Source of the DNA: Scenedesmus sp. ARA3
Taxonomy: Eukaryota; Chlorophyta; Chlorophyceae; Sphaeropleales; Scenedesmaceae
DNA length: 64,000 bases
Assembly: GCA_004335835.1 (NCBI GenBank)
Contig: RWJK01001098.1
Coordinates: 3,558-67,557, forward strand
Direction of reading: 5' to 3'
This document shows positions 1 to 64,000 of this stretch, piece after piece. The notes under the pieces were generated by a model. That model was given only the letters and a program-made list of their open reading frames with translations, had not been told where the DNA came from and made no database searches. The translations under genes were made by a program, and so were the position numbers. The stretch's first letter is position 1. Each line of letters starts with the position of its first letter.

Positions 1-293
1 AAAAAACTCTTGCAGAAACTTTGCTTTGTGCAACAGCCACATCTTGAGAATCTGTTGCTGAGGTGAGGCTGCTGCTGAAGGCTGCAGACAGACACAAAAG
101 AGCAGACGGGCGCATTCAGCACATCTGCAGCCACACGAGGCATGCTAACAGGCGTACGTGTGTTGTATATTTGCAGATCACCTTGAACACCGGGTAGCTT
201 CTGCACAGCGCGCAGCATTGGTGTGCTGCTACTGCTTGGTTTCTGCTGCTGCTGCTGCTTGCTCCTTGTGGTTCCCTAGCTGCTGTCGGTTCA

Positions 294-1262
294 TTAAAGT
301 CGTNGAACGTCCTTAGTTAGCATATTAAAGTGCTCCTCAAGCTGCATCGCTACTTTCACACGACAACACCGGATGCGTCTGATGCCCCTCGTCGCAGTTC
401 GGTCGCCTGAACAATATTTCTGAACCAACTGTAATGCGCTTTCACGTGTTCCGATGCAACAGGTAAGTCCAGACTGCACCACCAGCTTGAGCCCTAGCAG
501 TGGTAGGGGGACCCAGCAATGGTAAAGTCATGTACAAGTAGTGCATCAGCTGATGGGCTGCTGCAGTAGACCACATCACACAATGGACACGTAGATGACA
601 GCAGCATGTACAAGCACTCCTCTGTACTTCTGTGTGTAAACACCGTAGTCAGGTACACCGGCCTTCATGCACCTTCACGCACATGCACGCATGTGCCAGT
701 CGTACCGCACACACAAACAACAGCGCACACAAACCGCAGCAACTGGCTCGCTGCATCACGTATGCATACGTCAGCAAGGCAGACGGCGTTGCGAACGACA
801 ATCTGCAAAGCCATGCGCCCAATCTTCAAAGTTTTGACCTTCAGCTGTGGCAAACAAGTAGCAGCAGCTTCGGCAGCAGGCCGCCAAGCACATGTGGGAG
901 TATCTTCAGCAGCGCGCTGAAAGAATTAGCGCAACAGCCAGGACTTCAACACCAAATTTGCTTCATTGCAGCAGTGGCACAGCACCAACACGGCATATCC
1001 CTGCACACCTTTCCACACCCGCCCCAGATTATATATCGAACATCATGGCACAGGTGGGGAAGATGGAAGCTTGACAACGTCCCCGGGAGAACAGGGACCC
1101 ACCCTATGTAAGCCGGCCTGCACCAAATCCGGCATGTACAGGCATGCAATCGTGTAAAAGGACGATGTGATGCCCCCGACAGCAGAGCGCGGCATCAGAG
1201 CAGCAAAGCAGGGGTTGATGCAAACGTGCAAGCCGCCTTTGCCGAAGCGGCGAACTCCTGAA
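294..1262 (-). CDS. possible 3' end of an unrecognised gene (left-edge fragment)
   Basis: Three consecutive minus-strand segments join with matching codon phase: 1262-1103, 844-760 and 406-294, ending in TAA. Borders read as AG acceptors after pyrimidine-rich stretches and GT donors (GTGGGT, GTGATG). The joined tail encodes roughly 119 residues, including GKGGLHVCINPCFAALMPRS, then LKVKTLKIGRMALQIVV, then a basic tail ending in KDVxRL where x is the unresolved base at 303. I recognise no family. There is no start codon or upstream exon that I can support; the 5' part should lie above 1262. The evidence is only phase agreement and non-repetitive composition, so this could be chance. It lacks the junction copies seen in the other genes. 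Confidence 0.33.
303..303. other. unresolved base (N)
   Basis: Single N in the tail of the possible left-edge gene. Confidence 1.
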
Positions 1263-2287
1263 CTGAATGTGAAATAGGTAGAGCCATCAACGCAGAGTAA
1301 GTATGAGAGTGCAGTGGACGCATGACATCTGGAAAGACAAACCTTGCCCTGCAACATCATCATGCCATTAAGAACACCTGCAGCAGATGTGGTGAGATAT
1401 CATCCGTCCGCCAACCAAACGTATCTCTGTCCCAAGTGCATTGCTACTGGTGCCGCTCCCAGGACATAAAACTGGCCAAGGCACTCAGCACAAGAGCTAA
1501 GCGCGCCAAAACAGCATGCCTGCATGACTGCGTGATGTGCCAGGCATATGCACACATGAAGCAGGAGATAAGAAGAGCAGGTGCAGTAGCGATCAATCTC
1601 AAAGCAATTAGTGACTGGCAGCTACCAAGTAGGAACCTCTGCATCACTCCCAATGCACAGCCAGCAAACAACGCCATGCATGCAAGGCCGCAAACATGCA
1701 AGGCCGCAAACACTTGAAAACACCACCTCCAGAGCTCAATCCTGCATCCCCGCTCCCAGATGCCGCGCGTAAGAACAACAAAATGTGTGCGCGTCATGCA
1801 AAGCCTGAGCCATGCACTGCCGCATACCACCTAGGACGATAAATCAATCGCACACAGGTCTGCCTGTGCGTGCCACTTCAGCAGTCAGTGCCATCACTGC
1901 GAAAACTGGCAGAACTCACCACGCCCAAAGCCACGCCCAAAGACAACCCATGTCAGTAACAACGCAAACGAACCCCTCTGCGCCCTTCATCGCTACACAC
2001 CTTCTTCCCCGCACAGCTGACCAGAGATGCCAACTTTTCAGCTATGCAGAGCTACACGTGTTCGCTCAAGCTGCCTGTCTCCTTCAACAAGGACGCAAGC
2101 AGGTATGCGCTGAGCACCCCTACCCGTCCTTGCAGCTGCGCTGCAGGCATGCAGCTGCTTAGGCATGCATGCTGACGCAGGCGGGCCCTTCCAAAAGACA
2201 CTAGCCAGTACACATGCAGCCCGCAAGCAGCTGCGCCACCAGTACCGCCCTCACCACAGACAACATGCACTGCACGGCAGCAGAGCT
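1263..2287. other. intergenic stretch, nothing convincing
   Basis: Open frames on both strands here are short, overlap each other and have no recognisable protein. A possible upstream exon of the left-edge fragment could lie near 1440-1800, but no phase-consistent model was found. Confidence 0.5.
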
Positions 2288-2400
2288 GTCCGTGAATGCT
2301 CAGGCTGCCAGGGTCCCTCAGCACAGACACCAGCAGGTAGCCATTCAGCCCCGCGATCAGCAGCGCTGTCAGCACAGCCCAAACTGCAAACATCCCCGGC
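2288..2400 (-). repeat. copy of the NRAMP last-exon end beyond the stop codon
   Basis: On the minus strand this reads as a diverged copy of the last NRAMP exon tail ([18 protein letters not shown], then RDPGSLS), about 120 bp past the true stop at 2521. It is no longer flanked by the same stop codon. It is one of the junction/terminal 'echo' copies described in the findings. Confidence 0.85.
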
Positions 2401-2520
2401 TGCACGGCTGAGCTGGTTCAATTCACGCGTGGGCGCTCAGCGGCACAAATTTGCCTCGAGAGATACCAGCAGGTAGCCGATCACGCCTCGCCTGCATCTG
2501 GGTAGCATGCCTGCCGCTGC

Positions 2521-5500
2521 TTACTTGTGCACACTGAGGCTGCCAGGGTCCCTCAGCACGGACACCAGCAGGTAGCCGTTGAGCCCTGCGATCAGCAGCG
2601 CCGTCAGCACGGCTGCGATGCTGGTGGCCAGGCTGTTGGCGTAGCGCCCCGTGAACTTGGCGCTGCTGGTGAAGTGCACCAGCGGCAGCACCGCAAAAGA
2701 CAGCTGCATGGACAGTACCACCTGCAGACACACACAAGGCGGCAACACAAAGAAATGCATGTGAACAATTGTCACGTTGCTACACAGGTTCTGCACAACA
2801 GGCCGGCGAACTTGGCGCTGCTGGTGAAGTGCACCAGCGGCAGCACCGCGAACGACAGCTGCATGGACAGCACCACCTGCACGGTGATGCAGCAGAGAGG
2901 AAAGCACGGCACATGCAGCAACAAACACGAACACACATTAGTGCCCGCCACGATGGCGCAGAGGCGTTGACATGCAACTTGCCTGAGTTGCAATTTGGTC
3001 AACAGCTGCCAGCTGAAGCTGCTGCCTTGGTTGCTCAAGCACTCAATAGCGATGAACAACGCCCCTTCTCAACAGCACATCATCTGGCACCATGCCTGAA
3101 ACTACTGCGCAGTGTTGCAACGCATGCATGAATGCATGCCGCCCCACCTGTGAAATGACGAGCAGCTGCCCCACTGCCTTGTCACCCATCACCGCAGCAA
3201 CGATGACAGCGGGGATGACGGCCAGCGCGCGCGTCAGCAGCCTCCGCATGACAGGCTTCATCTTCATCTGCAGTGCAGCAACAGCAGCAACAGTCAGCAG
3301 GATGGCACATGCGCGCGTCAGCAGCATCCGCATTGCATGCTTCATGTTCATTTGAGCTGCTGCTGCAGCAGCAGCAGCAGCGATTCATCTGAGCCGCAGC
3401 GGCAGCAGCGGCAGCAGCAGCGGAAGTAAGCAGAACGGCAAGGGCCACGCATGCCACACCTGCTGTAACCCGCAGGTGTCATCCCGAACAAAAGAATTCT
3501 GCAGAAACCAGTGGCTCATCTTCGCCTGAAAACTCAACGCATGCAAAACATTGTTTGCAATAAATTCTCAACATGGCCCACCTGCAAGAAGCCCTCCATC
3601 ACGACCTGCCCAGCTAGTGTCCCGGTCACGGTGCTGTTCTGGCCGCTGGCCAGCAGCGCCAGCGCAAAGATGATAGAAGGCCTGCCACAACCTCAGATTC
3701 AATGAAACACGCTGATTACCATAGCAGCTTCTACTGTAGGCCCTCCAACAGCCGCACCTGCAGGAAGCCCTCCATCACGACCTGCCCAGCTAATGTGCCG
3801 GTCACGGTGCTGTTCTGGCCGCTGGCCAGCAGAGCCAGCGCAAAGATGATGCAGGCTCACAACAACCCCAAAAGCCATAAACACACACAAATAAATGTGC
3901 GATACTTTGCGTAAAACCCTTCAACAGCCCCACCTGCAGGAAGCCCTCCATCACGACCTGCCCAGCTAATGTGCCGGTCACGGTGCTGTTCTGGCCGCTG
4001 GCCAGCAGCGCCAGCGCAAAGATGATGCAGGCTCAGAACAACCCCAAAAGCCATAAATACACACAAACAACTGTGCGATCCTTTGCGTTAAACCCCTTCA
4101 ACAGCCTCACCTGCAGGAAGCCCTCCATCACGACTTGCCCAGCCAGCGTGCCGGTCACTGTGCTGTTCTGGCCGCTGGCCAGCAGCGCCAGCGCAAAGAT
4201 GATGCTCGCGCCGCGCGCGCCCAGGCTGGGCGACAGCAGCTTGTACGCATCGCTGATGTCCACGCCCTCCCTGCATGACACAATAAGGTGAAGTAAAGGT
4301 GATGACAAAGAGCGACCCAGTTGATGGAAAGTGCAACAAATGAACAGCATAGACACACGCTTGTAGGCGTCACTGATGTCCACGCCCTCCCTGCAATTGA
4401 TACAATAGTGTGGGATGACGGCAATCGGTGAGACAGTGCTGCGCGGCATCGCAGGTGATGGAACAGAGCAATAAAGCTTTGGACAGCACAGACAGCAGCT
4501 TGTGGGCGCCGCTGATGTCCACGCCATCCCTGCCTGTGCTGCGGCATGCCGCGTTGGGACACTGCACCAAACAAAATATAGACGTTTGCACTGATCAGCA
4601 CTGCACACAACTGCATGTGCGCGCACCTGTGCTGGGGTGTGCCATAGTAGAAGGCCGCGCCCGACAGGATGAGGATGCTCGCATTGATCAGGAACGCAAA
4701 CAGCAGGCTGAAGGAGGAGTCCAGCGTGCCGTAGCGGATGGCCGCGCTGCGGCCCTGCGGGCTGCGGTCATAGGCGCGCGTCTGGATCACGGCTGAGTGC
4801 AGGTAGCTGCAGAGACGGCATGCAGCACAAGCAGACAGAACACACACTGTGTGAGGAGCTGCGCAGGTGTTTGCGCACAACGCGCAACACACGCTGCGGC
4901 CCTGCAGGCTGTGGTCGTAGGTGCGCGTCTGGATCACGGCCGAGTGCAGGTAGCTGCAGACAGCATGCAGCACAAAGCAGACAGAACACGCACTGTGTGA
5001 GGAGCTGTGCAGGTGTTTGCACACACGCTGCCGCCCTGCGGGCTGCGGTCGTAGGTGCGCGTCTGGATGACGGCTGAGTGAAGGTACCTGTGAACAGAGC
5101 ACAAGATACATACAGCACACGCGCTGTGAGGCAGCTACATACAGCTGCCAGGCATGCTATGCGGCCCTGCGGGCTGCGGTCGTAGGCGCGCGTCTGGATC
5201 ACGGCCGAGTACAGGTACCTGCAGAGACAGCATGCAGCACCACGCAGACAGAACACGCACTGTGTGAGGAGCTGTGCAGGTGTTTGCACACAACACGCAA
5301 CACGCGCTGCGGTCCTGCGGGCTGCGGTCGTAGGCGCGCGTCTGGATGACGGCTGAGTGAAGGTAGCTGTGAACAGAGCACAAAAGACATTCAACACACG
5401 CGCTGTGAGGCAGCTACATACAGCTGCCAGGCATGCTATGCGGCCCTGCGGGCTGCAATCGTAGGCGCGCGTCTGGATGACGGCAGAGTGCAGATACTTG

Positions 5501-8127
5501 TGTGCACAGGCCAGCCCGCGTTGTACAATATCACACGGCTGTGCATCACGCGTCAGTTGTACAACACGCGCCTGCATGACGGCCAAGTGCAGGTAGCTGT
5601 GCACACAAACCACAAGCCACAAAGAACACACGGTGTGCAGAAGCGATGTGACAGCAGTGCTGCTGTCACAAATGCATGCAAGTATGGATTAGTGCCAAAT
5701 ACAGGTGACCACAGCAGCCTGCAAAAAAACAGCGCACAGGAGCAGCGCACACACTACCTGCCGAGCACAGAAAACACAGTACATATACACACTCGCAGGT
5801 TGTGCGGCATGACTGCTGCGCCCATGATGCCGATGGTGATGTACAGCAGTGCCACACCGCAACCAAACAGCGCAAACCACCTGCTTGTACAACATCACCT
5901 CAACATCATCACATACACACACTCACAGGTTGTGCGGCATGACGGTTGCGCCCATGATGCCTATGGCGATGTACAGCATGTCGGGGTTGGTGAACAGCTC
6001 GCGGCTGGGCACCAGGCCGCGGCCCACGTCCAGCCAGGCCGGCTGCGCCAGCGCCATCTCGTACACAAAGCTGCAACAACGGCAGAGCAGAGAAGGTAGC
6101 AGGCAGTAGAAGCGTAAGGAGTTGAGCGGATGACAGAACAGGTGACAGATCGGCTGGGCACCAGGCCGCGGCCCACGTCCAGCCACGCCGGCTGCGCCAG
6201 CGCCATCTCGTACACGAAGCTGCAGCAGCAGGCACAGCGCGCAGCACCAGGATTGATGATTGCAGCCTGAACAGCAGTTGTGAAAGAACAGGTGCTGAAA
6301 CAGCGCCGGCGCTATCTCGTACAGAAAGTTGCAAACAACAGGTGCAGCCGCAAGCGGAGGTAGCAGGCAGAGTAGGGCGGTTGAAACCAGGTGGCAGGCC
6401 ATCTGCGCCAGCGCCATCTCGTACACAAAGCTGCCCCTCAAGCAGCATCACCAGCGCCACATCAGCAGTCAAAACACACCCTTGCCCTTGCTGCTGCCAA
6501 ACAAGGAAGTGACAACTGCCTTCTTTCACACCTCCCATACCTAACAGTGTTAATAGTGCACAAAATCAAATTCAAAACAACCGCTCACCAGGAGAAGATG
6601 ACCAGGATGAGCAGGATGACAAAATACCCCAGCCAGCTTACACTACAACCTTGAGCTGCTGCCATACGATGTTCAACAGTCAAAACAATCTGCCAACGCG
6701 TAACAGCAGAGAGCACTCACCAGGAGAAGATGACCAGGATGAGCAGGATAACAAAGCCCTCCAGCCACCTGAAGCCGCGCCCCTCCAGCAGCATCACCAG
6801 CGCCACGTCAGCGATCGTGACCAGCACGCCAGCCCACAGCGGCATGCCAAACAGCAGCTGCAGCGCCACGGCAGCGCCGATGACCTCCGCCAGGTCACAC
6901 GCGCAGATGGCGATCTCGGCCATGATCCACAGCGGGATGTTGACCCACCTGCGCACAGCATGTGCGGAGTAACAGGCAGGAGAGCAAGTTGAATTGTGAT
7001 GTGACGCACAAACACGGCCACACAACAAGTGGTGCAGCACAGGGGCAACTGCACACAAGCCCACGCTATGTGTGCTGCATGCCCAGCCGACTGCACAGCG
7101 CTGCAGGAGAAGTTAGTACAAGGCACCAGCCATACGCACCTTGGGTAGGCGTCCCTGCAGGCCTGCGCCAGGTCCCTGCCGCTGGCCACGCCCAGCTTTA
7201 GCGCCAGGTGCTGCAAAAACATGGCTGCAATGCTGCTCAGCAGGATGACAAACAGCAGGCTGTAGCCGAAGCGTGCACCACCTGCCAGGCCTGTGGCCCA
7301 GTTGCCGGGGTCCCTGCAGGAACAGGTGAGAGCAGCAGCATGGATGCAGCAGCAGGTGGCGTCAGGAGGCTACAGAGGTGCTAGATGGCTGCAAGCGTGG
7401 GGGCAGGTGATGCAGCGCAAGCAGGCACTGTTGGAGGCAGCGAGCGGGTGGCAGCATACGGCACAGCAGTGCCTGCCGGGCATGAGGGCAAGAGCCAGAA
7501 GCACAAGACACGTTGTGTGGTCCTGCAGGAGCTGCCGGTCCAGGACTGGCAGCATCCCCTGCTGTCCGTCTTTCCACAAGGTGAGGCACGGTTCCAATGC
7601 CACAAGATATGGCTTCCAGGAGAACTATTTTTACTATGGTCTACTGCTGTTAGCCCTTGTACTGCCCTGATGCAGGCGTCATTGCCCTCAGCTGGGGCTG
7701 CCGGGTACCCACTGTGCTCACAGCATCCTCGGCTGTCCGCTGCTGTAGCCCTTGTATTGCCCTAGTCCAGGTTCCTGCTCCTGTCCACACTGCTGGTGGT
7801 GCTGCAAATCAACTTTGCTCACATGTATCCGACAGAGATGATGGTGCCGCATCCTGCAAACGCCAGCAGCATGCGCCAGGGAGTGGGCTTTGCAGGAACC
7901 TTGATGGTTGCGTGAGCCTCAGGCAGAGACAGCGCGCAGCGCGCAGTGTGCCACCCTGTCTGCAACAGCATCTCATCCTCCTCGTCCGCTGCCGCTGAAT
8001 CCGGTCCTGCAGGAGCTGCTGGTGCTGCTTCAGGGACCTTGCAGGGCACAGCAGCAGGTGCTGCTGCATCCTGCACCACCACGTCCAACACGCTGGCCGT
8101 GTCTTGCGCTGCTGCAAAGCCTGTCAT
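2521..8127 (-). CDS. NRAMP: NRAMP-family divalent metal transporter
   Basis: Proton-coupled importer of Mn2+/Fe2+-type ions, placed in plasma or organelle membrane. Exons: 8127-7823, 7313-7140, 6948-6721, 6070-5927, 4806-4627, 4270-4111, 3267-3148, 2721-2521; all phases agree and give 503 residues, normal for the family. Two family signatures are intact: DPGN at about 103-106 (transmembrane helix 1) and MPHN at about 280-283 (helix 6), which carry the metal ligands. Other recognisable blocks are [18 protein letters not shown] (helix 3-4), [18 protein letters not shown] (helix 8) and [19 protein letters not shown] (helix 9). The first 80 residues are a low-complexity cytoplasmic leader. The protein ends soon after helix 11, as many NRAMPs do. 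Introns are filled with partial copies of flanking exon ends, so most open frames here are decoys. Start chosen as the first ATG opening the exon that leads into helix 1. Confidence 0.93.
2806..2880 (-). repeat. NRAMP exon 8 start echo
   Basis: Minus-strand copy of the last 3' splice site and first ~70 bases of exon 8 ([22 protein letters not shown]), lying upstream of the real exon. It keeps a CAG acceptor but diverges after SSAKFAG and runs into unrelated sequence. Confidence 0.88.
3299..3352 (-). repeat. NRAMP exon 7 start echo
   Basis: Diverged copy of the exon 7 start ([17 protein letters not shown] against [17 protein letters not shown]) just upstream of the true exon, after a pyrimidine/CTG-rich stretch. 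Confidence 0.8.
3582..4026 (-). repeat. three NRAMP exon 6 end echoes
   Basis: Three tandem copies (about 4026-3931, 3852-3759, 3674-3582) of the last ~95 bases of exon 6, encoding [20 protein letters not shown] and VVMEGFLQ, each followed by a GTGGG donor. Between them lie copies of the same intron start. They sit downstream of the real exon 6 in transcription. Divergence among copies is low, a few per cent, suggesting recent expansion. Confidence 0.92.
4362..4605 (-). repeat. NRAMP exon 6 start echoes, one fused to an exon 5 end echo
   Basis: Two copies of the exon 6 acceptor plus start ([14 protein letters not shown]) lie at about 4394-4362 and 4533-4500. The second directly abuts a diverged copy of the exon 5 end (about 4605-4534; [11 protein letters not shown], then MPQHR against TPQHR), with only four bases between the two exon-derived parts. 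Confidence 0.85.
4889..5605 (-). repeat. six-copy array of NRAMP exon 5 start echoes
   Basis: Six partial copies of the exon 5 start ([19 protein letters not shown]) precede the true exon, at roughly 4955, 5092, 5220, 5368, 5500 and 5600. The repeat unit is about 130-150 bp: ~60 bp exon-derived sequence plus ~80 bp intron-derived spacer. Most copies keep an AG immediately before the exon-like part. The copy farthest from the exon is the most degraded. Confidence 0.93.
5803..5855 (-). repeat. NRAMP exon 4 end echo
   Basis: Copy of the exon 4 end ([13 protein letters not shown]) lying downstream of the true exon; the donor is changed from GTGAGT to GCGAGT. Confidence 0.88.
6152..6434 (-). repeat. 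three NRAMP exon 4 start echoes
   Basis: Copies of the exon 4 acceptor and start ([19 protein letters not shown]) at about 6224-6152, 6332-6299 and 6434-6399, of decreasing similarity with distance from the true exon at 6070. All keep an AG just before the exon-like sequence. Confidence 0.88.
6424..6632 (-). repeat. NRAMP exon 3 internal and end echoes
   Basis: 6632-6586 copies the exon 3 end with its donor ([10 protein letters not shown] followed by GTGAGC). A further partial copy of the exon 3 interior ([14 protein letters not shown]) lies at about 6462-6424, directly against an exon 4 start echo. Confidence 0.78.
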
Positions 8128-10622
8128 GTTGACTGTGATGTGGGTGATGCGTCACTGCGAGTTGCGCGCAACGGGAGCGGCCAGAGAGACAGGGTCAGGG
8201 GTTGGGCAGCAGTTTGACGAGTACGAAGTGCCATGCATGTTTGCAGCATCAATGCTAACCCAAGATCGTTGTATACCATCATCAGAGATATGTAACGGAG
8301 CGGTAACGTCCTTGCAGCCTCTCTGCTAGCAAGTTCGACACACAATCTGTCTGCCCATCTTGTGACAGCACCAAGCGCTCACGTTCATCAATTCAATGAG
8401 GCACTTGTTTGGGTAAAAACCTCGTCTCGTACGAGCGAGGCAAACAACCCGACCCAGCGCCAAGCTGGCTGTCTACATGTGTTGGGCCCCTGAGGGGCGA
8501 GAGCGTGAGATTGTTTAATGCTTGTTTTAGATCTTCAGCAAAACTTCTTGGTGTTGCGGCATTGCCAGCCGCGCAGGCAGTGATACGCTGCCGGAGGCTC
8601 ACACTTCTGCTGACCAGGTCTCAAGTACACCCCAGCTGGTTTTTGCAGGACGTAAAGATCCGTTGGATTAGCTCGCTGTCAGGTGCATTCAGGGCCTCAG
8701 TTGCGTTTAAAGATCTCACTTTATGTTTGTGACTGTGCAGCGGCAGAAAGTTCAGCAGCAGCGAGTCTGCCGCAGAGCGGCGCTCAGCTTGAGCGGCTCA
8801 GGCGGCGCACGCGCGGCAATGGTTCTGCCAGCCTGTGGCAAGAATTTAGCTTGCTACAGCGTTATATCACGACCAGCATGACACAAACAAGCATGTCACA
8901 GGAGCCAAGAAGGAAGTCAACACTGCTGACAACTGAGTACCAGCAACCTAAAAGGACACTTGGCACGTTCAGAGTGTGAACTTCAGATACGCCGTGTACT
9001 AGTCCATGTGTTACAGGAATGGATGAGCCCGCTTAAGGGCTAGCTGGGAGAGTGACTGCCTGCATAGCACGGCATTTCTCATGACGCCGGTATCAAAGCT
9101 TGATCTGTGCAAAGCCGAGTCCGCTGGCGCTGCATCAGGGACACTGCCTTGCCAAGTGCAGCAATGACTTTGGAAAGCATCTGATGCTGCTGCTGCCATG
9201 AAGCAGCCCAAGCGGCACCAAGTGCAAAGGCAGCAGAGCAACAGCGTGAGCCACAGGGATGCTGTTTTTGTCGTTGCCAGCATCTAACATACTGCACACT
9301 GCAGCCAGGGGGAACATCTGCTGTACTGTCTGGCGCAGCAGTTTGTGACTGTTGCTGCAGCACTGCTGTTCAACAGGCAGGCACAAGCTACACATGGCTC
9401 CATAGCCAGGACTGTACAGCAATCACAATTCACAAATCACAATCATGATGATCACAATCACAATCAAAACAACATTGGATGACAGGCAGGGGCCAAGCCT
9501 GCCTGCTGACAAGTTGCAACATGCCTTAAATCCATTCAATTTGGAGACACATGAACTGAAACAGACAAATCTTTCAACTGTCCATGAGATGCATCAGCTG
9601 TAGCATGCACCGCATGTAGCAGGCCACACCTTGAGGTTGCTGCAAGTACAATGACGCATTGGTGTGGATGCTTCCAAACGTGTGCAAAACTTCAAACACA
9701 ACCAGCACACCGTGCTGTCTTCTGCTCTGGGATGAGCACAGCATGCATGCATGCGCACACATGCGTGGACCAACAAGCACAGACAGAGATAGCTCAATGA
9801 TTCAGCCATACGGCATGGGGAAGGCACTGCATATTCAGCACTACTACTAGGGATGTAGTACATGCTTCATGATCAAGTGGTGCATGTATACACAGCCATG
9901 CATGCACCAGGATGATGATTTAATCAGTGAGCGGGTGCTGCATGCTGACAAGCACACCCCAATTGTCATGGTACAAACCTGCTGCAACGTGCAGATCACG
10001 AGCCTGCTCATGTGGCTTGCCTGGCTTGCATGCACCCACCTTCAACTCATTTGTCAACCTGGGGTCGGCAGTGCCATACCATGTTTGTCATAAATCTTAT
10101 ATAACAATGCCGACAGCGCAGATGGCACCCTCAGCTGCAGGGCAGGATGCCTCACTGCAATGATGCCTTGCTGAATCACCACAGCAGGCGTGCACACCAG
10201 CATAACAACGCATCAGAACACACCACATGCCATGCATGCAAGTCACTTCAAACTATGCATGTTTCACCTGCTTAGCAGCTGCCGCTGCTGCCGCCTTTTC
10301 TGATCAGAAGCCAATCAGGACTCATCGTGATGTTTGATAGGCTGACCCATAGCTCTGTATTCACAACAAACTGTTTTTTTGCTTGCGGTTATTGTAGCAT
10401 GCTGTGCTCATGCCTTGTGCCGTGATGCACGCAGTGAGTGATGTCGTGCCATACAAAAGGATGCATGCAACTGGCTCAGGATGTCCCTCTGACTTCGTCG
10501 CTTCCATTGCCGTAGCTGCATGTCACGCCAGCTGTACCAGACAATGACTGGTTTGTTTGTACCACGTAGTAACCACGTTGATGGCGCCAAACAGCAGCCA
10601 GTGTTGTCAGCGTTGTTTTATA
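8128..10622. other. gene-poor stretch between NRAMP 5' end and CAP-protein 3' end
   Basis: The NRAMP promoter and 5' leader should lie just above 8127. I see no coding exon: open frames are short and mutually overlapping. A short low-complexity run of TCACAA/ATCACAA lies near 9420-9475. No RNA gene was recognised. Confidence 0.5.
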
Positions 10623-12715
10623 TTAGGGAATCATTGGAGCTGGCCCCAGTTGGATTGGCGGCAGCTGTCTCACCACTGTTGATGCATTGCCATATGGAAC
10701 ATCAATCTGAGCAGACTCACTGCCAGCCGGCGCAAAAAGTGTGACGCTGTAGGTCAGGTACGTCACACCTGTGTCAGGGTGGCGCACTGTGACTGTGTAT
10801 GTGGTGTCACTGGCTGGAGCAGCAATGTAGCCGAGCTTGTCTCTGCAACATGCAACATACAACAGCAGCAGCAGCAGCAGCATGCACAGGAGTGTCAGAG
10901 AAAGGAAGACGAGCGGTTGACTCACAGTGACTTGCAGGCTGTTTGACACGCTTGTTTGCAACCATGCTCACAGCTGCCGGCCTACCCTGCTCAGCCTTGG
11001 GCATCCCACTACTAGCCCTGTCGCTGCCGCTGCTGCTGCTGCTATAAGCCTTGTGCTGTGACAGCAGAACCGCTTCACACCAGCCTGTCGCCAGGACTCA
11101 TGCTCACATGGTCTGCCAGCAGCAGCGAGGTCTGCTGAAATATGCTCAACCGCAATACGCAGCATCTCATCTACCAGCGCAGTGATACTGCTGGCGATTG
11201 TGTTGAATGCACCTCACCTGGTGCCCAGCTTTGGCTCAAACACCAGCGTGTCAGCTCCCCGAAACACCACCTCCACGCCGACCTGACTCCCCTCAGCAGC
11301 CGCCACCACAAACACACTCGCATCCAAAAAGCCAGCTGGCACCTCCTTCACCAATGTAACATGCCAGCGGGGAAATGCCAGCAGATGCGGCACAAACCCT
11401 GCCGGCGGCCACGCCACAAATATTAGGCCATCAGGAACTGCACCAGACATGTTTTGGAGAGCTGGTGCGGCCAGCAGCGCATTTGCGGGCCACCACATGT
11501 TGAAATCAGGGTCTCCTGGGGCAAACGTGAATGCATCACCACTGGCCATTACTCGTGTGGCAGGGTTCAGCAGCAAGCGGCGGTGGCGTAATGAGGCATC
11601 ATCTGCTGTTCCTGTTGTTATTGCAGCCCCGCCACCGCCACCGAACATGTAAGCAATAACTGCACGTGCGCCGCCAGCTCCCAATGCTGTGTTGCTGCTC
11701 GAAATCGTATCTGCCACAGCAGCTGAATAGCACTGCCCTCCCGCCGCCAGATCTGTTGCATTCACTGCGCGGTTGGCAGCGATCGCCAGTGCTGCCGCGA
11801 GCGCCGCAGTTGTCATTTCCGCGTTTGAAAATTCGACCGCCGGCACTCCCGCCACAAGTCGGAAGAAGTTGACCAGCTGCGCCACCTCAGCTTGCCAGCC
11901 TGGCGGAATTTGAAACGGCGCACAGCTTTTCAAACTGCCGCTCGCAGTGAAAGCCTGATCCAAGCAGCACATGCGGGAATAAGGCCCATCCAGCAGCTGA
12001 TTTGACCAGCAAGCATGATACGGGAGGTAGTTTGACACAAAGGCAGCTGCAACAGCATCCCTGTCGGCTGTGTTAATAGATGCCGGCAGGGGTGGCGTGT
12101 TATGACAGGTCCCGTCAGTGCCTCTGCAGGATCCTACTGCTGCTGCTGCTGTAGCGTCAGCCAGGGAGCAGGTGTCAGATGCAAAGGGGCAGCTGCAGTC
12201 AAAAGTGGAGCCGCCATCACATAGGTCAGGGACCTGCGGGCAGGACACGACAGGGCAGGATAGGACAGGACAGGACAGGATAGCAGAGGACAGCACAGGA
12301 CACCCGCTATCACATTGTATGAAAGAATGTCATAAGCCATCACAAAGGAGGAGCCGCCATCACAAAGGTCAGGGACCTGCAGGCAAGACAGGACAGGATG
12401 GGGCAGGCACCATCAAAAAGTACAAACGCACCTCATAAGCAGGCACAGCTTGCTGCAGCATTGCCAACTTCAGCATTGGAAACTGCAGCGCCGGTAATGC
12501 TGCAGTGCCAACTTGCAGCTAAAAACTACATCACAATCTGGCACCTGACGCACTGCATGCAGCTTCCATTCGCGTTGCTCAATTGGTGTGTGCTGCATCC
12601 ACTCAGCGCACCTGCCGTGCGCACTGGTGCCTGTACTCGCGAGCGCTGCTGCACGTCGCTGCAGCCCCACAGTCTATGAAGCCACCGCACCCATCTGCAT
12701 GACAGCAGCATGAGG

Positions 12716-12751
<36 letters not shown>

Positions 12752-15114
12752 GGCGGCAGCAGCAGCATTAAATCAAGTTACAAAACCACGTTTTGCGCTG
12801 CGCATGCACTCGCCCGCACACTGAAGGGTGCAGGGTGCAGTGCGCAGCAACACCCACCGCTTGCTGCACATGCCTCAAACATCACACTAGTCAGGTGTGT
12901 CAGTGTCTTGCACTAGCGCCCTGTTACACACTGTCCACCCACCTGTTGCGTTGCACATGCACTCGCCACGGCATACTACGGGCAGTTGCAGCTCAACCTG
13001 ATGAAGCACCCACTGTACCTGCACTGCAGCCATGGCCACTGCACTCAAGCTTGCTGTACTGCACCATTACCAAGCCGTGCACATCACCACCCACCTGTTG
13101 CATTGTACACCCACCCGCTGTGTTGCACAGGCACTTGCCAACACACCGCACTGCGATGAATTGAATGCATCAAATCAAGTGTGCGCCATCGCCCACCTGT
13201 GGCGTTGCGCACGCACATGCCGGCATACTGCGTGCTGTTGCAGCTCAGGGGAATGCAGCTGCAGCTGCCCAGCTCCCCCAGGGCAGTTGCGGAGCATGCA
13301 GGCGCATCGCCAGCGCTGCAGGCACAGATGATCTTGCCGCCGCAGCCGTCATCAAGTGCTGTGCCACACTTGCCTACACAGAAGGAGAAAGTGCATGCTC
13401 AGAAAGGTCAGGAGGAGATAGTGCATGCGTAGGGGGGAACAGTGGGAACAGCCAGCAAGCATGCAGAATGGGCACACAGTGGGTGGCATAGCGCCAGCAA
13501 GGAGTCCCTGCAGCAGCCTCCGCCACTTGTGGCTGTGTCACCCACACTGAAGCAACATTACATCAAGGTCGACTCGCATTGCTGCCACAACCCCCACTCA
13601 CCTGCATACTCTGGTGAGCTGCAATTCCTCAGCACGCAACCGCAGCTGCCAACCACCCCAGGCACACCATTGCTGCTGCAGTTTGCCGCCACATCCGCGC
13701 ACTGCTCCGCAGCCGCACACGTAATCCTGCCGCCACAGCCATCTGGCAAATCCACGCCACATTTGCCACGATACTGCCCCTTGCAGGACCTGGCAATGCA
13801 GCCGCAGCGGCCGTTGTTGCAGATTCCTTGGAATCCGAGCTCTGTCCTGCAAGTGATTCCGTTTGGGGTGTTGCTGAACTTGCAGCGGCCGCTTGTCGGG
13901 CTGCAGCCGAGCTGCTGGCAGGAGCTTGCGGCGCAGTTGCAGCGCTGGCAGCCGAGCCTGAAGGCAGCAGCAGCAGCAGCAATAGCAATAATAGCACAAA
14001 GGGCAAGCAGGAGAGCCTCTGCTGTGTAGCAGACACGTGTTTAATGTGATGTCAGCATGGGAAGCAGCAGCGCCTGCAGGAGCAACGGTGCATGCAAGAC
14101 AGGCAAGCAGGTTATGCTGTAGAGCTAGCTGCAACTACTGGCTGTGCATCAAATATGTGCTTACAAAAACACTGAAGCACACTTAAAGTCACATCCAAGT
14201 TAAATCTGAATCAAAAAGGCCCCACCTTGAGTACCCGAGGCTGAACCAGCCGTCAGGGCAGGGCGTGCAGCTGCGGGTGCCGTGACCTGCAGCAGTACGT
14301 TTGCAGGGCACGAAGCAGGCACTGCTAGTGTCAAGGTTTGACCAATGTTTGACCAATATAACAACAGCGGCCTGCGGCATGCAGCAGGTGTGCATGGCGT
14401 GCGGCAGCACTTGGTGTTAGGCTCTGACTGCTGTGTTTCCAGCAGAGCACCATATGGCCAACTGCAGTTGAGAATACGGCCTGCTGCAATAGTGTGGCTG
14501 CATGGCGGGCTCTGAATGGCTGCACGGCCGCTTTGCTGCCTAGCTGTCTAGCTGCCTAGCAGCCATTGTCATTGAGCCTGGCAGGTGGCTGGACAGCGCA
14601 TGCAACATATGTAACACAACATAGCAAACAGCAGCGACAGCTGGCATCAGCAGGGACATTAGGACATCAGCAGTGCCTGGCCTGACATGCAGCAGCCACC
14701 TTCCTGCTGCACAACCCACAGGCTACTGGTGCAGCATCCTCAAATACATAACCTTTGCTTCTCGTCACCTGGTGCGCACAGCGTGCAGTTTGCCGCTCCT
14801 GCTTTGCTTGCGAATGGAGCGGGGCATTTCCTGCAAAAGCTGCTGTTGCCTGCAGCAGCGTATGTGTTCCTGGCACATGGCACACACTGCACCCAAGGCT
14901 TCTTGCTGAGACGCTTTATGTATTGGCCAGGCTTGCATGCTGCTGCTGCTTCTGCCTTTTGCTGTACTGCTGCTGACTGCTGCTGCTGTGCTGTGCTGGT
15001 GTGCTGGTCATCTGAGCTGCAGATGGGCAGTGATAGCACCAGCACCAACAGCAGCACTGCCAGCGACGCCGGAGGTCGCCACCTGTTTCTGCTGCTGTAT
15101 CGGTATGCTTGCAT
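10623..15114 (-). CDS. secreted cysteine-rich multidomain protein with CAP-like domain
   Basis: Exons: 15114-14769, 14286-14226, 13957-13602, 13373-13197, 12673-12612, 12233-11218, 10842-10623; phases agree throughout, giving 745 residues. Residues 1-35 form a signal peptide (hydrophobic SLAVLLLVLVLSLPICSS). Residues ~60-135 are an ephrin-receptor/GCC2-GCC3-like cysteine module (CKPGQY, CVPCARNTYA, CTPCPDGWFS). Residues ~136-330 hold cysteine-rich units with the recurring pattern KCG-x(3)-DGCGG-x-I-x-C, seen in secreted bacterial and algal proteins. From ~450 to ~610 the sequence resembles the divergent bacterial-type CAP/SCP domain (VNFFRLVAGV at ~455; HRRLLLNP at ~551), followed by a short beta-rich tail. 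The role is unknown: wall or extracellular matrix is likely. The ATG at 15114 opens the signal peptide; the frame upstream is open only from a non-ATG codon. Confidence 0.82.
12241..12410. repeat. AGGACA minisatellite beside a CAP-gene exon 6 start echo
   Basis: 12241-12304 is a degenerate run of CAGGACA/TAGGACA units in the intron directly upstream of the exon 6 acceptor. At about 12343-12381 lies a copy of that acceptor and exon start (minus-strand CTGCAG then GTCCCTGACC), followed by another short AGGACA run, so the minisatellite and junction were duplicated together. Confidence 0.82.
12784..13125 (-). repeat. CAP-gene exon 4 end echoes
   Basis: Downstream of the exon 4 donor at 13197 lie at least two recognisable diverged copies of the exon end plus donor (clearest at about 12990-12940, where the YAGMC..NAT-like sequence is followed by GTGGGT). 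A weaker copy lies near 13125-13085 and a remnant without donor near 12815-12784. Confidence 0.68.
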
Positions 15115-15877
15115 GCTGTTCAAGCCCCCTCGTTGTGTAGGTAGAACCACTCAGGACAGCTTGCTCCTACTGCTGATGGTGCTGTACGCTGCCTTGCATC
15201 GACGAACGCGTCCACTGCACAGCTATAACTAATTTAGTATCAACTAAAAACGAAACAGCACCTTCGGTTCAGTTTATCGTCTCTGCCATCGTGATTCCAG
15301 GCGTGAGTCGCCCTTGTAGATGTGCTTCCAAGTGACAAGCGGTGCTGAAATTGATCATGGTTTGCTGTCAGTCGTTAGAGGCTGGTGTCAAGGCGGTGTA
15401 CGCACAGCAGAGAGCAGGGTACTGCAAATTTACATTGTGATGTTCCTGTATTGTTCCAGGTTGATGGACAGTCAGCCGCTGCCGCTTAGTGATCAAGCAT
15501 TGTAACCAGATATGCATGTTACTCGTTTCGATGCGTCACAACGCATGATTCCGTGCACACTGTCAAGGCTGGCGATAAGGCCAGGGCCACTAGATCAGTC
15601 TGCAAAGCATCACAAGTCACTCGCAAGTGCCCGTAGCAACTTTAAATGTGTCCAGATTTCGTTGACCGAGCAGCGACCGCGCGTGCCTGTCGTGCGAGCC
15701 CAACGCTGCACCAGTCACAGCACAAGTTCACAGCTGCCTTCAGTGCCAAGTTCAGCATGCAGCATCACGCATGAATATTAAAAAAGCACACATCATCATG
15801 CTGCATCTGCCATCAGCCCAGTCACGCCACCTACCGCCGGTACTTCAGCATCCAACTTCACTAACCACCACCTGACC
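15115..15877. other. intergenic: CAP-gene promoter side and hydroxylase 3' flank
   Basis: No coding exon seen. The stretch should contain the CAP-gene promoter and 5' leader (near 15115-15300, locally AT-rich around 15225-15255) and the 3' flank of the hydroxylase gene. No box could be assigned with confidence. Confidence 0.45.
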
Positions 15878-15900
15878 CTACCGCCGCTGCTTCTTCCGAG

Positions 15901-15936
<36 letters not shown>

Positions 15937-16642
15937 GCCGCCCGCCCTCCTGCGCCTTCATGTACAGCACGTCCGTCCTAATAACATACTTCGCTCCCTG
16001 AAGCACCGCGCTGCCCTCGTGCACCAAGCTCCCGAGTGTGCCGCCATGCGGGAAGACCATCACGTTGCCAGTCACCGGCTGCACGCCGCGCGCATCCAGG
16101 CAGCCCTCCTGCAGGCATAAATCAGCACACGTATGGAACCAGGCTGTGTACTCAAACACCTTGTTGCGCAGTCCAAGCGCATCGAGGCAGCCCTGCTGCA
16201 AGTGATCACATGTGCACAATAAGTCAGTAAAAAGCACGCCAAGACATGCGCATGCTGGCTGCCGCCGTGCGGGAAGACCATCACGTTGCCTGTCACCGGC
16301 TGCACACCGCGTGCAGCCAGGCAGCCCTCCTGCAGGCGTAAGTATGCAGACATGGCAGTCAATCGATATGCAGACAAGCATACACCCCGGCTGCACCCGG
16401 CGCATGCAAGCAGCCGTCCTGCAAGTGAGCACATGTGTACACAGTGTCTGTTAGTCAGTTGCATGTTGAACAAGACATGTGCATCCAGGCTGCCGCCGTG
16501 CGGGAAGACCATCACGTTGCCCGGCTGCATGCCTGCTGTTGTACACACCTGCTCTGTGCTTGCGGTGTAGTAGGTGGTGGCGCCGCCCTCAAAGTCATCG
16601 TTGAGGTACACCAGGAACGTCACCCGGCTCCAGCGGTCACCT

Positions 16643-16732
<90 letters not shown>

Positions 16733-17143
16733 GCGGGTTCCCACATGCACGCAGGGAATCCTCTGTCCAGAAGAAGCTCAGCTACATGTCATGCAAACTT
16801 GCATGTACACAATGGCTTGGTTTGTTGTACAAACCTGAACATACGCATTTGGACAAGCGCGCCGTAGGCATCGAACACATACTGCCAGTGGCCATCCATC
16901 ACACAGCCTCTGACAAAACAGCTGGCCTACTTGTCATGCAAAGTTGCGCACATTTGATGATTGGTTCACTGCACTTCACAGATACAGGCACTTTACAGGA
17001 CTGTGCAAAAAGGCAACAAGATTACAAACTGTGCAGAAAAGGCAACAAAGCGCACCGTACGCGTCAAAGACGTAGTGCCCGTTGCCATCCAGTCCACTGC
17101 CTGGCCAGGCGCCATCAATGTGTGGCCTGTACACGTTGCCTGC

Positions 17144-17190
<47 letters not shown>

Positions 17191-17687
17191 GCAGCAGCAG
17201 CACATCAGCAGCAGCTCAGCAGGTATCTGACATGGACAAGGCGGGGACTCTGCCATCAACCCAGCACCCCCAATCCTGCATCAGCCTGAACCAAAACATG
17301 CACAGCTACAAAGTCTCAACACCACAAAACCACAGAACCGCACCCACCTGGGGTGTAGCGGTACAGCCGCCAGCGCGCATTGATACCAGCCAGAGCACCC
17401 CCGCCCAGCTCTTGAGGCAGCAGGTGCTTAACTCTGTTATATAACGGGAGTAACACGCTGTCATCCACCAGCCACACGCAGCCCTGTGCAGGGCCGCCCT
17501 GCTGCAGCCCGACAAGCTCTGCTGCATGCCCGCGTGCCGCACTCTGCTGCTGCGCTGCTGCTGCTGCTGCTGCTGCTGCCGGGGATGCGGCCTCACCATC
17601 GGCTACTGCAGCAGCCCCCACGGCTGCTGCTGTATCTGTTGCTATGGTGGCTGCTGCTGCTGGATCATCCACAGCCGCCGCATCTTC

Positions 17688-17726
<39 letters not shown>

Positions 17727-18399
17727 ACTAGTCCCGCCAGCTTCAGCTCCACCATCCCCACCCAATGCACCCCCAAACGTGTAATCCACATTTGCATTGT
17801 AGCCGATTGCCTCTGCAGCAGCAATGATCTGCCTGCATTCTGCTGCACTCAGCACGCCTAATAAGCATGATGCTCCAGGCACAAAAGGGACAGGCACAGC
17901 AGCCACTGGAGGGTGCTGCGGGTCATATTGCAGCACGCTGTTGGGTGGGTAGGCGAAGATGGCATCTGGGCCGCCTGCAGATATAACACATTTGTAACAT
18001 GTTATTTAACATGTCAGGTAACATGTCATAACAAGGGATGAAGCTGATCATGAAACCAGGGGTGCTGCTTGTCTGGGATTTAGTGTTGATGCTGGCCAGA
18101 CATGAGAGAGCACTGCTGGAGGTTTATGTAAAGAAGCACAGAGCCGCTACAGATGCATGGACAAATGCGGGCATGCCTAGTCACAGCTGCCGGCTGCTGC
18201 AGCAACTGATAACCAAAGTAACACATGAGTGCTGCTGCAGCCAGCAGTGCCACCCACCTGCCCCTGGCTGGAAGGGCACCTGATACAGCAGCTCAGCATA
18301 GTTGGGGGCTGCTTGCTGCTGTGCTGCAACATCTGCCTGCTGCTGCTGCTGCTCATTCTCCGGTGCATTGCTGGATTCTATGCTGTCAGCATCACCTGG

Positions 18400-18441
<42 letters not shown>

Positions 18442-18942
18442 CAGCTGAGGCAGCCAGGGACGGTGCCGCTTGATGCTCCCTTTCAGCATGTCTGCTGCTG
18501 CTGCTGGTGCCGGTGCTGCTGCTGTCTCATCCGTCTTGTGACTGCCGTCCTGCTGCTGCAGGCCCTGCTTCTGACTTTGCTGCTGCTGCTGCTCACGCGG
18601 CATGGTGCAGCGCAGAATGGCATCTATCAGCCGAGCAGTCACTGCCTCATCCCCCGCCTGATCAGCATCCCTCACCCAGCGCTGAATGGCACCTAGCTTC
18701 GGCACCTTGTTATAACATGTCATTGCCTGCAGGGCCTGCAGGGCTGCCAGCCAGTCCTGATCCCGCATGGCTGCGCTGACAGCAGCAGTGAACTTGCTGC
18801 TGCTGCTGCCGGCATTGAGCTGCAGGCCTCCTGCTAGCTTTGGCAGCTTGCAGGGCCGTGCGAGTGAGGCGTCTTGCTGCTGCTGCTGCTGCTGCTGCTC
18901 CTTGAGCTGCCGTGCGCGTTGGCGCTTGAGGGTTTTGCCCAT
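15878..18942 (-). CDS. 2-oxoglutarate/Fe(II) prolyl 4-hydroxylase-like dioxygenase
   Basis: Hydroxylates a peptidyl residue, by family probably proline. Exons: 18942-18258, 17974-17348, 17139-17056, 16640-16549, 16108-15878; in phase, 572 residues. The P4Hc core is in the C-terminal half: iron ligands H444 and D446 in YRPHIDGAW, the strand RVTFLVYLNDDFEGG-ATTYY, and the distal ligand H526 with 2-oxoglutarate-binding K536 (LVHEGSAVLQGAKYVIRTDV). The N-terminal ~230 residues start MGKTLKRQRARQLKEQ and hold a helical region (KFTAAVSAAMRDQDWLAALQ) plus poly-Gln and poly-Ala; I do not recognise this part. No signal peptide is visible at the chosen ATG, so it is not an obvious secretory wall-hydroxylase. 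A large poly-Gln/Ala insert follows ~310. The upstream frame is open but without an ATG. C-terminus is a Gln11 tract plus a basic tail. Confidence 0.88.
16167..16548 (-). repeat. hydroxylase exon 5 start echoes
   Basis: Copies of the exon 5 acceptor and start (EGCLDARGVQPVTGNVMVFP) lie at about 16205-16167, 16335-16250 and 16420-16385. A fourth, 16548-16480 (MQPGNVMVFPHGG), follows exon 4 directly, with an open frame across the donor, so an unspliced transcript would extend in frame for a short way. Confidence 0.88.
16644..16730. repeat. (CAG)29 tract at a 3' splice site
   Basis: Uninterrupted CAG triplets on the plus strand, that is (CTG)n in the sense of the hydroxylase gene, ending directly at the exon 4 acceptor at 16640. 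Confidence 0.97.
16855..16905 (-). repeat. hydroxylase exon 3 end echo
   Basis: Copy of the exon 3 end (DGHWQYVFDAYG against DGNGHYVFDAYG) downstream of the true exon; the donor GT is changed to GC. Confidence 0.82.
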
Positions 18943-21900
18943 GGCTGCTGCTGCTGCTCCTGCTGCTGCTGTCGCTGCTGCTGCTGCTGCTGTGTTGGCA
19001 GGGGACAGTGCTGCTGCACTAGTAGCTAGCCTGCAGCATGGAATGCGTCGGCAAGTAGCAGAGGCATCAGGATACAGGGATGCGTCGTAAAGTGCTTCTG
19101 TCAAATTGTCTGTAGTTGGAGATGTGCAGTCAGCAGCACAGGCAATCCAGACGGCTGCAAATCCTTTACAAACAATAAAATCTTTACATGAGCGATTTAC
19201 CTGCCTTGGATTCAGTCCCTCCTTCTGCAACGCACCCGCACAACTCGAAAGTGTCGGTGGCTCTCGTAGCGACTGCACAGCCTTCGCAGTCCAACTCGCA
19301 CAAAGCCTACAACACTAAAGGGCATCAATTAACCGTAGAAGTCGATGTATGCCTTGACTGTGCACAGCAGCGTTCCTGTTGTGGCCGTGCTAGGGCTTAT
19401 GGCTGGTGACAAGGGTGCCACTGCAAGGAGACCTTTCAAGTGATGCGCTGCAGGGACGTCGTGGCTTCGCAACGAACCCTGTCCGCGACAAGGCTGGGAT
19501 CCTGGTTCCTGGTTCTTTCAAATCAAAGTGCAGCAGGTGATCGTTTACAATGGCACCACAGCAAATGCTGAGGCACGTGATTTGATTGCTAAATCACAGC
19601 CCGAGCGCCCGCCATTCAAATGAAATTCACACTACCACAATCTGCGCAGTGCAACTGCTGATCAAGGGCAGTGCAACAGGCAACCGGCAACCGGCAAGCA
19701 GCAATGTGGCAACTGCAAAAACAACATGTACAATTACAAGGCACCAGTCATGCAGCAGTGTGTAGGAAACCCCACCGCATATCACACACAGACCAGGCAA
19801 GCAATCGTGCTGCCAGCCGCACCAGGCACGACTGTGCACTCCAGCACAAAACAAACACAAGCACCACCTCATTCCTGCAACACGCACGCATCAGCATGCC
19901 AAGCAACCATGAGCACTGCGGATGCAGCAGCAATGCACCCCACATAACATAACAAAACTCGCACGGCCCGTACAGGGCCTGTAGGCTACAGGTACACATC
20001 CAGTACATGCTGTGACAGCATGCAGCACTGCAGCAGCCATGACAAATGAGGTCCCGAAGCCCAGCGCTTGCTGTAACAAGATAAAGTGTGCATGGCAGCC
20101 GCCACATGATGCAGCAGCGGCCCTACAGGCGACCAGTTGCCCCTGCAGAGAGGGCTGAGCGGATAGCCCGAGCCGAGCTGCTTGCGGCTTCCTGTTTAAA
20201 CAGGGGTCTGTCGTGGCGTATGCCGCTTGAACACACCGTGTAACCCCTCTATCTAGCGGACAGCCTGAGGCATGTCACGCCGATGCATCAGGACATACAC
20301 CATCAAAGGGCAGACATAACTGTTACTACGCTACACTGCAGCGGCGAATGCATGATACTGACAGTGCACTGTCTCAATTGTCTATTCTTGGCAGCATCGT
20401 CCAGTTGGGATGCTCGCCAGTCATTTGAGAAGGCAGCTGCTGCCGAGCCCGCAAACCAGAGCTCAAATGCCCACACACAGAACCCCGAACTAGAACCACG
20501 AAGCACACATCTACGCAAGGAGAGCCCTGCTGTGTGTTGCGCACACGAGCTGCAGCACATAATGTGCACTGCAAAACAGGCAGAGTGTGCAAAACTGCAA
20601 CAGACACACGTGCCTCAAGGCACACCACGCGATCTAGTACCTAACAGATTGTGGATGCCAGGCAATGCGGCAGAGGCCATGACTAGAGCAACCGCTCCAT
20701 TCTGGGAGTGACGCGGTGTGTTATGTAACTGTTATTCTGCTCTCTCTGCGCAATGGACAGGGATCCAAAGTAAAAGCACAGCTAGGTGCGCTGCAGCCAG
20801 GTGCACGCATGGAATGCCTCACTGACTGATCGGAGGCACAGCAACGCTGCTGCTGCACCAACTGTGCACCTGCGTTTACTACTGCACTGTGACAAAACAT
20901 ATGCACATGGGTATGCACATGGGTATGAGTCACGAAGCGCGTTACTGTCAAAGCTGGGCCACTCCCTGCAGCTGTGCACAAATCAGTACCTGCGTGCTGC
21001 GAATGCCTGCTATTGGTGGTAAATAGGGCGCCCTGCGTACCTCTGCGGCTCAAAAACAGACCACCAGTGACACACCTCACAAACCGATACACCATCTAGT
21101 GCCATTGTATGCCGCTCTGTCCAGCCCTGACACACTGCTGCGCTCGCAACATGATAGCTATATGGCGGTGCGCAACGATACACGCACACATCAACACCTA
21201 ATCCACACAGATCACCGCTTTCAACACTAACTGCCGCAGCATGGCCAACACTATAAAGAGTTACAGCGTGCATGCAGGTCACCCCTGCTGCTCCTGTAAT
21301 GTACTGTACTCTAGGGGCTGGCCCCGCCACTGCAGGTCACCTGCACTGCAAAACATTGAAAGCAAAGCCGCCAACACAAAAACAGCAAGCAGGCTGCAGA
21401 ACCCACCAAGCACAGCCACTGCACGATAATGCACAACTCTGATATAACACACACAGACACAGAGACAGCATCAGCACCAGCGTCATCATCATCATGCTCG
21501 AAAGAACCACACTGCACTACGCCAACCATGGTACGCCGTGCGTAGCACAGCAATCATCCGCACGGCAGCAGCAGCACTGCGGGAGGAGTCACATGCCGGC
21601 ATGCACACAAAATGACAAGACTCGATCTAGATATGATAGGGTTGCTTCAACAACGCACCAAGATGCAAACAGCAGGGCGCAGAACGGGAAGAGGCAATCA
21701 CGGGTGCTGCCATTGTAGGTGCCATCACCAGCAGCAGGCGAGCATCACCTGTTGCGGGAACTTTCGACAAGCGGGGAACATGCAGCTGCATCCCTAGCAC
21801 TAACGGGTCACCACACAGAGCAAGGCATAGGCTGCTGCACACGCGCACCAGCTTCTCCCAAACTGCAGCTCCTGACAGCTGATGACCATAGCACGTCAAT

Positions 21901-23735
21901 GTGGATCTGAAGGCAGCAATTGTGTGCATGCAAGCCGCCATCCACAGTATCAAAGCATCCCAAGTCTGCTGCTGTGGAAGACCCACAGCTAAGCAGCGGA
22001 ACCACCAAGCCACCCAACTCTTCCGCAGGTGAGCCACCAAATATGGTGCTGCCACTGCTGCTGCTGCCGCCGCTCCGAAACGCAGGCCAGGAGGCCGTTT
22101 GATTCGATCACGCCGCTTGTGACGCTACTGTAACAAGCTCGTAACAATGATCGTAACAAAGCCCGGGATCATCAAAACATAACAGTAACAAAGCCCTGGC
22201 CACCCACACACCGCCTGCCACTCATACTATATAGTATATGGTTCAGTGCTTCCAGACTAGACTAGACTAGCCAACAGCGCTGCGAAATGCTCGCTGACAA
22301 ACAGAGACTAAGAGGACAGGGGTGGCATTCAGCTGCAGGTGCCTTCAATTGAAGCGCCCTTTGTTTCGTGTCGTGCGGCATGCACAGGCAACCACATGGG
22401 TGCTGAACCACGGCTGAAAGCGGCCATGGCGGCAGCTGCGCAGCACACACGCACACAGCATCCTTTGAGGCTGGAGAACGCTACCCATACCACAATGGGG
22501 CACACAGCGTCACGCTCCAACCTATCTGCAGAAGAAGAGAGGGTGCTTCTTCAAACCCTACACACTTGCACTGCCAGGGATTGTGCAGTCAATGCACCCC
22601 ACTGTACATACACTTCAGGGCGCGGCGCCATACCTACTTATCACTCTGCGGCAACATAACATTTGATTGACACTACTCTTGATACTGCTGCTGTGGTACG
22701 TATGTGTGTTGCCTGCCACTCGCCAACGAACTGGCACAATGTGCAGCAGACAAGCACAGATAAGGCTGTTGAGGTTGTTGCGCTGCATGGCGATATGCAC
22801 ACGCAGGCAACACAGCAGATGCGTGCCTAAACGCAACTGCAAAACAAAAGCGGCGGCCAGCAGGGCCCTGGCACACAAGACTGTGTGCAGGTGCCCTGCA
22901 ACATGTGGCCGATATATGCATCACTGCATCATGATAATACATGTAGTCATAAGAAGGGAGATCGTAACAAGCCCAATGACTGCTCGCCAGCCAACTGGCA
23001 AGGGTGGAAAAAAAAACAGGCAATCGCAAGCCAGCCCTGCCGAAGCATTCGCAGCCATCACAATCACTAAACCCAGCTGCCGCAGAAACCTGCACAAGCT
23101 GCGGCTGGCAAGCCCTCAACCCTGCAAGCTTGCCGCCATGACCATCTATGGTATTATGAGGGCAAAAATCCAAACCTGCAAGCTATTAGCCGCAGCTCAG
23201 CTGGGGAAACACTCTCCGAGCTGAATGTCATATCAAGCTGGTTCGCGGGCCACCTGCTGTACTGCCTTCACGCGCCGCTGCCGTTAAGAATGCCGAAGTA
23301 CTGCCAAAGTCTAGTCTACGCTACGCAAAAGGGGCCCGCAGAGGGCTGCAATCCCGCCAAGCATGCACTACAGGGGTATACATTTTGACACAACAAACGC
23401 TCGACCTAGATTCACAGCTGATGCACAAGCCAGCCACGTGCAACCCAACTGAGGGATGCATGATGATGGTGTAGGAAACATACACAGCACACAGGGCGGC
23501 GGCATACAGCAAAGAATGACTACCCATACATGTAACACGTAACAGCAACACAAACCGCAACCACAGCCTGCGCCTGTGCAATCGCCTGCGCACAGCCGCA
23601 TGCTAACAGCAATACACCCAGCGCACAGCAGGCGTCACAACTCAGCAGCCCAGCACACCTCAGGCAAGCATAGCACAGCTCAGCATCTTCACACAGCACA
23701 CATCAGGCGAGCATAGCTCAGCACAGCTCGGCAGC
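18943..23735. other. 4.8-kb stretch without a supported gene
   Basis: The hydroxylase promoter and 5' leader should lie above 18942; in-frame sequence up to ~19278 is open but lacks an ATG. The remaining ~4.4 kb has only short overlapping frames (for example 20283-20711 and 22667-23224) with no recognisable domain, and no tRNA or snRNA that I could identify. A short near-palindrome ACTATATAGTAT lies near 22230. Confidence 0.5.
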
Positions 23736-25815
23736 CTAACACAGCGGCGCACGCTGCGGGCGCCTCCTGCGGGCGCTGCGCTTGTGCATGCGCTTGCGCG
23801 CCTGCGCGCGCGGGCCGATGCGTCGCACAATCACATGCCGCACTGCCTCCCCATCCTCACTGCCATCATGCTGCTGCTCATCATCAGTCTCCATTGAGGC
23901 ATCGTCAGCAAGCGCAAAGCGCACACGTTTCACCACCAGCTGCTGCTGCTGCTGCATGGCAGCCGCCGCTGCTGCGTCAGCAGTGGCAGCCAGGCTGGCG
24001 AGGCCGCTGGCGCTGCTGTTGTTGGCGTCGGCGCTGCCTGCGCGCGCAGGAGCGGCCTCTGCTGCTGCTGCTGCGTGTGGGGAGTCAGGGCCGGGGCTGC
24101 CGCTGCTGCCGCTGTCGGTGTCGTGCGGCTGCTGCTGCTGCTGGCTGGTGTTGTTGGTGGCGTCCCAGTCGCGCTTGGCTGCGGCCTTGCGGGCGCGGCC
24201 ACTCTTCTGCAGGGCAGCGCAAGCAAACAGCCACAGCAGGAGCAGCAGCAAGAAAGCAAGTTGTTGTCAGTGCTCTGCTGTGCATAGCATTTTATGTGCG
24301 GCGCATGTGCCAGAGAACTGCCGGTCAGCCGCCCCCAGCACCTTACAACATGTGCGCACTGTGCAGTCAACATTGCGAGTTGCGCTGCCATGCAGCAGTA
24401 GGCAGGCTGCATCAGTTAATAGCTCACCCGCTGGTTGCCGCCAGCTGCCGCTGCCTTGCTGCTGCTGCTGCGGCGTGCAGCCTGGTGCTGCTCTGCCGCC
24501 TGCAGCTGATGCAGCTGCTGCAGCAGCGCTGCCCTCACAGCAGGTGCCATGCCAGTGTGGGGTGGCATGCCGTACATGCTGCTGTGTGCTGCCGCTGCCA
24601 TTTCGTAGTCTGCTGCGCTCGGCAGCACCTGCCATGCAGCGTGCTGTGGCTGCTGCTGCTGCTGCATTGCAGGAGCATCATGCAGCGCAGACGTGTCAAA
24701 GCAGCCCCTGCTGCGCCTGGCAGTGTTGCGCACTGCCTTGCAGGAAGTCACCCCTGGGTGCTGCTGCTGCTGCTGCAGTTGCTGCTGCTGCCAAGCAGCC
24801 AGCTGCTGCTGCTGCTGCTGCTCAGGCACGGCAGGGAAGCCAGCTGCAGCTGCTGGCGCAGGTGCGCTGTACTGCTGCTGGTGCTGCATCAGCAGGTGCG
24901 CTGCAGCGGCTTGCAGGAAAGCTACGCGAGCAGCATCATCATGCGCTAAGCTAGAGTTGGCCAGTGCTGTTGCTGCTGATGCTACCTGCTGCATGATGTT
25001 GGCGGCAGCAGCCGCGGCGCCAGGCGCGCTTGCAGGAAACTCGCGCCCTGTCAGCACGGATGGTACTGCAGGTAGCGCTGGTGGTGCTGCTGCAGCCCGT
25101 GGCGGCAGCAGCGGCAGCAGATCCTGCTGCTGGCGCTGCAGACGCTGCTGTCGTAGCATTGACTGCAGCTCAGCCAGCTGTGATGGTGCCAGGTGTGATA
25201 GGCCCTGCTTGATAGCCATCACTGAGGTCGCTGGATCTGCAGCTGGTTCTGCCAGCACTGACATGCCAGGGGCGTCCAGGGGCATGTTGAAAGTGCTGAC
25301 GTGCTCGCAGTAAAGACCTGTGCGCGGCGATTCGCTGCTCTCTGCGCTGCTGGAAGGCTGCAGGTGGTTGTGCGCGCCGGTGGTGGGCCGAAGTTTTCCC
25401 AGGCCTGCGCAAGCAGGGAGCAAGGACACATGTTAAACGCATTTGTTGACATCTAAGATGAATACGAGTGTCTTCACATCAACACAAATGTGCCTGCCAA
25501 GGATGCCACGCAAGTTGTACTTGCGGCTCAGCACATGCGCCAAAGGATGCACAACACTGCTCGCCCTGCATGAGATGACAAGACAAACGACATAAGACGG
25601 CCCTGGACGCAGATCTCGCTCGGCATGCTACGCCGCGCCCTCAGGGTCGCACGACTCAAAACGTGCAGGCACTGACTGCCTGACCGCCTTTGCGCCTCAC
25701 CGTGAGTAGCGTCAGAACCTAGGAGCACGGTGGCCCCTGCTGGTTGCAACAGGACAGCGACCCTTGGCGAATCCTGGTGCGGTGACCCCCGGAGCAATGC
25801 GCTGCAATCCTGCAT
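23736..25815 (-). CDS. Gln/Ala-rich low-complexity protein with basic nuclear-type tail
   Basis: Exons: 25815-25701, 25404-24428, 24206-23736; phases agree and give 520 residues. I do not recognise a family. The middle is helical and rich in Gln and Ala (for example [30 protein letters not shown]). The last exon opens with a basic block KSGRARKAAAKRDWD, includes VKRVRFALADDASMETDDE and ends in a strongly basic run (ARKRMHKRSARRRRPQ) that would serve as a nuclear localisation signal. This composition is typical of algal transcription or RNA-binding regulators, but no DNA-binding fold is visible. The start (MQDCSALLRG) is the least certain part: exon 1 rests on phase agreement alone, and the true 5' end could lie elsewhere. 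Unlike its neighbours, its introns (221 and 296 bp) show no clear exon-end copies. Confidence 0.65.
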
Positions 25816-27671
25816 CTGAGGAACCACTATGAGTTAATAGACTTGCAATTAGGCCGATGGATGACCAGTGAACGCCCCTTGCATTCGCTGCAGCCTTGTA
25901 CTAGCTTGGCCACGCAAGGGCCAGACGAAGCCACCAAATACGCACGATGTCGCATATCTAGCTGCATCAAAAGGCATTACGTTGCAAACCAAAGTAACTA
26001 TGCGCAGCCCAGCAGCTCAAACATGCCTGGCTTGCTATGCACACACCCCTTGCAGAGTTGCAGGGACCCTCACCAGTGCGCAGCGTTAATGCTGGGAGGG
26101 ATTCGAATGCGCTTCACAAAGCTAGGAATTGTTGAAACTATAGATTTAGACGGACTGGTGCTATGGAGCTGCGTGGTAGCCGAAAGTCTGTGCAGTGGCA
26201 GTGCGTCTGTGTCGCGGGGTCAATGCTGAAGTAGCAAAGGAAGCATATTTCAAATCAAGTGCGTGATGTCGCCTGTTGGCGGGTGCCTTGTACATCAGTG
26301 GCTGCCAAAGTTGGTTGTCTCACAGTAACATGTCTCTACCATGAAGCGAAGACGCCTGCCAGATGTTCGATCTAGTAGACCCAGGTGGCAGAACCGCTTT
26401 TGTGCATTAGGGTGATGATGACGCAGGGCCTGTGGCTGAGCAGTGCTGCTGGTTGCGTGCGCTGTTCAACTCGCCGGCCTCACCTCAACCTCGCGCTCGA
26501 GCTTGCTCTGATAACGAGGGCAACTGATTTGATTCTTTCAGGTTCGTCTCACAGCTAGCTGATGATGCAATGGGATGCGTCAACCTTGACCTTGCTCTGT
26601 GATTAAAGCCAGGAACGTCGCTTTAACAGGCCCAGTTCGTGTTAATTGCTTCATTGATAATTTGTGAGGGTTCAGAAGCCTAGGTGGCTCGCCAATCTAC
26701 AGCTCCCGCTAGACTCAGCGGTGTCAACCACGCGCGCACTGAGGAACCGACCCGGTCACTGCGCAGCCAATTCGTTTTCTATTACGTTCTCTTACTGTTC
26801 GTACCCGTAATGAACATCGGTAAGACCAGTGGTAGTAGCGCAGTTGTCCCATTGGCTACAGCAGTGTGCTGTAGTAGTACTACGAGAAGCCTGCACCGCT
26901 GCCCTCCTTACAAAGCTGGACTGCAATCTCATCAGCCAACGCCGTGCCAAATCATGTCATTCATACTTTAACCCGCCACTCACCGGCTGGCAGGTGTGGC
27001 ACACCATACGCTGCCTGGAAGGTGTGGCCCACTGTTGAGTGGCACTCACCGCCGGTGTGCACTCAGGCACTGTGGCTCAGCTACTGACACGGCGGCACTG
27101 ACGCAGACACTGTTTGATAATTTTTGCAGGATGCAGCAGTGAGACACGTCAGCCGATTGGATCACACCATACTGAACCGTTCAGTATGGACCGGGCCGTA
27201 ACATTGGGGTGGGGTGGGGTAGAGTGTGCATGGGCTTCCGATTGTTTGCGGGATTGTGCTGCGGTACTGCAGCCTGAATAACCGCGTGCTAGCACACGTA
27301 ATACACTCTTCTCCAAGCAATCCGTTCGGAGTGTACAGCACATCATAACAGCACCATATGTTTTTACATGAGAGCAGCCATGCAGCCTGAGGGAGCAAAG
27401 AGCGTGGTGCACAGCATACATGTTCCAGTATGAACAGCAGCATGCGCCAGTGCAGGCCACAGCTTCAAGACCATGCATGAAGCGTTAACAAGTCAAAAGA
27501 GAAAATGCACTCGGATATGTGCGTGTTGAGGCATTCTGGCTGTACACTGGCAGGCACGTCAGCGCATGGTGTCTGTTTTTAGCGCATGGTGTCTCCTGGT
27601 CCACCATTGGCTTGAAGGTGCCTAGCCATGCGTTTATGAAAGTTAACATCGTCACATCGTCACTTTATACA
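25816..27671. other. intergenic stretch without a supported gene
   Basis: Frames are short and overlapping. The low-complexity protein's promoter should lie just above 25815, and the DUF1279 gene's 3' untranslated region just below 27672; a minus-strand TGTAA, the usual chlorophyte polyadenylation motif, occurs near 27361. Confidence 0.45.
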
Positions 27672-27901
27672 TTAGCTTGGAGGGAAGCCACCCAGCAGGT
27701 AGATTGTCCCAAACAGCGTCACCGTTGTCACTGCACCCATGCACACCAAAAAGATGCCAAACGCCCACTTCTTGTCGATGCCCAGCCTCTCCCCGAGCCC
27801 TGTGATGGCCTTGTCAAAGGCAGGCGCCAGCGCCAGTGCAAGGCTGATGCGCAGCGGGCGCGCAAAGTTTTGCAGCGTCCACAGCCCTGCAGCAGCAGCA
27901 T

Positions 27902-27938
<37 letters not shown>

Positions 27939-28020
27939 TGAGGAGGCAAGAGGCAGGCGCCAGCGCAAGGCTGATGCGCAGCGGGCGCGCAAAGTTCTGC
28001 AGCGTCCACAGCCCTGCAGC

Positions 28021-28056
<36 letters not shown>

Positions 28057-31000
28057 TCAGGAGGCAGGGGCCAGCGCCAGGGCAAGGCTGATGCGCAGCG
28101 GGCGCGCAAAGGTTTGCAACGTCCACAGCCCTGCAGCGGCAGCAGCAGCAGCAGCAACAGAAGTCAGGAGGCAGGCACCAGCACCAGGCCTGCATTGTCC
28201 TGCAAGCATTGGTCATGCGAGCATTGTCCTGCAAGCACAGCCGCTGGGTCAATATGCTTGCACCGGCAGACCACAGCACCATGCTGCAGTAGCAGCATGG
28301 TGGTGTAGAGCTGAGGACACGCGGTAATGCACCTAGGCCTAGGCCAGCAGACCACAGCACTCTCGCTCGCTTACAGGCAATCTGCAATCACTTTCAGCAG
28401 CAGGCAGCACCAGCTGTAAGCAGCAGTGACCACACGCACCTGCATAGAAGGCCAGGAACACCTTCCACTGCCCAGGGGCTGTACAGAAGCCATCCTGGTA
28501 CAAGCAAACAAGCAGTGCGAAAGCTCTAAACAGCTGTGACCACGCACCTGCATAGAAGGCCAGGAACACCTTCCACTGCCCGGGTGCGGTGGGCGCCACT
28601 CCGTACTTCTTCACGAATGCGATCCACGCCGCACCCAGCGCCGTGCCGTAGTTGAGGTTAGAGATGAAGCCATAGCTGCGGCAGCAGCAGACACAACAGC
28701 TTCAGCCCTGCTTACGTGTTGTAAAATGGAACCTCTCCATCTACAACACACGGTCTCACTGTCAACAACAGTGCATTGAATGGAATGGCGGAGTGTGCCG
28801 TAGTTGAGGCTGGAGATGAGGCAGCAGCTGTGGCAGCAAACATAGCACAGTGCATTGAACAAAGCAGCAGATTGTGGCGTGGTTGAGGTTGGAGATGAAG
28901 CCGTAGCTGCTGCAGCAGCTGACACAACACACAGTTTCACTGTCAACAACAGCGTGCATTAAATGGAATGGCGGAGTGTGCCGTAGTTGGGGCTAAAACA
29001 AGGCAGCAGCTGTGGCAGCAAACATAGCACAGTGTGTTGAATAGAGCGGCAGATTGTGCTGTAGTTGAGGTTGGAGATGAAGCCATAGCTGCGGCAGCAG
29101 ACACAACACGCTGACATGTCAAACTGGTGATCCTCTGTCACAATAAAGTGCATGAATAGATTGGCAGAGTGTGCCATAGATGAGGTTGAAAATTTTTGCT
29201 GCAGCTGCGGCAGCAAAACCAGCACAATGCAGCTAGCCGCAGCGCGGCAAATGGCATGCAACTTGTGTTGCGCAAGCGTACGCAGGCGCACGGCGCATCA
29301 CCATTGGGCAGGTGCCTGTGCCTGGCGTCATGCTGTATGTGTTACAGCCGTGCGCTGCTGTCTCCATGCCACACAGCGGTACGAGCACACACAAGAAGCC
29401 GTCACACACACGCATCTAGCTGGCAAGCCTGCAGCTACCGTGCTGCTTGTCTCTTCCATCAGTTGCTGCTGCAGTTCATGGTCACTGCTGTTGTGACATG
29501 TCCTGCTGCAGCTGCTGACCCCAAACCATTTGTATGCTTGCTATGGCATGCATCTTGCTTGCCAGATGCCAATCAATTACTGTTGAGTCTATATAACATG
29601 AACCACACTGTCAACTGTTGCAGAGCATGTGCTGCCTTGGTGTACACTTGCTGAGTGGACTGTGAACAGCAGCCAAGCTCCTTGCAGCTGCCTGTCGGTG
29701 CAGCAACGCAGCTGCTTGGGGAGAGCAACAAGCTTACAGCAAGCGTACAGCAAGCTTACCACAAGCTTAGAGCAGGCTTACAGCAAGCATACAAGCAAGC
29801 TTGCAACAAGCTTACTGGGGAGAGCCACAAGCCTACCACAAGCTTGCAGCAAGCTATCACGCGCCTACAGCAGGCTGACAGGAAGTGTACAGCAAGCCTA
29901 AAAGCGTACAACAAGCTTTTTCCCGCCCCCACAAAGGCTCCCATGGCCAGTGCCTTGATTCGCTCCTTGTCCAGGCCATCCACAAACTTACAGCGACCTA
30001 AAGCAAGCCTGAAGCAAGCTTACAGCAAGCTTACCGCAAGCTTATCTCTGGCCCCACCTTGCAAAGGCTCCCATGCCCAGTGCCTTCATCTGCTCCTTGT
30101 CCATCAACATCAAGCCTAAAGCAAGCTTACAGCCAGCTTTTCGCTGCCCACCTTGCAACCTATGGCCAATTCCTCCTGCCAGCCCCCCTCCCCCCTCCTC
30201 ACCTGGCAAAGGCTCCCATGCCCAGTGCCTTGATGCGCTCCTTGTCCAGGTTATCCACAAACTTACAGCAAGCCTAAAGCAAGCCTGAAGCAAGCTTACA
30301 GCAAACCTAAAGTAGGCCTAAAGCAAGCTTACAGCAAGCTTAAAGTAGGCCTAAAGCAAGCTTACAGCAAGCTTAAAGTAGGCCTAAAGCAAGCTTACAG
30401 CAAGCTTATTCCCCCCACCCACCTTGCGAAGGCTCCCATGCCCAGTGCCTTGATGCGCTCCTTGTCCAGGCCATCACCTGGGGGGCAGGCAGGGAGCGGG
30501 AGCAGCAACAGCAGCAGCAGCAGCAGCAAACAATGATCGTACACAGCATTTGTGTCGAAACCCTAGCTGCCAAGTAGACTCGTAGCTGTGCTGCTCAGCG
30601 CGGATGTGACCACTGCTTGTGTTGTGTTGCGGTGTGCTGCGTGGCAGCTGCTGGATGTTAAGAACAGAGATGGACTGGAGGTAGCATGCAGCAGCCCTGA
30701 TTTGACGCAACAACCCCTTGAGCTAAGTGCCCAACAGCCTGACACCTGACAGGAGCGCATGCATGCATGTGCCTTGCCAATGTGGCGTACGATGCCAGGA
30801 ATATTGTACAGTATGCATGCATGGTATGATCATTTTGCAGGGGGCGCAAGCACTCACCAACAAAGAAGTACTTGACTGAGCCCCAGAAACCCCGCTTCGG
30901 CTTCTGCTCACTGCTGCTGCCAGCTGCACCCGGCGCCGCGCCACTGCTGCTGCTGCTGCTGCTGTTGGGATCGTCTGCTGGCAGGCCTGCTGCTGCGCTT

Positions 31001-31152
31001 CCAGCATGTGGAATTGTGTGAAGAACGTGTCTCCGCGGCTGCAGGGCTACTGGTGTGGTCTTGAGCAGAGCAGGGTGAGGAAGTGCTGTCCTGTGCAACA
31101 CTGCTGAAGCACGTGCAGCACCTAGGTGGGTTCCTTGCAGACTGAGCTGCAT
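27672..31152 (-). CDS. DUF1279 (FAM210-like) membrane protein, probably plastid-targeted
   Basis: Exons: 31152-30858, 30477-30423, 28675-28548, 27886-27672; in phase, 230 residues. The N-terminal ~60 residues are rich in Ala, Arg and Ser with few acids, as in a plastid or mitochondrial transit peptide. After a Ser tract and KRGFWGSVKYFFVG comes the DUF1279 region (~115-185): YGFISNLNYGTALGAAW, KKYGVAPTAPGQWKVFLAFY, LWTLQNFARPLRISLALAL. A C-terminal membrane span (WAFGIFLVCMGAVTTVTLFG) ends the protein. DUF1279 proteins in plants are organellar and poorly characterised; human FAM210A/B act in mitochondria. The gene is divergent from DEG5 with 359 bp between start codons. Its introns are packed with partial copies of exons 2, 3 and 4; 27 of its 35 kb-range frames are such decoys rather than genes. 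Confidence 0.88.
27960..28140 (-). repeat. DUF1279 exon 4 start echoes
   Basis: Two copies (about 28018-27960 and 28137-28079) of the exon 4 acceptor and first ~55 bases (LWTLQNFARPLRISL), each preceded by a sense-strand CTG tract and CAG, upstream of the true exon at 27886. The exon-like part is nearly identical to the exon. Confidence 0.92.
28434..28495 (-). repeat. DUF1279 exon 3 end echo
   Basis: Copy of the exon 3 end with donor (APGQWKVFLAFYAG then GTGCGTG), downstream of the true exon. Confidence 0.9.
28795..29205 (-). repeat. five DUF1279 exon 3 start echoes
   Basis: Copies of the exon 3 acceptor and start (SYGFISNLNYGT) near 28830, 28915, 29005, 29096 and 29205. Exon-derived parts are ~35-40 bp, spaced 80-110 bp, and all keep CAG before the copy. 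Similarity is highest at 28915 and 29096 and lowest at 29205. Confidence 0.88.
29726..30410. repeat. AGCAAGCTTAC short repeats interleaved with DUF1279 exon 2 echoes
   Basis: Clusters of degenerate 11-bp units around AGCAAGCTTAC (29726-29912, 29990-30045, 30245-30410; the last includes a ~33-bp unit repeated three times) lie between three copies of exon 2 (DKERIKALGMGAFA) at about 29987-29920, 30110-30055 and 30260-30199, all downstream of the true exon 2 at 30477-30423. Confidence 0.88.
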
Positions 31153-31511
31153 ATTGTAAGCGTTTAAGACAATTGAAACGCTTCCTGGCGGTTGCAGTGT
31201 GCGCGAGGAACCGGTTCAAATTGCACCGTTTGATCAGCAAGGCCAACCTTAAACTACGCTGATGAGTTCAATCGAATGTAACGTTAACATGTTAACGTGC
31301 TAGATCTAGGTGTGCTGCGGCTGCTGCGCCAAGTGTGTAACCCTGTGCTCGGTCCATTGGAACCCCTCCAACCACACTACGCCCTCAGGGTGCCCAGTGG
31401 TGAGAACACTGAAAGTGCCCTTATCAACTGCTCAGGACTGCCGAGACCTGTTGTCTTTATCAAATACGTTGAAATAAATAGTGTCAATCTTTTCAATCTC
31501 GGTTGCTAAAC
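31153..31511. promoter_or_regulatory. divergent promoter region between DUF1279 and DEG5 genes
   Basis: 359 bp separate the two start codons, so both promoters and 5' leaders must be here or in unmodelled upstream exons. It contains an 18-bp perfect palindrome, ACGTTAACATGTTAACGT, at 31281-31298 (two GTTAAC sites). A regulatory role is inference. Confidence 0.55.
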
Positions 31512-34349
31512 ATGCAGCACCTGCAGCAAGTACAAACCCTCCACCTGCAACACACCTGCAGCAGTAGACACGTGTGCAGTATGCAGCCAACTCGCAGCTT
31601 AGGAACCAATAAAGCTACCAGAAAAACACGCAGAACAAGCCTCCGTGTGCAAGCACATTTACAGCCAGAGCAAGTGCAGCAGCAGCAACATCATCAGCAG
31701 CAGCAACAACTGCAGCAGCAGCAGCAGAAAGCAGCACTCCCACACAGCAGCAGGCGCGGGCTGTTTGCAGCAGCAGGGGCAGCTGCAGCAGTACCAGTAG
31801 CATTGCAGCTGCTGCAACCGCCCGCTGCCAGTGCATACATTGTAGATGAGACAGTAGCGCAATCTGTATTTGCACTAGCTGCGCGCAGCGTAGTATCCAT
31901 CAATGATTACAAGCAGCAAGGAGGCGCTGAAATCTTTGAGGGTGTTGGCACTGGCTTTGTATGGGACAAGTACGGCCACGGTGAGTGCAATTGCTTGCAG
32001 GAAATGCATGCAAGTGCTTGCAGGAAATGTACGCAGGTGCTTGCAAGGAACACGCGTGCTCCAACCATGGACACCCTGCGCCTTTCACAGAAATAGTTCA
32101 AAGTGACATCAATCAAAGCATAAGTTCATGCAGCGTTAATGGCATGCTGGCGTTGTGCTCAAGCCACGGCCTTACAGATGCAACGCAGTGCTGCGCTGCT
32201 CTGTTCTGTGCTGCCTGCTGTAGTTGTGACCAACTACCATGTGGTATCCAAGTATGTGCTGGACAAGAGTGGCCAGCAGGTGCGATGCTGCTTGTGGACA
32301 GTGGCAGTTCCGCGGCCCTGAACTGAGCAGCAACAGCGGTGAACTATCTAGCGGTCATGCAGCAGCAATGCTGCTGCAGAAGCAGCAGCTCCAGCAGATT
32401 GGCAGCAGCGGACTATCTGGCCATGCAGCTTCTGTGAGGCGGCGTGATGTAGCATGTAAAAGCAGGCCCCCACGGCCGGATGGAATTCTCGACATCAGCT
32501 GCACACGGCAAATGCCTCAACAAGCTCTTTTGCGCTGGCTGCTGCTCACGTCAAAGCCACCACACTCTGCTGTCATGTAGATGACCTTGTGCACCGGCAC
32601 AAGGCCAGCAGATGCTGCGGGGAAGTGCGACGTTTGGCGCGTTGCTGCCGTGCCACAACATCAGCAGCTGCTGCGGATGCTGCTGCTGGTGCTGCGGATG
32701 CTGCTGCTGCTGCAGGTGGTGAAGGTGGTGCTGGATGACGGCAGCGGCGGCAGCCAGCCCTACGTGGCTCGCGTGGTGGGCACGGACGCCATGCATGACC
32801 TGGCGGTGCTGCAGGTGCGGCCTTTGCACAGATAACAGAGAACATGGATTGGCACGGTTGCGCCACCTAGAACGCTGCCTTCTCACCGAAAAGTGAATGC
32901 CTCAGCATGATGAAGTAGCAAGCATTGGTGGCAGCAACATCTGCTGCCGCAGAAGTGCACTTCAAGCTGTTGAGACAGCCACATACGGGCGGCAGCAGCC
33001 AGCCCTACGTGGCTCGCGTGGTGGGCACGGACGCCATGCATGACCTGGCAGTGCTGCAGGTGCGAGCATGCACATACAACACTTCAAACAATGGCGTTCA
33101 ACCTTTTTAACAAGCGATTGCCTAAGTATGATCAAGTAGCAAGCATCGGTGGCAGCAACGCTCTGCTGCCGCTGAAATGCACGTTGAGCTTTTAAATACA
33201 GCCATGTACGGGCGCCAGCAGCCAGCCCTACGTGGCCCGGGTGGTGGGCACGGACGCCATGCATGACCTGGCAGTGCTGCAGGTGCGAAGGGGCGACGCA
33301 AATCTGTACGAAGCTTTTACAGCACCAGCATCAATATCCCAACATAATCAGTACATGCCGCACGTTGTCTGCTGTAGCATTGCACAAGTTGCACAACTCG
33401 ACACGACTGCACCGCCTCTGAACTCAATTACTGCCTTCCAACCTCCCTTGTGCGTGAATGCCCAGACATTGAAGTTGCAGGCAAATGCGGCAGCAATGCT
33501 GCCACTGAAGTACACTTTGACTCGGCTATCCAACAGATACTGGCAGGGCGTTAGTCTGAGTGCTAGCGGCAGGGCAACACATACAATCCACAAACATGCA
33601 GTTGGTGCCAGGCCTTGAACCTGTGCCATTGTGGCTGAATGCCTATGCCTGACTGACGCTGCTGCTGCTGCTGCTGCTGCTGCAGGTTGACGCGCCCAAG
33701 GACCAGCTGGTGCCGATTCGTATGGGCACATCCGGCGACCTCAAAGTGAGGCCGGGCCTCCTGTCAAACCTGTGACAAGATATTAACTAGCAACTAGGCC
33801 TTGTGCATAGTACCCTCCTGCAAGACAAAGTATAGCAACACCAGTGCATCCGGCGATCTAATGAGCACATCAGGCACTCTCATGTGAATGTGAAGTAGCA
33901 TGCGTACATAAAAGGTTGCTGCAGCACAAGTGTACCAACACCAGCGTGGGCAATTCTTTGGCAGGCAGTCGGCCGAGACATGTCACTGACGTAGTACTGA
34001 CATGTTACTGACATGTTACAAACCTGCAGGTGGGCCAGGCGGTGTATGCCGTGGGCAATCCTTACGGCTTGGACAAGACGCTGACAGCAGGCGTGGTCAG
34101 TGGCCTCAACCGCACCATCCCGGCGCCAACAGGCACACGCATCTACGGCGCAATTCAGGTGCGCCTGCTGCTACGCTACCACGCTGCTGCTGCTGCTCCT
34201 GGCTATTGCTGCTGCTGCTGCTGCTGTTCCAGAATGACGCACCAATCACTCCTGCTCCTGTCCTTTGACGTAAGCTGCATGCAGACTGGTGTTGATGCAG
34301 ACCAGCACAACAGGGCAACAGCGGTGGCCCCATGCTGGACTCCTCACCC

Positions 34350-34425
<76 letters not shown>

Positions 34426-34426
34426 N

Positions 34427-34492
<66 letters not shown>

Positions 34493-35260
34493 AGAGTGAC
34501 GCGTCGGTCAACCAGGGCAACAGCGGCGGGCCCATGCTGGACTCCTTTGCCAGGCTGGTGGGCGTCAACACGGCCAGCTTCACACGCGCCAACACGGTGA
34601 GGGTTCTGTTATTCTATGTTATGTTAATCTATGCCCGGTTACGTTATACTGAAGTGTACAGCCAGCCTCACGCGCGCCAACACGGTTAGGCCGGCTGCGA
34701 ACTTGCATGCTTAGTTTGTAACTGCAGCTGCGCTGCTGCAATTCAGATGCATTGGGCAGAGGGTTGCATGCTGCCTGCCACTCACTAGCGCAGTGTGCTC
34801 GCAACAGCTGATGTGCTGGCAAAGCCACTGATGTGCTAGTAGCAATCATTCATGCCAACACACAGTTGTGAAGTTCACTGAGTGAACTGTGGCATGCAGC
34901 TCAAGTAGTATCGAAAGGCGCATCATGTGCTGCAATGTATGCATTTTGTGCAGTAGCTGCACAGCTAGCCGACAATGCACGCAGTAATGCGGCTGGTGGT
35001 GGTGCTGCTGCTGCTGCCAGGGCCGTGGCAGCGGCGTGAACTTTGCGCTGCGTGCCAACCTGGTGCATTTTGTGCAGTAGCTGCACAGCTAACCAACAAT
35101 GCATACACTAGTGCTGCCGCGCTGGTGCCGCTGCTGCTGCTGCTGCTGCCAGGGCCGTGCCAGCGGCGTGAACTTTGCGCTGCGTGCCAACCTGGTGCAT
35201 TTTGTGCAGTAGCTGCACAGCTAACCAACAATGCATACACTAGTGCTGCCGCGCTGGTGC

Positions 35261-35297
<37 letters not shown>

Positions 35298-35402
35298 GCC
35301 GTGCCAGCGGCGTGAATGCCGCGCTGCCTGCTGACCTGGTGCATTTTGTGCAGCAGCTGCACAGCTGGCCAACAATGCACGCACTAATGCTGCTGGTGCT
35401 GG

Positions 35403-35438
<36 letters not shown>

Positions 35439-35552
35439 CAGGGCCGTGGCAGCGGCGTGAACTTTGCGCTGCCTGCTGACCTGGTGCGGGAGATCGTGCC
35501 CAACCTGATTGTATACGGCACGGCAGCAGGCAAGGGCGTGCGCAGGGGCTGA
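31512..35552 (+). CDS. DEG5: DEG5-like plastid serine protease (Deg/HtrA family, no PDZ)
   Basis: ATP-independent serine endoprotease; plant DEG5 works in the thylakoid lumen with DEG8 in photosystem II repair. Exons: 31512-31980, 32224-32279, 32716-32814, 33686-33745, 34030-34158, 34495-34596, 35442-35552; in phase, 341 residues. The catalytic triad is complete: H162 (TNYHVV), D203 (AMHDLAVL), S281 ([10 protein letters not shown]). The protein ends right after the protease fold ([18 protein letters not shown]), without a PDZ domain, the distinguishing trait of DEG5. The N-terminus is a bipartite-looking leader: a Gln-rich stretch, then twin-arginine [20 protein letters not shown] and a cleavage-like ASA, consistent with Tat import into the lumen. 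Introns 3, 5 and 6 hold copies of exon ends. ATG at 31512 is the first in frame. Confidence 0.93.
32988..33285 (+). repeat. DEG5 exon 3 end echoes
   Basis: Two copies (about 32988-33060 and 33208-33282) of the exon 3 end with donor, encoding [20 protein letters not shown], downstream of the true exon. Both retain the catalytic Asp codon and a GTGCGA donor and are almost identical to the exon. Confidence 0.93.
34299..34346 (+). repeat. DEG5 exon 6 start echo
   Basis: Copy of the active-site segment ([11 protein letters not shown]) upstream of the true exon, beginning inside exon 6 sequence and ending before the CTG tract. Confidence 0.85.
34351..34491. repeat. (CTG)~47 tract at a 3' splice site
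   Basis: CTG triplets with two TTG interruptions and one unresolved base at 34426, running directly into the CAG acceptor of DEG5 exon 6 at 34495. The N suggests the assembler could not settle tract length. Confidence 0.97.
34657..34686 (+). repeat. DEG5 exon 6 end echo
   Basis: Short copy of the exon 6 end (ASLTRANT) followed by GTTAGG, ~85 bp downstream of the true donor. Confidence 0.72.
35018..35350 (+). repeat. three DEG5 exon 7 start echoes
   Basis: Three copies (starting near 35018, 35149 and 35294) of a CTG tract, CAG acceptor and exon 7 start ([19 protein letters not shown]), each with the same ~80-bp spacer. The repeat period is 130-145 bp. The true exon at 35442 is the last member of the array. 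Confidence 0.92.
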
Positions 35553-35659
35553 GCCTTTCCGTATCAGCATGCTGACAAACAAGCCACAGCAACATGGCTG
35601 ATGCATTGTTGAGGCGGCTGCAGCATGCAGCGCTGCACTGCAGACTGCAGCAGGATTGG

Positions 35660-36150
35660 GGCTGGCAGCAGAGATTGTGCCCAACCTCATCTTGCAGCAG
35701 CAGTGGCGGCAGGCAAGTGCGTGCCGCGAGGCTGATCTGCTTGCTGCCGTGCACCCCGCAGCAGCGCTGGGGTGGGCACTGCCAGGCTGGCAGCAGGGTT
35801 GGGCCGGACCGCATTGTGAACAGCACTGCAGGAGGCAAATGGGTTCAGCGAGGCTGATCTGCTTGCTGCTGTGACAGCTGCAGCAGGACTGTGGCTGGCA
35901 CTGCCAGGCTGGCAGCATCGGTTGTTCCCAACTTGATCGTGTATGGCACGGCAGCTGGCAAGGGCGTGCGGCGAGGCTGAGCTGCCTGCTGCCTTGCAAA
36001 GTGTGCTAGTAGCAGCATCAGCCGCAGCTGTGCAGCAGCAGCAGCAGCAGAGCCATGCACACTGCAGCAGCGCTGGGAGTTGCAGCAGTGGTTCCTTTAA
36101 CCTCATTGTGTGCGGCACAACAGCAGGCAGGGGTGTGTGGCAAGGCGGCG
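35660..36150 (+). repeat. DEG5 C-terminus echoes beyond the stop codon
   Basis: Downstream of the stop at 35552 are copies of the exon 7 end: about 35668-35695 (EIVPNLI-like), 35916-35981 ([15 protein letters not shown], then RRG and TGA, near identical and with its own stop) and a weaker one at 36094-36150. They lie in the probable 3' untranslated region or flank. Confidence 0.83.
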
Positions 36151-37835
36151 GCTGTGGGAATGAGGCGCAATCCTGGTGACGGCTACAGCTGCTGCAGGCG
36201 CTGCAAGTGTCCTGCAGCAGCTGCTGCAAGAATATTGGGGCTGGCAGCAGCATCGTGCCGTGTGATGTCACGCTGACGGCAGCATGACATTGCCAAAAGT
36301 CATTGCGGCTGGCAGCTGTGCATCAAGTTAGCACGTGCGGGATGATTTTTGTGGTGACCTGGTCATATACTACGGCTGGTATGTCAGGGATAGCTGCGTT
36401 AACTTGTTGAACAAGGTAACACGATGACGATGATGGCGGATAGCCATGCCCAAGTGACGCACATGCACATGAGCAGGTGGTGTGGATGACGTGCTTTAAG
36501 GCCACCCATATTGTCGCTGTCAACTGTCGTTTTGGAAGTCTGGAGCTCAGTCATGCACAATGTGCAATGCAAGCAGTGCTGGGAGTGCACGTGCTCCAGC
36601 CGCAATTGGTGAAGAAACAGGAAGTTACATGTAAAATGAAGAGTTCTAGACAAAGCCAGGATCCCGAAGGACGATGGTCATGCACAGCTGCGCACCTACA
36701 GGAAGTTACATGTGTTAGTGGCCACCACCTGGTATGGTGTGAGCCACCACGAGAGCAACGCATGGCCTGGCACCGGAGTGGAGCACCATAGAAGACGATG
36801 CACACTCTTGCGCGCCAAATCCTTGAGACATAACCGTAACTTACTGAGTCAGGAGTTACTTTGAAAGGCAGATGGCCTGAGCAGTCGGACGGCTGTTACT
36901 TTTGGGTGCGGCATGCAAAAAAAACACGGCGGAGCAGCCGCCATGGCGAGCCAGCACACAAAAAATGCACAGCACAACGTGCACCCAGGCACAAGCCTTG
37001 TAAGGGACACAGGTGATGCCAAAGTATGGAGTCATTGGCAGAGCACACTGCAACCTTGGCAACAGCAGCAACACATCAAGCATCTGGCTGCAGGTGCTGA
37101 CTCGCCACACACGTGCTCTGCAGGAACCTGCAGGTCCCTGCACTATCTGAAAAAGCACAGAAGAATGGATGCAGTTCTTCCACACTAGAGTATTGGTGTG
37201 CCACACACCACCTCAAACAGGGGCTCTAAAGATGCAAAGAATACCATGCCATTGGCTTTCATGTTGTGTTGTTTGTGCCACGGCAGCTAGGTGCACAACC
37301 CAAATGCAAGCATGTATGCTGTGCTGCTGGGTTTTCCCGTGCCATGCTGCGTATGCTGTGACAGCTGGCAGCAGCAGCAACATGCCATGCGCGCATACGA
37401 TGCACAACAAAATGAAGGGAGCATGCCTGTATAGGCTGCCAGCATAAGCGCAGGCATATATGCTGACAGCCCTCATGCAGAATCATGGAAAAGCGGGTAT
37501 GCATCATCATAAGTGCCAGACAACACCCGCCACAACATTCGCATTGAATCAATTGAATAGTAGGCAGCACGCCGGCTGCAGGCGGCTAGCTGCTTAAATG
37601 TGACAGCCAGACAAAACTTGGGGCATCAATCGCAATCGCAACACCAAACTCTGCTTGGGTCTGCAGCCCAAGATGAAAGCACACACAACACAAACACACG
37701 CCGCTACGCTGCTGTTGAAATGAAATGGCTCTGAGGGTGCTCCTTGGCATGAATGTAGCACATGATTCATGCACTAACCCACATGCTGCACCCTGTGGCA
37801 AAACTCTGTGCTGTTTCTGGCACATATGCTGGAAA

Positions 37836-37884
<49 letters not shown>

Positions 37885-38411
37885 CAAACACGCACACACA
37901 CAGACATTCCACAGAAACACACTGCAGCCATATGCTGCAGCGGCCAAATCACGCTTAAGTTTCAGTGTTTATACCTCAGCCGCTCCCAAGCCACCACCTA
38001 ACAACAGCAGGGCTGCTGCTGCTGCTGCTGCTGACATTCCCTGGCCCCCATCACTACACGCCCAGGCATGCACTGAACAACCCCTCGAAAAGAACTGGCC
38101 TCAGCAGCAGCAGCACAGCAGCAACCTGGCTGCAGCAGCAGGTACTATTGCATGCTTGGTGCATTTGAGCTGCAGCAGACCCTAAGCAATGAAGAAGACT
38201 CACTCCCAAGTGTCACAGGGCACTTTTGTAACTCGCGTCAAGTTGGCGCTAGGGATACGGCAGCACTGCCAGTCACTTCTTTTCTTTTCCTTTGCTTTTT
38301 TGGCGCCAAACACTTGTGTTGCTGGGTGCGGGAATTTCACTGTGAAGGCAGGCGCCAGGTGTGAAGTTGGAGTTCACGCAGCGAACTTCTCAGCTCTGCA
38401 CGGTGAACTTC
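36151..38411. other. intergenic stretch without a supported gene
   Basis: No coding exon seen. It holds an (AC)n microsatellite at 37837-37879 and two near copies of AGGAAGTTACATGT at about 36617 and 36701. The 3' flanks of DEG5 (+) and the secreted-protein gene (-) converge here. Confidence 0.5.
37837..37879. repeat. (AC)n microsatellite
   Basis: Perfect dinucleotide run of about 43 bp. Confidence 0.97.
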
Positions 38412-40878
38412 TTAGTTCTGCCAGGCGGTGCGGCTGATGGGGTCGCTGTTCACCCTCTCAGTCTGGGCCATGGCGACAGCACGGTCAGCCTGCAGCAGCA
38501 GCAGCAGCAGCAGGAAGTGTCAGATACATGTCGACCACGCATTGAAACATGCGTATCAGTTGCGTCACACACTCACCTGGACACTATTTGTGAACAAGAC
38601 GGGAGCATTTAGGTTTGGAACCTCAACCTCACACAGCAGCAGCAGCAGCAGCGCCCTCCTCACCTGTGCGATCTGGATCCGCCCGTCGGGGTTACCGCTC
38701 AGCGCCATGGATCCCACCGGCTGCATAATCATTCAACTGAGCCACGGCAGCCAGCCACTATGCAGCAATGCCAAATGACCACAGCAGCATGCATTTGACA
38801 CGCACACTTGCCAAACCCTTCCTCCATTTTAGTCTGATCACCTGTTAGGATGCATCCAGAGCAGCTTTCCTTTGCAGCCACACGCCCACAAAACGCTGCA
38901 GCCACACAAGCGCGCAGCCAAACCCTCCTCACCTGTGCAATCTGGATCCTCCCGTTGGGGTTGCCGCTCAATGCCATCGAGCCCACAGGCTGCGCCGTCG
39001 TGCCGAACGAGCCGCGGCGGCTGGCCGCAGGCAGTGCGGAGGTGCTGCCGGTGAGCATGCTGTTGGCGATGACGGTGCCACGGCGGCCACGCTTGCCTCC
39101 CTGGTTGACCATGATACTGTCGGAGGCTGCTGCTGCTGTGGCGCCCTCGTAGCTGCGAGAGTGGAATAGTGCAGCAGCAGCAAAACAACAACTGTTAGTA
39201 TGGGTGGCGGTGCAGCAGTGACAGCAACATACAAGACAGCTGCCAGCGCTCGGGTAGCACTGCTGCAGGGTGGTGAGTTCGATGTGCACACATAGCTTCC
39301 ACTGCCTGTGCGCGCTGCGTTCTTGCCCAGCTTCAGCATATCTTGCAGTATACATTACAGGCAGCTAACATACAGCCGTGTCAGCAGCAGCTCACGTGTT
39401 GGAGTAGGCGACACCTCCCATCATCAGGGCGGGGAACTGGGTGGCTCCGTTGGACAGGTTGGGCGCACGAGGGGCAATGCCCACCAGGTCAATTGCAGAG
39501 CGGGCACGCACCTGCCAGTTGCAAAAGGCAGCATTGACAGCACCTGGTTTAGAGAGCTAGGTTGATGTGGGTTTCGGCGTCAACTAGGACGGTACGAGGC
39601 ACTGCAACAGCAAGTTGTGTGTTGCGGCAGCCAAGTTTCCCGCACAGAAGGACCAGGTGCTGGTGGCTGCTGGCTGGGCGTTGCCTGCTAATCATGCACA
39701 ATCTCCTGCCTGCAGCTGCGGCTTACACATATACATGCTGATAGCTGTGGGTTTAGAAAGAAGATTTGAGTTACAAAACCCGCCTGCACCACCTCCGCCT
39801 TCCAGCTGGGGTTCATGTTGTCACTGGCTAGTGGCTGAGGGTAGCACTGAAATGTCCTCAAACCCACCTGCACCACCTCCTCCTTGCGGTCGGGGTTCAG
39901 TGTCACAGGGTCTGACTCAACGGTGGCGTACGACATGCGGTTGCCGCTGGCCATGTTACGGTAGATACCTGCAGGACACAAAATGGGCGGCAGCAGCAGC
40001 AGCAGCAGCACAGCGGTCAGTGATGTAGCGTGGAGGGGTGCGCTGCTGTGGCTGTGATTCCTGCACACTTCCAAGCTGGACATCAATGCATAGAAGCTCT
40101 GCTACTGCACCAGCACCTGCCGTGCAATGCCAGTCAGAAGCTGCACAGGAAGGCATGCATGCATGTAAGCCAGCTGTGCCAGCTGCATGCACCGTTTGTT
40201 CTTTTACAGGCTCCTGCTGTGCACATGCCAGGAGGATGCTGCTCAGGGATGCATGCATAGCTTTAGCTGTATGTCCAGCTGTGCCAACTGCACGCACCGT
40301 TGTATAGGTTGTTGGAGGCGGCCTCAGCAGCCTCGGGCGTCAGTGCCTGCTTGTTGGCCTTGCTGGGGCGGGGCACAAAAGCACGGGAGTTTGCAAAGGC
40401 CAGGTAGCCACTAGGGTCTCCTGGGTCCTCCTTGTCCTGGAAGTGCTTGCGTAGGGGGCTCTTGGTTTGCCTGAGCAGCCTTGATGCCTCGCAGTGCTGG
40501 GTAGCCACTGCAGATATTTGCAGGACAGGCGTAGACAGGGGGAGGCCGTGAGTAGGTGCATGGTGGAGGCTGCTTTTGCTTATGTTGTGAGTTGCAGGTG
40601 ATGATGAGCTGCTGCAGCTGCTGGCAGTGAAGTTAGAAGTGGACGTCGGCATGCGCTGTATCACATGCTCGTCTGTGCTATGGTGGCTGAACTTCTGCAT
40701 CATTGGAGAGGGAGTTTGGCAGCGTGGCAACTGCATAAGAACAGTGCTTCTGCTGCTGCTGAAAATGGTCCATTCATGATCCTTTCAGCCAGCACTGCTG
40801 TGTAACTGCTGCTGTGTTGCCTTTACCTGCTGCCAACAGCAGGAGCGCAACGAAGGCCAATTGGTTGTTGGATGCCAT
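38412..40878 (-). CDS. unrecognised secreted protein
   Basis: Exons: 40878-40827, 40507-40298, 39968-39868, 39511-39396, 39152-38933, 38489-38412; all phases agree, giving 258 residues. The first exon encodes a clear signal peptide (MASNNQLAFVALLLLAAG), and the remainder is hydrophilic with no membrane span. Segments are KHFQDKEDPGDPSGYLAFAN, MSYATVESDPVTLNPDRKEE, GATQFPALMMGGVAYSNT, a basic GGKRGRRGTVIANSMLTGST and MALSGNPNGRIQIAQ, ending in DPISRTAWQN. I cannot name a family or catalytic motif. The ordinary, non-repetitive composition and consistent splicing argue that it is real. It has a single Cys after the signal peptide, so it is not a disulphide-rich wall protein. Three of its introns contain exon-end copies. 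Confidence 0.82.
38665..38730 (-). repeat. echo of exon 5 end of the secreted-protein gene
   Basis: Copy of QPVGSMALSGNPNGRIQIAQ with one Asn-to-Asp change and a GTGAGG donor, ~200 bp downstream of the true exon 5 end. Confidence 0.9.
39780..40200 (-). repeat. echoes of exon 3 end and exon 2 end of the secreted-protein gene
   Basis: 39822-39782 copies the exon 3 end (LNPDRKEEVVQ against MNPSWKAEVVQ) with a GC donor. About 40195-40160 copies the exon 2 end and intron start. Confidence 0.72.
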
Positions 40879-43364
40879 CTTAATGACCTGAATCGCTTCT
40901 TTCTGCCTCCTGCGAACAGCAAGCGACCAACTCAGTCCGGTCAAACAGGGCGTTGAGAAGCAGGCGAGGATCCTGCGATAGGCGTACGCCGCACGCCCGC
41001 AGACGGACTACCACACTGTGAGTACAACTACTTAAACAGTTTCGAGCGTCACAGATGTCGCTTATTGGCTCACCTGCGAAGGCTGTCTGTTCAAGGCTTC
41101 AAAGCTGAGCGCGAAGTTTGCTTCTCTGCACACTTGAACACGCAAAACTTAGCAACAACCTTGGATTACTACTCAGAAGACAAGACGGCTATTCTATTTC
41201 ATCTGTGGGAGGGCGCGTTTTCTGTAGATGGATTGTAGGTGCAATTGTAGAGTGTCCGAAACAGGCGCAGATGACGTGGCGTTATGGAACTCAGCATCTT
41301 TTACAAACAAAACGCCCATACAAACTTGCTAAATAACATTGCTGCAAAACATTGCTTGTGCGTTGTGCAGGGTGCTGCCGGCACTGGAGTTCGCAGCTTG
41401 CCAGGCCGAGCGCGAGAGCACTCACGTCGATTACGCCTGCTGTGTTGCTGTGGCAAACCTGGCTTTGCTTCAATGCAAACTTGAACTCTATACAACCCAA
41501 ATAAGTTCCTTTAATTAATTTATGGGGTCAGGATTTCCAAGTCATCGCTTTGCCATTGCAGGAATGTTCATGACCCGGTCAGGCCTGGCAGACACACCTG
41601 GCAGGGGCCTCGTTGCAATGTGCACTCACGCCAAGATATAGCAGACATTGTTTTATTCAGAAATTTGCTATTATACCTCTCGACTCCCTGCCAACAACAC
41701 CAATGGTCACCATTGACACTAGCTCAGTGCAGGTGCTGTCACACTGTGACAGCAGGCCCTGCTGTGGTCCTGCAGGACACTGAAGCAGGTGCTGTCCTGC
41801 AGGATCCTGCCTGCTGTCAGCTGACTACCCACCTGAAATGGATAGTGAGGCTCACGCTTCGCCGCTGAATGCACTGCAAGGCCGCTCCAGAACGAGCTAT
41901 TATCATGATATGATCAGCGACAGCAGGATACATGCATACATGGGATGGCACTGATCTGAATTCATAATGTCCCGCTGCAGCAGAGCCAGTCAGCAGCTAG
42001 ATAAGTTACCTTGGCCCAGCAAGCTGCTCAGCTGCCACAGCACAAAAAGGTCATAATCATTCTCATAATGCCATACAAGCCTTAGTAATGCCATCTTTGT
42101 GTATGCAGCACCACATGCTGCAGTAGCCTCCAAATATCAGGCCTACGTTACAGCTTTCAACCAAAACGCTCATAGCAACTCCAAGCAAAATGCAGTCAAA
42201 TCTCTCAACAGATGGATCTACGTACTCCAGACCTGGACAGCTACATGCATCCTGAGCAATCCAGCCAACACAGCTACATCCCTGTCAACAGCAAGCAGCA
42301 GCATCGCAGGCTGCAGCTGTGCTGCTGCTTGTGGCTACCAAGCCTAAAGCCAGGCGCATCGAGTGAAGTGTCAGCTCTCGTGCCCTTCCAAGCCCAGGTT
42401 CTACACAAACACACCAGACCATTGGTAACCTTGCATAGCCCAGGGCACACAGGTACAGATGTGCTTGAGTCCTAAATGTCACGGCTGAACAAGCAGCACA
42501 GCACGCAGCTGACTCAGCTGTGTGACACGTACCATGTCAGCAGCAGCAGGTAGCGGGGATCCTACACGACCACACCATACACAGCACGTGACGGCTCCGA
42601 GCTAGCTTCCTAGCTCTATCTGCAGGAAGTTTGGTGCTGCACTAGCATCGACTCAACCGCATGAAGTGCTGCACACAAGCCTAGCTAGCACTGCAAGTTC
42701 ATGCGCAAGTCATACAATGTAATTCACAACACATTCCTGCCAGTCCTACACTCACAAACCTAACCAACAGACTCATTCAGTGACGGCCAGGGGACGCCAC
42801 AGGCTGCCGTTGGGTGTGTATTGGGTTGCTGCTATCAGTAGGGCGCTGTTGCGCTAAGCTATCTGCCTGCTACATACCGCCCCCTTTGCCCAGCCCTACT
42901 GCAATGCATGCGTGCAGAGAGCAACACAATGCATGCCTTCCACTGTCGCAGCTCGCCCCACACAACAGTACACAACCAGGCTTGGGAAGGCGTTCTCACC
43001 CAACCCATGCGTAACACAGCGCAAGCAGCGCTGCAGGCAGCGCATTCTGTTCCAATGTGGATAGCATTCATACCCCCAAGTTCTGCACAGTCTCTGATGT
43101 AGTCTACCTGCTGAGTCAGTGAAGCATCACACCCGTCCTGCAGCCTCCAACATCAGCCAGCACTGACACCCGCCTGCGTGGACGGCTGCTGCCGCCGCCG
43201 CCGCCGCCGCCGCTGCTGCTGCTGTGACAACAGCCTCCATCCAACACCAGCTAGCACTGACAGCCGCCTGCAATGACAGCTGCCGCTGTAGAGCAAGTAT
43301 GCCTGCTGCCGCTCCTGTTTCAGCCACATCTGTAGCTACTGACGCTCCTGTTCCAGCTGCAGCC
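40879..43364. other. intergenic stretch without a supported gene
   Basis: No exon could be supported on either strand. A GCCGCC run at 43193-43213 and CAG/CTG-rich sequence lie next to the ketoacyl-CoA synthase stop and form its 3' flank, where about 43224-43300 partly repeats 43140-43200. Confidence 0.45.
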
Positions 43365-46300
43365 TTAGTGCGCCGCCACCGCGTTTCCTGCTGCCGGCAG
43401 TGCATCTGCTGCTGCCACAACCGCGTGGCGCTTGGCGCCCGGCGTGGGGCTGGGTGAAGCCATGGGCTTGCGGCCGATGCGCTCCAGCAGCGCATTAAGC
43501 TTCACCTCAAGGGTGCTAAGGTCATCGTACATTGCCTCCAGGTCAAAGCCCTGCAATCAATCAATCAGTTAATCAATCAGTTAATCAGTCGATCAACCAG
43601 GCAGCAGCAGCAGCACCAGCAGCAGCACCAGCAGCTTCACCTCCAGCATATCCATGCTGAAACAAAAATTGCAGGTCAAACACTTTTTGATCACTGCGTA
43701 ACACAAACATTAACGCATATTTGAGATGCCGCCTCACCTCCCACGCGTAGCACTGCTCCTTGAAGGTCTTGTTGGCCACCCACACCGCGCTGTTGCACTT
43801 GAAGCCGCTGCCAAAGGCCAGCTGCAGCACCTTGTCGCCCTTGGTCACGCCCCGGAAGTGCTCAATGAACGCCAGCACATACCTGCGGCAGCAGCAGCAG
43901 CAGCAGTAGCAGCAGCAGCAACGCTCCCAGAGTCAGCTGACGGCTTCCACACACAGCACACAGGTAAGCATCACAAGGCAAGCAATACGCCGGTAACCAT
44001 AGCAGCTGATGTTGGCATTTTAGCACTTTACTACAACTGGCAGCTGATCGTATCATGCCACACCTAATGCAGCCAAGGCAGCATGCTAGAGCCGCCAGCA
44101 TGCCAGCCGGGCACCAGACGCTGCTGCTGCTGACGTTGCCGTAGCGGTACAGCGCCGCCCTGGAGGGCTAAACCTGAAGCCTGCTCTGCATTGCTTGGTA
44201 TGTAACACAGTTGGAACACAAAAATATCACGGTTGTAACACGAACATAACACGCACCAGACGCTGCTGCTGCTGACGTTGCCGTAGCGGTACAGTGCCGC
44301 CCTGGAGGGCTCCACGAAGTCGTTGCTGAGCCCCAGCTCCTTCTGGATGGCATCAATCACGCCGCGGCCCCCTGCATGCATTCAAAAGTGTACAGAGATG
44401 TGTCAGCATGTCAAATCAATGGTTGTGTGCTCAGCCCCAGTTCCATCTGGATGGGCATCAATCACACCACGCGCGCCTGCATTGATGTGGCAGCAGCAAA
44501 GACACGTCAGATATCGGTGATTGAGTGCGCAGTATCAGCTTTATGTGGATGCCGTTGATGTGCATCACCAGTCCCAAAGCTCAGGTCACACAGCAAACAA
44601 GGGCACCAGCAGGGTTGCCGTCTCACCTGTGTGGATGCAGATGTGCTGTGCTGCCACCTGGAAGTCAGGGATGTACGGCGCCAGCTTCATGCCCAGGTCA
44701 TGAAAGCAACCATACATACAAACGCATGTAGCAGCAGTGCTGCCGTCTCACCTGTGTGAATGCGGATGTGCTGCGCTGCCACCTGGAAGTCAGGGATGTA
44801 TGACATAATGTGCATCCATAGATCATGACTAGGATTGAAAAACTATAAATGCAGGCAGCAGCAGCAGCGCTGTCGCACCTGTGTGGATGCAGATGTGCTG
44901 TGCTGCCACCTGGAAGTCTGGAATGTACGGCATTATGCGCATCCCTAGATCATGAAATTAGCCACCGAATTACACGCAGGTAGCAGCAGCAGTGTCGTCT
45001 CACCTGTGTGGATGCAGATGTGCTGTGCTGCCACCTGGAAGTCTGGGATGTATGGCGCCAGCTTCATACCCAGCAGCTTCCGTGCAGCCATGTTTGCGCC
45101 AAACACCAGCATCTCGCTCATGGGCAGCACACGGGGGCCCAGGCTGGTGATGTTGTCCTTCAGCGCCTTGCCTGAAAGTGACAACCAAAGTAACAGATGT
45201 GACAGTGTTATAACAATGTGTGAAGAGTGCATGCTCGCTCATGGGCAGCACGCGGGGGCCCAGGCTGGTGATGTTGTCCTTCAGCGCCTTGCCTGCAGCA
45301 GCAAAGCGACATCGGACCCAGCAGCAGCAGCAGAACCAGCGCCTGGATAACAACATTGTGCTTGACCCAGTTCCCTGCAAGTTCTCAACTGCTGCACAGC
45401 AAACCCACAAGCTGCTGTCCTTCCTGCACCAGTGACCACACGCACCTGCGATCTTCATTAGCTCCTTGCTCAGCTTCATGCAGCAGCAGCAGCAGCAGAC
45501 ACCAGTCGCCACACGCAACTGCACCGCCCAGCACACACGCACCTGCAATCTTCATCAGCTCCTTGCTCAGCGCCACACAGCAGCACCACCACCACCAAAT
45601 AACAGCATCACTAAACAACAACCCCCTTCCCAAGCAATAAGCAACATCTTTCTCCTATCTGCACCTGCGATCTTCATGCGCTCCTTGCTCAGCTTGACGC
45701 AGCAGCAGCAGCAGCGACAACAATGCATCGCACCTGCAATCTTCATGAGCTCCTTGCTCAGCTTCACGCCCCTGTTGCCCAGGCTGTCCTCCATCTCCAT
45801 CACGCAGTTGTAGCTGGTGTCGTCACCAGACAGCGTCGTGCGCACCACGCTGTCCAGACGGTACTTGGAGCGGCTGCAGATGTGATGCAGCAGCAGCAGC
45901 AGTGGGCTGTCAGCGATGCTGCATGTCATGGTGATCGTCTGCCAGCTGTCACAAACACAGCATGCCATGATGCGCAGCAACTATGGCATCGCTTTCCTGC
46001 AAGATCCTGCTGTTTCCTGCAAGGCCTTCTCCTTTCCTGCAAGCAGACATGCCTTTCCTGCAAGCGCGCCCGCCACCTCTGCACTCACCGCGCCTCGCTG
46101 CGCTTGTTGGTCATGAGCATGGCGGCGCCGCCCACGCGGAACAGCACGTTGGGGATGAGCATGGAGCGCTGCGTGCCCTTGTACATGTTCTGAGTGATAT
46201 TCTCGGTGGACACCACCAGCGCATACGTGTCGGGGTACAGCTCCAGCATCTGGCGGGCCAGGTCCACAGCAATGGGGCTGGCTGAGCAGCCCATGCCCCC

Positions 46301-47160
46301 CAGGTTGTAGGTGATGGTGCTCTTGGGCATCTTGAAGTGGTTCATAATGTACGCGCACAGGCTGGGGGTGGGGCAGAACAGGCTGCAGTTGACCACCAGG
46401 ATGCCCACCTGGGCGGGCTGGATGCCAGTCTTCGCCAGGAGATCACTGCGAGGCGGAAATGACAGAATGACAGTCATTTTTGGTGTTAGATTGTTTTTTA
46501 TGTGAGACTGCAGTTGACACCAAGCTGTTCACCTGGGCAGGGCCATACCGGTCTCCAGCAGGTCGCTGCAGCACGATGCATCCTCAAAATGGTCGGGCCT
46601 TAACTCCAGCTGCAGTAGGTGGCGAATGGCACGCTGAACTTGACCATGGCTGCTGCCGCGCTGTCACCTCCCCGCACGATCACCACATTTTATACCCCAG
46701 CTGTGTGCTGCTGTGCAGGCGTATGATGTAACACGCTGCAAATCACTTTGAAAAGCAGTCAAACATCTGCAGTCAAACATCAGTCAAACGCCACTCACAA
46801 GCAGGCCTTGACCACCACCAGGTTAATCTCCAGCTTGGCCTTCTCCTTGCTGGTGGTCTGCAGATGTGCTACTTTCTTTTGCATGTGCTACACATAAATA
46901 TTCAAAAATATGTTATCGTCACTCACGCGCAGGCTTTGACCACGACCAGGTCAAACTCCAGCTTGGCCTTCTCCATGCTGGTGGTCTGGGGATAGTTGCC
47001 CAGCCAGGGCGGCAGGTAGGTCTCATTGCCCAGCCCGCCAAACCACAGCACCTTGCGCTGGAAGTCAACAGCCTCTGGCGTGAACACCTGGCTGTTCTCG
47101 GCATATGCCTCGCTGTCCAGCCGGCTGTGCTTCCAGCTGCGCAAGTGACAAATACAACAT

Positions 47161-47206
<46 letters not shown>

Positions 47207-48801
47207 GACAGAGCAAGGTTGGTTACAAGAGCATGGCAACAGTGGCATTTGCGCTGAAGGTCAACAGCCTCGGGCGTGAAGACCTGGCTGTTCTCAGCAT
47301 AGGCTTCGCTGTCCAGCCAGCTGTGCTTCCAGTTGCGGTGCTTCCAGTAATTGGCCAGTGTATGCATCACCGTTGGCGGTAGCGGCGGCAGCAGCAGAGA
47401 AAGAGCAAGGACGAAGCTTGGTTGCTTGATGTTGGGTACAGGGGCATGAAACCAATGAGGCCTGGCTATTGTCCATGACAGGCGGCAGCAGCTCATTGCC
47501 CAGCCTGCTGTGCTTCCTGCTGCACTTGTTTGCATGCATGTGTGGCTTAACGTGAAGGTGGACGCGCTTGCAGGAACATTGATCGGCAACAGCAGCAGCA
47601 GCAGAGCAAGGGGAGGAGGAGCGATTGAATTCAACAGTGACAAGGGTGTTGATGGCTGGCTGGCTGGCGGGCGCGCAGTCCATGGTGCAGCAGCAGTTGA
47701 CAAGACGCCTGCAGGGTTGCTTGCAGGAAGGATGTTTCAGCTGCGGTCTGCTCTGTAACAAAAAAATCCAGATTTCCGCAAGCTAAACACGGGTTCCTGC
47801 AAGCTGCTGGATGCCGGCCAGCCAGCTGCATCATGCACTGCTGCCACCCCTGCGCTGGTGAGGCTGCCTTTTCCCTGCTGCTGCTGCTGCTTCCATAGCG
47901 GCACCAGCTATGTTGCCTTCCTGCACAAAGAAGTCCGCTTGCAGCCACAGCTGGCATACACAGGTGGCTGCTGCTCCTGCTTCGCTGCGTGATCTTCCGC
48001 TTGCGCTGCCTAGCCTGCTGCTGCTGCTGCTGCACTTTCTGCCCTGCTGCTGCTGCTGCTGCTGCCGCACCTGTCATCAGGGCGCTGTGCAATGTAGTCC
48101 ACAAGGTAAATGGATGGCTTGCGCAGCGCATGCCAGGCCAGCGCGGCTGCCAGAGCGAGAGCACACACAGCAACTAAAGTGAACTGCAGCAGCAGCAGCA
48201 GCAGCAGCAGTAGCAACAGCAGCAGCAAGGTGGTGAGCGCAGCTAAGCGTGATGCTGGCGGCCTGGTGGTCGTTTGACAAGATATTGAATGCGATGTGTG
48301 ATGTGCTGCTGCTGTGGTGCCATGTGAACAGTAGCGCAGCTGCTGGTATTGTATGCTTGGAACATACTGTTTGGCTGGATCTTGAAGCCTTGTCTTAGCA
48401 TTTACTCACCAGGTCGAATGTCAAGGTCGTCTCCCGCGCCAGCACCAGCAGCTGCTGAAGCTCGCCAGTGGCCCACATGCTCTGCAGCTTAAACTGCGCG
48501 CAACAGGAAAAAGAGTGCGTGATTTCATGTCAGTCCTGCAGCTGCCTGGTTACAGGCTGTACTGTCAAGCCGGGAGAGTGAGGGCACTTACCGCCAGGGC
48601 TGCACCAGCAGGCAGGCCGATTCCCGGCACTGCATGCTTGAAGGCAAACTCCAGCACCTTCTTGAAGCGCGCCAGTGCAGGCGAGTCTGCATCCAGTGCG
48701 CAAAAGGCTCAGAATCAACTGCACCGTGCAAGGAAACGCAGCCGTCGCCAGCAGCCGCGCAGCTCACCAGGCATCCTGCCTGGAGAATCCAAAACTGCCA
48801 T
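43365..48801 (-). CDS. KCS: 3-ketoacyl-CoA synthase (FAE1/KCS type)
   Basis: Condenses malonyl-CoA with a long-chain acyl-CoA, first step of very-long-chain fatty acid elongation at the endoplasmic reticulum. Exons: 48801-48768, 48686-48592, 48493-48410, 48183-48071, 47136-46927, 46445-46089, 45873-45734, 45171-45004, 44371-44257, 43882-43738, 43550-43365; in phase, 548 residues, a little over the plant norm (~500). The triad is complete and correctly spaced: C232 in [13 protein letters not shown]399 in ICIHTGGRG, N432 in RYGNVSSSS. Other hallmarks are [14 protein letters not shown] after a membrane span, [16 protein letters not shown], and [12 protein letters not shown]. The N-terminal ~75 residues and the Ala-rich C-terminal ~60 are not conserved parts of the family. 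The first small exon ([11 protein letters not shown]) is supported by phase only. Divergent with the LON-domain gene, 623 bp apart. Confidence 0.93.
44110..44480 (-). repeat. KCS exon 9 end and start echoes
   Basis: About 44165-44110 copies the exon 9 end ([15 protein letters not shown], then GTGCCC). About 44478-44440 copies its acceptor and start (GRGVIDAxQxELGLS-like, one base frameshifted). Confidence 0.87.
44626..44940 (-). repeat. three KCS exon 8 end echoes
   Basis: Copies at about 44697-44626, 44805-44752 and 44935-44878 encode [18 protein letters not shown] and retain the active-site His codon and a GTGAGA/GTGCGA donor. Period about 110-130 bp, all downstream of true exon 8. Confidence 0.93.
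45230..45297 (-). repeat. KCS exon 8 start echo
   Basis: Copy of the acceptor and exon start ([19 protein letters not shown]), nearly identical, upstream of true exon 8. Confidence 0.93.
45444..45700 (-). repeat. three KCS exon 7 end echoes
   Basis: Copies at about 45698-45661, 45572-45540 and 45480-45444 encode [11 protein letters not shown], each followed by GTGC and a short A/C-rich or CAG spacer. Confidence 0.92.
46505..46868 (-). repeat. KCS exon 5 end and exon 6 start echoes
   Basis: 46865-46793 copies the exon 5 end (EKAKLExxLVVVKAC, GTGAGT). 46570-46525 copies the exon 6 start (SDLLxKTG-like) in diverged form. Confidence 0.82.
47162..47205. repeat. (CAG)n tract in KCS intron 4
   Basis: About 14 CAG triplets (sense CTG) ~25 bases upstream of the exon 5 acceptor and just after an exon 5 echo. 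Confidence 0.95.
47236..47525 (-). repeat. KCS exon 5 start echoes
   Basis: 47341-47236 copies the first ~100 bases of exon 5 ([20 protein letters not shown], then EAVDLQRK). A shorter diverged copy ([12 protein letters not shown]) lies at about 47525-47485. Confidence 0.88.
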
Positions 48802-49424
48802 TTTGCTAAGAGCTTAGTCTGCTGTGCTGGCAGGTGGCCCCTAACAGCAGTGGTGATTGAACGTGATGGCTGTACAGTGCCAACCGAATCTCTGCCTAGA
48901 CCTTTACGCCGTTTGCTGCTGTAATCAGTGCAACTAGAGAACTGCTGGTCGCAAGTCAGCTTCTCGCTCGCTGTCCTGCTCCGTCACTAGGGGCGACCCC
49001 TGTGGTACGCTTGTGGTATATTTTGTGGGCAACAGTCAGCCTTCAAATTAACATCAAAGTTAAGTTGATGGGTTGGAAGTGTGTTTACTGCTGGCAATTT
49101 GCAAAAAGCAACAGAAGTCGTTGCAGTTGTCTTGTCCCTGCTGTGCCTCGGTGGGTTTGTGGGGAGAACGACATGCGGCGGCACATCCGCCTGCAGAAAA
49201 AGCTTCCGCAAGTGCTGCTGGTGGATCGTGTATTATAGACCATCAAGTAGAGCAGTCTGGTCACAGAATTGCTACGCTACCACCTTCATCACAGTCATGC
49301 ATGCTAGCATTTCGCTTTAGAGTCGCTCAGAATCGGCTCATCAAGTTAACGTCTGTAGCAGCGGCATCCATTGGCTTACCTGCCCCTGACATGTTGAGTG
49401 CCTGACCACTGCCTCGCACTCACC
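48802..49424. promoter_or_regulatory. divergent promoter region between KCS and LON-domain genes
   Basis: 623 bp between start codons of two divergent genes. No TATA box or known element could be assigned with confidence. Confidence 0.45.
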
Positions 49425-52400
49425 ATGCTGAACACAAGGGCTCTCCAGCAGCCGCGGTTAGCGCATTCTCAAAGACTTGACACGATCCTTCGTCACGCAC
49501 TGCGTGTGGCTCCTAGCAGCGCCCGATGCAGCTCGACCACTCAAAGGCAGCGACAGGCAGGGCACAGCCTGGTGTGCCAAGCAGCAGCAGGAGCTGGGCC
49601 TGATCCTGCAGGCACCAAGAAGCAGCTGCCCATATTTCCGCTCAATGTTGTGGCGCTGCCTACGGCAGTGGTGCCCCTCATGATCTTTGAGGCCAGGTGC
49701 GTCCTGTGATGTAGTAGTCGAGCTGGTGCAGCACAGCAGCACCTGTTGTGGTTGAACTGGATGCTGTGCTGCTGCACAGCTACACAGCTTCAAACGCGGC
49801 ATGGCATCTACAGTGCAGTGCAAGAGATACGAAATAGCAAAACCATAGATGATGAACATGACACACTGCACTGGTGTCGTCTTGTGTGGACATGCACCTG
49901 CACATTCAGCACAGGACACCCCGGGCTCCTTGTCCATGCAGCTGCCCTCATGCTCTAAATTTTAGTAGTAAGTAGGCTACGCGTTTTGCGTGGCCTAGTA
50001 ACTACTTTCTTGCCCCTAGCATGTGCAGTGCTACAGCGAACTGGAATCACAACCGCCCGTTCCCTCTACATCTGTGCTGCTGTATGTGTGGAAGACACCT
50101 TCATTGTCCGTCGCTGCCACGGCTTCCTGTACCGCAGCACTCACTACACTGCATTGCATTGCATTGCTTGTCGAGCTTGTCGCAACTGCAATGTCGCCTG
50201 GTGTTCTGGCCTCCTTTCTGCTGCAACACAGTACAGAGCAGCGTCATCAACTTTGCAGCACTGCTTCCATGTGTCGTGCGCCTGGCTGATTGATGCACCA
50301 CGCATGCGCTGCTGCGCCCCCAACACTGCCTGGCCTGGGCTGTGCTGCTGCCACACGGCTGCGTGGCTTGTATGTAAGGCAAGCATCAATACTATCCAAA
50401 ACCGTTGGAGTAAAATCAACACCAATATATCATCAAACTCCACCACATGCTGCTGCCTGAATTGTTGTTAAACAATGATAATAACAGAATGATGAAATGA
50501 CGATCCCGCAGGTACCGCGTGCTGTTCAACACGCTGCTGGCGGGAGCAGAGAAGGTTGAGGAGGGCTTGGTTCAGGAGGACTCGCCGTTTGCAGGTGAGC
50601 CGGCAGCAGCAGCAGCAGCAGCAGTGTGGCGGCTTTCCATGCAGAGTTGTGCAGTGGAGTGAGGTGTGAGCACGGCAGCACTGACAGCTGGCAGGATGGC
50701 GGGGCAGCAGCAGCAGCCGCAGCAGCAGCGAGCACCACACGGCAGTTGCAGAACGACAGCGCCAGCAGCCATGTGTTCACATTCTCGGCGTATAAAAGCC
50801 GGTTGCACTGCGCTGCCGCTGTGCCTGCCATGTGCTGCGTGCACATGCGGAGGCTTGTGGACTCACGCAACAGCACTGGCCATGCTCTTGCCATCATCAT
50901 TCCAGCAGCTTGCATGCAGCTTGCACCTTGATGCCTACTTGCCTCGCGCGGTGCCATCCTGCTGTGGAACGCCTGGCTGAGCTGTCTCTGAGACACACAG
51001 TCAAAAAACCTCATCCTCTTGTTGCTCCCTGTCGTGTAACACGTTATTTGTATGTTACTTGCAGGCTGTTGGGGCTTTGGCGTGTGCTTTGTGGACGACA
51101 GCAACTGCATGTCAGCTATCGGCAGTGCACTTGGGATCCACAATTCCTGATCCTGTTGTTATCCTGTGTAACACCCTGTTGTATTGTATGTTACGTGCAG
51201 GCTCCCGGCGCTTCGGCATGTGCTTTGCCGATGATGTCGGCCGCATTTCGGGCATCGGCACTACACTCGAGATCCAAGACTTCCTGATCGAGTCCAGCGG
51301 GCGCATGTATGTTACTAACAAAGGCATCGAGCGCTTCAAAGTGACAAAGGTGGTCAAGCAGCAGCCGGTGCTGGTGTGTGAGGTGGAGGTGCTGCCGGAA
51401 GATGACGACCAGAGCGATGAGGTAAGCCGCAGGGTTTAGCCAACTTGGAGCTAGGGGTGGGGTTTGAAAGGCTGGGGTGGAGAGCAGGGCTTAGTGCGAT
51501 TTAGTGCTGGTGTGCGAGGTGGAGGTGCTGCCAGAAGATGATGATCAGAGCGACGAGGTAAGCCGCAGGGTTTAGCTAACTGGGAGCTAGGGTTGGGGTT
51601 TAGAGGCAGGAGTCGAGAAAAAGGGTTTAGCACAGCTGGTGTGTGAGGTGGAGGTGCTGCCTGAAGATGACGACCAGAGCGATGAGGTAAGTTGCAGGGT
51701 TGAGCTAACTGGGAGCTAGGGTTAGGCAGGGGTGGAGAGCACGGCTTAGTGCGGTTTAGTGCTGGTGTGCAAGGTGGAGGTGCTGCTAGAAGGTTATTAT
51801 CAGAGGGACGAGATAAGCCGCAGGGATTAGAACGCAGCTAGGGTTGCGGTTTAGAGGCAGGAGTAGAGAAAAATGGTTTAGCACAGCTGTTGTGTCAGGT
51901 GGAGTTGCTGCCTGAGGATGACGAACGTAGCGATGAGGGTAAGCCGCAAGCAGCAGACCTGTTGCGCACCGTGCTGCGCCTGCACCTCAAGCGCCGCACC
52001 AATCTGTACTCACTATTCTGCCCACCTGCCGACTCCTGCCTGCCTGCTTCACCTGCTTTCACCTACTTTTTCTTCGTGACAGGCCAAGGCGCTGGCAGCG
52101 CAGGTAGCAGACCTGTTCCGCAACGTGCTGCGCCTGCACCTTAAGATTGCCCGAGCCAAGCTGCGCCCGGGCGCCAGCCGAGGCTCCTCAGCGGCTGCTG
52201 AGCCACTCAACTCGGAGGCTGAGGACGAGGTTATTGAGGCGATGGAGCTCACCGAGTCGAGTCCGAGCCAGCTGTCGTACTGGATCGCGCACGCGTTCTC
52301 GGTGAGTTTGCATGCAGCTGCAGGCTGCTCGCTGGGTCTCACAGGATGCTTTGAATTAGATGTGTCGTAGGAGGTGAAGCTGTGTGTTGGGCAAAGCTGG

Positions 52401-52775
52401 TGCAGTGCTTCACAGATGAATTTAAAAGACCATGGAGCGGCTGCTGTACTTGGTTTCTGTATGTACAAAGCCATGACAACCATCGACAAATACTCCTCCC
52501 GCCCCTGCTGTGTGTTTCCCTCTGTGTTTCTTTCATTTCTGCCCCAGCAGGACAGCCGGCTCACGCAGCAGACCCTGCTGGAGGTCAATAAGACCATGGA
52601 GCGGCTGCAGGAAGAGAAGGCGCTGCTGGAAGGCACACTCAAATACTACTCTGCAGCAACAGCACTGGAGGGCGTGTTTGGCGGAGGCAGCGGATCAAGC
52701 TCTGCGTCATCGACCGAAGGAGCAAAGGGAGCATCCTCATCCGAGGTGCAGCCGCCGCCCGGCGGGCCCGACTAA
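49425..52775 (+). CDS. LON substrate-binding-domain protein, probably plastid
   Basis: Exons: 49425-49696, 50512-50594, 51201-51421, 52083-52301, 52551-52775; in phase, 339 residues. Residues 1-60 are a transit-type leader (many Arg, Ser, Ala, no acids until late). The LON N-terminal domain spans ~65-270: LPIFPLNVVALPTAVVPLMI, FEARYRVLF, RRFGMCFADDVGRISGIGTT, NKGIERFKV. There is no AAA+ or protease domain, so this is the stand-alone form found in plant plastids (one- or two-domain LON-like proteins); its biochemical role is unclear. A predicted coiled coil (LTQQTLLEVNKTMERLQEEK) precedes a Gly/Ser tail ending VQPPPGGPD. Exon 5 could start three bases earlier (CAG CAG acceptor), adding one Gln. 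Echoes of exon 3, exon 4 and the C-terminus surround it. Confidence 0.9.
51064..51110 (+). repeat. LON-gene exon 3 start echo
   Basis: Copy of the acceptor and exon 3 start (CWGFGVCFVDDS against SRRFGMCFADDV). The preceding ~20 bases of intron (TGTTACTTGCAG) are copied too. Confidence 0.85.
51504..51998 (+). repeat. four exon 3 end echoes plus an exon 4 start echo (LON gene)
   Basis: Copies of LVCEVEVLPEDDDQSDE with GTAAG donor at about 51504-51560, 51638-51686, 51761-51811 (donor lost) and 51890-51940, in a ~125-bp tandem period that includes the intron start. The last copy is joined after about 13 bases to a copy of exon 4 (ADLLRTVLRLHLK) at 51951-51998. Confidence 0.93.
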
Positions 52776-52822
52776 GGGGTTAAGAAGTGTGGTGATTGCG
52801 AGGGTTTAGGCCTTTGCGCTGG

Positions 52823-53245
52823 ACGGCGTGTTTGGCGGAGGCAGCGGAGGCAGTTGCTCTTGCACTGAAGGAGCCAAGGGCGCATCCTCATCCGAGGTGC
52901 AGCCGCCGCCCGGCGGGCCCGACTAAGGGTTTAAGAAGTGGTAGTGATTGCGAGGGTTTAGGCCCTGGCGTTGGAGGGTGTTTGGCGGAGACAGCGGAGG
53001 CAGTTCCTCTTCATCCTCCACTGAAGGAGCCAAGGGAGCCTCCTCATCCGAGGTGCAGCCACCGCCCGGCGGGCCCAACTAAAGGTTTAAGTAGTGGTAG
53101 TGATCGCAGGGTTTAGGCCCTGGCGCCGGAGGGCGTGTTTGGCGGAGGCAGCGGAGGCAGTTCCTCTTCCTCCTCCTCCACTGAAGGAGCAAAGGGCGCC
53201 TCATCATCCAAGGTGCAGCCGCCGCTCAACGGGCCGGGCTGAGGG
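52823..53245 (+). repeat. three LON C-terminus echoes beyond the stop codon
   Basis: Copies of the last ~110 coding bases, ending in VQPPPGGPD plus TAA (third copy diverged to a TGA), at about 52823-52925, 52968-53083 and 53123-53242. Each is followed by a copy of the post-stop sequence, giving a ~145-bp tandem period. Confidence 0.93.
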
Positions 53246-55530
53246 GTTTAGTTGGTGATGGAACCGTGGAGGTTTATAAACCCTCACAGTTAATCAAGCC
53301 CTGGCGATGGAGGGCGTGTTAAGTGTCAGCAGGTGTTGCTTAGTTTTGCGAAGGGGCGAACCGGGGCGTGCTTGGGTATGCATGTGTGCTGGCTGCTGCT
53401 GCTTGAACTGGCAGGCCACTTTGTCCTGACCGCCACGTTTCCAAGTCGCCACAGGCTGTGCTAGTTGGTGGCTGGCCACTGCTGTTGCCCACCAAATGCT
53501 GCACCCACTGCAGCTTCACTGCACTGCAGCAGCGCCTTTGTTCTGGGCTGGCATTGAAGCGTCTGCAATCACAGCCAGTCGTTGCAGCTAGTTTTGAGTC
53601 GATCCACTCATGGAGTTCAGGGCGCACTGGATGCATTGGCGAAAGACAGTAGAGTGTCTTGGCGCGGCTGTGGGCGGTCGTGCTGGATGTGCTTTGCAGC
53701 CCTGCGTGCTTCTGGCTGTCCTGTAGTACTCAGCAGTTGACAGTGACTGCATGATGCACTAAGCTTGTGACAACTGTCGCAGCAGTGGTACAGGTGGCAC
53801 TTAATTGCTCATGGCACGATATTCAAAGTGCAACGATGGTTGCTCTGAGGCTCTGCGCAGCATGTGCACATGTACAGATGTGCGGTGCTTGGCAACTGTC
53901 GGATGTCTGTGCACACTGTGGTATGTGGCACATCACGCCTTGATGGCATCATGCCATGGCCTGTATAGAGCCATAGCTATGCCTACTGCAGTTACTCGGG
54001 CAGCTACCGCTATAACAGTACTGCCATGTGCGGCTCTCACCGGCGTGCTGCAAGCTGCCACCAGCGGCAGACAGCGGGCTTTCAACAAGTTGTTGTAACA
54101 TCTTGTTTGAGGTTTGTTTGTTTTGCGCCGCCGTTCAACGGCGGTCAGTGACCAGGCTTAGCCAGTATTATGAGTTTTAGCCAGCATGCCTGCGCAGGCT
54201 GGGTAGCCGCTACCAGACACTAGTAGTCATCATCATCATCACCAGACACTAGTAGTGTCTTGTCTGTCATATGTGTTGTCTGTACTACAGGCACTGCCTG
54301 TTGGTGTCAGCTGAACTGGTAACCGTACCAATAGCCCACATCACCATTGCTTCAAAGTTTTCGAATAGTTACACATTTGCGTCCTTACATAACATGTACA
54401 AGGTACGTCACGACATGAGCAGTTACTGAATGCTTGGTTCGTTGCACATAGATGAGAGTGTAATACACATGCACATGCTGATGTGATACGACACAGCTGA
54501 TGCCAGCCACTGCTGCTGTACCACTGGTTGAACGGTTTTGAACTGCACAACCTGGCAAGTGGCTAGCCAGCTGCAAGCTGTGCGTCATTGCCAAAGCATT
54601 GTCGCCAACAAATCATGCCATCAAGATCTTGATCAAGAGGCCAAGCAGCAGCTACTCAAAGGCCAGTGCATCCAATGACCCCACTGCATGCACTGCAGGC
54701 ACGTGTGAACAGCAACCGAACACACATGCTGAGGTGAGTGACACTCGCTTCATCATGACTCGTGGCAACAGTGATTCAATCCCACAAGAACGCCACCAAT
54801 GAGGGTGCAGGTGTTCACACGGGGCCCAACTTGACACGAACAGAAGACCTCTTGCTAACCAAGTCCAGTGCTCCAACTAAGACAAAACAAAAAGGTGTGA
54901 CGCTTGCAGGACATCAACAGTCCCTGCTGCAGGCGCCCATTCAGCAGCAGCGGTCCACCACCTAGGCGGCACCACCCGCTAGCAGAGCTAGCGAAGGAGG
55001 CTGCCTCACTCGACCTTGCCCACTGCCCCACACGACTTGGGCCGTACACATGCCCACCAAGCAAGCAAGCACAGCGCAACGAGCATCCTAGTACGTTCTC
55101 AGCAGTAACAGCGCCCTCACAGCCCATCCTGCCTGCAGCAGCTGGTGCTATGAATGCCGAATTTTCCACTAGATCACAGCAGGCGCTGCATGCGCGCAGC
55201 ACAAGCAGTGACTAAGCATACGCACTGCGGGCAGCCAGGCATGTTGCTGCGCTTGTCAAGGGGTATCATACCAACCGCAGAAGCAGCAGCTGCTGCTTCC
55301 AGGATGTATGAGCAAGAGTTGCTGGTAACCCCGCCTCGCTGCTAAACCTGACCCACGAAAGCTGCTGCACAACCCAGCATCTGCACGCCCACATTGGCCC
55401 TTCAGCAGCAGCTGCAGCACTATCCATGTGCCTGCGCTGCTGCAGGCCAGTTGCTGCAGCTCCCACCGCTGCTAGCAGCAGCAGTAAAAGCAGCAACTTG
55501 CAGGTGCTCTCCTCATGCGGCAACTGCACC
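53246..55530. other. intergenic stretch without a supported gene
   Basis: Begins with one more weak trace of the LON tail near 53300 (GATGGAGGGCGTGTT). A short direct repeat ACCAGACACTAGTAGT occurs at about 54211 and 54240. No exon could be supported. Confidence 0.45.
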
Positions 55531-56295
55531 TTATGCCTCCTTCTTGGGACGTCCAGGGCCCCTGCGTGGGGTGGTGGCAAGCGGAGAGATAGGGGTGCCT
55601 GCAGGCCCTGGGGACTTGGTGGCACGCCTGCTGCCTGGAGCAGGTGACTTGGCTGTCGTCCTCCTCCCCCTGGCGGGTGAAGTGGGCCGCTCAGCTGTCC
55701 TGGGAGTCCGCAGAACAGTCAGTGGCGTTGAAGCTCCTGCCTCTGCCGTCCGCGTGGCGCGGGGCGTCTGCAATGGGCAACAGGTGCGTTGGCGATGGGT
55801 TTGAAAAGCAGTACAAACGAGGAAGCCACTGGCGCAGGCGGGACACGCATACTAGCATTTAGAAATATAAATAAAGCGTCATGCGGCCTTGTGCGGACCA
55901 CCGCAAGCGGTTGACCAGCCTGCTCAACAACAGGCCGTGCCCGGCGTGGCACTGTCAGCTGCACGCTCGCATCGCAGCCAGCTGCTCACCCTTGTAGCTG
56001 CAGGGGACTTTGCAGCCTCCTCGGTGGGCAACACGGGCTTGTGCTGCCTGGTGCTGCGCCTCACTGTCCTGCCCCCCTCCTCCACGAGCACTGTGCCTCC
56101 AGCTTCCTCCCCTTCTGACTTAGCATTCTTCTTGTTCTTTCCTGCGTTCTCCCTGTTCAAGTACAGGACTGCGATGAAAGCTACCAGCGCTACCAGAATC
56201 ACCAGGCCAGCAACAAGCAGGTCGTCAGATGTTGGTGGCAGCTCCATTGTTGCGTTTCCTCCATACATCAAATGAGTTGCATCGTGGCGACACAT
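55531..56295 (-). CDS. small single-span membrane protein with AT-hook-like basic tail
   Basis: Exons: 56295-55990 and 55767-55531; in phase, 180 residues. Near the N-terminus is one hydrophobic span, about residues 26-46 (LLVAGLVILVALVAFIAVLY), then a charged region (NRENAGKNKKNAKSEGEE). The C-terminal half is Thr/Ser/Pro/Arg-rich with SPAR, TPRR and KSPGP elements and ends RRGPGRPKKEA, matching the GRP core of an AT-hook. No family was recognised. A membrane span plus a nucleic-acid-binding-type tail could fit an inner nuclear envelope or thylakoid nucleoid-anchoring protein; this is inference. Upstream MCRHDATHLM is the first in-frame ATG; the internal Met at 17 is an alternative start. 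Confidence 0.72.
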
Positions 56296-56546
56296 GGCGA
56301 CGTCGTGCTGAGCACGTTGATAATCGTCTGAAATTGTGCAGAGCGTAACACATGTTATTCTTGCTAGTGACTTGCCACTGTTCTTTATCTTCTTCTACCG
56401 CAGTTCACTTGTTCCGGCGTCAGTCTGGCAGGTTTGTGACTTTGCTTTGTCTTGTGACTGTGATCAGCTGCTCTGTGCCGCATATACTGGTCTTACTGGC
56501 ACATCTCTCTCTGCAGAACACACCCCCAGCGGCAGTGCTGAACAAC

Positions 56547-59249
56547 ATGTCCATCCAGGTGCAAAGCAGTCTGCAACGTGCCAGCAGCAGAACCCCAGCA
56601 CGTCTAGCTGCTGGGAGTCATGGATGCATACCATGCAGGTGGGCAGCTGCAGCTGCACATGTTGAGTGCAGGCACCACACTACGTTGGAGCTTCTGCTTC
56701 CCCCCGCTGCATCCATGCATCACATGCATTGCATTCCCTGCGGCCACTGCAGCTTAATGAGTTGCTAGATGCGTTCATTTACATTTACCTAAACCAAGAA
56801 AAACCATGAATCTTGTCTCTTTTGTGCCAGCAGGCCTTGCCGCAGTACAGCAGTACGTGTACGGGCAGCAGCACAGGCAGCGCCAGATGCAACAAAGCCC
56901 GCAGCAGCAGCGCAGCAGCTCAAGCAGGACATCATCCGCATGTCAGGCAGCAAGTATGGGCATGACCTGGATGCAGCAACTAGGGAGGCAGTACAGGCAA
57001 AAGTGAAGCAGCTGGAGGCGCTGCAACTGCCAGTGAAGGTAGAACAGGGTGCACTCACTGGCAGCAAGTGGACAACTGTGTTCACAACATCGGACGGTGC
57101 GTAGCAGTTTGCAGCAGCAGTGCAGCTGCCAGCTTGATCAACACGGTGTGCTTAGCAATGTACTAGGAGGTGATATGAACCGCAAAGCTGAACATGTGGT
57201 TGGGCTTTTGAGCTGTTGCCAAGGGTGTTCGTTCGGCCGTTGGTGCATCAACCAACAGTGCTCTTGCCCAGCATGCACTGCCAGTGCATGATTGAATCAA
57301 CATGGCATGCTTTTCAAGGGTTGTTTTACATGTAGCCACCTGCGGTGTTACCGCCGCCCGCTGCCGTGATGTATATGCCCACAGCACCTTGCACAACATC
57401 AAATGCATGCAATAATGTGTGCTGGCTGCTGCTGCTCTTGCTGCTGCTGCTTGCAGGCACCAGCTCAGGCAAGGTTGGCCCCTTCATCACAGATGTGGTG
57501 CAGGTAGGAGCACACAGCGAAGCACGGCTGATATGCGCAGCCATGTCCTACAGCTGCTAGTTGTGCAGCTGTCAACAGCATATGTGGTGCCGGTGCGCGC
57601 ACACAGCGAAGCACAGCTTACTCGCAGCCATATCCTACAGCTGCTGATTGTGCAGCTGTCAACAGCATATGTGGTGCTGGTGCGCGCACAAAGCAAAGTC
57701 ACAGCTGAAACGCACAGCCATTTCCAGTACAACTGCCAGTTGTGCACACAATGCAGCTTCCAGGTGCAGTTGATTGTGCAGCATTGCGGGACTAGCAAAC
57801 TGACCACAATAACCTGTTGGAGGCCAAGTGTGGGCCACAAGCAGATGCGCTGGGCTGGTTGAAGCGCTGCGCCTGTGCTGCTGTAATATGACAGCTGCTG
57901 TGCCTACAGAGCCGCACACATGCCAGCTGAGTCCCGCACCTTGCGCCACTCTGTCCTGGGGACATGCGGCACCTCTGTGTGTGCCAGTACCGTATTTGCA
58001 CTAAGTCTTTCGTGCCCTAATTATTCGTCACAGACCTCAATAATTTCTAGACTTTTCCTGAAGCGATAATTTTTCCTCACCGAGGCGGCCAAACACAGTG
58101 AAAATGTGACAAATTTCGCTGTTTTTGATCGAAAATGTGGCCGATAATTTCCCGTTTTTCACAATTGTTCGTTGTGCCCGACAAATAATACAATTTCTGT
58201 TATGAAATACTTAGTGCAAATACGGCAATGCTTGCATTGGACGCGTTCGCGCCCACTCAACAGTGAAGTCACAGCTTGATCAAAATGCACGCCCATTTGT
58301 TGTTTGTTGGCTAACGTCAGCATGTGCAACTGCCGAGATAATTTTACTTTGAACTTGCCATGCCCAGTTGTATAACATGTCACAATGTGTTGGCGAACAG
58401 GAGTTCCCAGCCGCAGAGACGGGCGTTCACTACAACGTGAGCAGAACAATCAGCCTGAACTTGCCACACCCTGTTACTCAACACGTTACTTTGTTATGAC
58501 TCACAGGAGTTCCCTGCCGCGGAGCCGGATGTGTACTACAACGTGAGCAGCCTGGGCCTGAACTTGCCACACCCTGTCACTTAACATGTTACTTTGTTAT
58601 GTCTCACAGGAGTTCCCTGCCGCAGAGCCGGGTGTGTACTACAATGTGAGCAGCCTGGGCCTGGTGTCTGCAAGGCTGCGGGGCGAGTATGCCGTCACGC
58701 GCGATGACAGGGTTGATCTGGAGTTCAAAAACCTGGTGCTGAAGGTTGGGCCATTTCAGGCAGCAGAAAAGGTGTGTGGCTTGGTGGACCCTTGCACAAT
58801 CATGTTGTGCTGAAGGTTGGGCCATTCCAGGCAGCGGAGTAAGTAGTTTTGTTTGTTTGGCGGCTATTAGTGCTGTGCTGCGCGGCGAGTTTGCCGTCAC
58901 ATGCGATGACAGGGTTGACCTGGAGTTCAAAACCCTGGTGCTGAAGGTTGGGCCCTTCCAAGCAGCAGAAAAGGTGTGTGGTGCTGCTGCTGTGCTGCGG
59001 TGCTGCCCAAGCATATGCATCTGGTTGGCATGACCAACACCTGTCATAGCGGCTGCCTTCTGATGCATGCTCCTGTGTTGAGCGTGCTTCCAACAGATTG
59101 TCATTCACTGGTGCTGTTTGCTGTGCGATCACCTGCAGGTGTTTGAGGCCGGCCAGATGCGCGGCTACTGGCGCATGAGCTACGTGGATGGTGACTTCAG
59201 GGTGTTCTACACCAACAAGGACAACATGTTCATCCTGCGCAAGCTGTAG
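56547..59249 (+). CDS. plastid lipid-associated protein (fibrillin/PAP)
   Basis: Lipid-binding plastoglobule/thylakoid protein family. Exons: 56547-56638, 56834-57096, 57457-57503, 58610-58771, 59139-59249; in phase, 224 residues. Residues 1-60 are a transit peptide (MSIQVQSSLQRASSRTPARL, then RSTAVRVRAAA). The PAP domain covers ~70-224: LTGSKWTTVFTTSDG, GPFITDVVQEFPAAEPGVYY, LGLVSARLRGEYAVTRDDRV, DLEFKNLVLKVG, ending MRGYWRMSYVDGDFRVFYTN and FILRKL, which matches the family's usual C-terminus. The protein is short for the family but complete. It is divergent from the small membrane-protein gene, with 251 bp between start codons. Intron 3 is long (1.1 kb) and contains a MITE-like element and echoes. 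Confidence 0.9.
57505..57715 (+). repeat. tandem ~100-bp repeats after fibrillin exon 3
   Basis: The exon 3 end/intron start region (GATGTGGTGCAG, GTAGGAGCACACAGCGAAGC) is followed by about two further copies of the same ~100-bp block (TATGTGGTGC..GCGCACACAGCGAAGC), diverged at the splice site. Confidence 0.78.
57990..58225. mobile_element. MITE-like element with 17-bp terminal inverted repeats
   Basis: Left end CCGTATTTGCACTAAGT at 57990-58006; right end is its exact reverse complement at 58209-58225. The 236-bp interior is strikingly AT-rich, with runs of T and A, against a GC-rich surround, and has no coding capacity. The bases TA precede the left end, but no matching target-site duplication is clear on the right. 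Size, ends and non-coding interior fit a non-autonomous DNA transposon; the superfamily is unassigned. It lies in fibrillin intron 3. Confidence 0.83.
58401..58562 (+). repeat. two fibrillin exon 4 start echoes
   Basis: Copies of the acceptor and exon 4 start (EFPAAEPDVYYNVSSLGL) at about 58404-58440 and 58507-58560. The intron sequence between (AACTTGCCACACCCTGT..TTACTTTGTTATG.CTCACAG) is repeated as well; period ~105 bp. Confidence 0.93.
58801..58975 (+). repeat. two fibrillin exon 4 end echoes
   Basis: A short copy (LKVGPFQAAE) at 58801-58838 and a longer one (LRGEFAVTCDDRVDLEFKTL, then VLKVGPFQAAEK and GTGTGT) at 58881-58973, downstream of the true exon. Confidence 0.93.
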
Positions 59250-59304
59250 TAATACACTGTCAGCAGCTGTCTGGCGGCTTTCTGAGTTGCAGTTTGTATA
59301 CATG

Positions 59305-59381
59305 GCCTCAGACAAAGATGGTGTTTGGATGCCTTTTGCATGCGACAAGGACAACCTGTTCATCCTGCGCAAGCTGTAGTG
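59305..59381 (+). repeat. fibrillin C-terminus echo beyond the stop codon
   Basis: Copy of DKDNLFILRKL plus TAG at about 59342-59379, after the true stop at 59249, with surrounding post-stop sequence also duplicated (again near 59425). Confidence 0.88.
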
Positions 59382-60383
59382 ACAACATACTGTCAGAGCA
59401 GCTGCTTAGTGGCTCATTGCAGTTGGTTTGAATGGTATCGGGCAAAGATGGTGTGTCGATCCCTGGTTCCGCATCCACGGCGGTAGCGCTGGTGTGATTT
59501 GATGAGTGCTGCAACATGATGGTCTGCATCTGGCGCGCAGGTTCAGCATGCTGCGGTGAGGTAGTGCGGCGATGCTGCAGTTGCTGAGGCTGATGCTTTT
59601 AACATACAGTTGATGTTTATGCATTGTCGGCATTGTGTGTTGTGCAGCAGACTGTCTGCGCCAGCTGGTGTGTTGTAGGGCTGCTTTTGTTCAGCAGTTG
59701 CGTGAATGCCGACAGCAGCAGCCAATTGTTCAGCTGCTTGCAGTAACTGCCTTGAAGCCAACATCACCACGCGCCGAGGGTCGCACGCATGAAATCAATT
59801 CGTCGTTTTGCATGCTTGGTGTGTGCCTGCCGCATGGCATGTGCCTGTACAGATTGTGCCTTTCATGTTTGCCGTGGCACACGCTGGGTTGTGTGGGGTG
59901 TTTAGGGGTGCCGTTCTGGCATAAGCCGGCGGCATGGGGTGTGACAAGATTCAAGTGGAAGCACCACTTGGGCAGCACGTAAGAAACAGTGGTGCCAACC
60001 ACTGGTGCTGCCTACAACGGGCAGTGACTCACTGCCTGCAACAAAGGTTGTTGCAGCAGCAGAGCAGCAGCAGTTGCAGCTGAAGGTGCAGCTTGTAGCC
60101 ATGGCAAGAGTTTCTAGCGCCTGTTACTTGTTTGGAGAGTGCTTATGCTAGTTGTAGGTGCACTGGGTCTGCCTTGAGGTAACTGGTATCATTGTGGGTG
60201 ATGTCATTACCCAAGGTTGGCATGCCGTAATCGATGAGCACGCGATGACAGCTGGCGTTGGCTGCAGTAAGCTGCACCTTTTGCATATTGGTAACAGCTG
60301 AAGTTGTAACGATCAAGATGTGTATATGCTGATCGGCAGCCTGTGTCAGCATGTAGGCCGTACACCACCGCACGTACAGAAAC
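59382..60383. other. fibrillin 3' flank and intergenic DNA
   Basis: No coding exon supported. Plus-strand TGTAA at 60317 could be a fibrillin polyadenylation signal or belong to the next gene's leader. Confidence 0.4.
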
Positions 60384-61076
60384 ATGAACGCAGCAGACTA
60401 TGAGCGGGCGAAGCAGCTGCTCTCGTGTAGCAGCGAGGACATGCCTTTCTCTGTTGCGCTGACGATGATTGGTAGTGCCATGCAAGCAGGGCAGGAGGAC
60501 GTAGCCAAGACCGTAGTGCAGCTGCCGCAATTTCAAAATGAAGAGCAGCAGTGCAGGCTGCTCATGCTTGCTGTGCAGCACAGCTGGCCAGGACTTGTGA
60601 AGCATCTGCTTACCTGCGGCGTGAGAGCTCCCCAAAACATCCTTTCCCATGTTAGGGACACAGCAACACTGGAGGCACTGCTTGCAGGAGTGCCCGAGGA
60701 GCAGCATGCAGAGCTAGCCAACCATGCATGTGCATATGGAGGCCTGAGCTCCTGCTTAGGCAAGCTGCTGCTGCGGCAGTACAGGGAGCAGTGGCGGCAA
60801 AAGCAGCAGCTGGAGCAGCTGAAGCTCGGTGCACAGCACATCCTGATTGCTGCGTTGACCACGCAGAAGCAAGCAGCAGCACTGATGCAGGAAGCACAGG
60901 CGGCAGCAGCAGCAGCAACAGGAGTACAGGCCATGGCGGCTCCTGCAGCAGTGCTCGGCACTGCCTGCCAGTGCAGTGGAAGCTGCTGCCAGCAGCTGCA
61001 GCACAGCACAACTGATGAGCAGCAGCAACAGCGGGACCACCAGCACCAGCTTCGCATGGCGTTTGAGCAGACATAG
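60384..61076 (+). CDS. intronless ankyrin-like helical protein
   Basis: Single open frame of 230 residues from ATG to TAG. The first ~135 residues form paired amphipathic helices of ankyrin-like spacing (AMQAGQEDVAKTVVQLPQF; LAVQHSWPGLVKHLLTCGV; LANHACAYGGLSSCLGKLLL), although the classical ankyrin consensus is weak. The rest is a coiled, Gln/Ala-rich region (REQWRQKQQLEQLKLGAQ) with a small Cys cluster (CQCSGSCC). Function is unknown; the fold suggests protein binding. It is the only convincing single-exon gene in the window, has no leader, and is followed 85 bp after the stop by TGTAA at about 61160, a chlorophyte-type polyadenylation motif. Confidence 0.7.
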   Translation: MNAADYERAKQLLSCSSEDMPFSVALTMIGSAMQAGQEDVAKTVVQLPQFQNEEQQCRLLMLAVQHSWPGLVKHLLTCGVRAPQNILSHVRDTATLEALLAGVPEEQHAELANHACAYGGLSSCLGKLLLRQYREQWRQKQQLEQLKLGAQHILIAALTTQKQAAALMQEAQAAAAAATGVQAMAAPAAVLGTACQCSGSCCQQLQHSTTDEQQQQRDHQHQLRMAFEQT

Positions 61077-62598
61077 CAGAATGAGTCTGTTTACTGTACA
61101 GCGCTGGTTCACAGTGCATGCGCGCCTGGGCAGCAGCAGTGCCATATAGGCATGTTGACATGTAAGCATGGACCGTCCATGTCGGACATCATGGTCAGCA
61201 GCAGCAGCAGCAGCAGCATCTTGAACATCAGTCACATGCATGCATGTGCGAGCTGCGCAGCTCGTTGTTTTTTCCAGCGATTACCCTTGCATGCTGCAGG
61301 CCCTAATGCCATAAAAAGTGCAGCAGGCAAGCCGTGTTGTCACGCCAGCCATGCAGCGCAGCACAGTTGGCGTTCACGGTCAGAGGGTGAGGCTGCTGCT
61401 GCTGCCAGCCCGCCAAGCTGGCAGTTGTTGTATTGGCCATGGTGCATGACTCATGAATTTCATTGAATGGGTCATGGTGGGTGCTGCACTGCAGTCTTGT
61501 ATATGGTGGCATCATGTCCATCATGTCCAAGACAATCATGCAGTGGGGTTGAAGCGAACAGTGTCGTCTCTGAACAAACCCGATCAGTATGTCGCAGCAG
61601 CATCAGCTCCTGCCTGGAAGAAGCCAGCATGCCCCCCAGGCTTGGCGTTTGGCGGGCACAACACATTATCTGGCGCACCAATCAGCGAAGGAACAAACGC
61701 ATTATCAGGTGTAAGGCTGCTTGGCACTGCTCAGCCAGCATAGGCTTGATAGGTACTACGATGTTGAGCTAGCTGGCTGTGTGTATTTGTGACGGACACG
61801 TCTCTGTTCTCTGGGAAACGTGTATTGCTCATTTACATACGTGTCCTGACACGGTTCGTGTCCAGGCAGGCACATCGCCAACTGCAGCAAGTTGTATGGC
61901 ATGATTTGCAGCGGCTGACTGGTAAGGCAAAGGCGCCTCTGGCAGCCTGGCAGCAGCGCAGCTGATAACCATCTGCAGCCTCCATGTGTGACGCCTCGGC
62001 TGCGTTATGTTACACTATGTAATGTTATGTTGACACCCAGCTCAAAGCAACGTAAACCTGGCGGAGTATGGTTACGTTTCATTTGCGAGGTTTGGCACTA
62101 CCCTAGGAGTGGGAACTCCAATCAGGTGGCTGCCGTTCATGTACTGGAGCCAGTTCCCCAGCCATGCTGACTGGTTTGAACCGAATGTGTCACAAGTTAC
62201 TGCTGAACATTATCCGGGGCTTCTTTCAGCCCTATGGCAGCATAGCTCTGCTGCCAGCACAACAACGTGCAGCCGTCATGGCTGCTGAGTGATTCAGCAG
62301 TCGAAAGTATCGCACACCGCATGACAGTCCCAGTCACGCAGGCCGTTGCTGTGCAGACGCTATGCTAGTGATTCTCTCACTGCAATTTTAAACATAGGCA
62401 CGATTAAAAACGCCTAGGCTGTACAGGGAAAGCTCAGCCCCGGTTGAGGCTCAGACACAAATAAACCATGGTGACAATGTACACAATGTATGCGTGTATG
62501 TACACGTGTGCTACTGTGCTATGTACATGATCAAGCGACACTCGCCCGCCTAAAAGCAACACAGTAAGCTGTGCATCGCCAGAGATCAATCAGCTAGC

Positions 62599-62631
<33 letters not shown>

Positions 62632-62633
62632 GC
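61077..62633. other. intergenic stretch without a supported gene
   Basis: Short overlapping frames only. It includes the 3' flank of the ankyrin-like gene and, at 62604-62630, a (CTG)9 tract next to the subtilase end. Confidence 0.45.
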
Positions 62634-63121
62634 TCACCGCCGCCTGCCAAACACTGGCTGCCGGATTGTGCGCGGCATCCAATCATTCGGCACCGCCTGC
62701 GTTCCCTGATTGCTAGCAGCAGCAGCAGCAGCAGCAGGCAATGCAGGCGATGCTGCTGCTGCGGCAGCAGGCGCTGCAAGCACTGGCTGTAGCTGTGGCC
62801 GGGATGGCTCCTCAAGCAGCGGTGGTCGGGCTTCCACAGTAGCAGCGGCTGCAGGGGTTGCTGCTGCTGTGCCACTTGCTACTGCAGGGGCCCCTGCTGT
62901 TGCGCCACTTGCTGCTGCAGGAGGTCCTGCTGCTGCTCCAGTTGCTGTGGCAGGCACCCCTGCTGCTGCACCACTTGCTGCTGCAGGAGGTCCTGCTGCT
63001 GCGCCATCTGCTGCAACATCGGGTGGCGTGCTTGGCGATGCAGCAGCTGCAGGTGCTGCTGGTGCGGGTGTGCCTACATCTATTGCTGGTCCGAGGTCGG
63101 CTATGGGTATTCCTTGCTGGC

Positions 63122-63156
<35 letters not shown>

Positions 63157-63749
63157 GCATTGCTGCCAGTGGCGTCAGCCAGACCTGTGCTGCCACCACT
63201 GCTGCTCTGACCCTTGTCAGCCGCCTTGTCTGCTGCATCTGCTGCTGCAGCCTGCTGCGCAAGTGATGACAATGCCCACCCCTTTGCACATGGTTGCCTC
63301 GCCAGGTAATCATACGCTGCTTCTGCTTGGACTAGGCCATAGCCATACTGCACATCAAAGCCTTTTGGCCCAAGGTCCAATGCTGACTCTTGGAAGGCTG
63401 TCCGCACAATGCTGGCGTTGCAGCCGGGGAATGCAGACCACACACGTGCAATGGCACCAGAGACGTGCGGCACAGCCTGCAGCAGCAGCAGCAAGGGTGT
63501 AACATGTAACAGCAGTGTGAGCGCAACAGCGGCAGCAGCGGCAGCAAGTAAGAGTGATAGCTTGCTGGCAGTGGCTGCAGCATTGCCAGGTACTTAAATG
63601 CATGCCACCTGCTGTGCCTTGCTGCTGCTGTGTCAAGTGCTTGTGCCGCAGGCTGCTGTGCTGCATAGCGGCGCAAGTTGCTGTTGCTGCTGTATGGAAA
63701 TCACACAGCAAGCAAGCAGCATTGTTTAGGTTGCTGCACCAGTGGCAAG

Positions 63750-63788
<39 letters not shown>

Positions 63789-63829
63789 CTCACCATGCTG
63801 GTGCCTGACAGCCGCTGGTACAAGTCCTC
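62634..63829 (-). CDS. subtilisin-like serine protease, C-terminal part (truncated by window edge)
   Basis: Two exons are visible, 63829-63794 and 63476-62634; the gene continues beyond 64000. The first ends in LSGTSM and the second opens AVPHVSGAIARVWSAFPGCN, rebuilding the catalytic-serine motif GTSMAVPHVSGA of the S8 family; the intron splits it right after Met. The domain closes with FDVQYGYGLVQAEAAYDYL, a typical subtilase end. Then follow ~215 low-complexity residues: Ser/Asn tract, then Ala/Pro/Gly-rich near-repeats (GPPAAASGAAAGVPATATGA), ending VFGRRR. The Asp and His of the triad must lie upstream, outside the window. The stop is a TGA that overlaps a good GTGAGC donor, so another exon is possible. 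A secreted or wall-linked protease is likely, by the Pro/Ala tail. Confidence 0.82.
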
Positions 63830-64000
63830 CTGCAAGCATTGCAACACACGCACACATGCTTGCCGTTAGCAATCATGAGAAACTGTAGGTGCATTTGTTT
63901 TCACCGCCATCAAAAGCATACCTCTACCTCTGCACCGCGACAGTATGTATGTATGATGTCTGCCATGCGCTACTTGTTACGAGTTGATGCGGGATGGCAA

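Follow-up and report, generated by a model that had tools for sequence, protein, structure and literature searches.

Why do the introns of this algal locus hold so many partial copies of the exons beside them, and do these copies carry any meaning? The window, that is, the whole stretch of 64,000 nucleotides analysed here, comes from the green alga Tetradesmus obliquus or from a strain nearly identical to it. Self-BLAST over its whole length gave 95 direct repeat pairs vs 1 inverted pair, and the starts lay at most 6 kb apart in 91 of the 95 direct pairs. A second pass (low-complexity pairs removed, separation at most 1.2 kb, length at least 28 bases) gave 94 pairs forming 43 clusters. Similarly, 39 other stretches (148 kb) held 227 direct vs 2 inverted pairs, the direct ones being counted to 2.5 kb separation. 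Within exons, repeat coverage is 0.178 at the ends and drops to about 0.1 further inside. The partial exon copies in introns that a preliminary description of the window had reported are thus real, being found both by self-BLAST of the window and with proteins independent of its own gene models, and they are also present outside the window.

Two genes of the window were searched with proteins that do not come from their own gene models, and the count was restricted to tblastn rows from the strand and region of the gene. The T. obliquus NRAMP protein P0020 gave 24 rows (8 real exons, 15 extra copies and 1 chance match), and the Deg-type protease P0042 gave 20 (7 real exons, 11 extra copies and 2 low-complexity rows). 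The 26 extra copies, of which 7 are weak matches (E 0.08 to 7), comprise 24 of an exon edge, one near an exon start (34311) and one exon-interior (6431-6475).

On the minus strand, the last NRAMP exon (2524-2733) has an exon-start copy upstream at 2802..2879 (self-BLAST and tblastn) and, past its stop codon, a copy of the C-terminal coding end (tblastn match of P0020 at 2292..2462, copy proper at about 2299-2378). A further weak copy of this coding end was seen at 2058-2114. The exon 4111-4272 has three exon-end copies at 3579..4050 with a period of about 177 bp and two exon-start copies at 4361..4536 (self-BLAST). The latter pair consists of a 4531 copy, which tblastn matched at E 0.3, and a 4390 copy. 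An array of exon-start copies (19 protein letters, not shown) lies at 4893..5502 upstream of exon 4626-4805, and exon 5927-6069 has an exon-end copy at 5781..5849 and exon-start copies (FVYEMALAQ...) at 6144..6434, all by self-BLAST and tblastn; the relative P0023 carries a copy of the start of exon 5927-6069 too. Finally, self-BLAST placed an exon-end copy of exon 6721-6948 at 6584..6638.

In the Deg-type gene on the plus strand, two exon-end copies at 32991..33285 follow a real exon ending at 32815, and three exon-start copies at 35021..35341 precede the real last exon 35442-35549 (both by self-BLAST and tblastn). Past the stop codon, copies of the C-terminal coding end occupy 35660..36146 (four tblastn rows, three of them weak), where the alignment of the 35804 row spans 9 bases only.

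Copies were also located in other window genes. On the minus strand, exon-start copies lie at 16260..16533 in a 2OG-Fe(II)-oxygenase-like gene (predicted real exon 15882-16108, which occurs once in the relative P0011) and, by self-BLAST, at 27944..28188 upstream of predicted exon 27723-27886. A FAE1/type III polyketide-synthase-like gene on that strand has an exon-end copy at 44111..44169 (98% over 59 bp; predicted real exon 44257-44371) and an exon-end array at 44602..44931 downstream of predicted exon 45004-45171, and an exon-start copy was found at 45229..45295 (minus strand; 97% over 67 bp, the intron side being unaligned in self-BLAST). On the plus strand, exon-end arrays lie at 51504..51948 in a LON-substrate-binding-domain gene (predicted exon 51201-51421) and, by self-BLAST, at 52816..53251 (predicted exon 52551-52761). 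In a fibrillin-like gene, also on the plus strand, the terminal coding end and stop codon of the predicted last exon 59139-59249 are copied at 59345..59464, as the repeat pair 59215-59334/59345-59464.

Outside the window, we examined junctions in Pfam-anchored genes, taking as the real exon the row that adjoins the rest of the exon. The gene stretches analysed are part of the hits listed, and the anchored set omits at least 10 Pfam rows resembling copies (PF00118, three; PF00122, two; PF00133, five) as well as several Mito_carr rows; 4 anchored rows had no matching predicted exon. Copies were present at 78 of 374 exon junctions (43 of 189 acceptors and 35 of 185 donors), with at least two copies at 32 of 76 junctions and a maximum of six. 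The direction proposed earlier, with copies of exon starts upstream and copies of exon ends downstream, was obeyed by 137 of 139 copy pairs (69 of 70 acceptor pairs and 68 of 69 donor pairs), and in the window 25 of the 26 extra NRAMP and Deg copies lie on the named side. This direction follows because tandem duplication may cross any edge and duplications that break the message are lost. The splice dinucleotides are as described as well: 57 of 67 acceptor copies retain AG, and donor copies have GT in 53 of 66 and GC in 8 of 66. On the other hand, the claim that each copy spans a splice junction is true in part. At least 15 intron bases align together with the exon part in 77 of 133 copies (33 of 67 acceptor and 44 of 66 donor copies), so that these units cross the boundary, but in the remaining 56, about half, the alignment covers the exon side and fewer than 15 intron bases. 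Among the 18 copies whose exon part is at least 95% identical, 9 have fewer than 25 aligned intron bases. Moreover, the coding-end copies in the NRAMP, Deg and fibrillin-like genes lie past stop codons, and therefore a splice site is not required. Tandem duplication at exon edges that has gone on for a long time, as the preliminary description proposed, is supported on many contigs.

The nearest copy is 81-156 bp off at 59 of 78 junctions, of which 37 are acceptors (of 43; 92-155 bp) and 22 are donors (of 35; 81-156 bp); at the other junctions it is 175-380 bp off. The exon part makes up at most 0.63 of the unit at 74 of 78 junctions, as would be expected if a functional splice site has to fit into the intron part. 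Unit lengths that preserve the frame did not predominate: for steps of 80-165 bp, the remainders 0, 1 and 2 occurred 15, 27 and 18 times at acceptors and 16, 13 and 15 times at donors. Both proposed consequences of the duplications, longer introns and multiplied splice-site-like sequences, were borne out. In a sample of 100 introns, those with arrays averaged 671 bp (n=29) vs 284 bp for the others (n=71) and held 49% of intron bases. The available part of PMC5966456 gives a mean intron length of 462 bp for T. obliquus vs 230, 302 and 284 bp for three other Sphaeropleales. The median acceptor score was 6.17 in 65 copies vs 5.98 in real sites, and the median donor score 6.16 in 65 copies vs 7.20. 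Recursive splicing through exon starts that begin with GT was also considered but put aside, as such starts were not general across the six arrays inspected.

The copied exon parts are constrained at the amino-acid level, beyond stop codons too, which the preliminary description had missed. Exon-copy dN/dS was 0.23 for the 78 nearest copies, 0.18 for 76 of them after removal of two inside another anchored exon, which were also left out of the copy-copy set, and 0.26 for the 41 that overlap no predicted exon, vs 0.54-0.56 simulated for a neutral copy. Between copies, dN/dS was 0.207 (CI 0.156-0.281; 91 pairs, 32 junctions) and reached 1.28-1.94 in wrong frames, and we rejected a neutral decaying duplicate, for which a value near 1 is expected. 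The constraint is uneven, with copy-copy dN/dS of 0.5-0.65 at 4 of 31 evaluable junctions, one of these being the six-copy array C1032:29587 (0.60). Third-position transversions between copies were found at 13 of 539 two-fold sites vs 90 of 777 four-fold sites; base-context mutation bias was rejected as their source, because the rate ratio was still 4.05 and 3.06 within base and next-base classes. In the window, the NRAMP exon-start copy at 2802..2879 has 3 synonymous and 0 nonsynonymous differences in 23 codons, and the three exon-end copies at 3579..4050 have 5, 6 and 6 synonymous and 0 nonsynonymous differences in 31 codons each. Two terminal copies past stop codons are also constrained, the NRAMP copy at about 2299-2378 (26 codons; 7 synonymous, 0 nonsynonymous) and the Deg copy at 35903 (6 synonymous, 0 nonsynonymous), and the third, the Deg copy at 35662, has 5 of each. 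The reading frame was one base off in the two Deg exon-end copies, which inflated their nonsynonymous counts; the junction total was still 0.16. Unexpectedly, then, the copies retain protein-coding meaning, although there is no apparent way of using them.

In addition, the variants shared among copies are distributed in a way that trees fail to account for. Across 13 arrays, four-gamete incompatibility was 42 of 95 for the exon part and 165 of 490 for the intron part, the latter of which misalignment could inflate; simulated coalescent trees without exchange averaged 0.034 (95% up to 0.16). A star tree with recurrent mutation gave 0.59-0.62, with 29 and 10 informative sites vs 99 and 48 observed. 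In forward simulations, dN/dS was 0.15-0.43 under interallelic conversion at Nc 1-3, and values near 0.2 were obtained only with such conversion at Nc 3. These simulations were small and noisy, with six replicates per setting and a no-conversion control that at one setting came out at 0.31 instead of about 0.5. Across Nc 1-3, simulated dS exceeded synonymous diversity by a factor of 1.1-1.8, so that under this model the observed dS of 0.29 would call for synonymous diversity near 0.2. Conversion within the same chromosome was rejected as a source of the low dN/dS (simulated 0.36-0.69; no-conversion control 0.31 and 0.50).

The account to which we incline, with some reserve, is recurrent tandem duplication at exon edges followed by exchange among the copies, which passes on the purifying selection of the exon, with decay of the intron halves. 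Short tandem duplications straddling an exon edge would arise repeatedly, mostly in steps of about 80-160 bp, and, since they leave the message intact, would persist. Function would stay with the copy joined to the remainder of the exon, and the others would end up in the intron or, at the last exon, past the stop codon. Exchange among copies, probably also between alleles, by gene conversion or unequal crossing over, would run in both directions between the exon and its copies, so that the purifying selection of the exon would reach their exon part and splice motif. The unconstrained intron part would decay, and the net outcome would be longer introns. We infer that exchange is the cause of the amino-acid constraint. 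A more tentative extension, which we hold to be possible rather than probable, is that introns and 3' flanks form a reserve of untranslated exon ends kept under coding selection by frequent exchange, a template bank for the neighbouring exon.

Exon edges may instead be mutational hot spots, where splicing, transcription or local DNA structure triggers duplication. Among 100 introns between two Pfam-anchored exons, 71 of which had no cluster, there were 37 edge clusters vs 4 internal ones, against 59% expected (p=1e-5, simulation with detection bias), and units are roughly centred on the junction (exon part per unit vs uniform, KS p about 1e-5 per edge type). Noncoding repeats are few or absent more than 800 bp from predicted exons, where plain random duplication predicts otherwise: 0 of 12,539 positions in the window (433 of 9,821 at 400-800 bp) and 178 of 13,718 in other stretches. 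Moreover, 41 of 43 window clusters touch a predicted exon vs 55-66% under random placement, and elsewhere 95 of 110 vs 64-70%, although these distance and placement figures serve as background only, as the gene predictor calls some copies exons. However, the edge excess shrinks to 12 vs 3 (p=0.08) in age-matched clusters (noncoding identity at least 0.8) and is moderate in single-pair clusters (18 vs 4, p=0.02). Preserved exon halves keep edge copies recognisable for much longer than internal ones, centring is expected when the intron half needs a working splice site, and the ends at stop codons bear such copies with no splice site. Thus the earlier claim that duplication is seeded at exon-intron borders went further than these counts, and we regard a hot spot as rather unlikely.

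It is less probable still that the copies are used, in that alternative splicing puts them into translated messages and so preserves their amino-acid meaning and splice sites. The constraint between copies and splice motifs about as strong as the real ones would agree with use, and AG or GT/GC is intact in 118 of 133 copies vs about 108 expected from exon-part identity; moreover, the T. obliquus model P0040 includes one copy of the 32991..33285 type. Against this, no recurrent donor or acceptor motif was noticed at the inner copy ends (34 donor and 42 acceptor cases, by eye, unscored), and inclusion would usually break the frame because the steps are mostly not multiples of three. Two copies past stop codons are constrained as well, stops are present in some copies (4 of 1664 codons vs a simulated mean of 11), and the Deg models P0041 and P0042 and the NRAMP models P0019 and P0020 omit the copies.

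An assembly artefact, in which divergent haplotypes were joined out of register at exon edges, is very improbable even though the low dN/dS makes the copies resemble divergent functional alleles and such haplotypes are plausible in view of T. obliquus strain assemblies of 208 Mb vs about 109 Mb (PMC5552973) and of alternate haplotype contigs in a relative that is probably diploid (the accessible part of PMC7955037), since up to six copies exceed two haplotypes, misjoining would not respect the depletion of exon interiors, exon-start copies lie inside ORFs of relatives (P0003, P0023), and, in place of the absence from independent assemblies that had been named beforehand as refutation, P0040 holds a copy (one array only, as protein, not DNA) on a 6.2 Mb contig and therefore in another assembly.

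If recurrent edge duplication with exchange is right, short tandem duplication filtered by splicing explains intron lengthening in one algal lineage, coding constraint where sequence is apparently untranslated challenges low dN/dS as proof of translation, and exchange between an exon and its intronic copies becomes directly testable. Strong splice-site look-alikes would also mislead gene annotation, as P0040 suggests.

We found no report of genome-wide exon-edge copies in the literature searched, which was largely without subscription papers. Introner elements are dispersed families that change intron content genome-wide. The algal copies likewise alter intron content, but they derive from the adjacent exon; only 4 of the 95 direct window pairs were more than 6 kb apart, and a 1 kb genome search gave many short dispersed matches. 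Tandem repeats undergo concerted evolution through gene conversion or unequal exchange, and the algal copies likewise share non-tree variants and evolve together, with the excess of incompatible shared variants that concerted evolution expects. Unlike in such repeats, a single copy belongs to a working exon and the rest lie in the intron or beyond the stop codon, which places coding constraint at noncoding positions. Rogers-type tandem genomic duplication of an AGGT exon segment, as outlined in the accessible text of PMC4974935, likewise involves exon sequence; the algal unit often takes in intron and the real splice site, and at the inner edges of 76 copies, inspected by eye, we saw no recurrent GT or AG of the kind that the copied exon segment supplies there. 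As far as the same text goes, the potato RdRp gene gained an intron via tandem duplication across an intron-exon boundary (PMC4974935), in which, as in the algal arrays, the boundary was crossed and the splice signals were co-duplicated. The potato case is a single event that gave a new spliced intron with its donor inside the copied exon part, whereas the alga presents dozens of events, often as arrays, in which existing introns became longer and most protein models seen omit the copies.

Partial tandem duplicates of exon starts and exon ends, lying in neighboring introns or past stop codons, are real and occur in many genes on many contigs of this genome. Within the window, 95 repeat pairs are direct and 1 is inverted. 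Two genes could be counted with proteins independent of our own gene models: an NRAMP gene, whose exons match T. obliquus OEZ86_004166 at 84-100% over eight tblastn blocks with mismatches chiefly at overhanging block ends, and a Deg-type protease gene matching T. obliquus OEZ86_004161 and OEZ85_002190. These matches suggest that the DNA derives from Tetradesmus obliquus or a strain very close to it. There are 15 extra copies for 8 real exons in the NRAMP gene and 11 for 7 in the Deg gene; 24 of these 26 copies (7 of them weak matches) are at an exon edge, 1 is near an exon start and 1 is exon-interior. These pairs and protein-supported copies bear out the preliminary description, which had also placed copies of exon starts upstream of the real exon and copies of exon ends downstream: all 25 edge or near-start copies are on the named side. 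CAG/CTG runs are numerous across the window, including a long CTG/leucine-type triplet run (34351-34492) with one undetermined codon inside.

The same pattern was found elsewhere in the genome. Around Mito_carr and Cpn60_TCP1 exons on other contigs, 39 merged stretches were retrieved; they contained 227 direct pairs, with members no more than 2.5 kb from each other, and 2 inverted pairs. Local direct repeats were absent from 8 of these stretches (including C837:14588-19820, C456:20511-23863 and C36:7740-10979). A 10 kb stretch picked without regard to gene family held 16 direct pairs and no inverted pair. A small gene predictor, with donor CAG|GTGAGT and acceptor CTGCAG|G, was trained on exons with Pfam matches, kinesin, tRNA-synthetase and ATPase genes were added, and only exons supported by Pfam rows were retained, giving 61 stretches (219 kb) with 192 anchored rows, 4 missed; at least 10 Pfam rows were excluded as evident copies before junctions were counted. 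At least one copy accompanies 43 of 189 acceptors and 35 of 185 donors, with 69 of 70 pairs upstream of acceptors and 68 of 69 downstream of donors. The side rule thus holds outside the window as well. This rule calls for no special process, because tandem duplication across an edge, with loss of duplications that alter the message, must yield it.

At 37 of 43 acceptors the distance to the nearest copy is 92-155 bp, at 22 of 35 donors it is 81-156 bp, and at the remaining junctions it is 175-380 bp. The exon part makes up no more than 0.63 of the duplicated unit at 74 of 78 junctions, as if the intron part had to be long enough for a working splice site. Repeat coverage is 0.178 close to the ends of exons and drops to about 0.1 in their interior. 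In a sample of 100 introns with an anchored exon on both sides, the suggested lengthening of introns is supported: mean length is 671 bp where an array is present (n=29) and 284 bp where none is (n=71), and the array-bearing introns hold 49% of intron bases. A published table gives mean introns of 462 bp for T. obliquus and 230, 302 and 284 bp for three other Sphaeropleales (PMC5966456). In C855:30394-33567, a long and strictly conserved copy type alternates with a short, degraded one along a six-copy array, which hints that a block of two units was duplicated.

Seeding at exon-intron borders, as had been proposed, was not established. Among the 100 introns, 71 are repeat-free and the rest hold 37 edge and 4 internal clusters, whereas simulated random tandem duplication (clean introns, decay, same detection) placed 59% at edges (p=1e-5). 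On the other hand, preserved exon halves keep edge copies recognizable for longer than was assumed in the simulation. Among clusters whose noncoding identity is 0.8 or more, 12 are at edges and 3 inside (p=0.08); single-pair clusters number 18 versus 4 (p=0.02). Repeats cover 0 of 12,539 noncoding window positions more than 800 bp from predicted exons, 433 of 9,821 at 400-800 bp and 21-27% nearer; in the first 39 outside stretches they cover 178 of the 13,718 positions farther than 800 bp away. These figures depend in part on predictions that call copies exons. A moderate edge excess may remain. It is not splice-specific: coding ends are copied past the stop codon in three window genes (NRAMP, Deg and fibrillin-like). 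A dense array of 11/33/99-bp units of the CAAGCTTACAG type (29717-30475), with short dispersed matches at other places in the genome, has no confident exon close by, and tandem duplication is therefore not confined to exon edges in this region; a repeat of about 182 bp period (28743-29229) likewise lacks a confident exon.

Dead copies are expected to drift freely. These copies do not, and coding constraint is present. Between exon and copy, dN/dS is 0.23 for the 78 nearest copies, 0.18 once two copies inside other exons are dropped and 0.26 for the 41 without overlap to any predicted exon, where about 0.55 is expected for a neutral copy next to a constrained exon. Between copies of the same edge it is 0.207 (CI 0.156-0.281; expectation 1), and it is 1.28-1.59 when those pairs are read out of frame. 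At third positions, transversions affect few two-fold sites (13/539) and many four-fold ones (90/777); therefore amino acids are what is preserved. Copy-copy dN/dS reaches at least 0.5 at 4 of 31 evaluable junctions, including the six-copy array C1032:29587 (0.60), and stays near 0.15 at C855:32169 and C1184:9496 despite dS near 0.8. Three end copies of the NRAMP exon 4111-4272 differ from it by 5, 6 and 6 synonymous and 0 nonsynonymous changes each.

The obvious guess from such constraint is that the copies are translated. However, no recurrent splice motif was seen by eye at their inner ends, step lengths do not keep frame, stops occur in 4 of 1664 codons, and at least one inspected copy has an extra base; moreover, two well-aligned copies past stop codons are also constrained (7 synonymous/0 nonsynonymous; 6/0), a third having 5/5. 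Sequence exchange among copies, which would impose coding constraint on them, fits better than translation, because variants are shared among copies in patterns that trees fail to explain: in 13 arrays, 42 of 95 site pairs in the exon part and 165 of 490 in the intron part are incompatible, whereas simulated coalescent trees average 0.034 (with a star tree the value is 0.59-0.62, yet informative sites are too few). In a small, noisy forward simulation whose controls without conversion gave 0.31 and 0.50, interallelic conversion at Nc 1-3 could lower dN/dS to 0.15-0.43, and conversion within one chromosome gave 0.36-0.69. The conversion model needs high allelic diversity to reach the dS of 0.29. 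Such diversity is no more than plausible: alternate haplotype contigs are described for a related Scenedesmus that is likely diploid (PMC7955037), and the DOE0152z assembly is of double size (PMC5552973).

An assembly artefact (87.3 Mb in 1567 contigs) is unlikely, since a T. obliquus Deg model from another assembly, as its 6.2 Mb contig shows, contains one Deg copy (one residue off the window's version), a relative's 2OG-Fe(II)-oxygenase-like ORF has an exon-start copy, and a relative's NRAMP ORF has a copy of the same exon start as in the window. Apparently the copies also confuse annotation: that Deg copy is left out of two other models of the same gene, and the three (P0040, P0041 and P0042) differ by an exon copy included or an extra leucine-rich stretch. 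Known processes, unusually combined, largely account for the exon-edge copies; the surprising element is the coding constraint on copies that are apparently untranslated.
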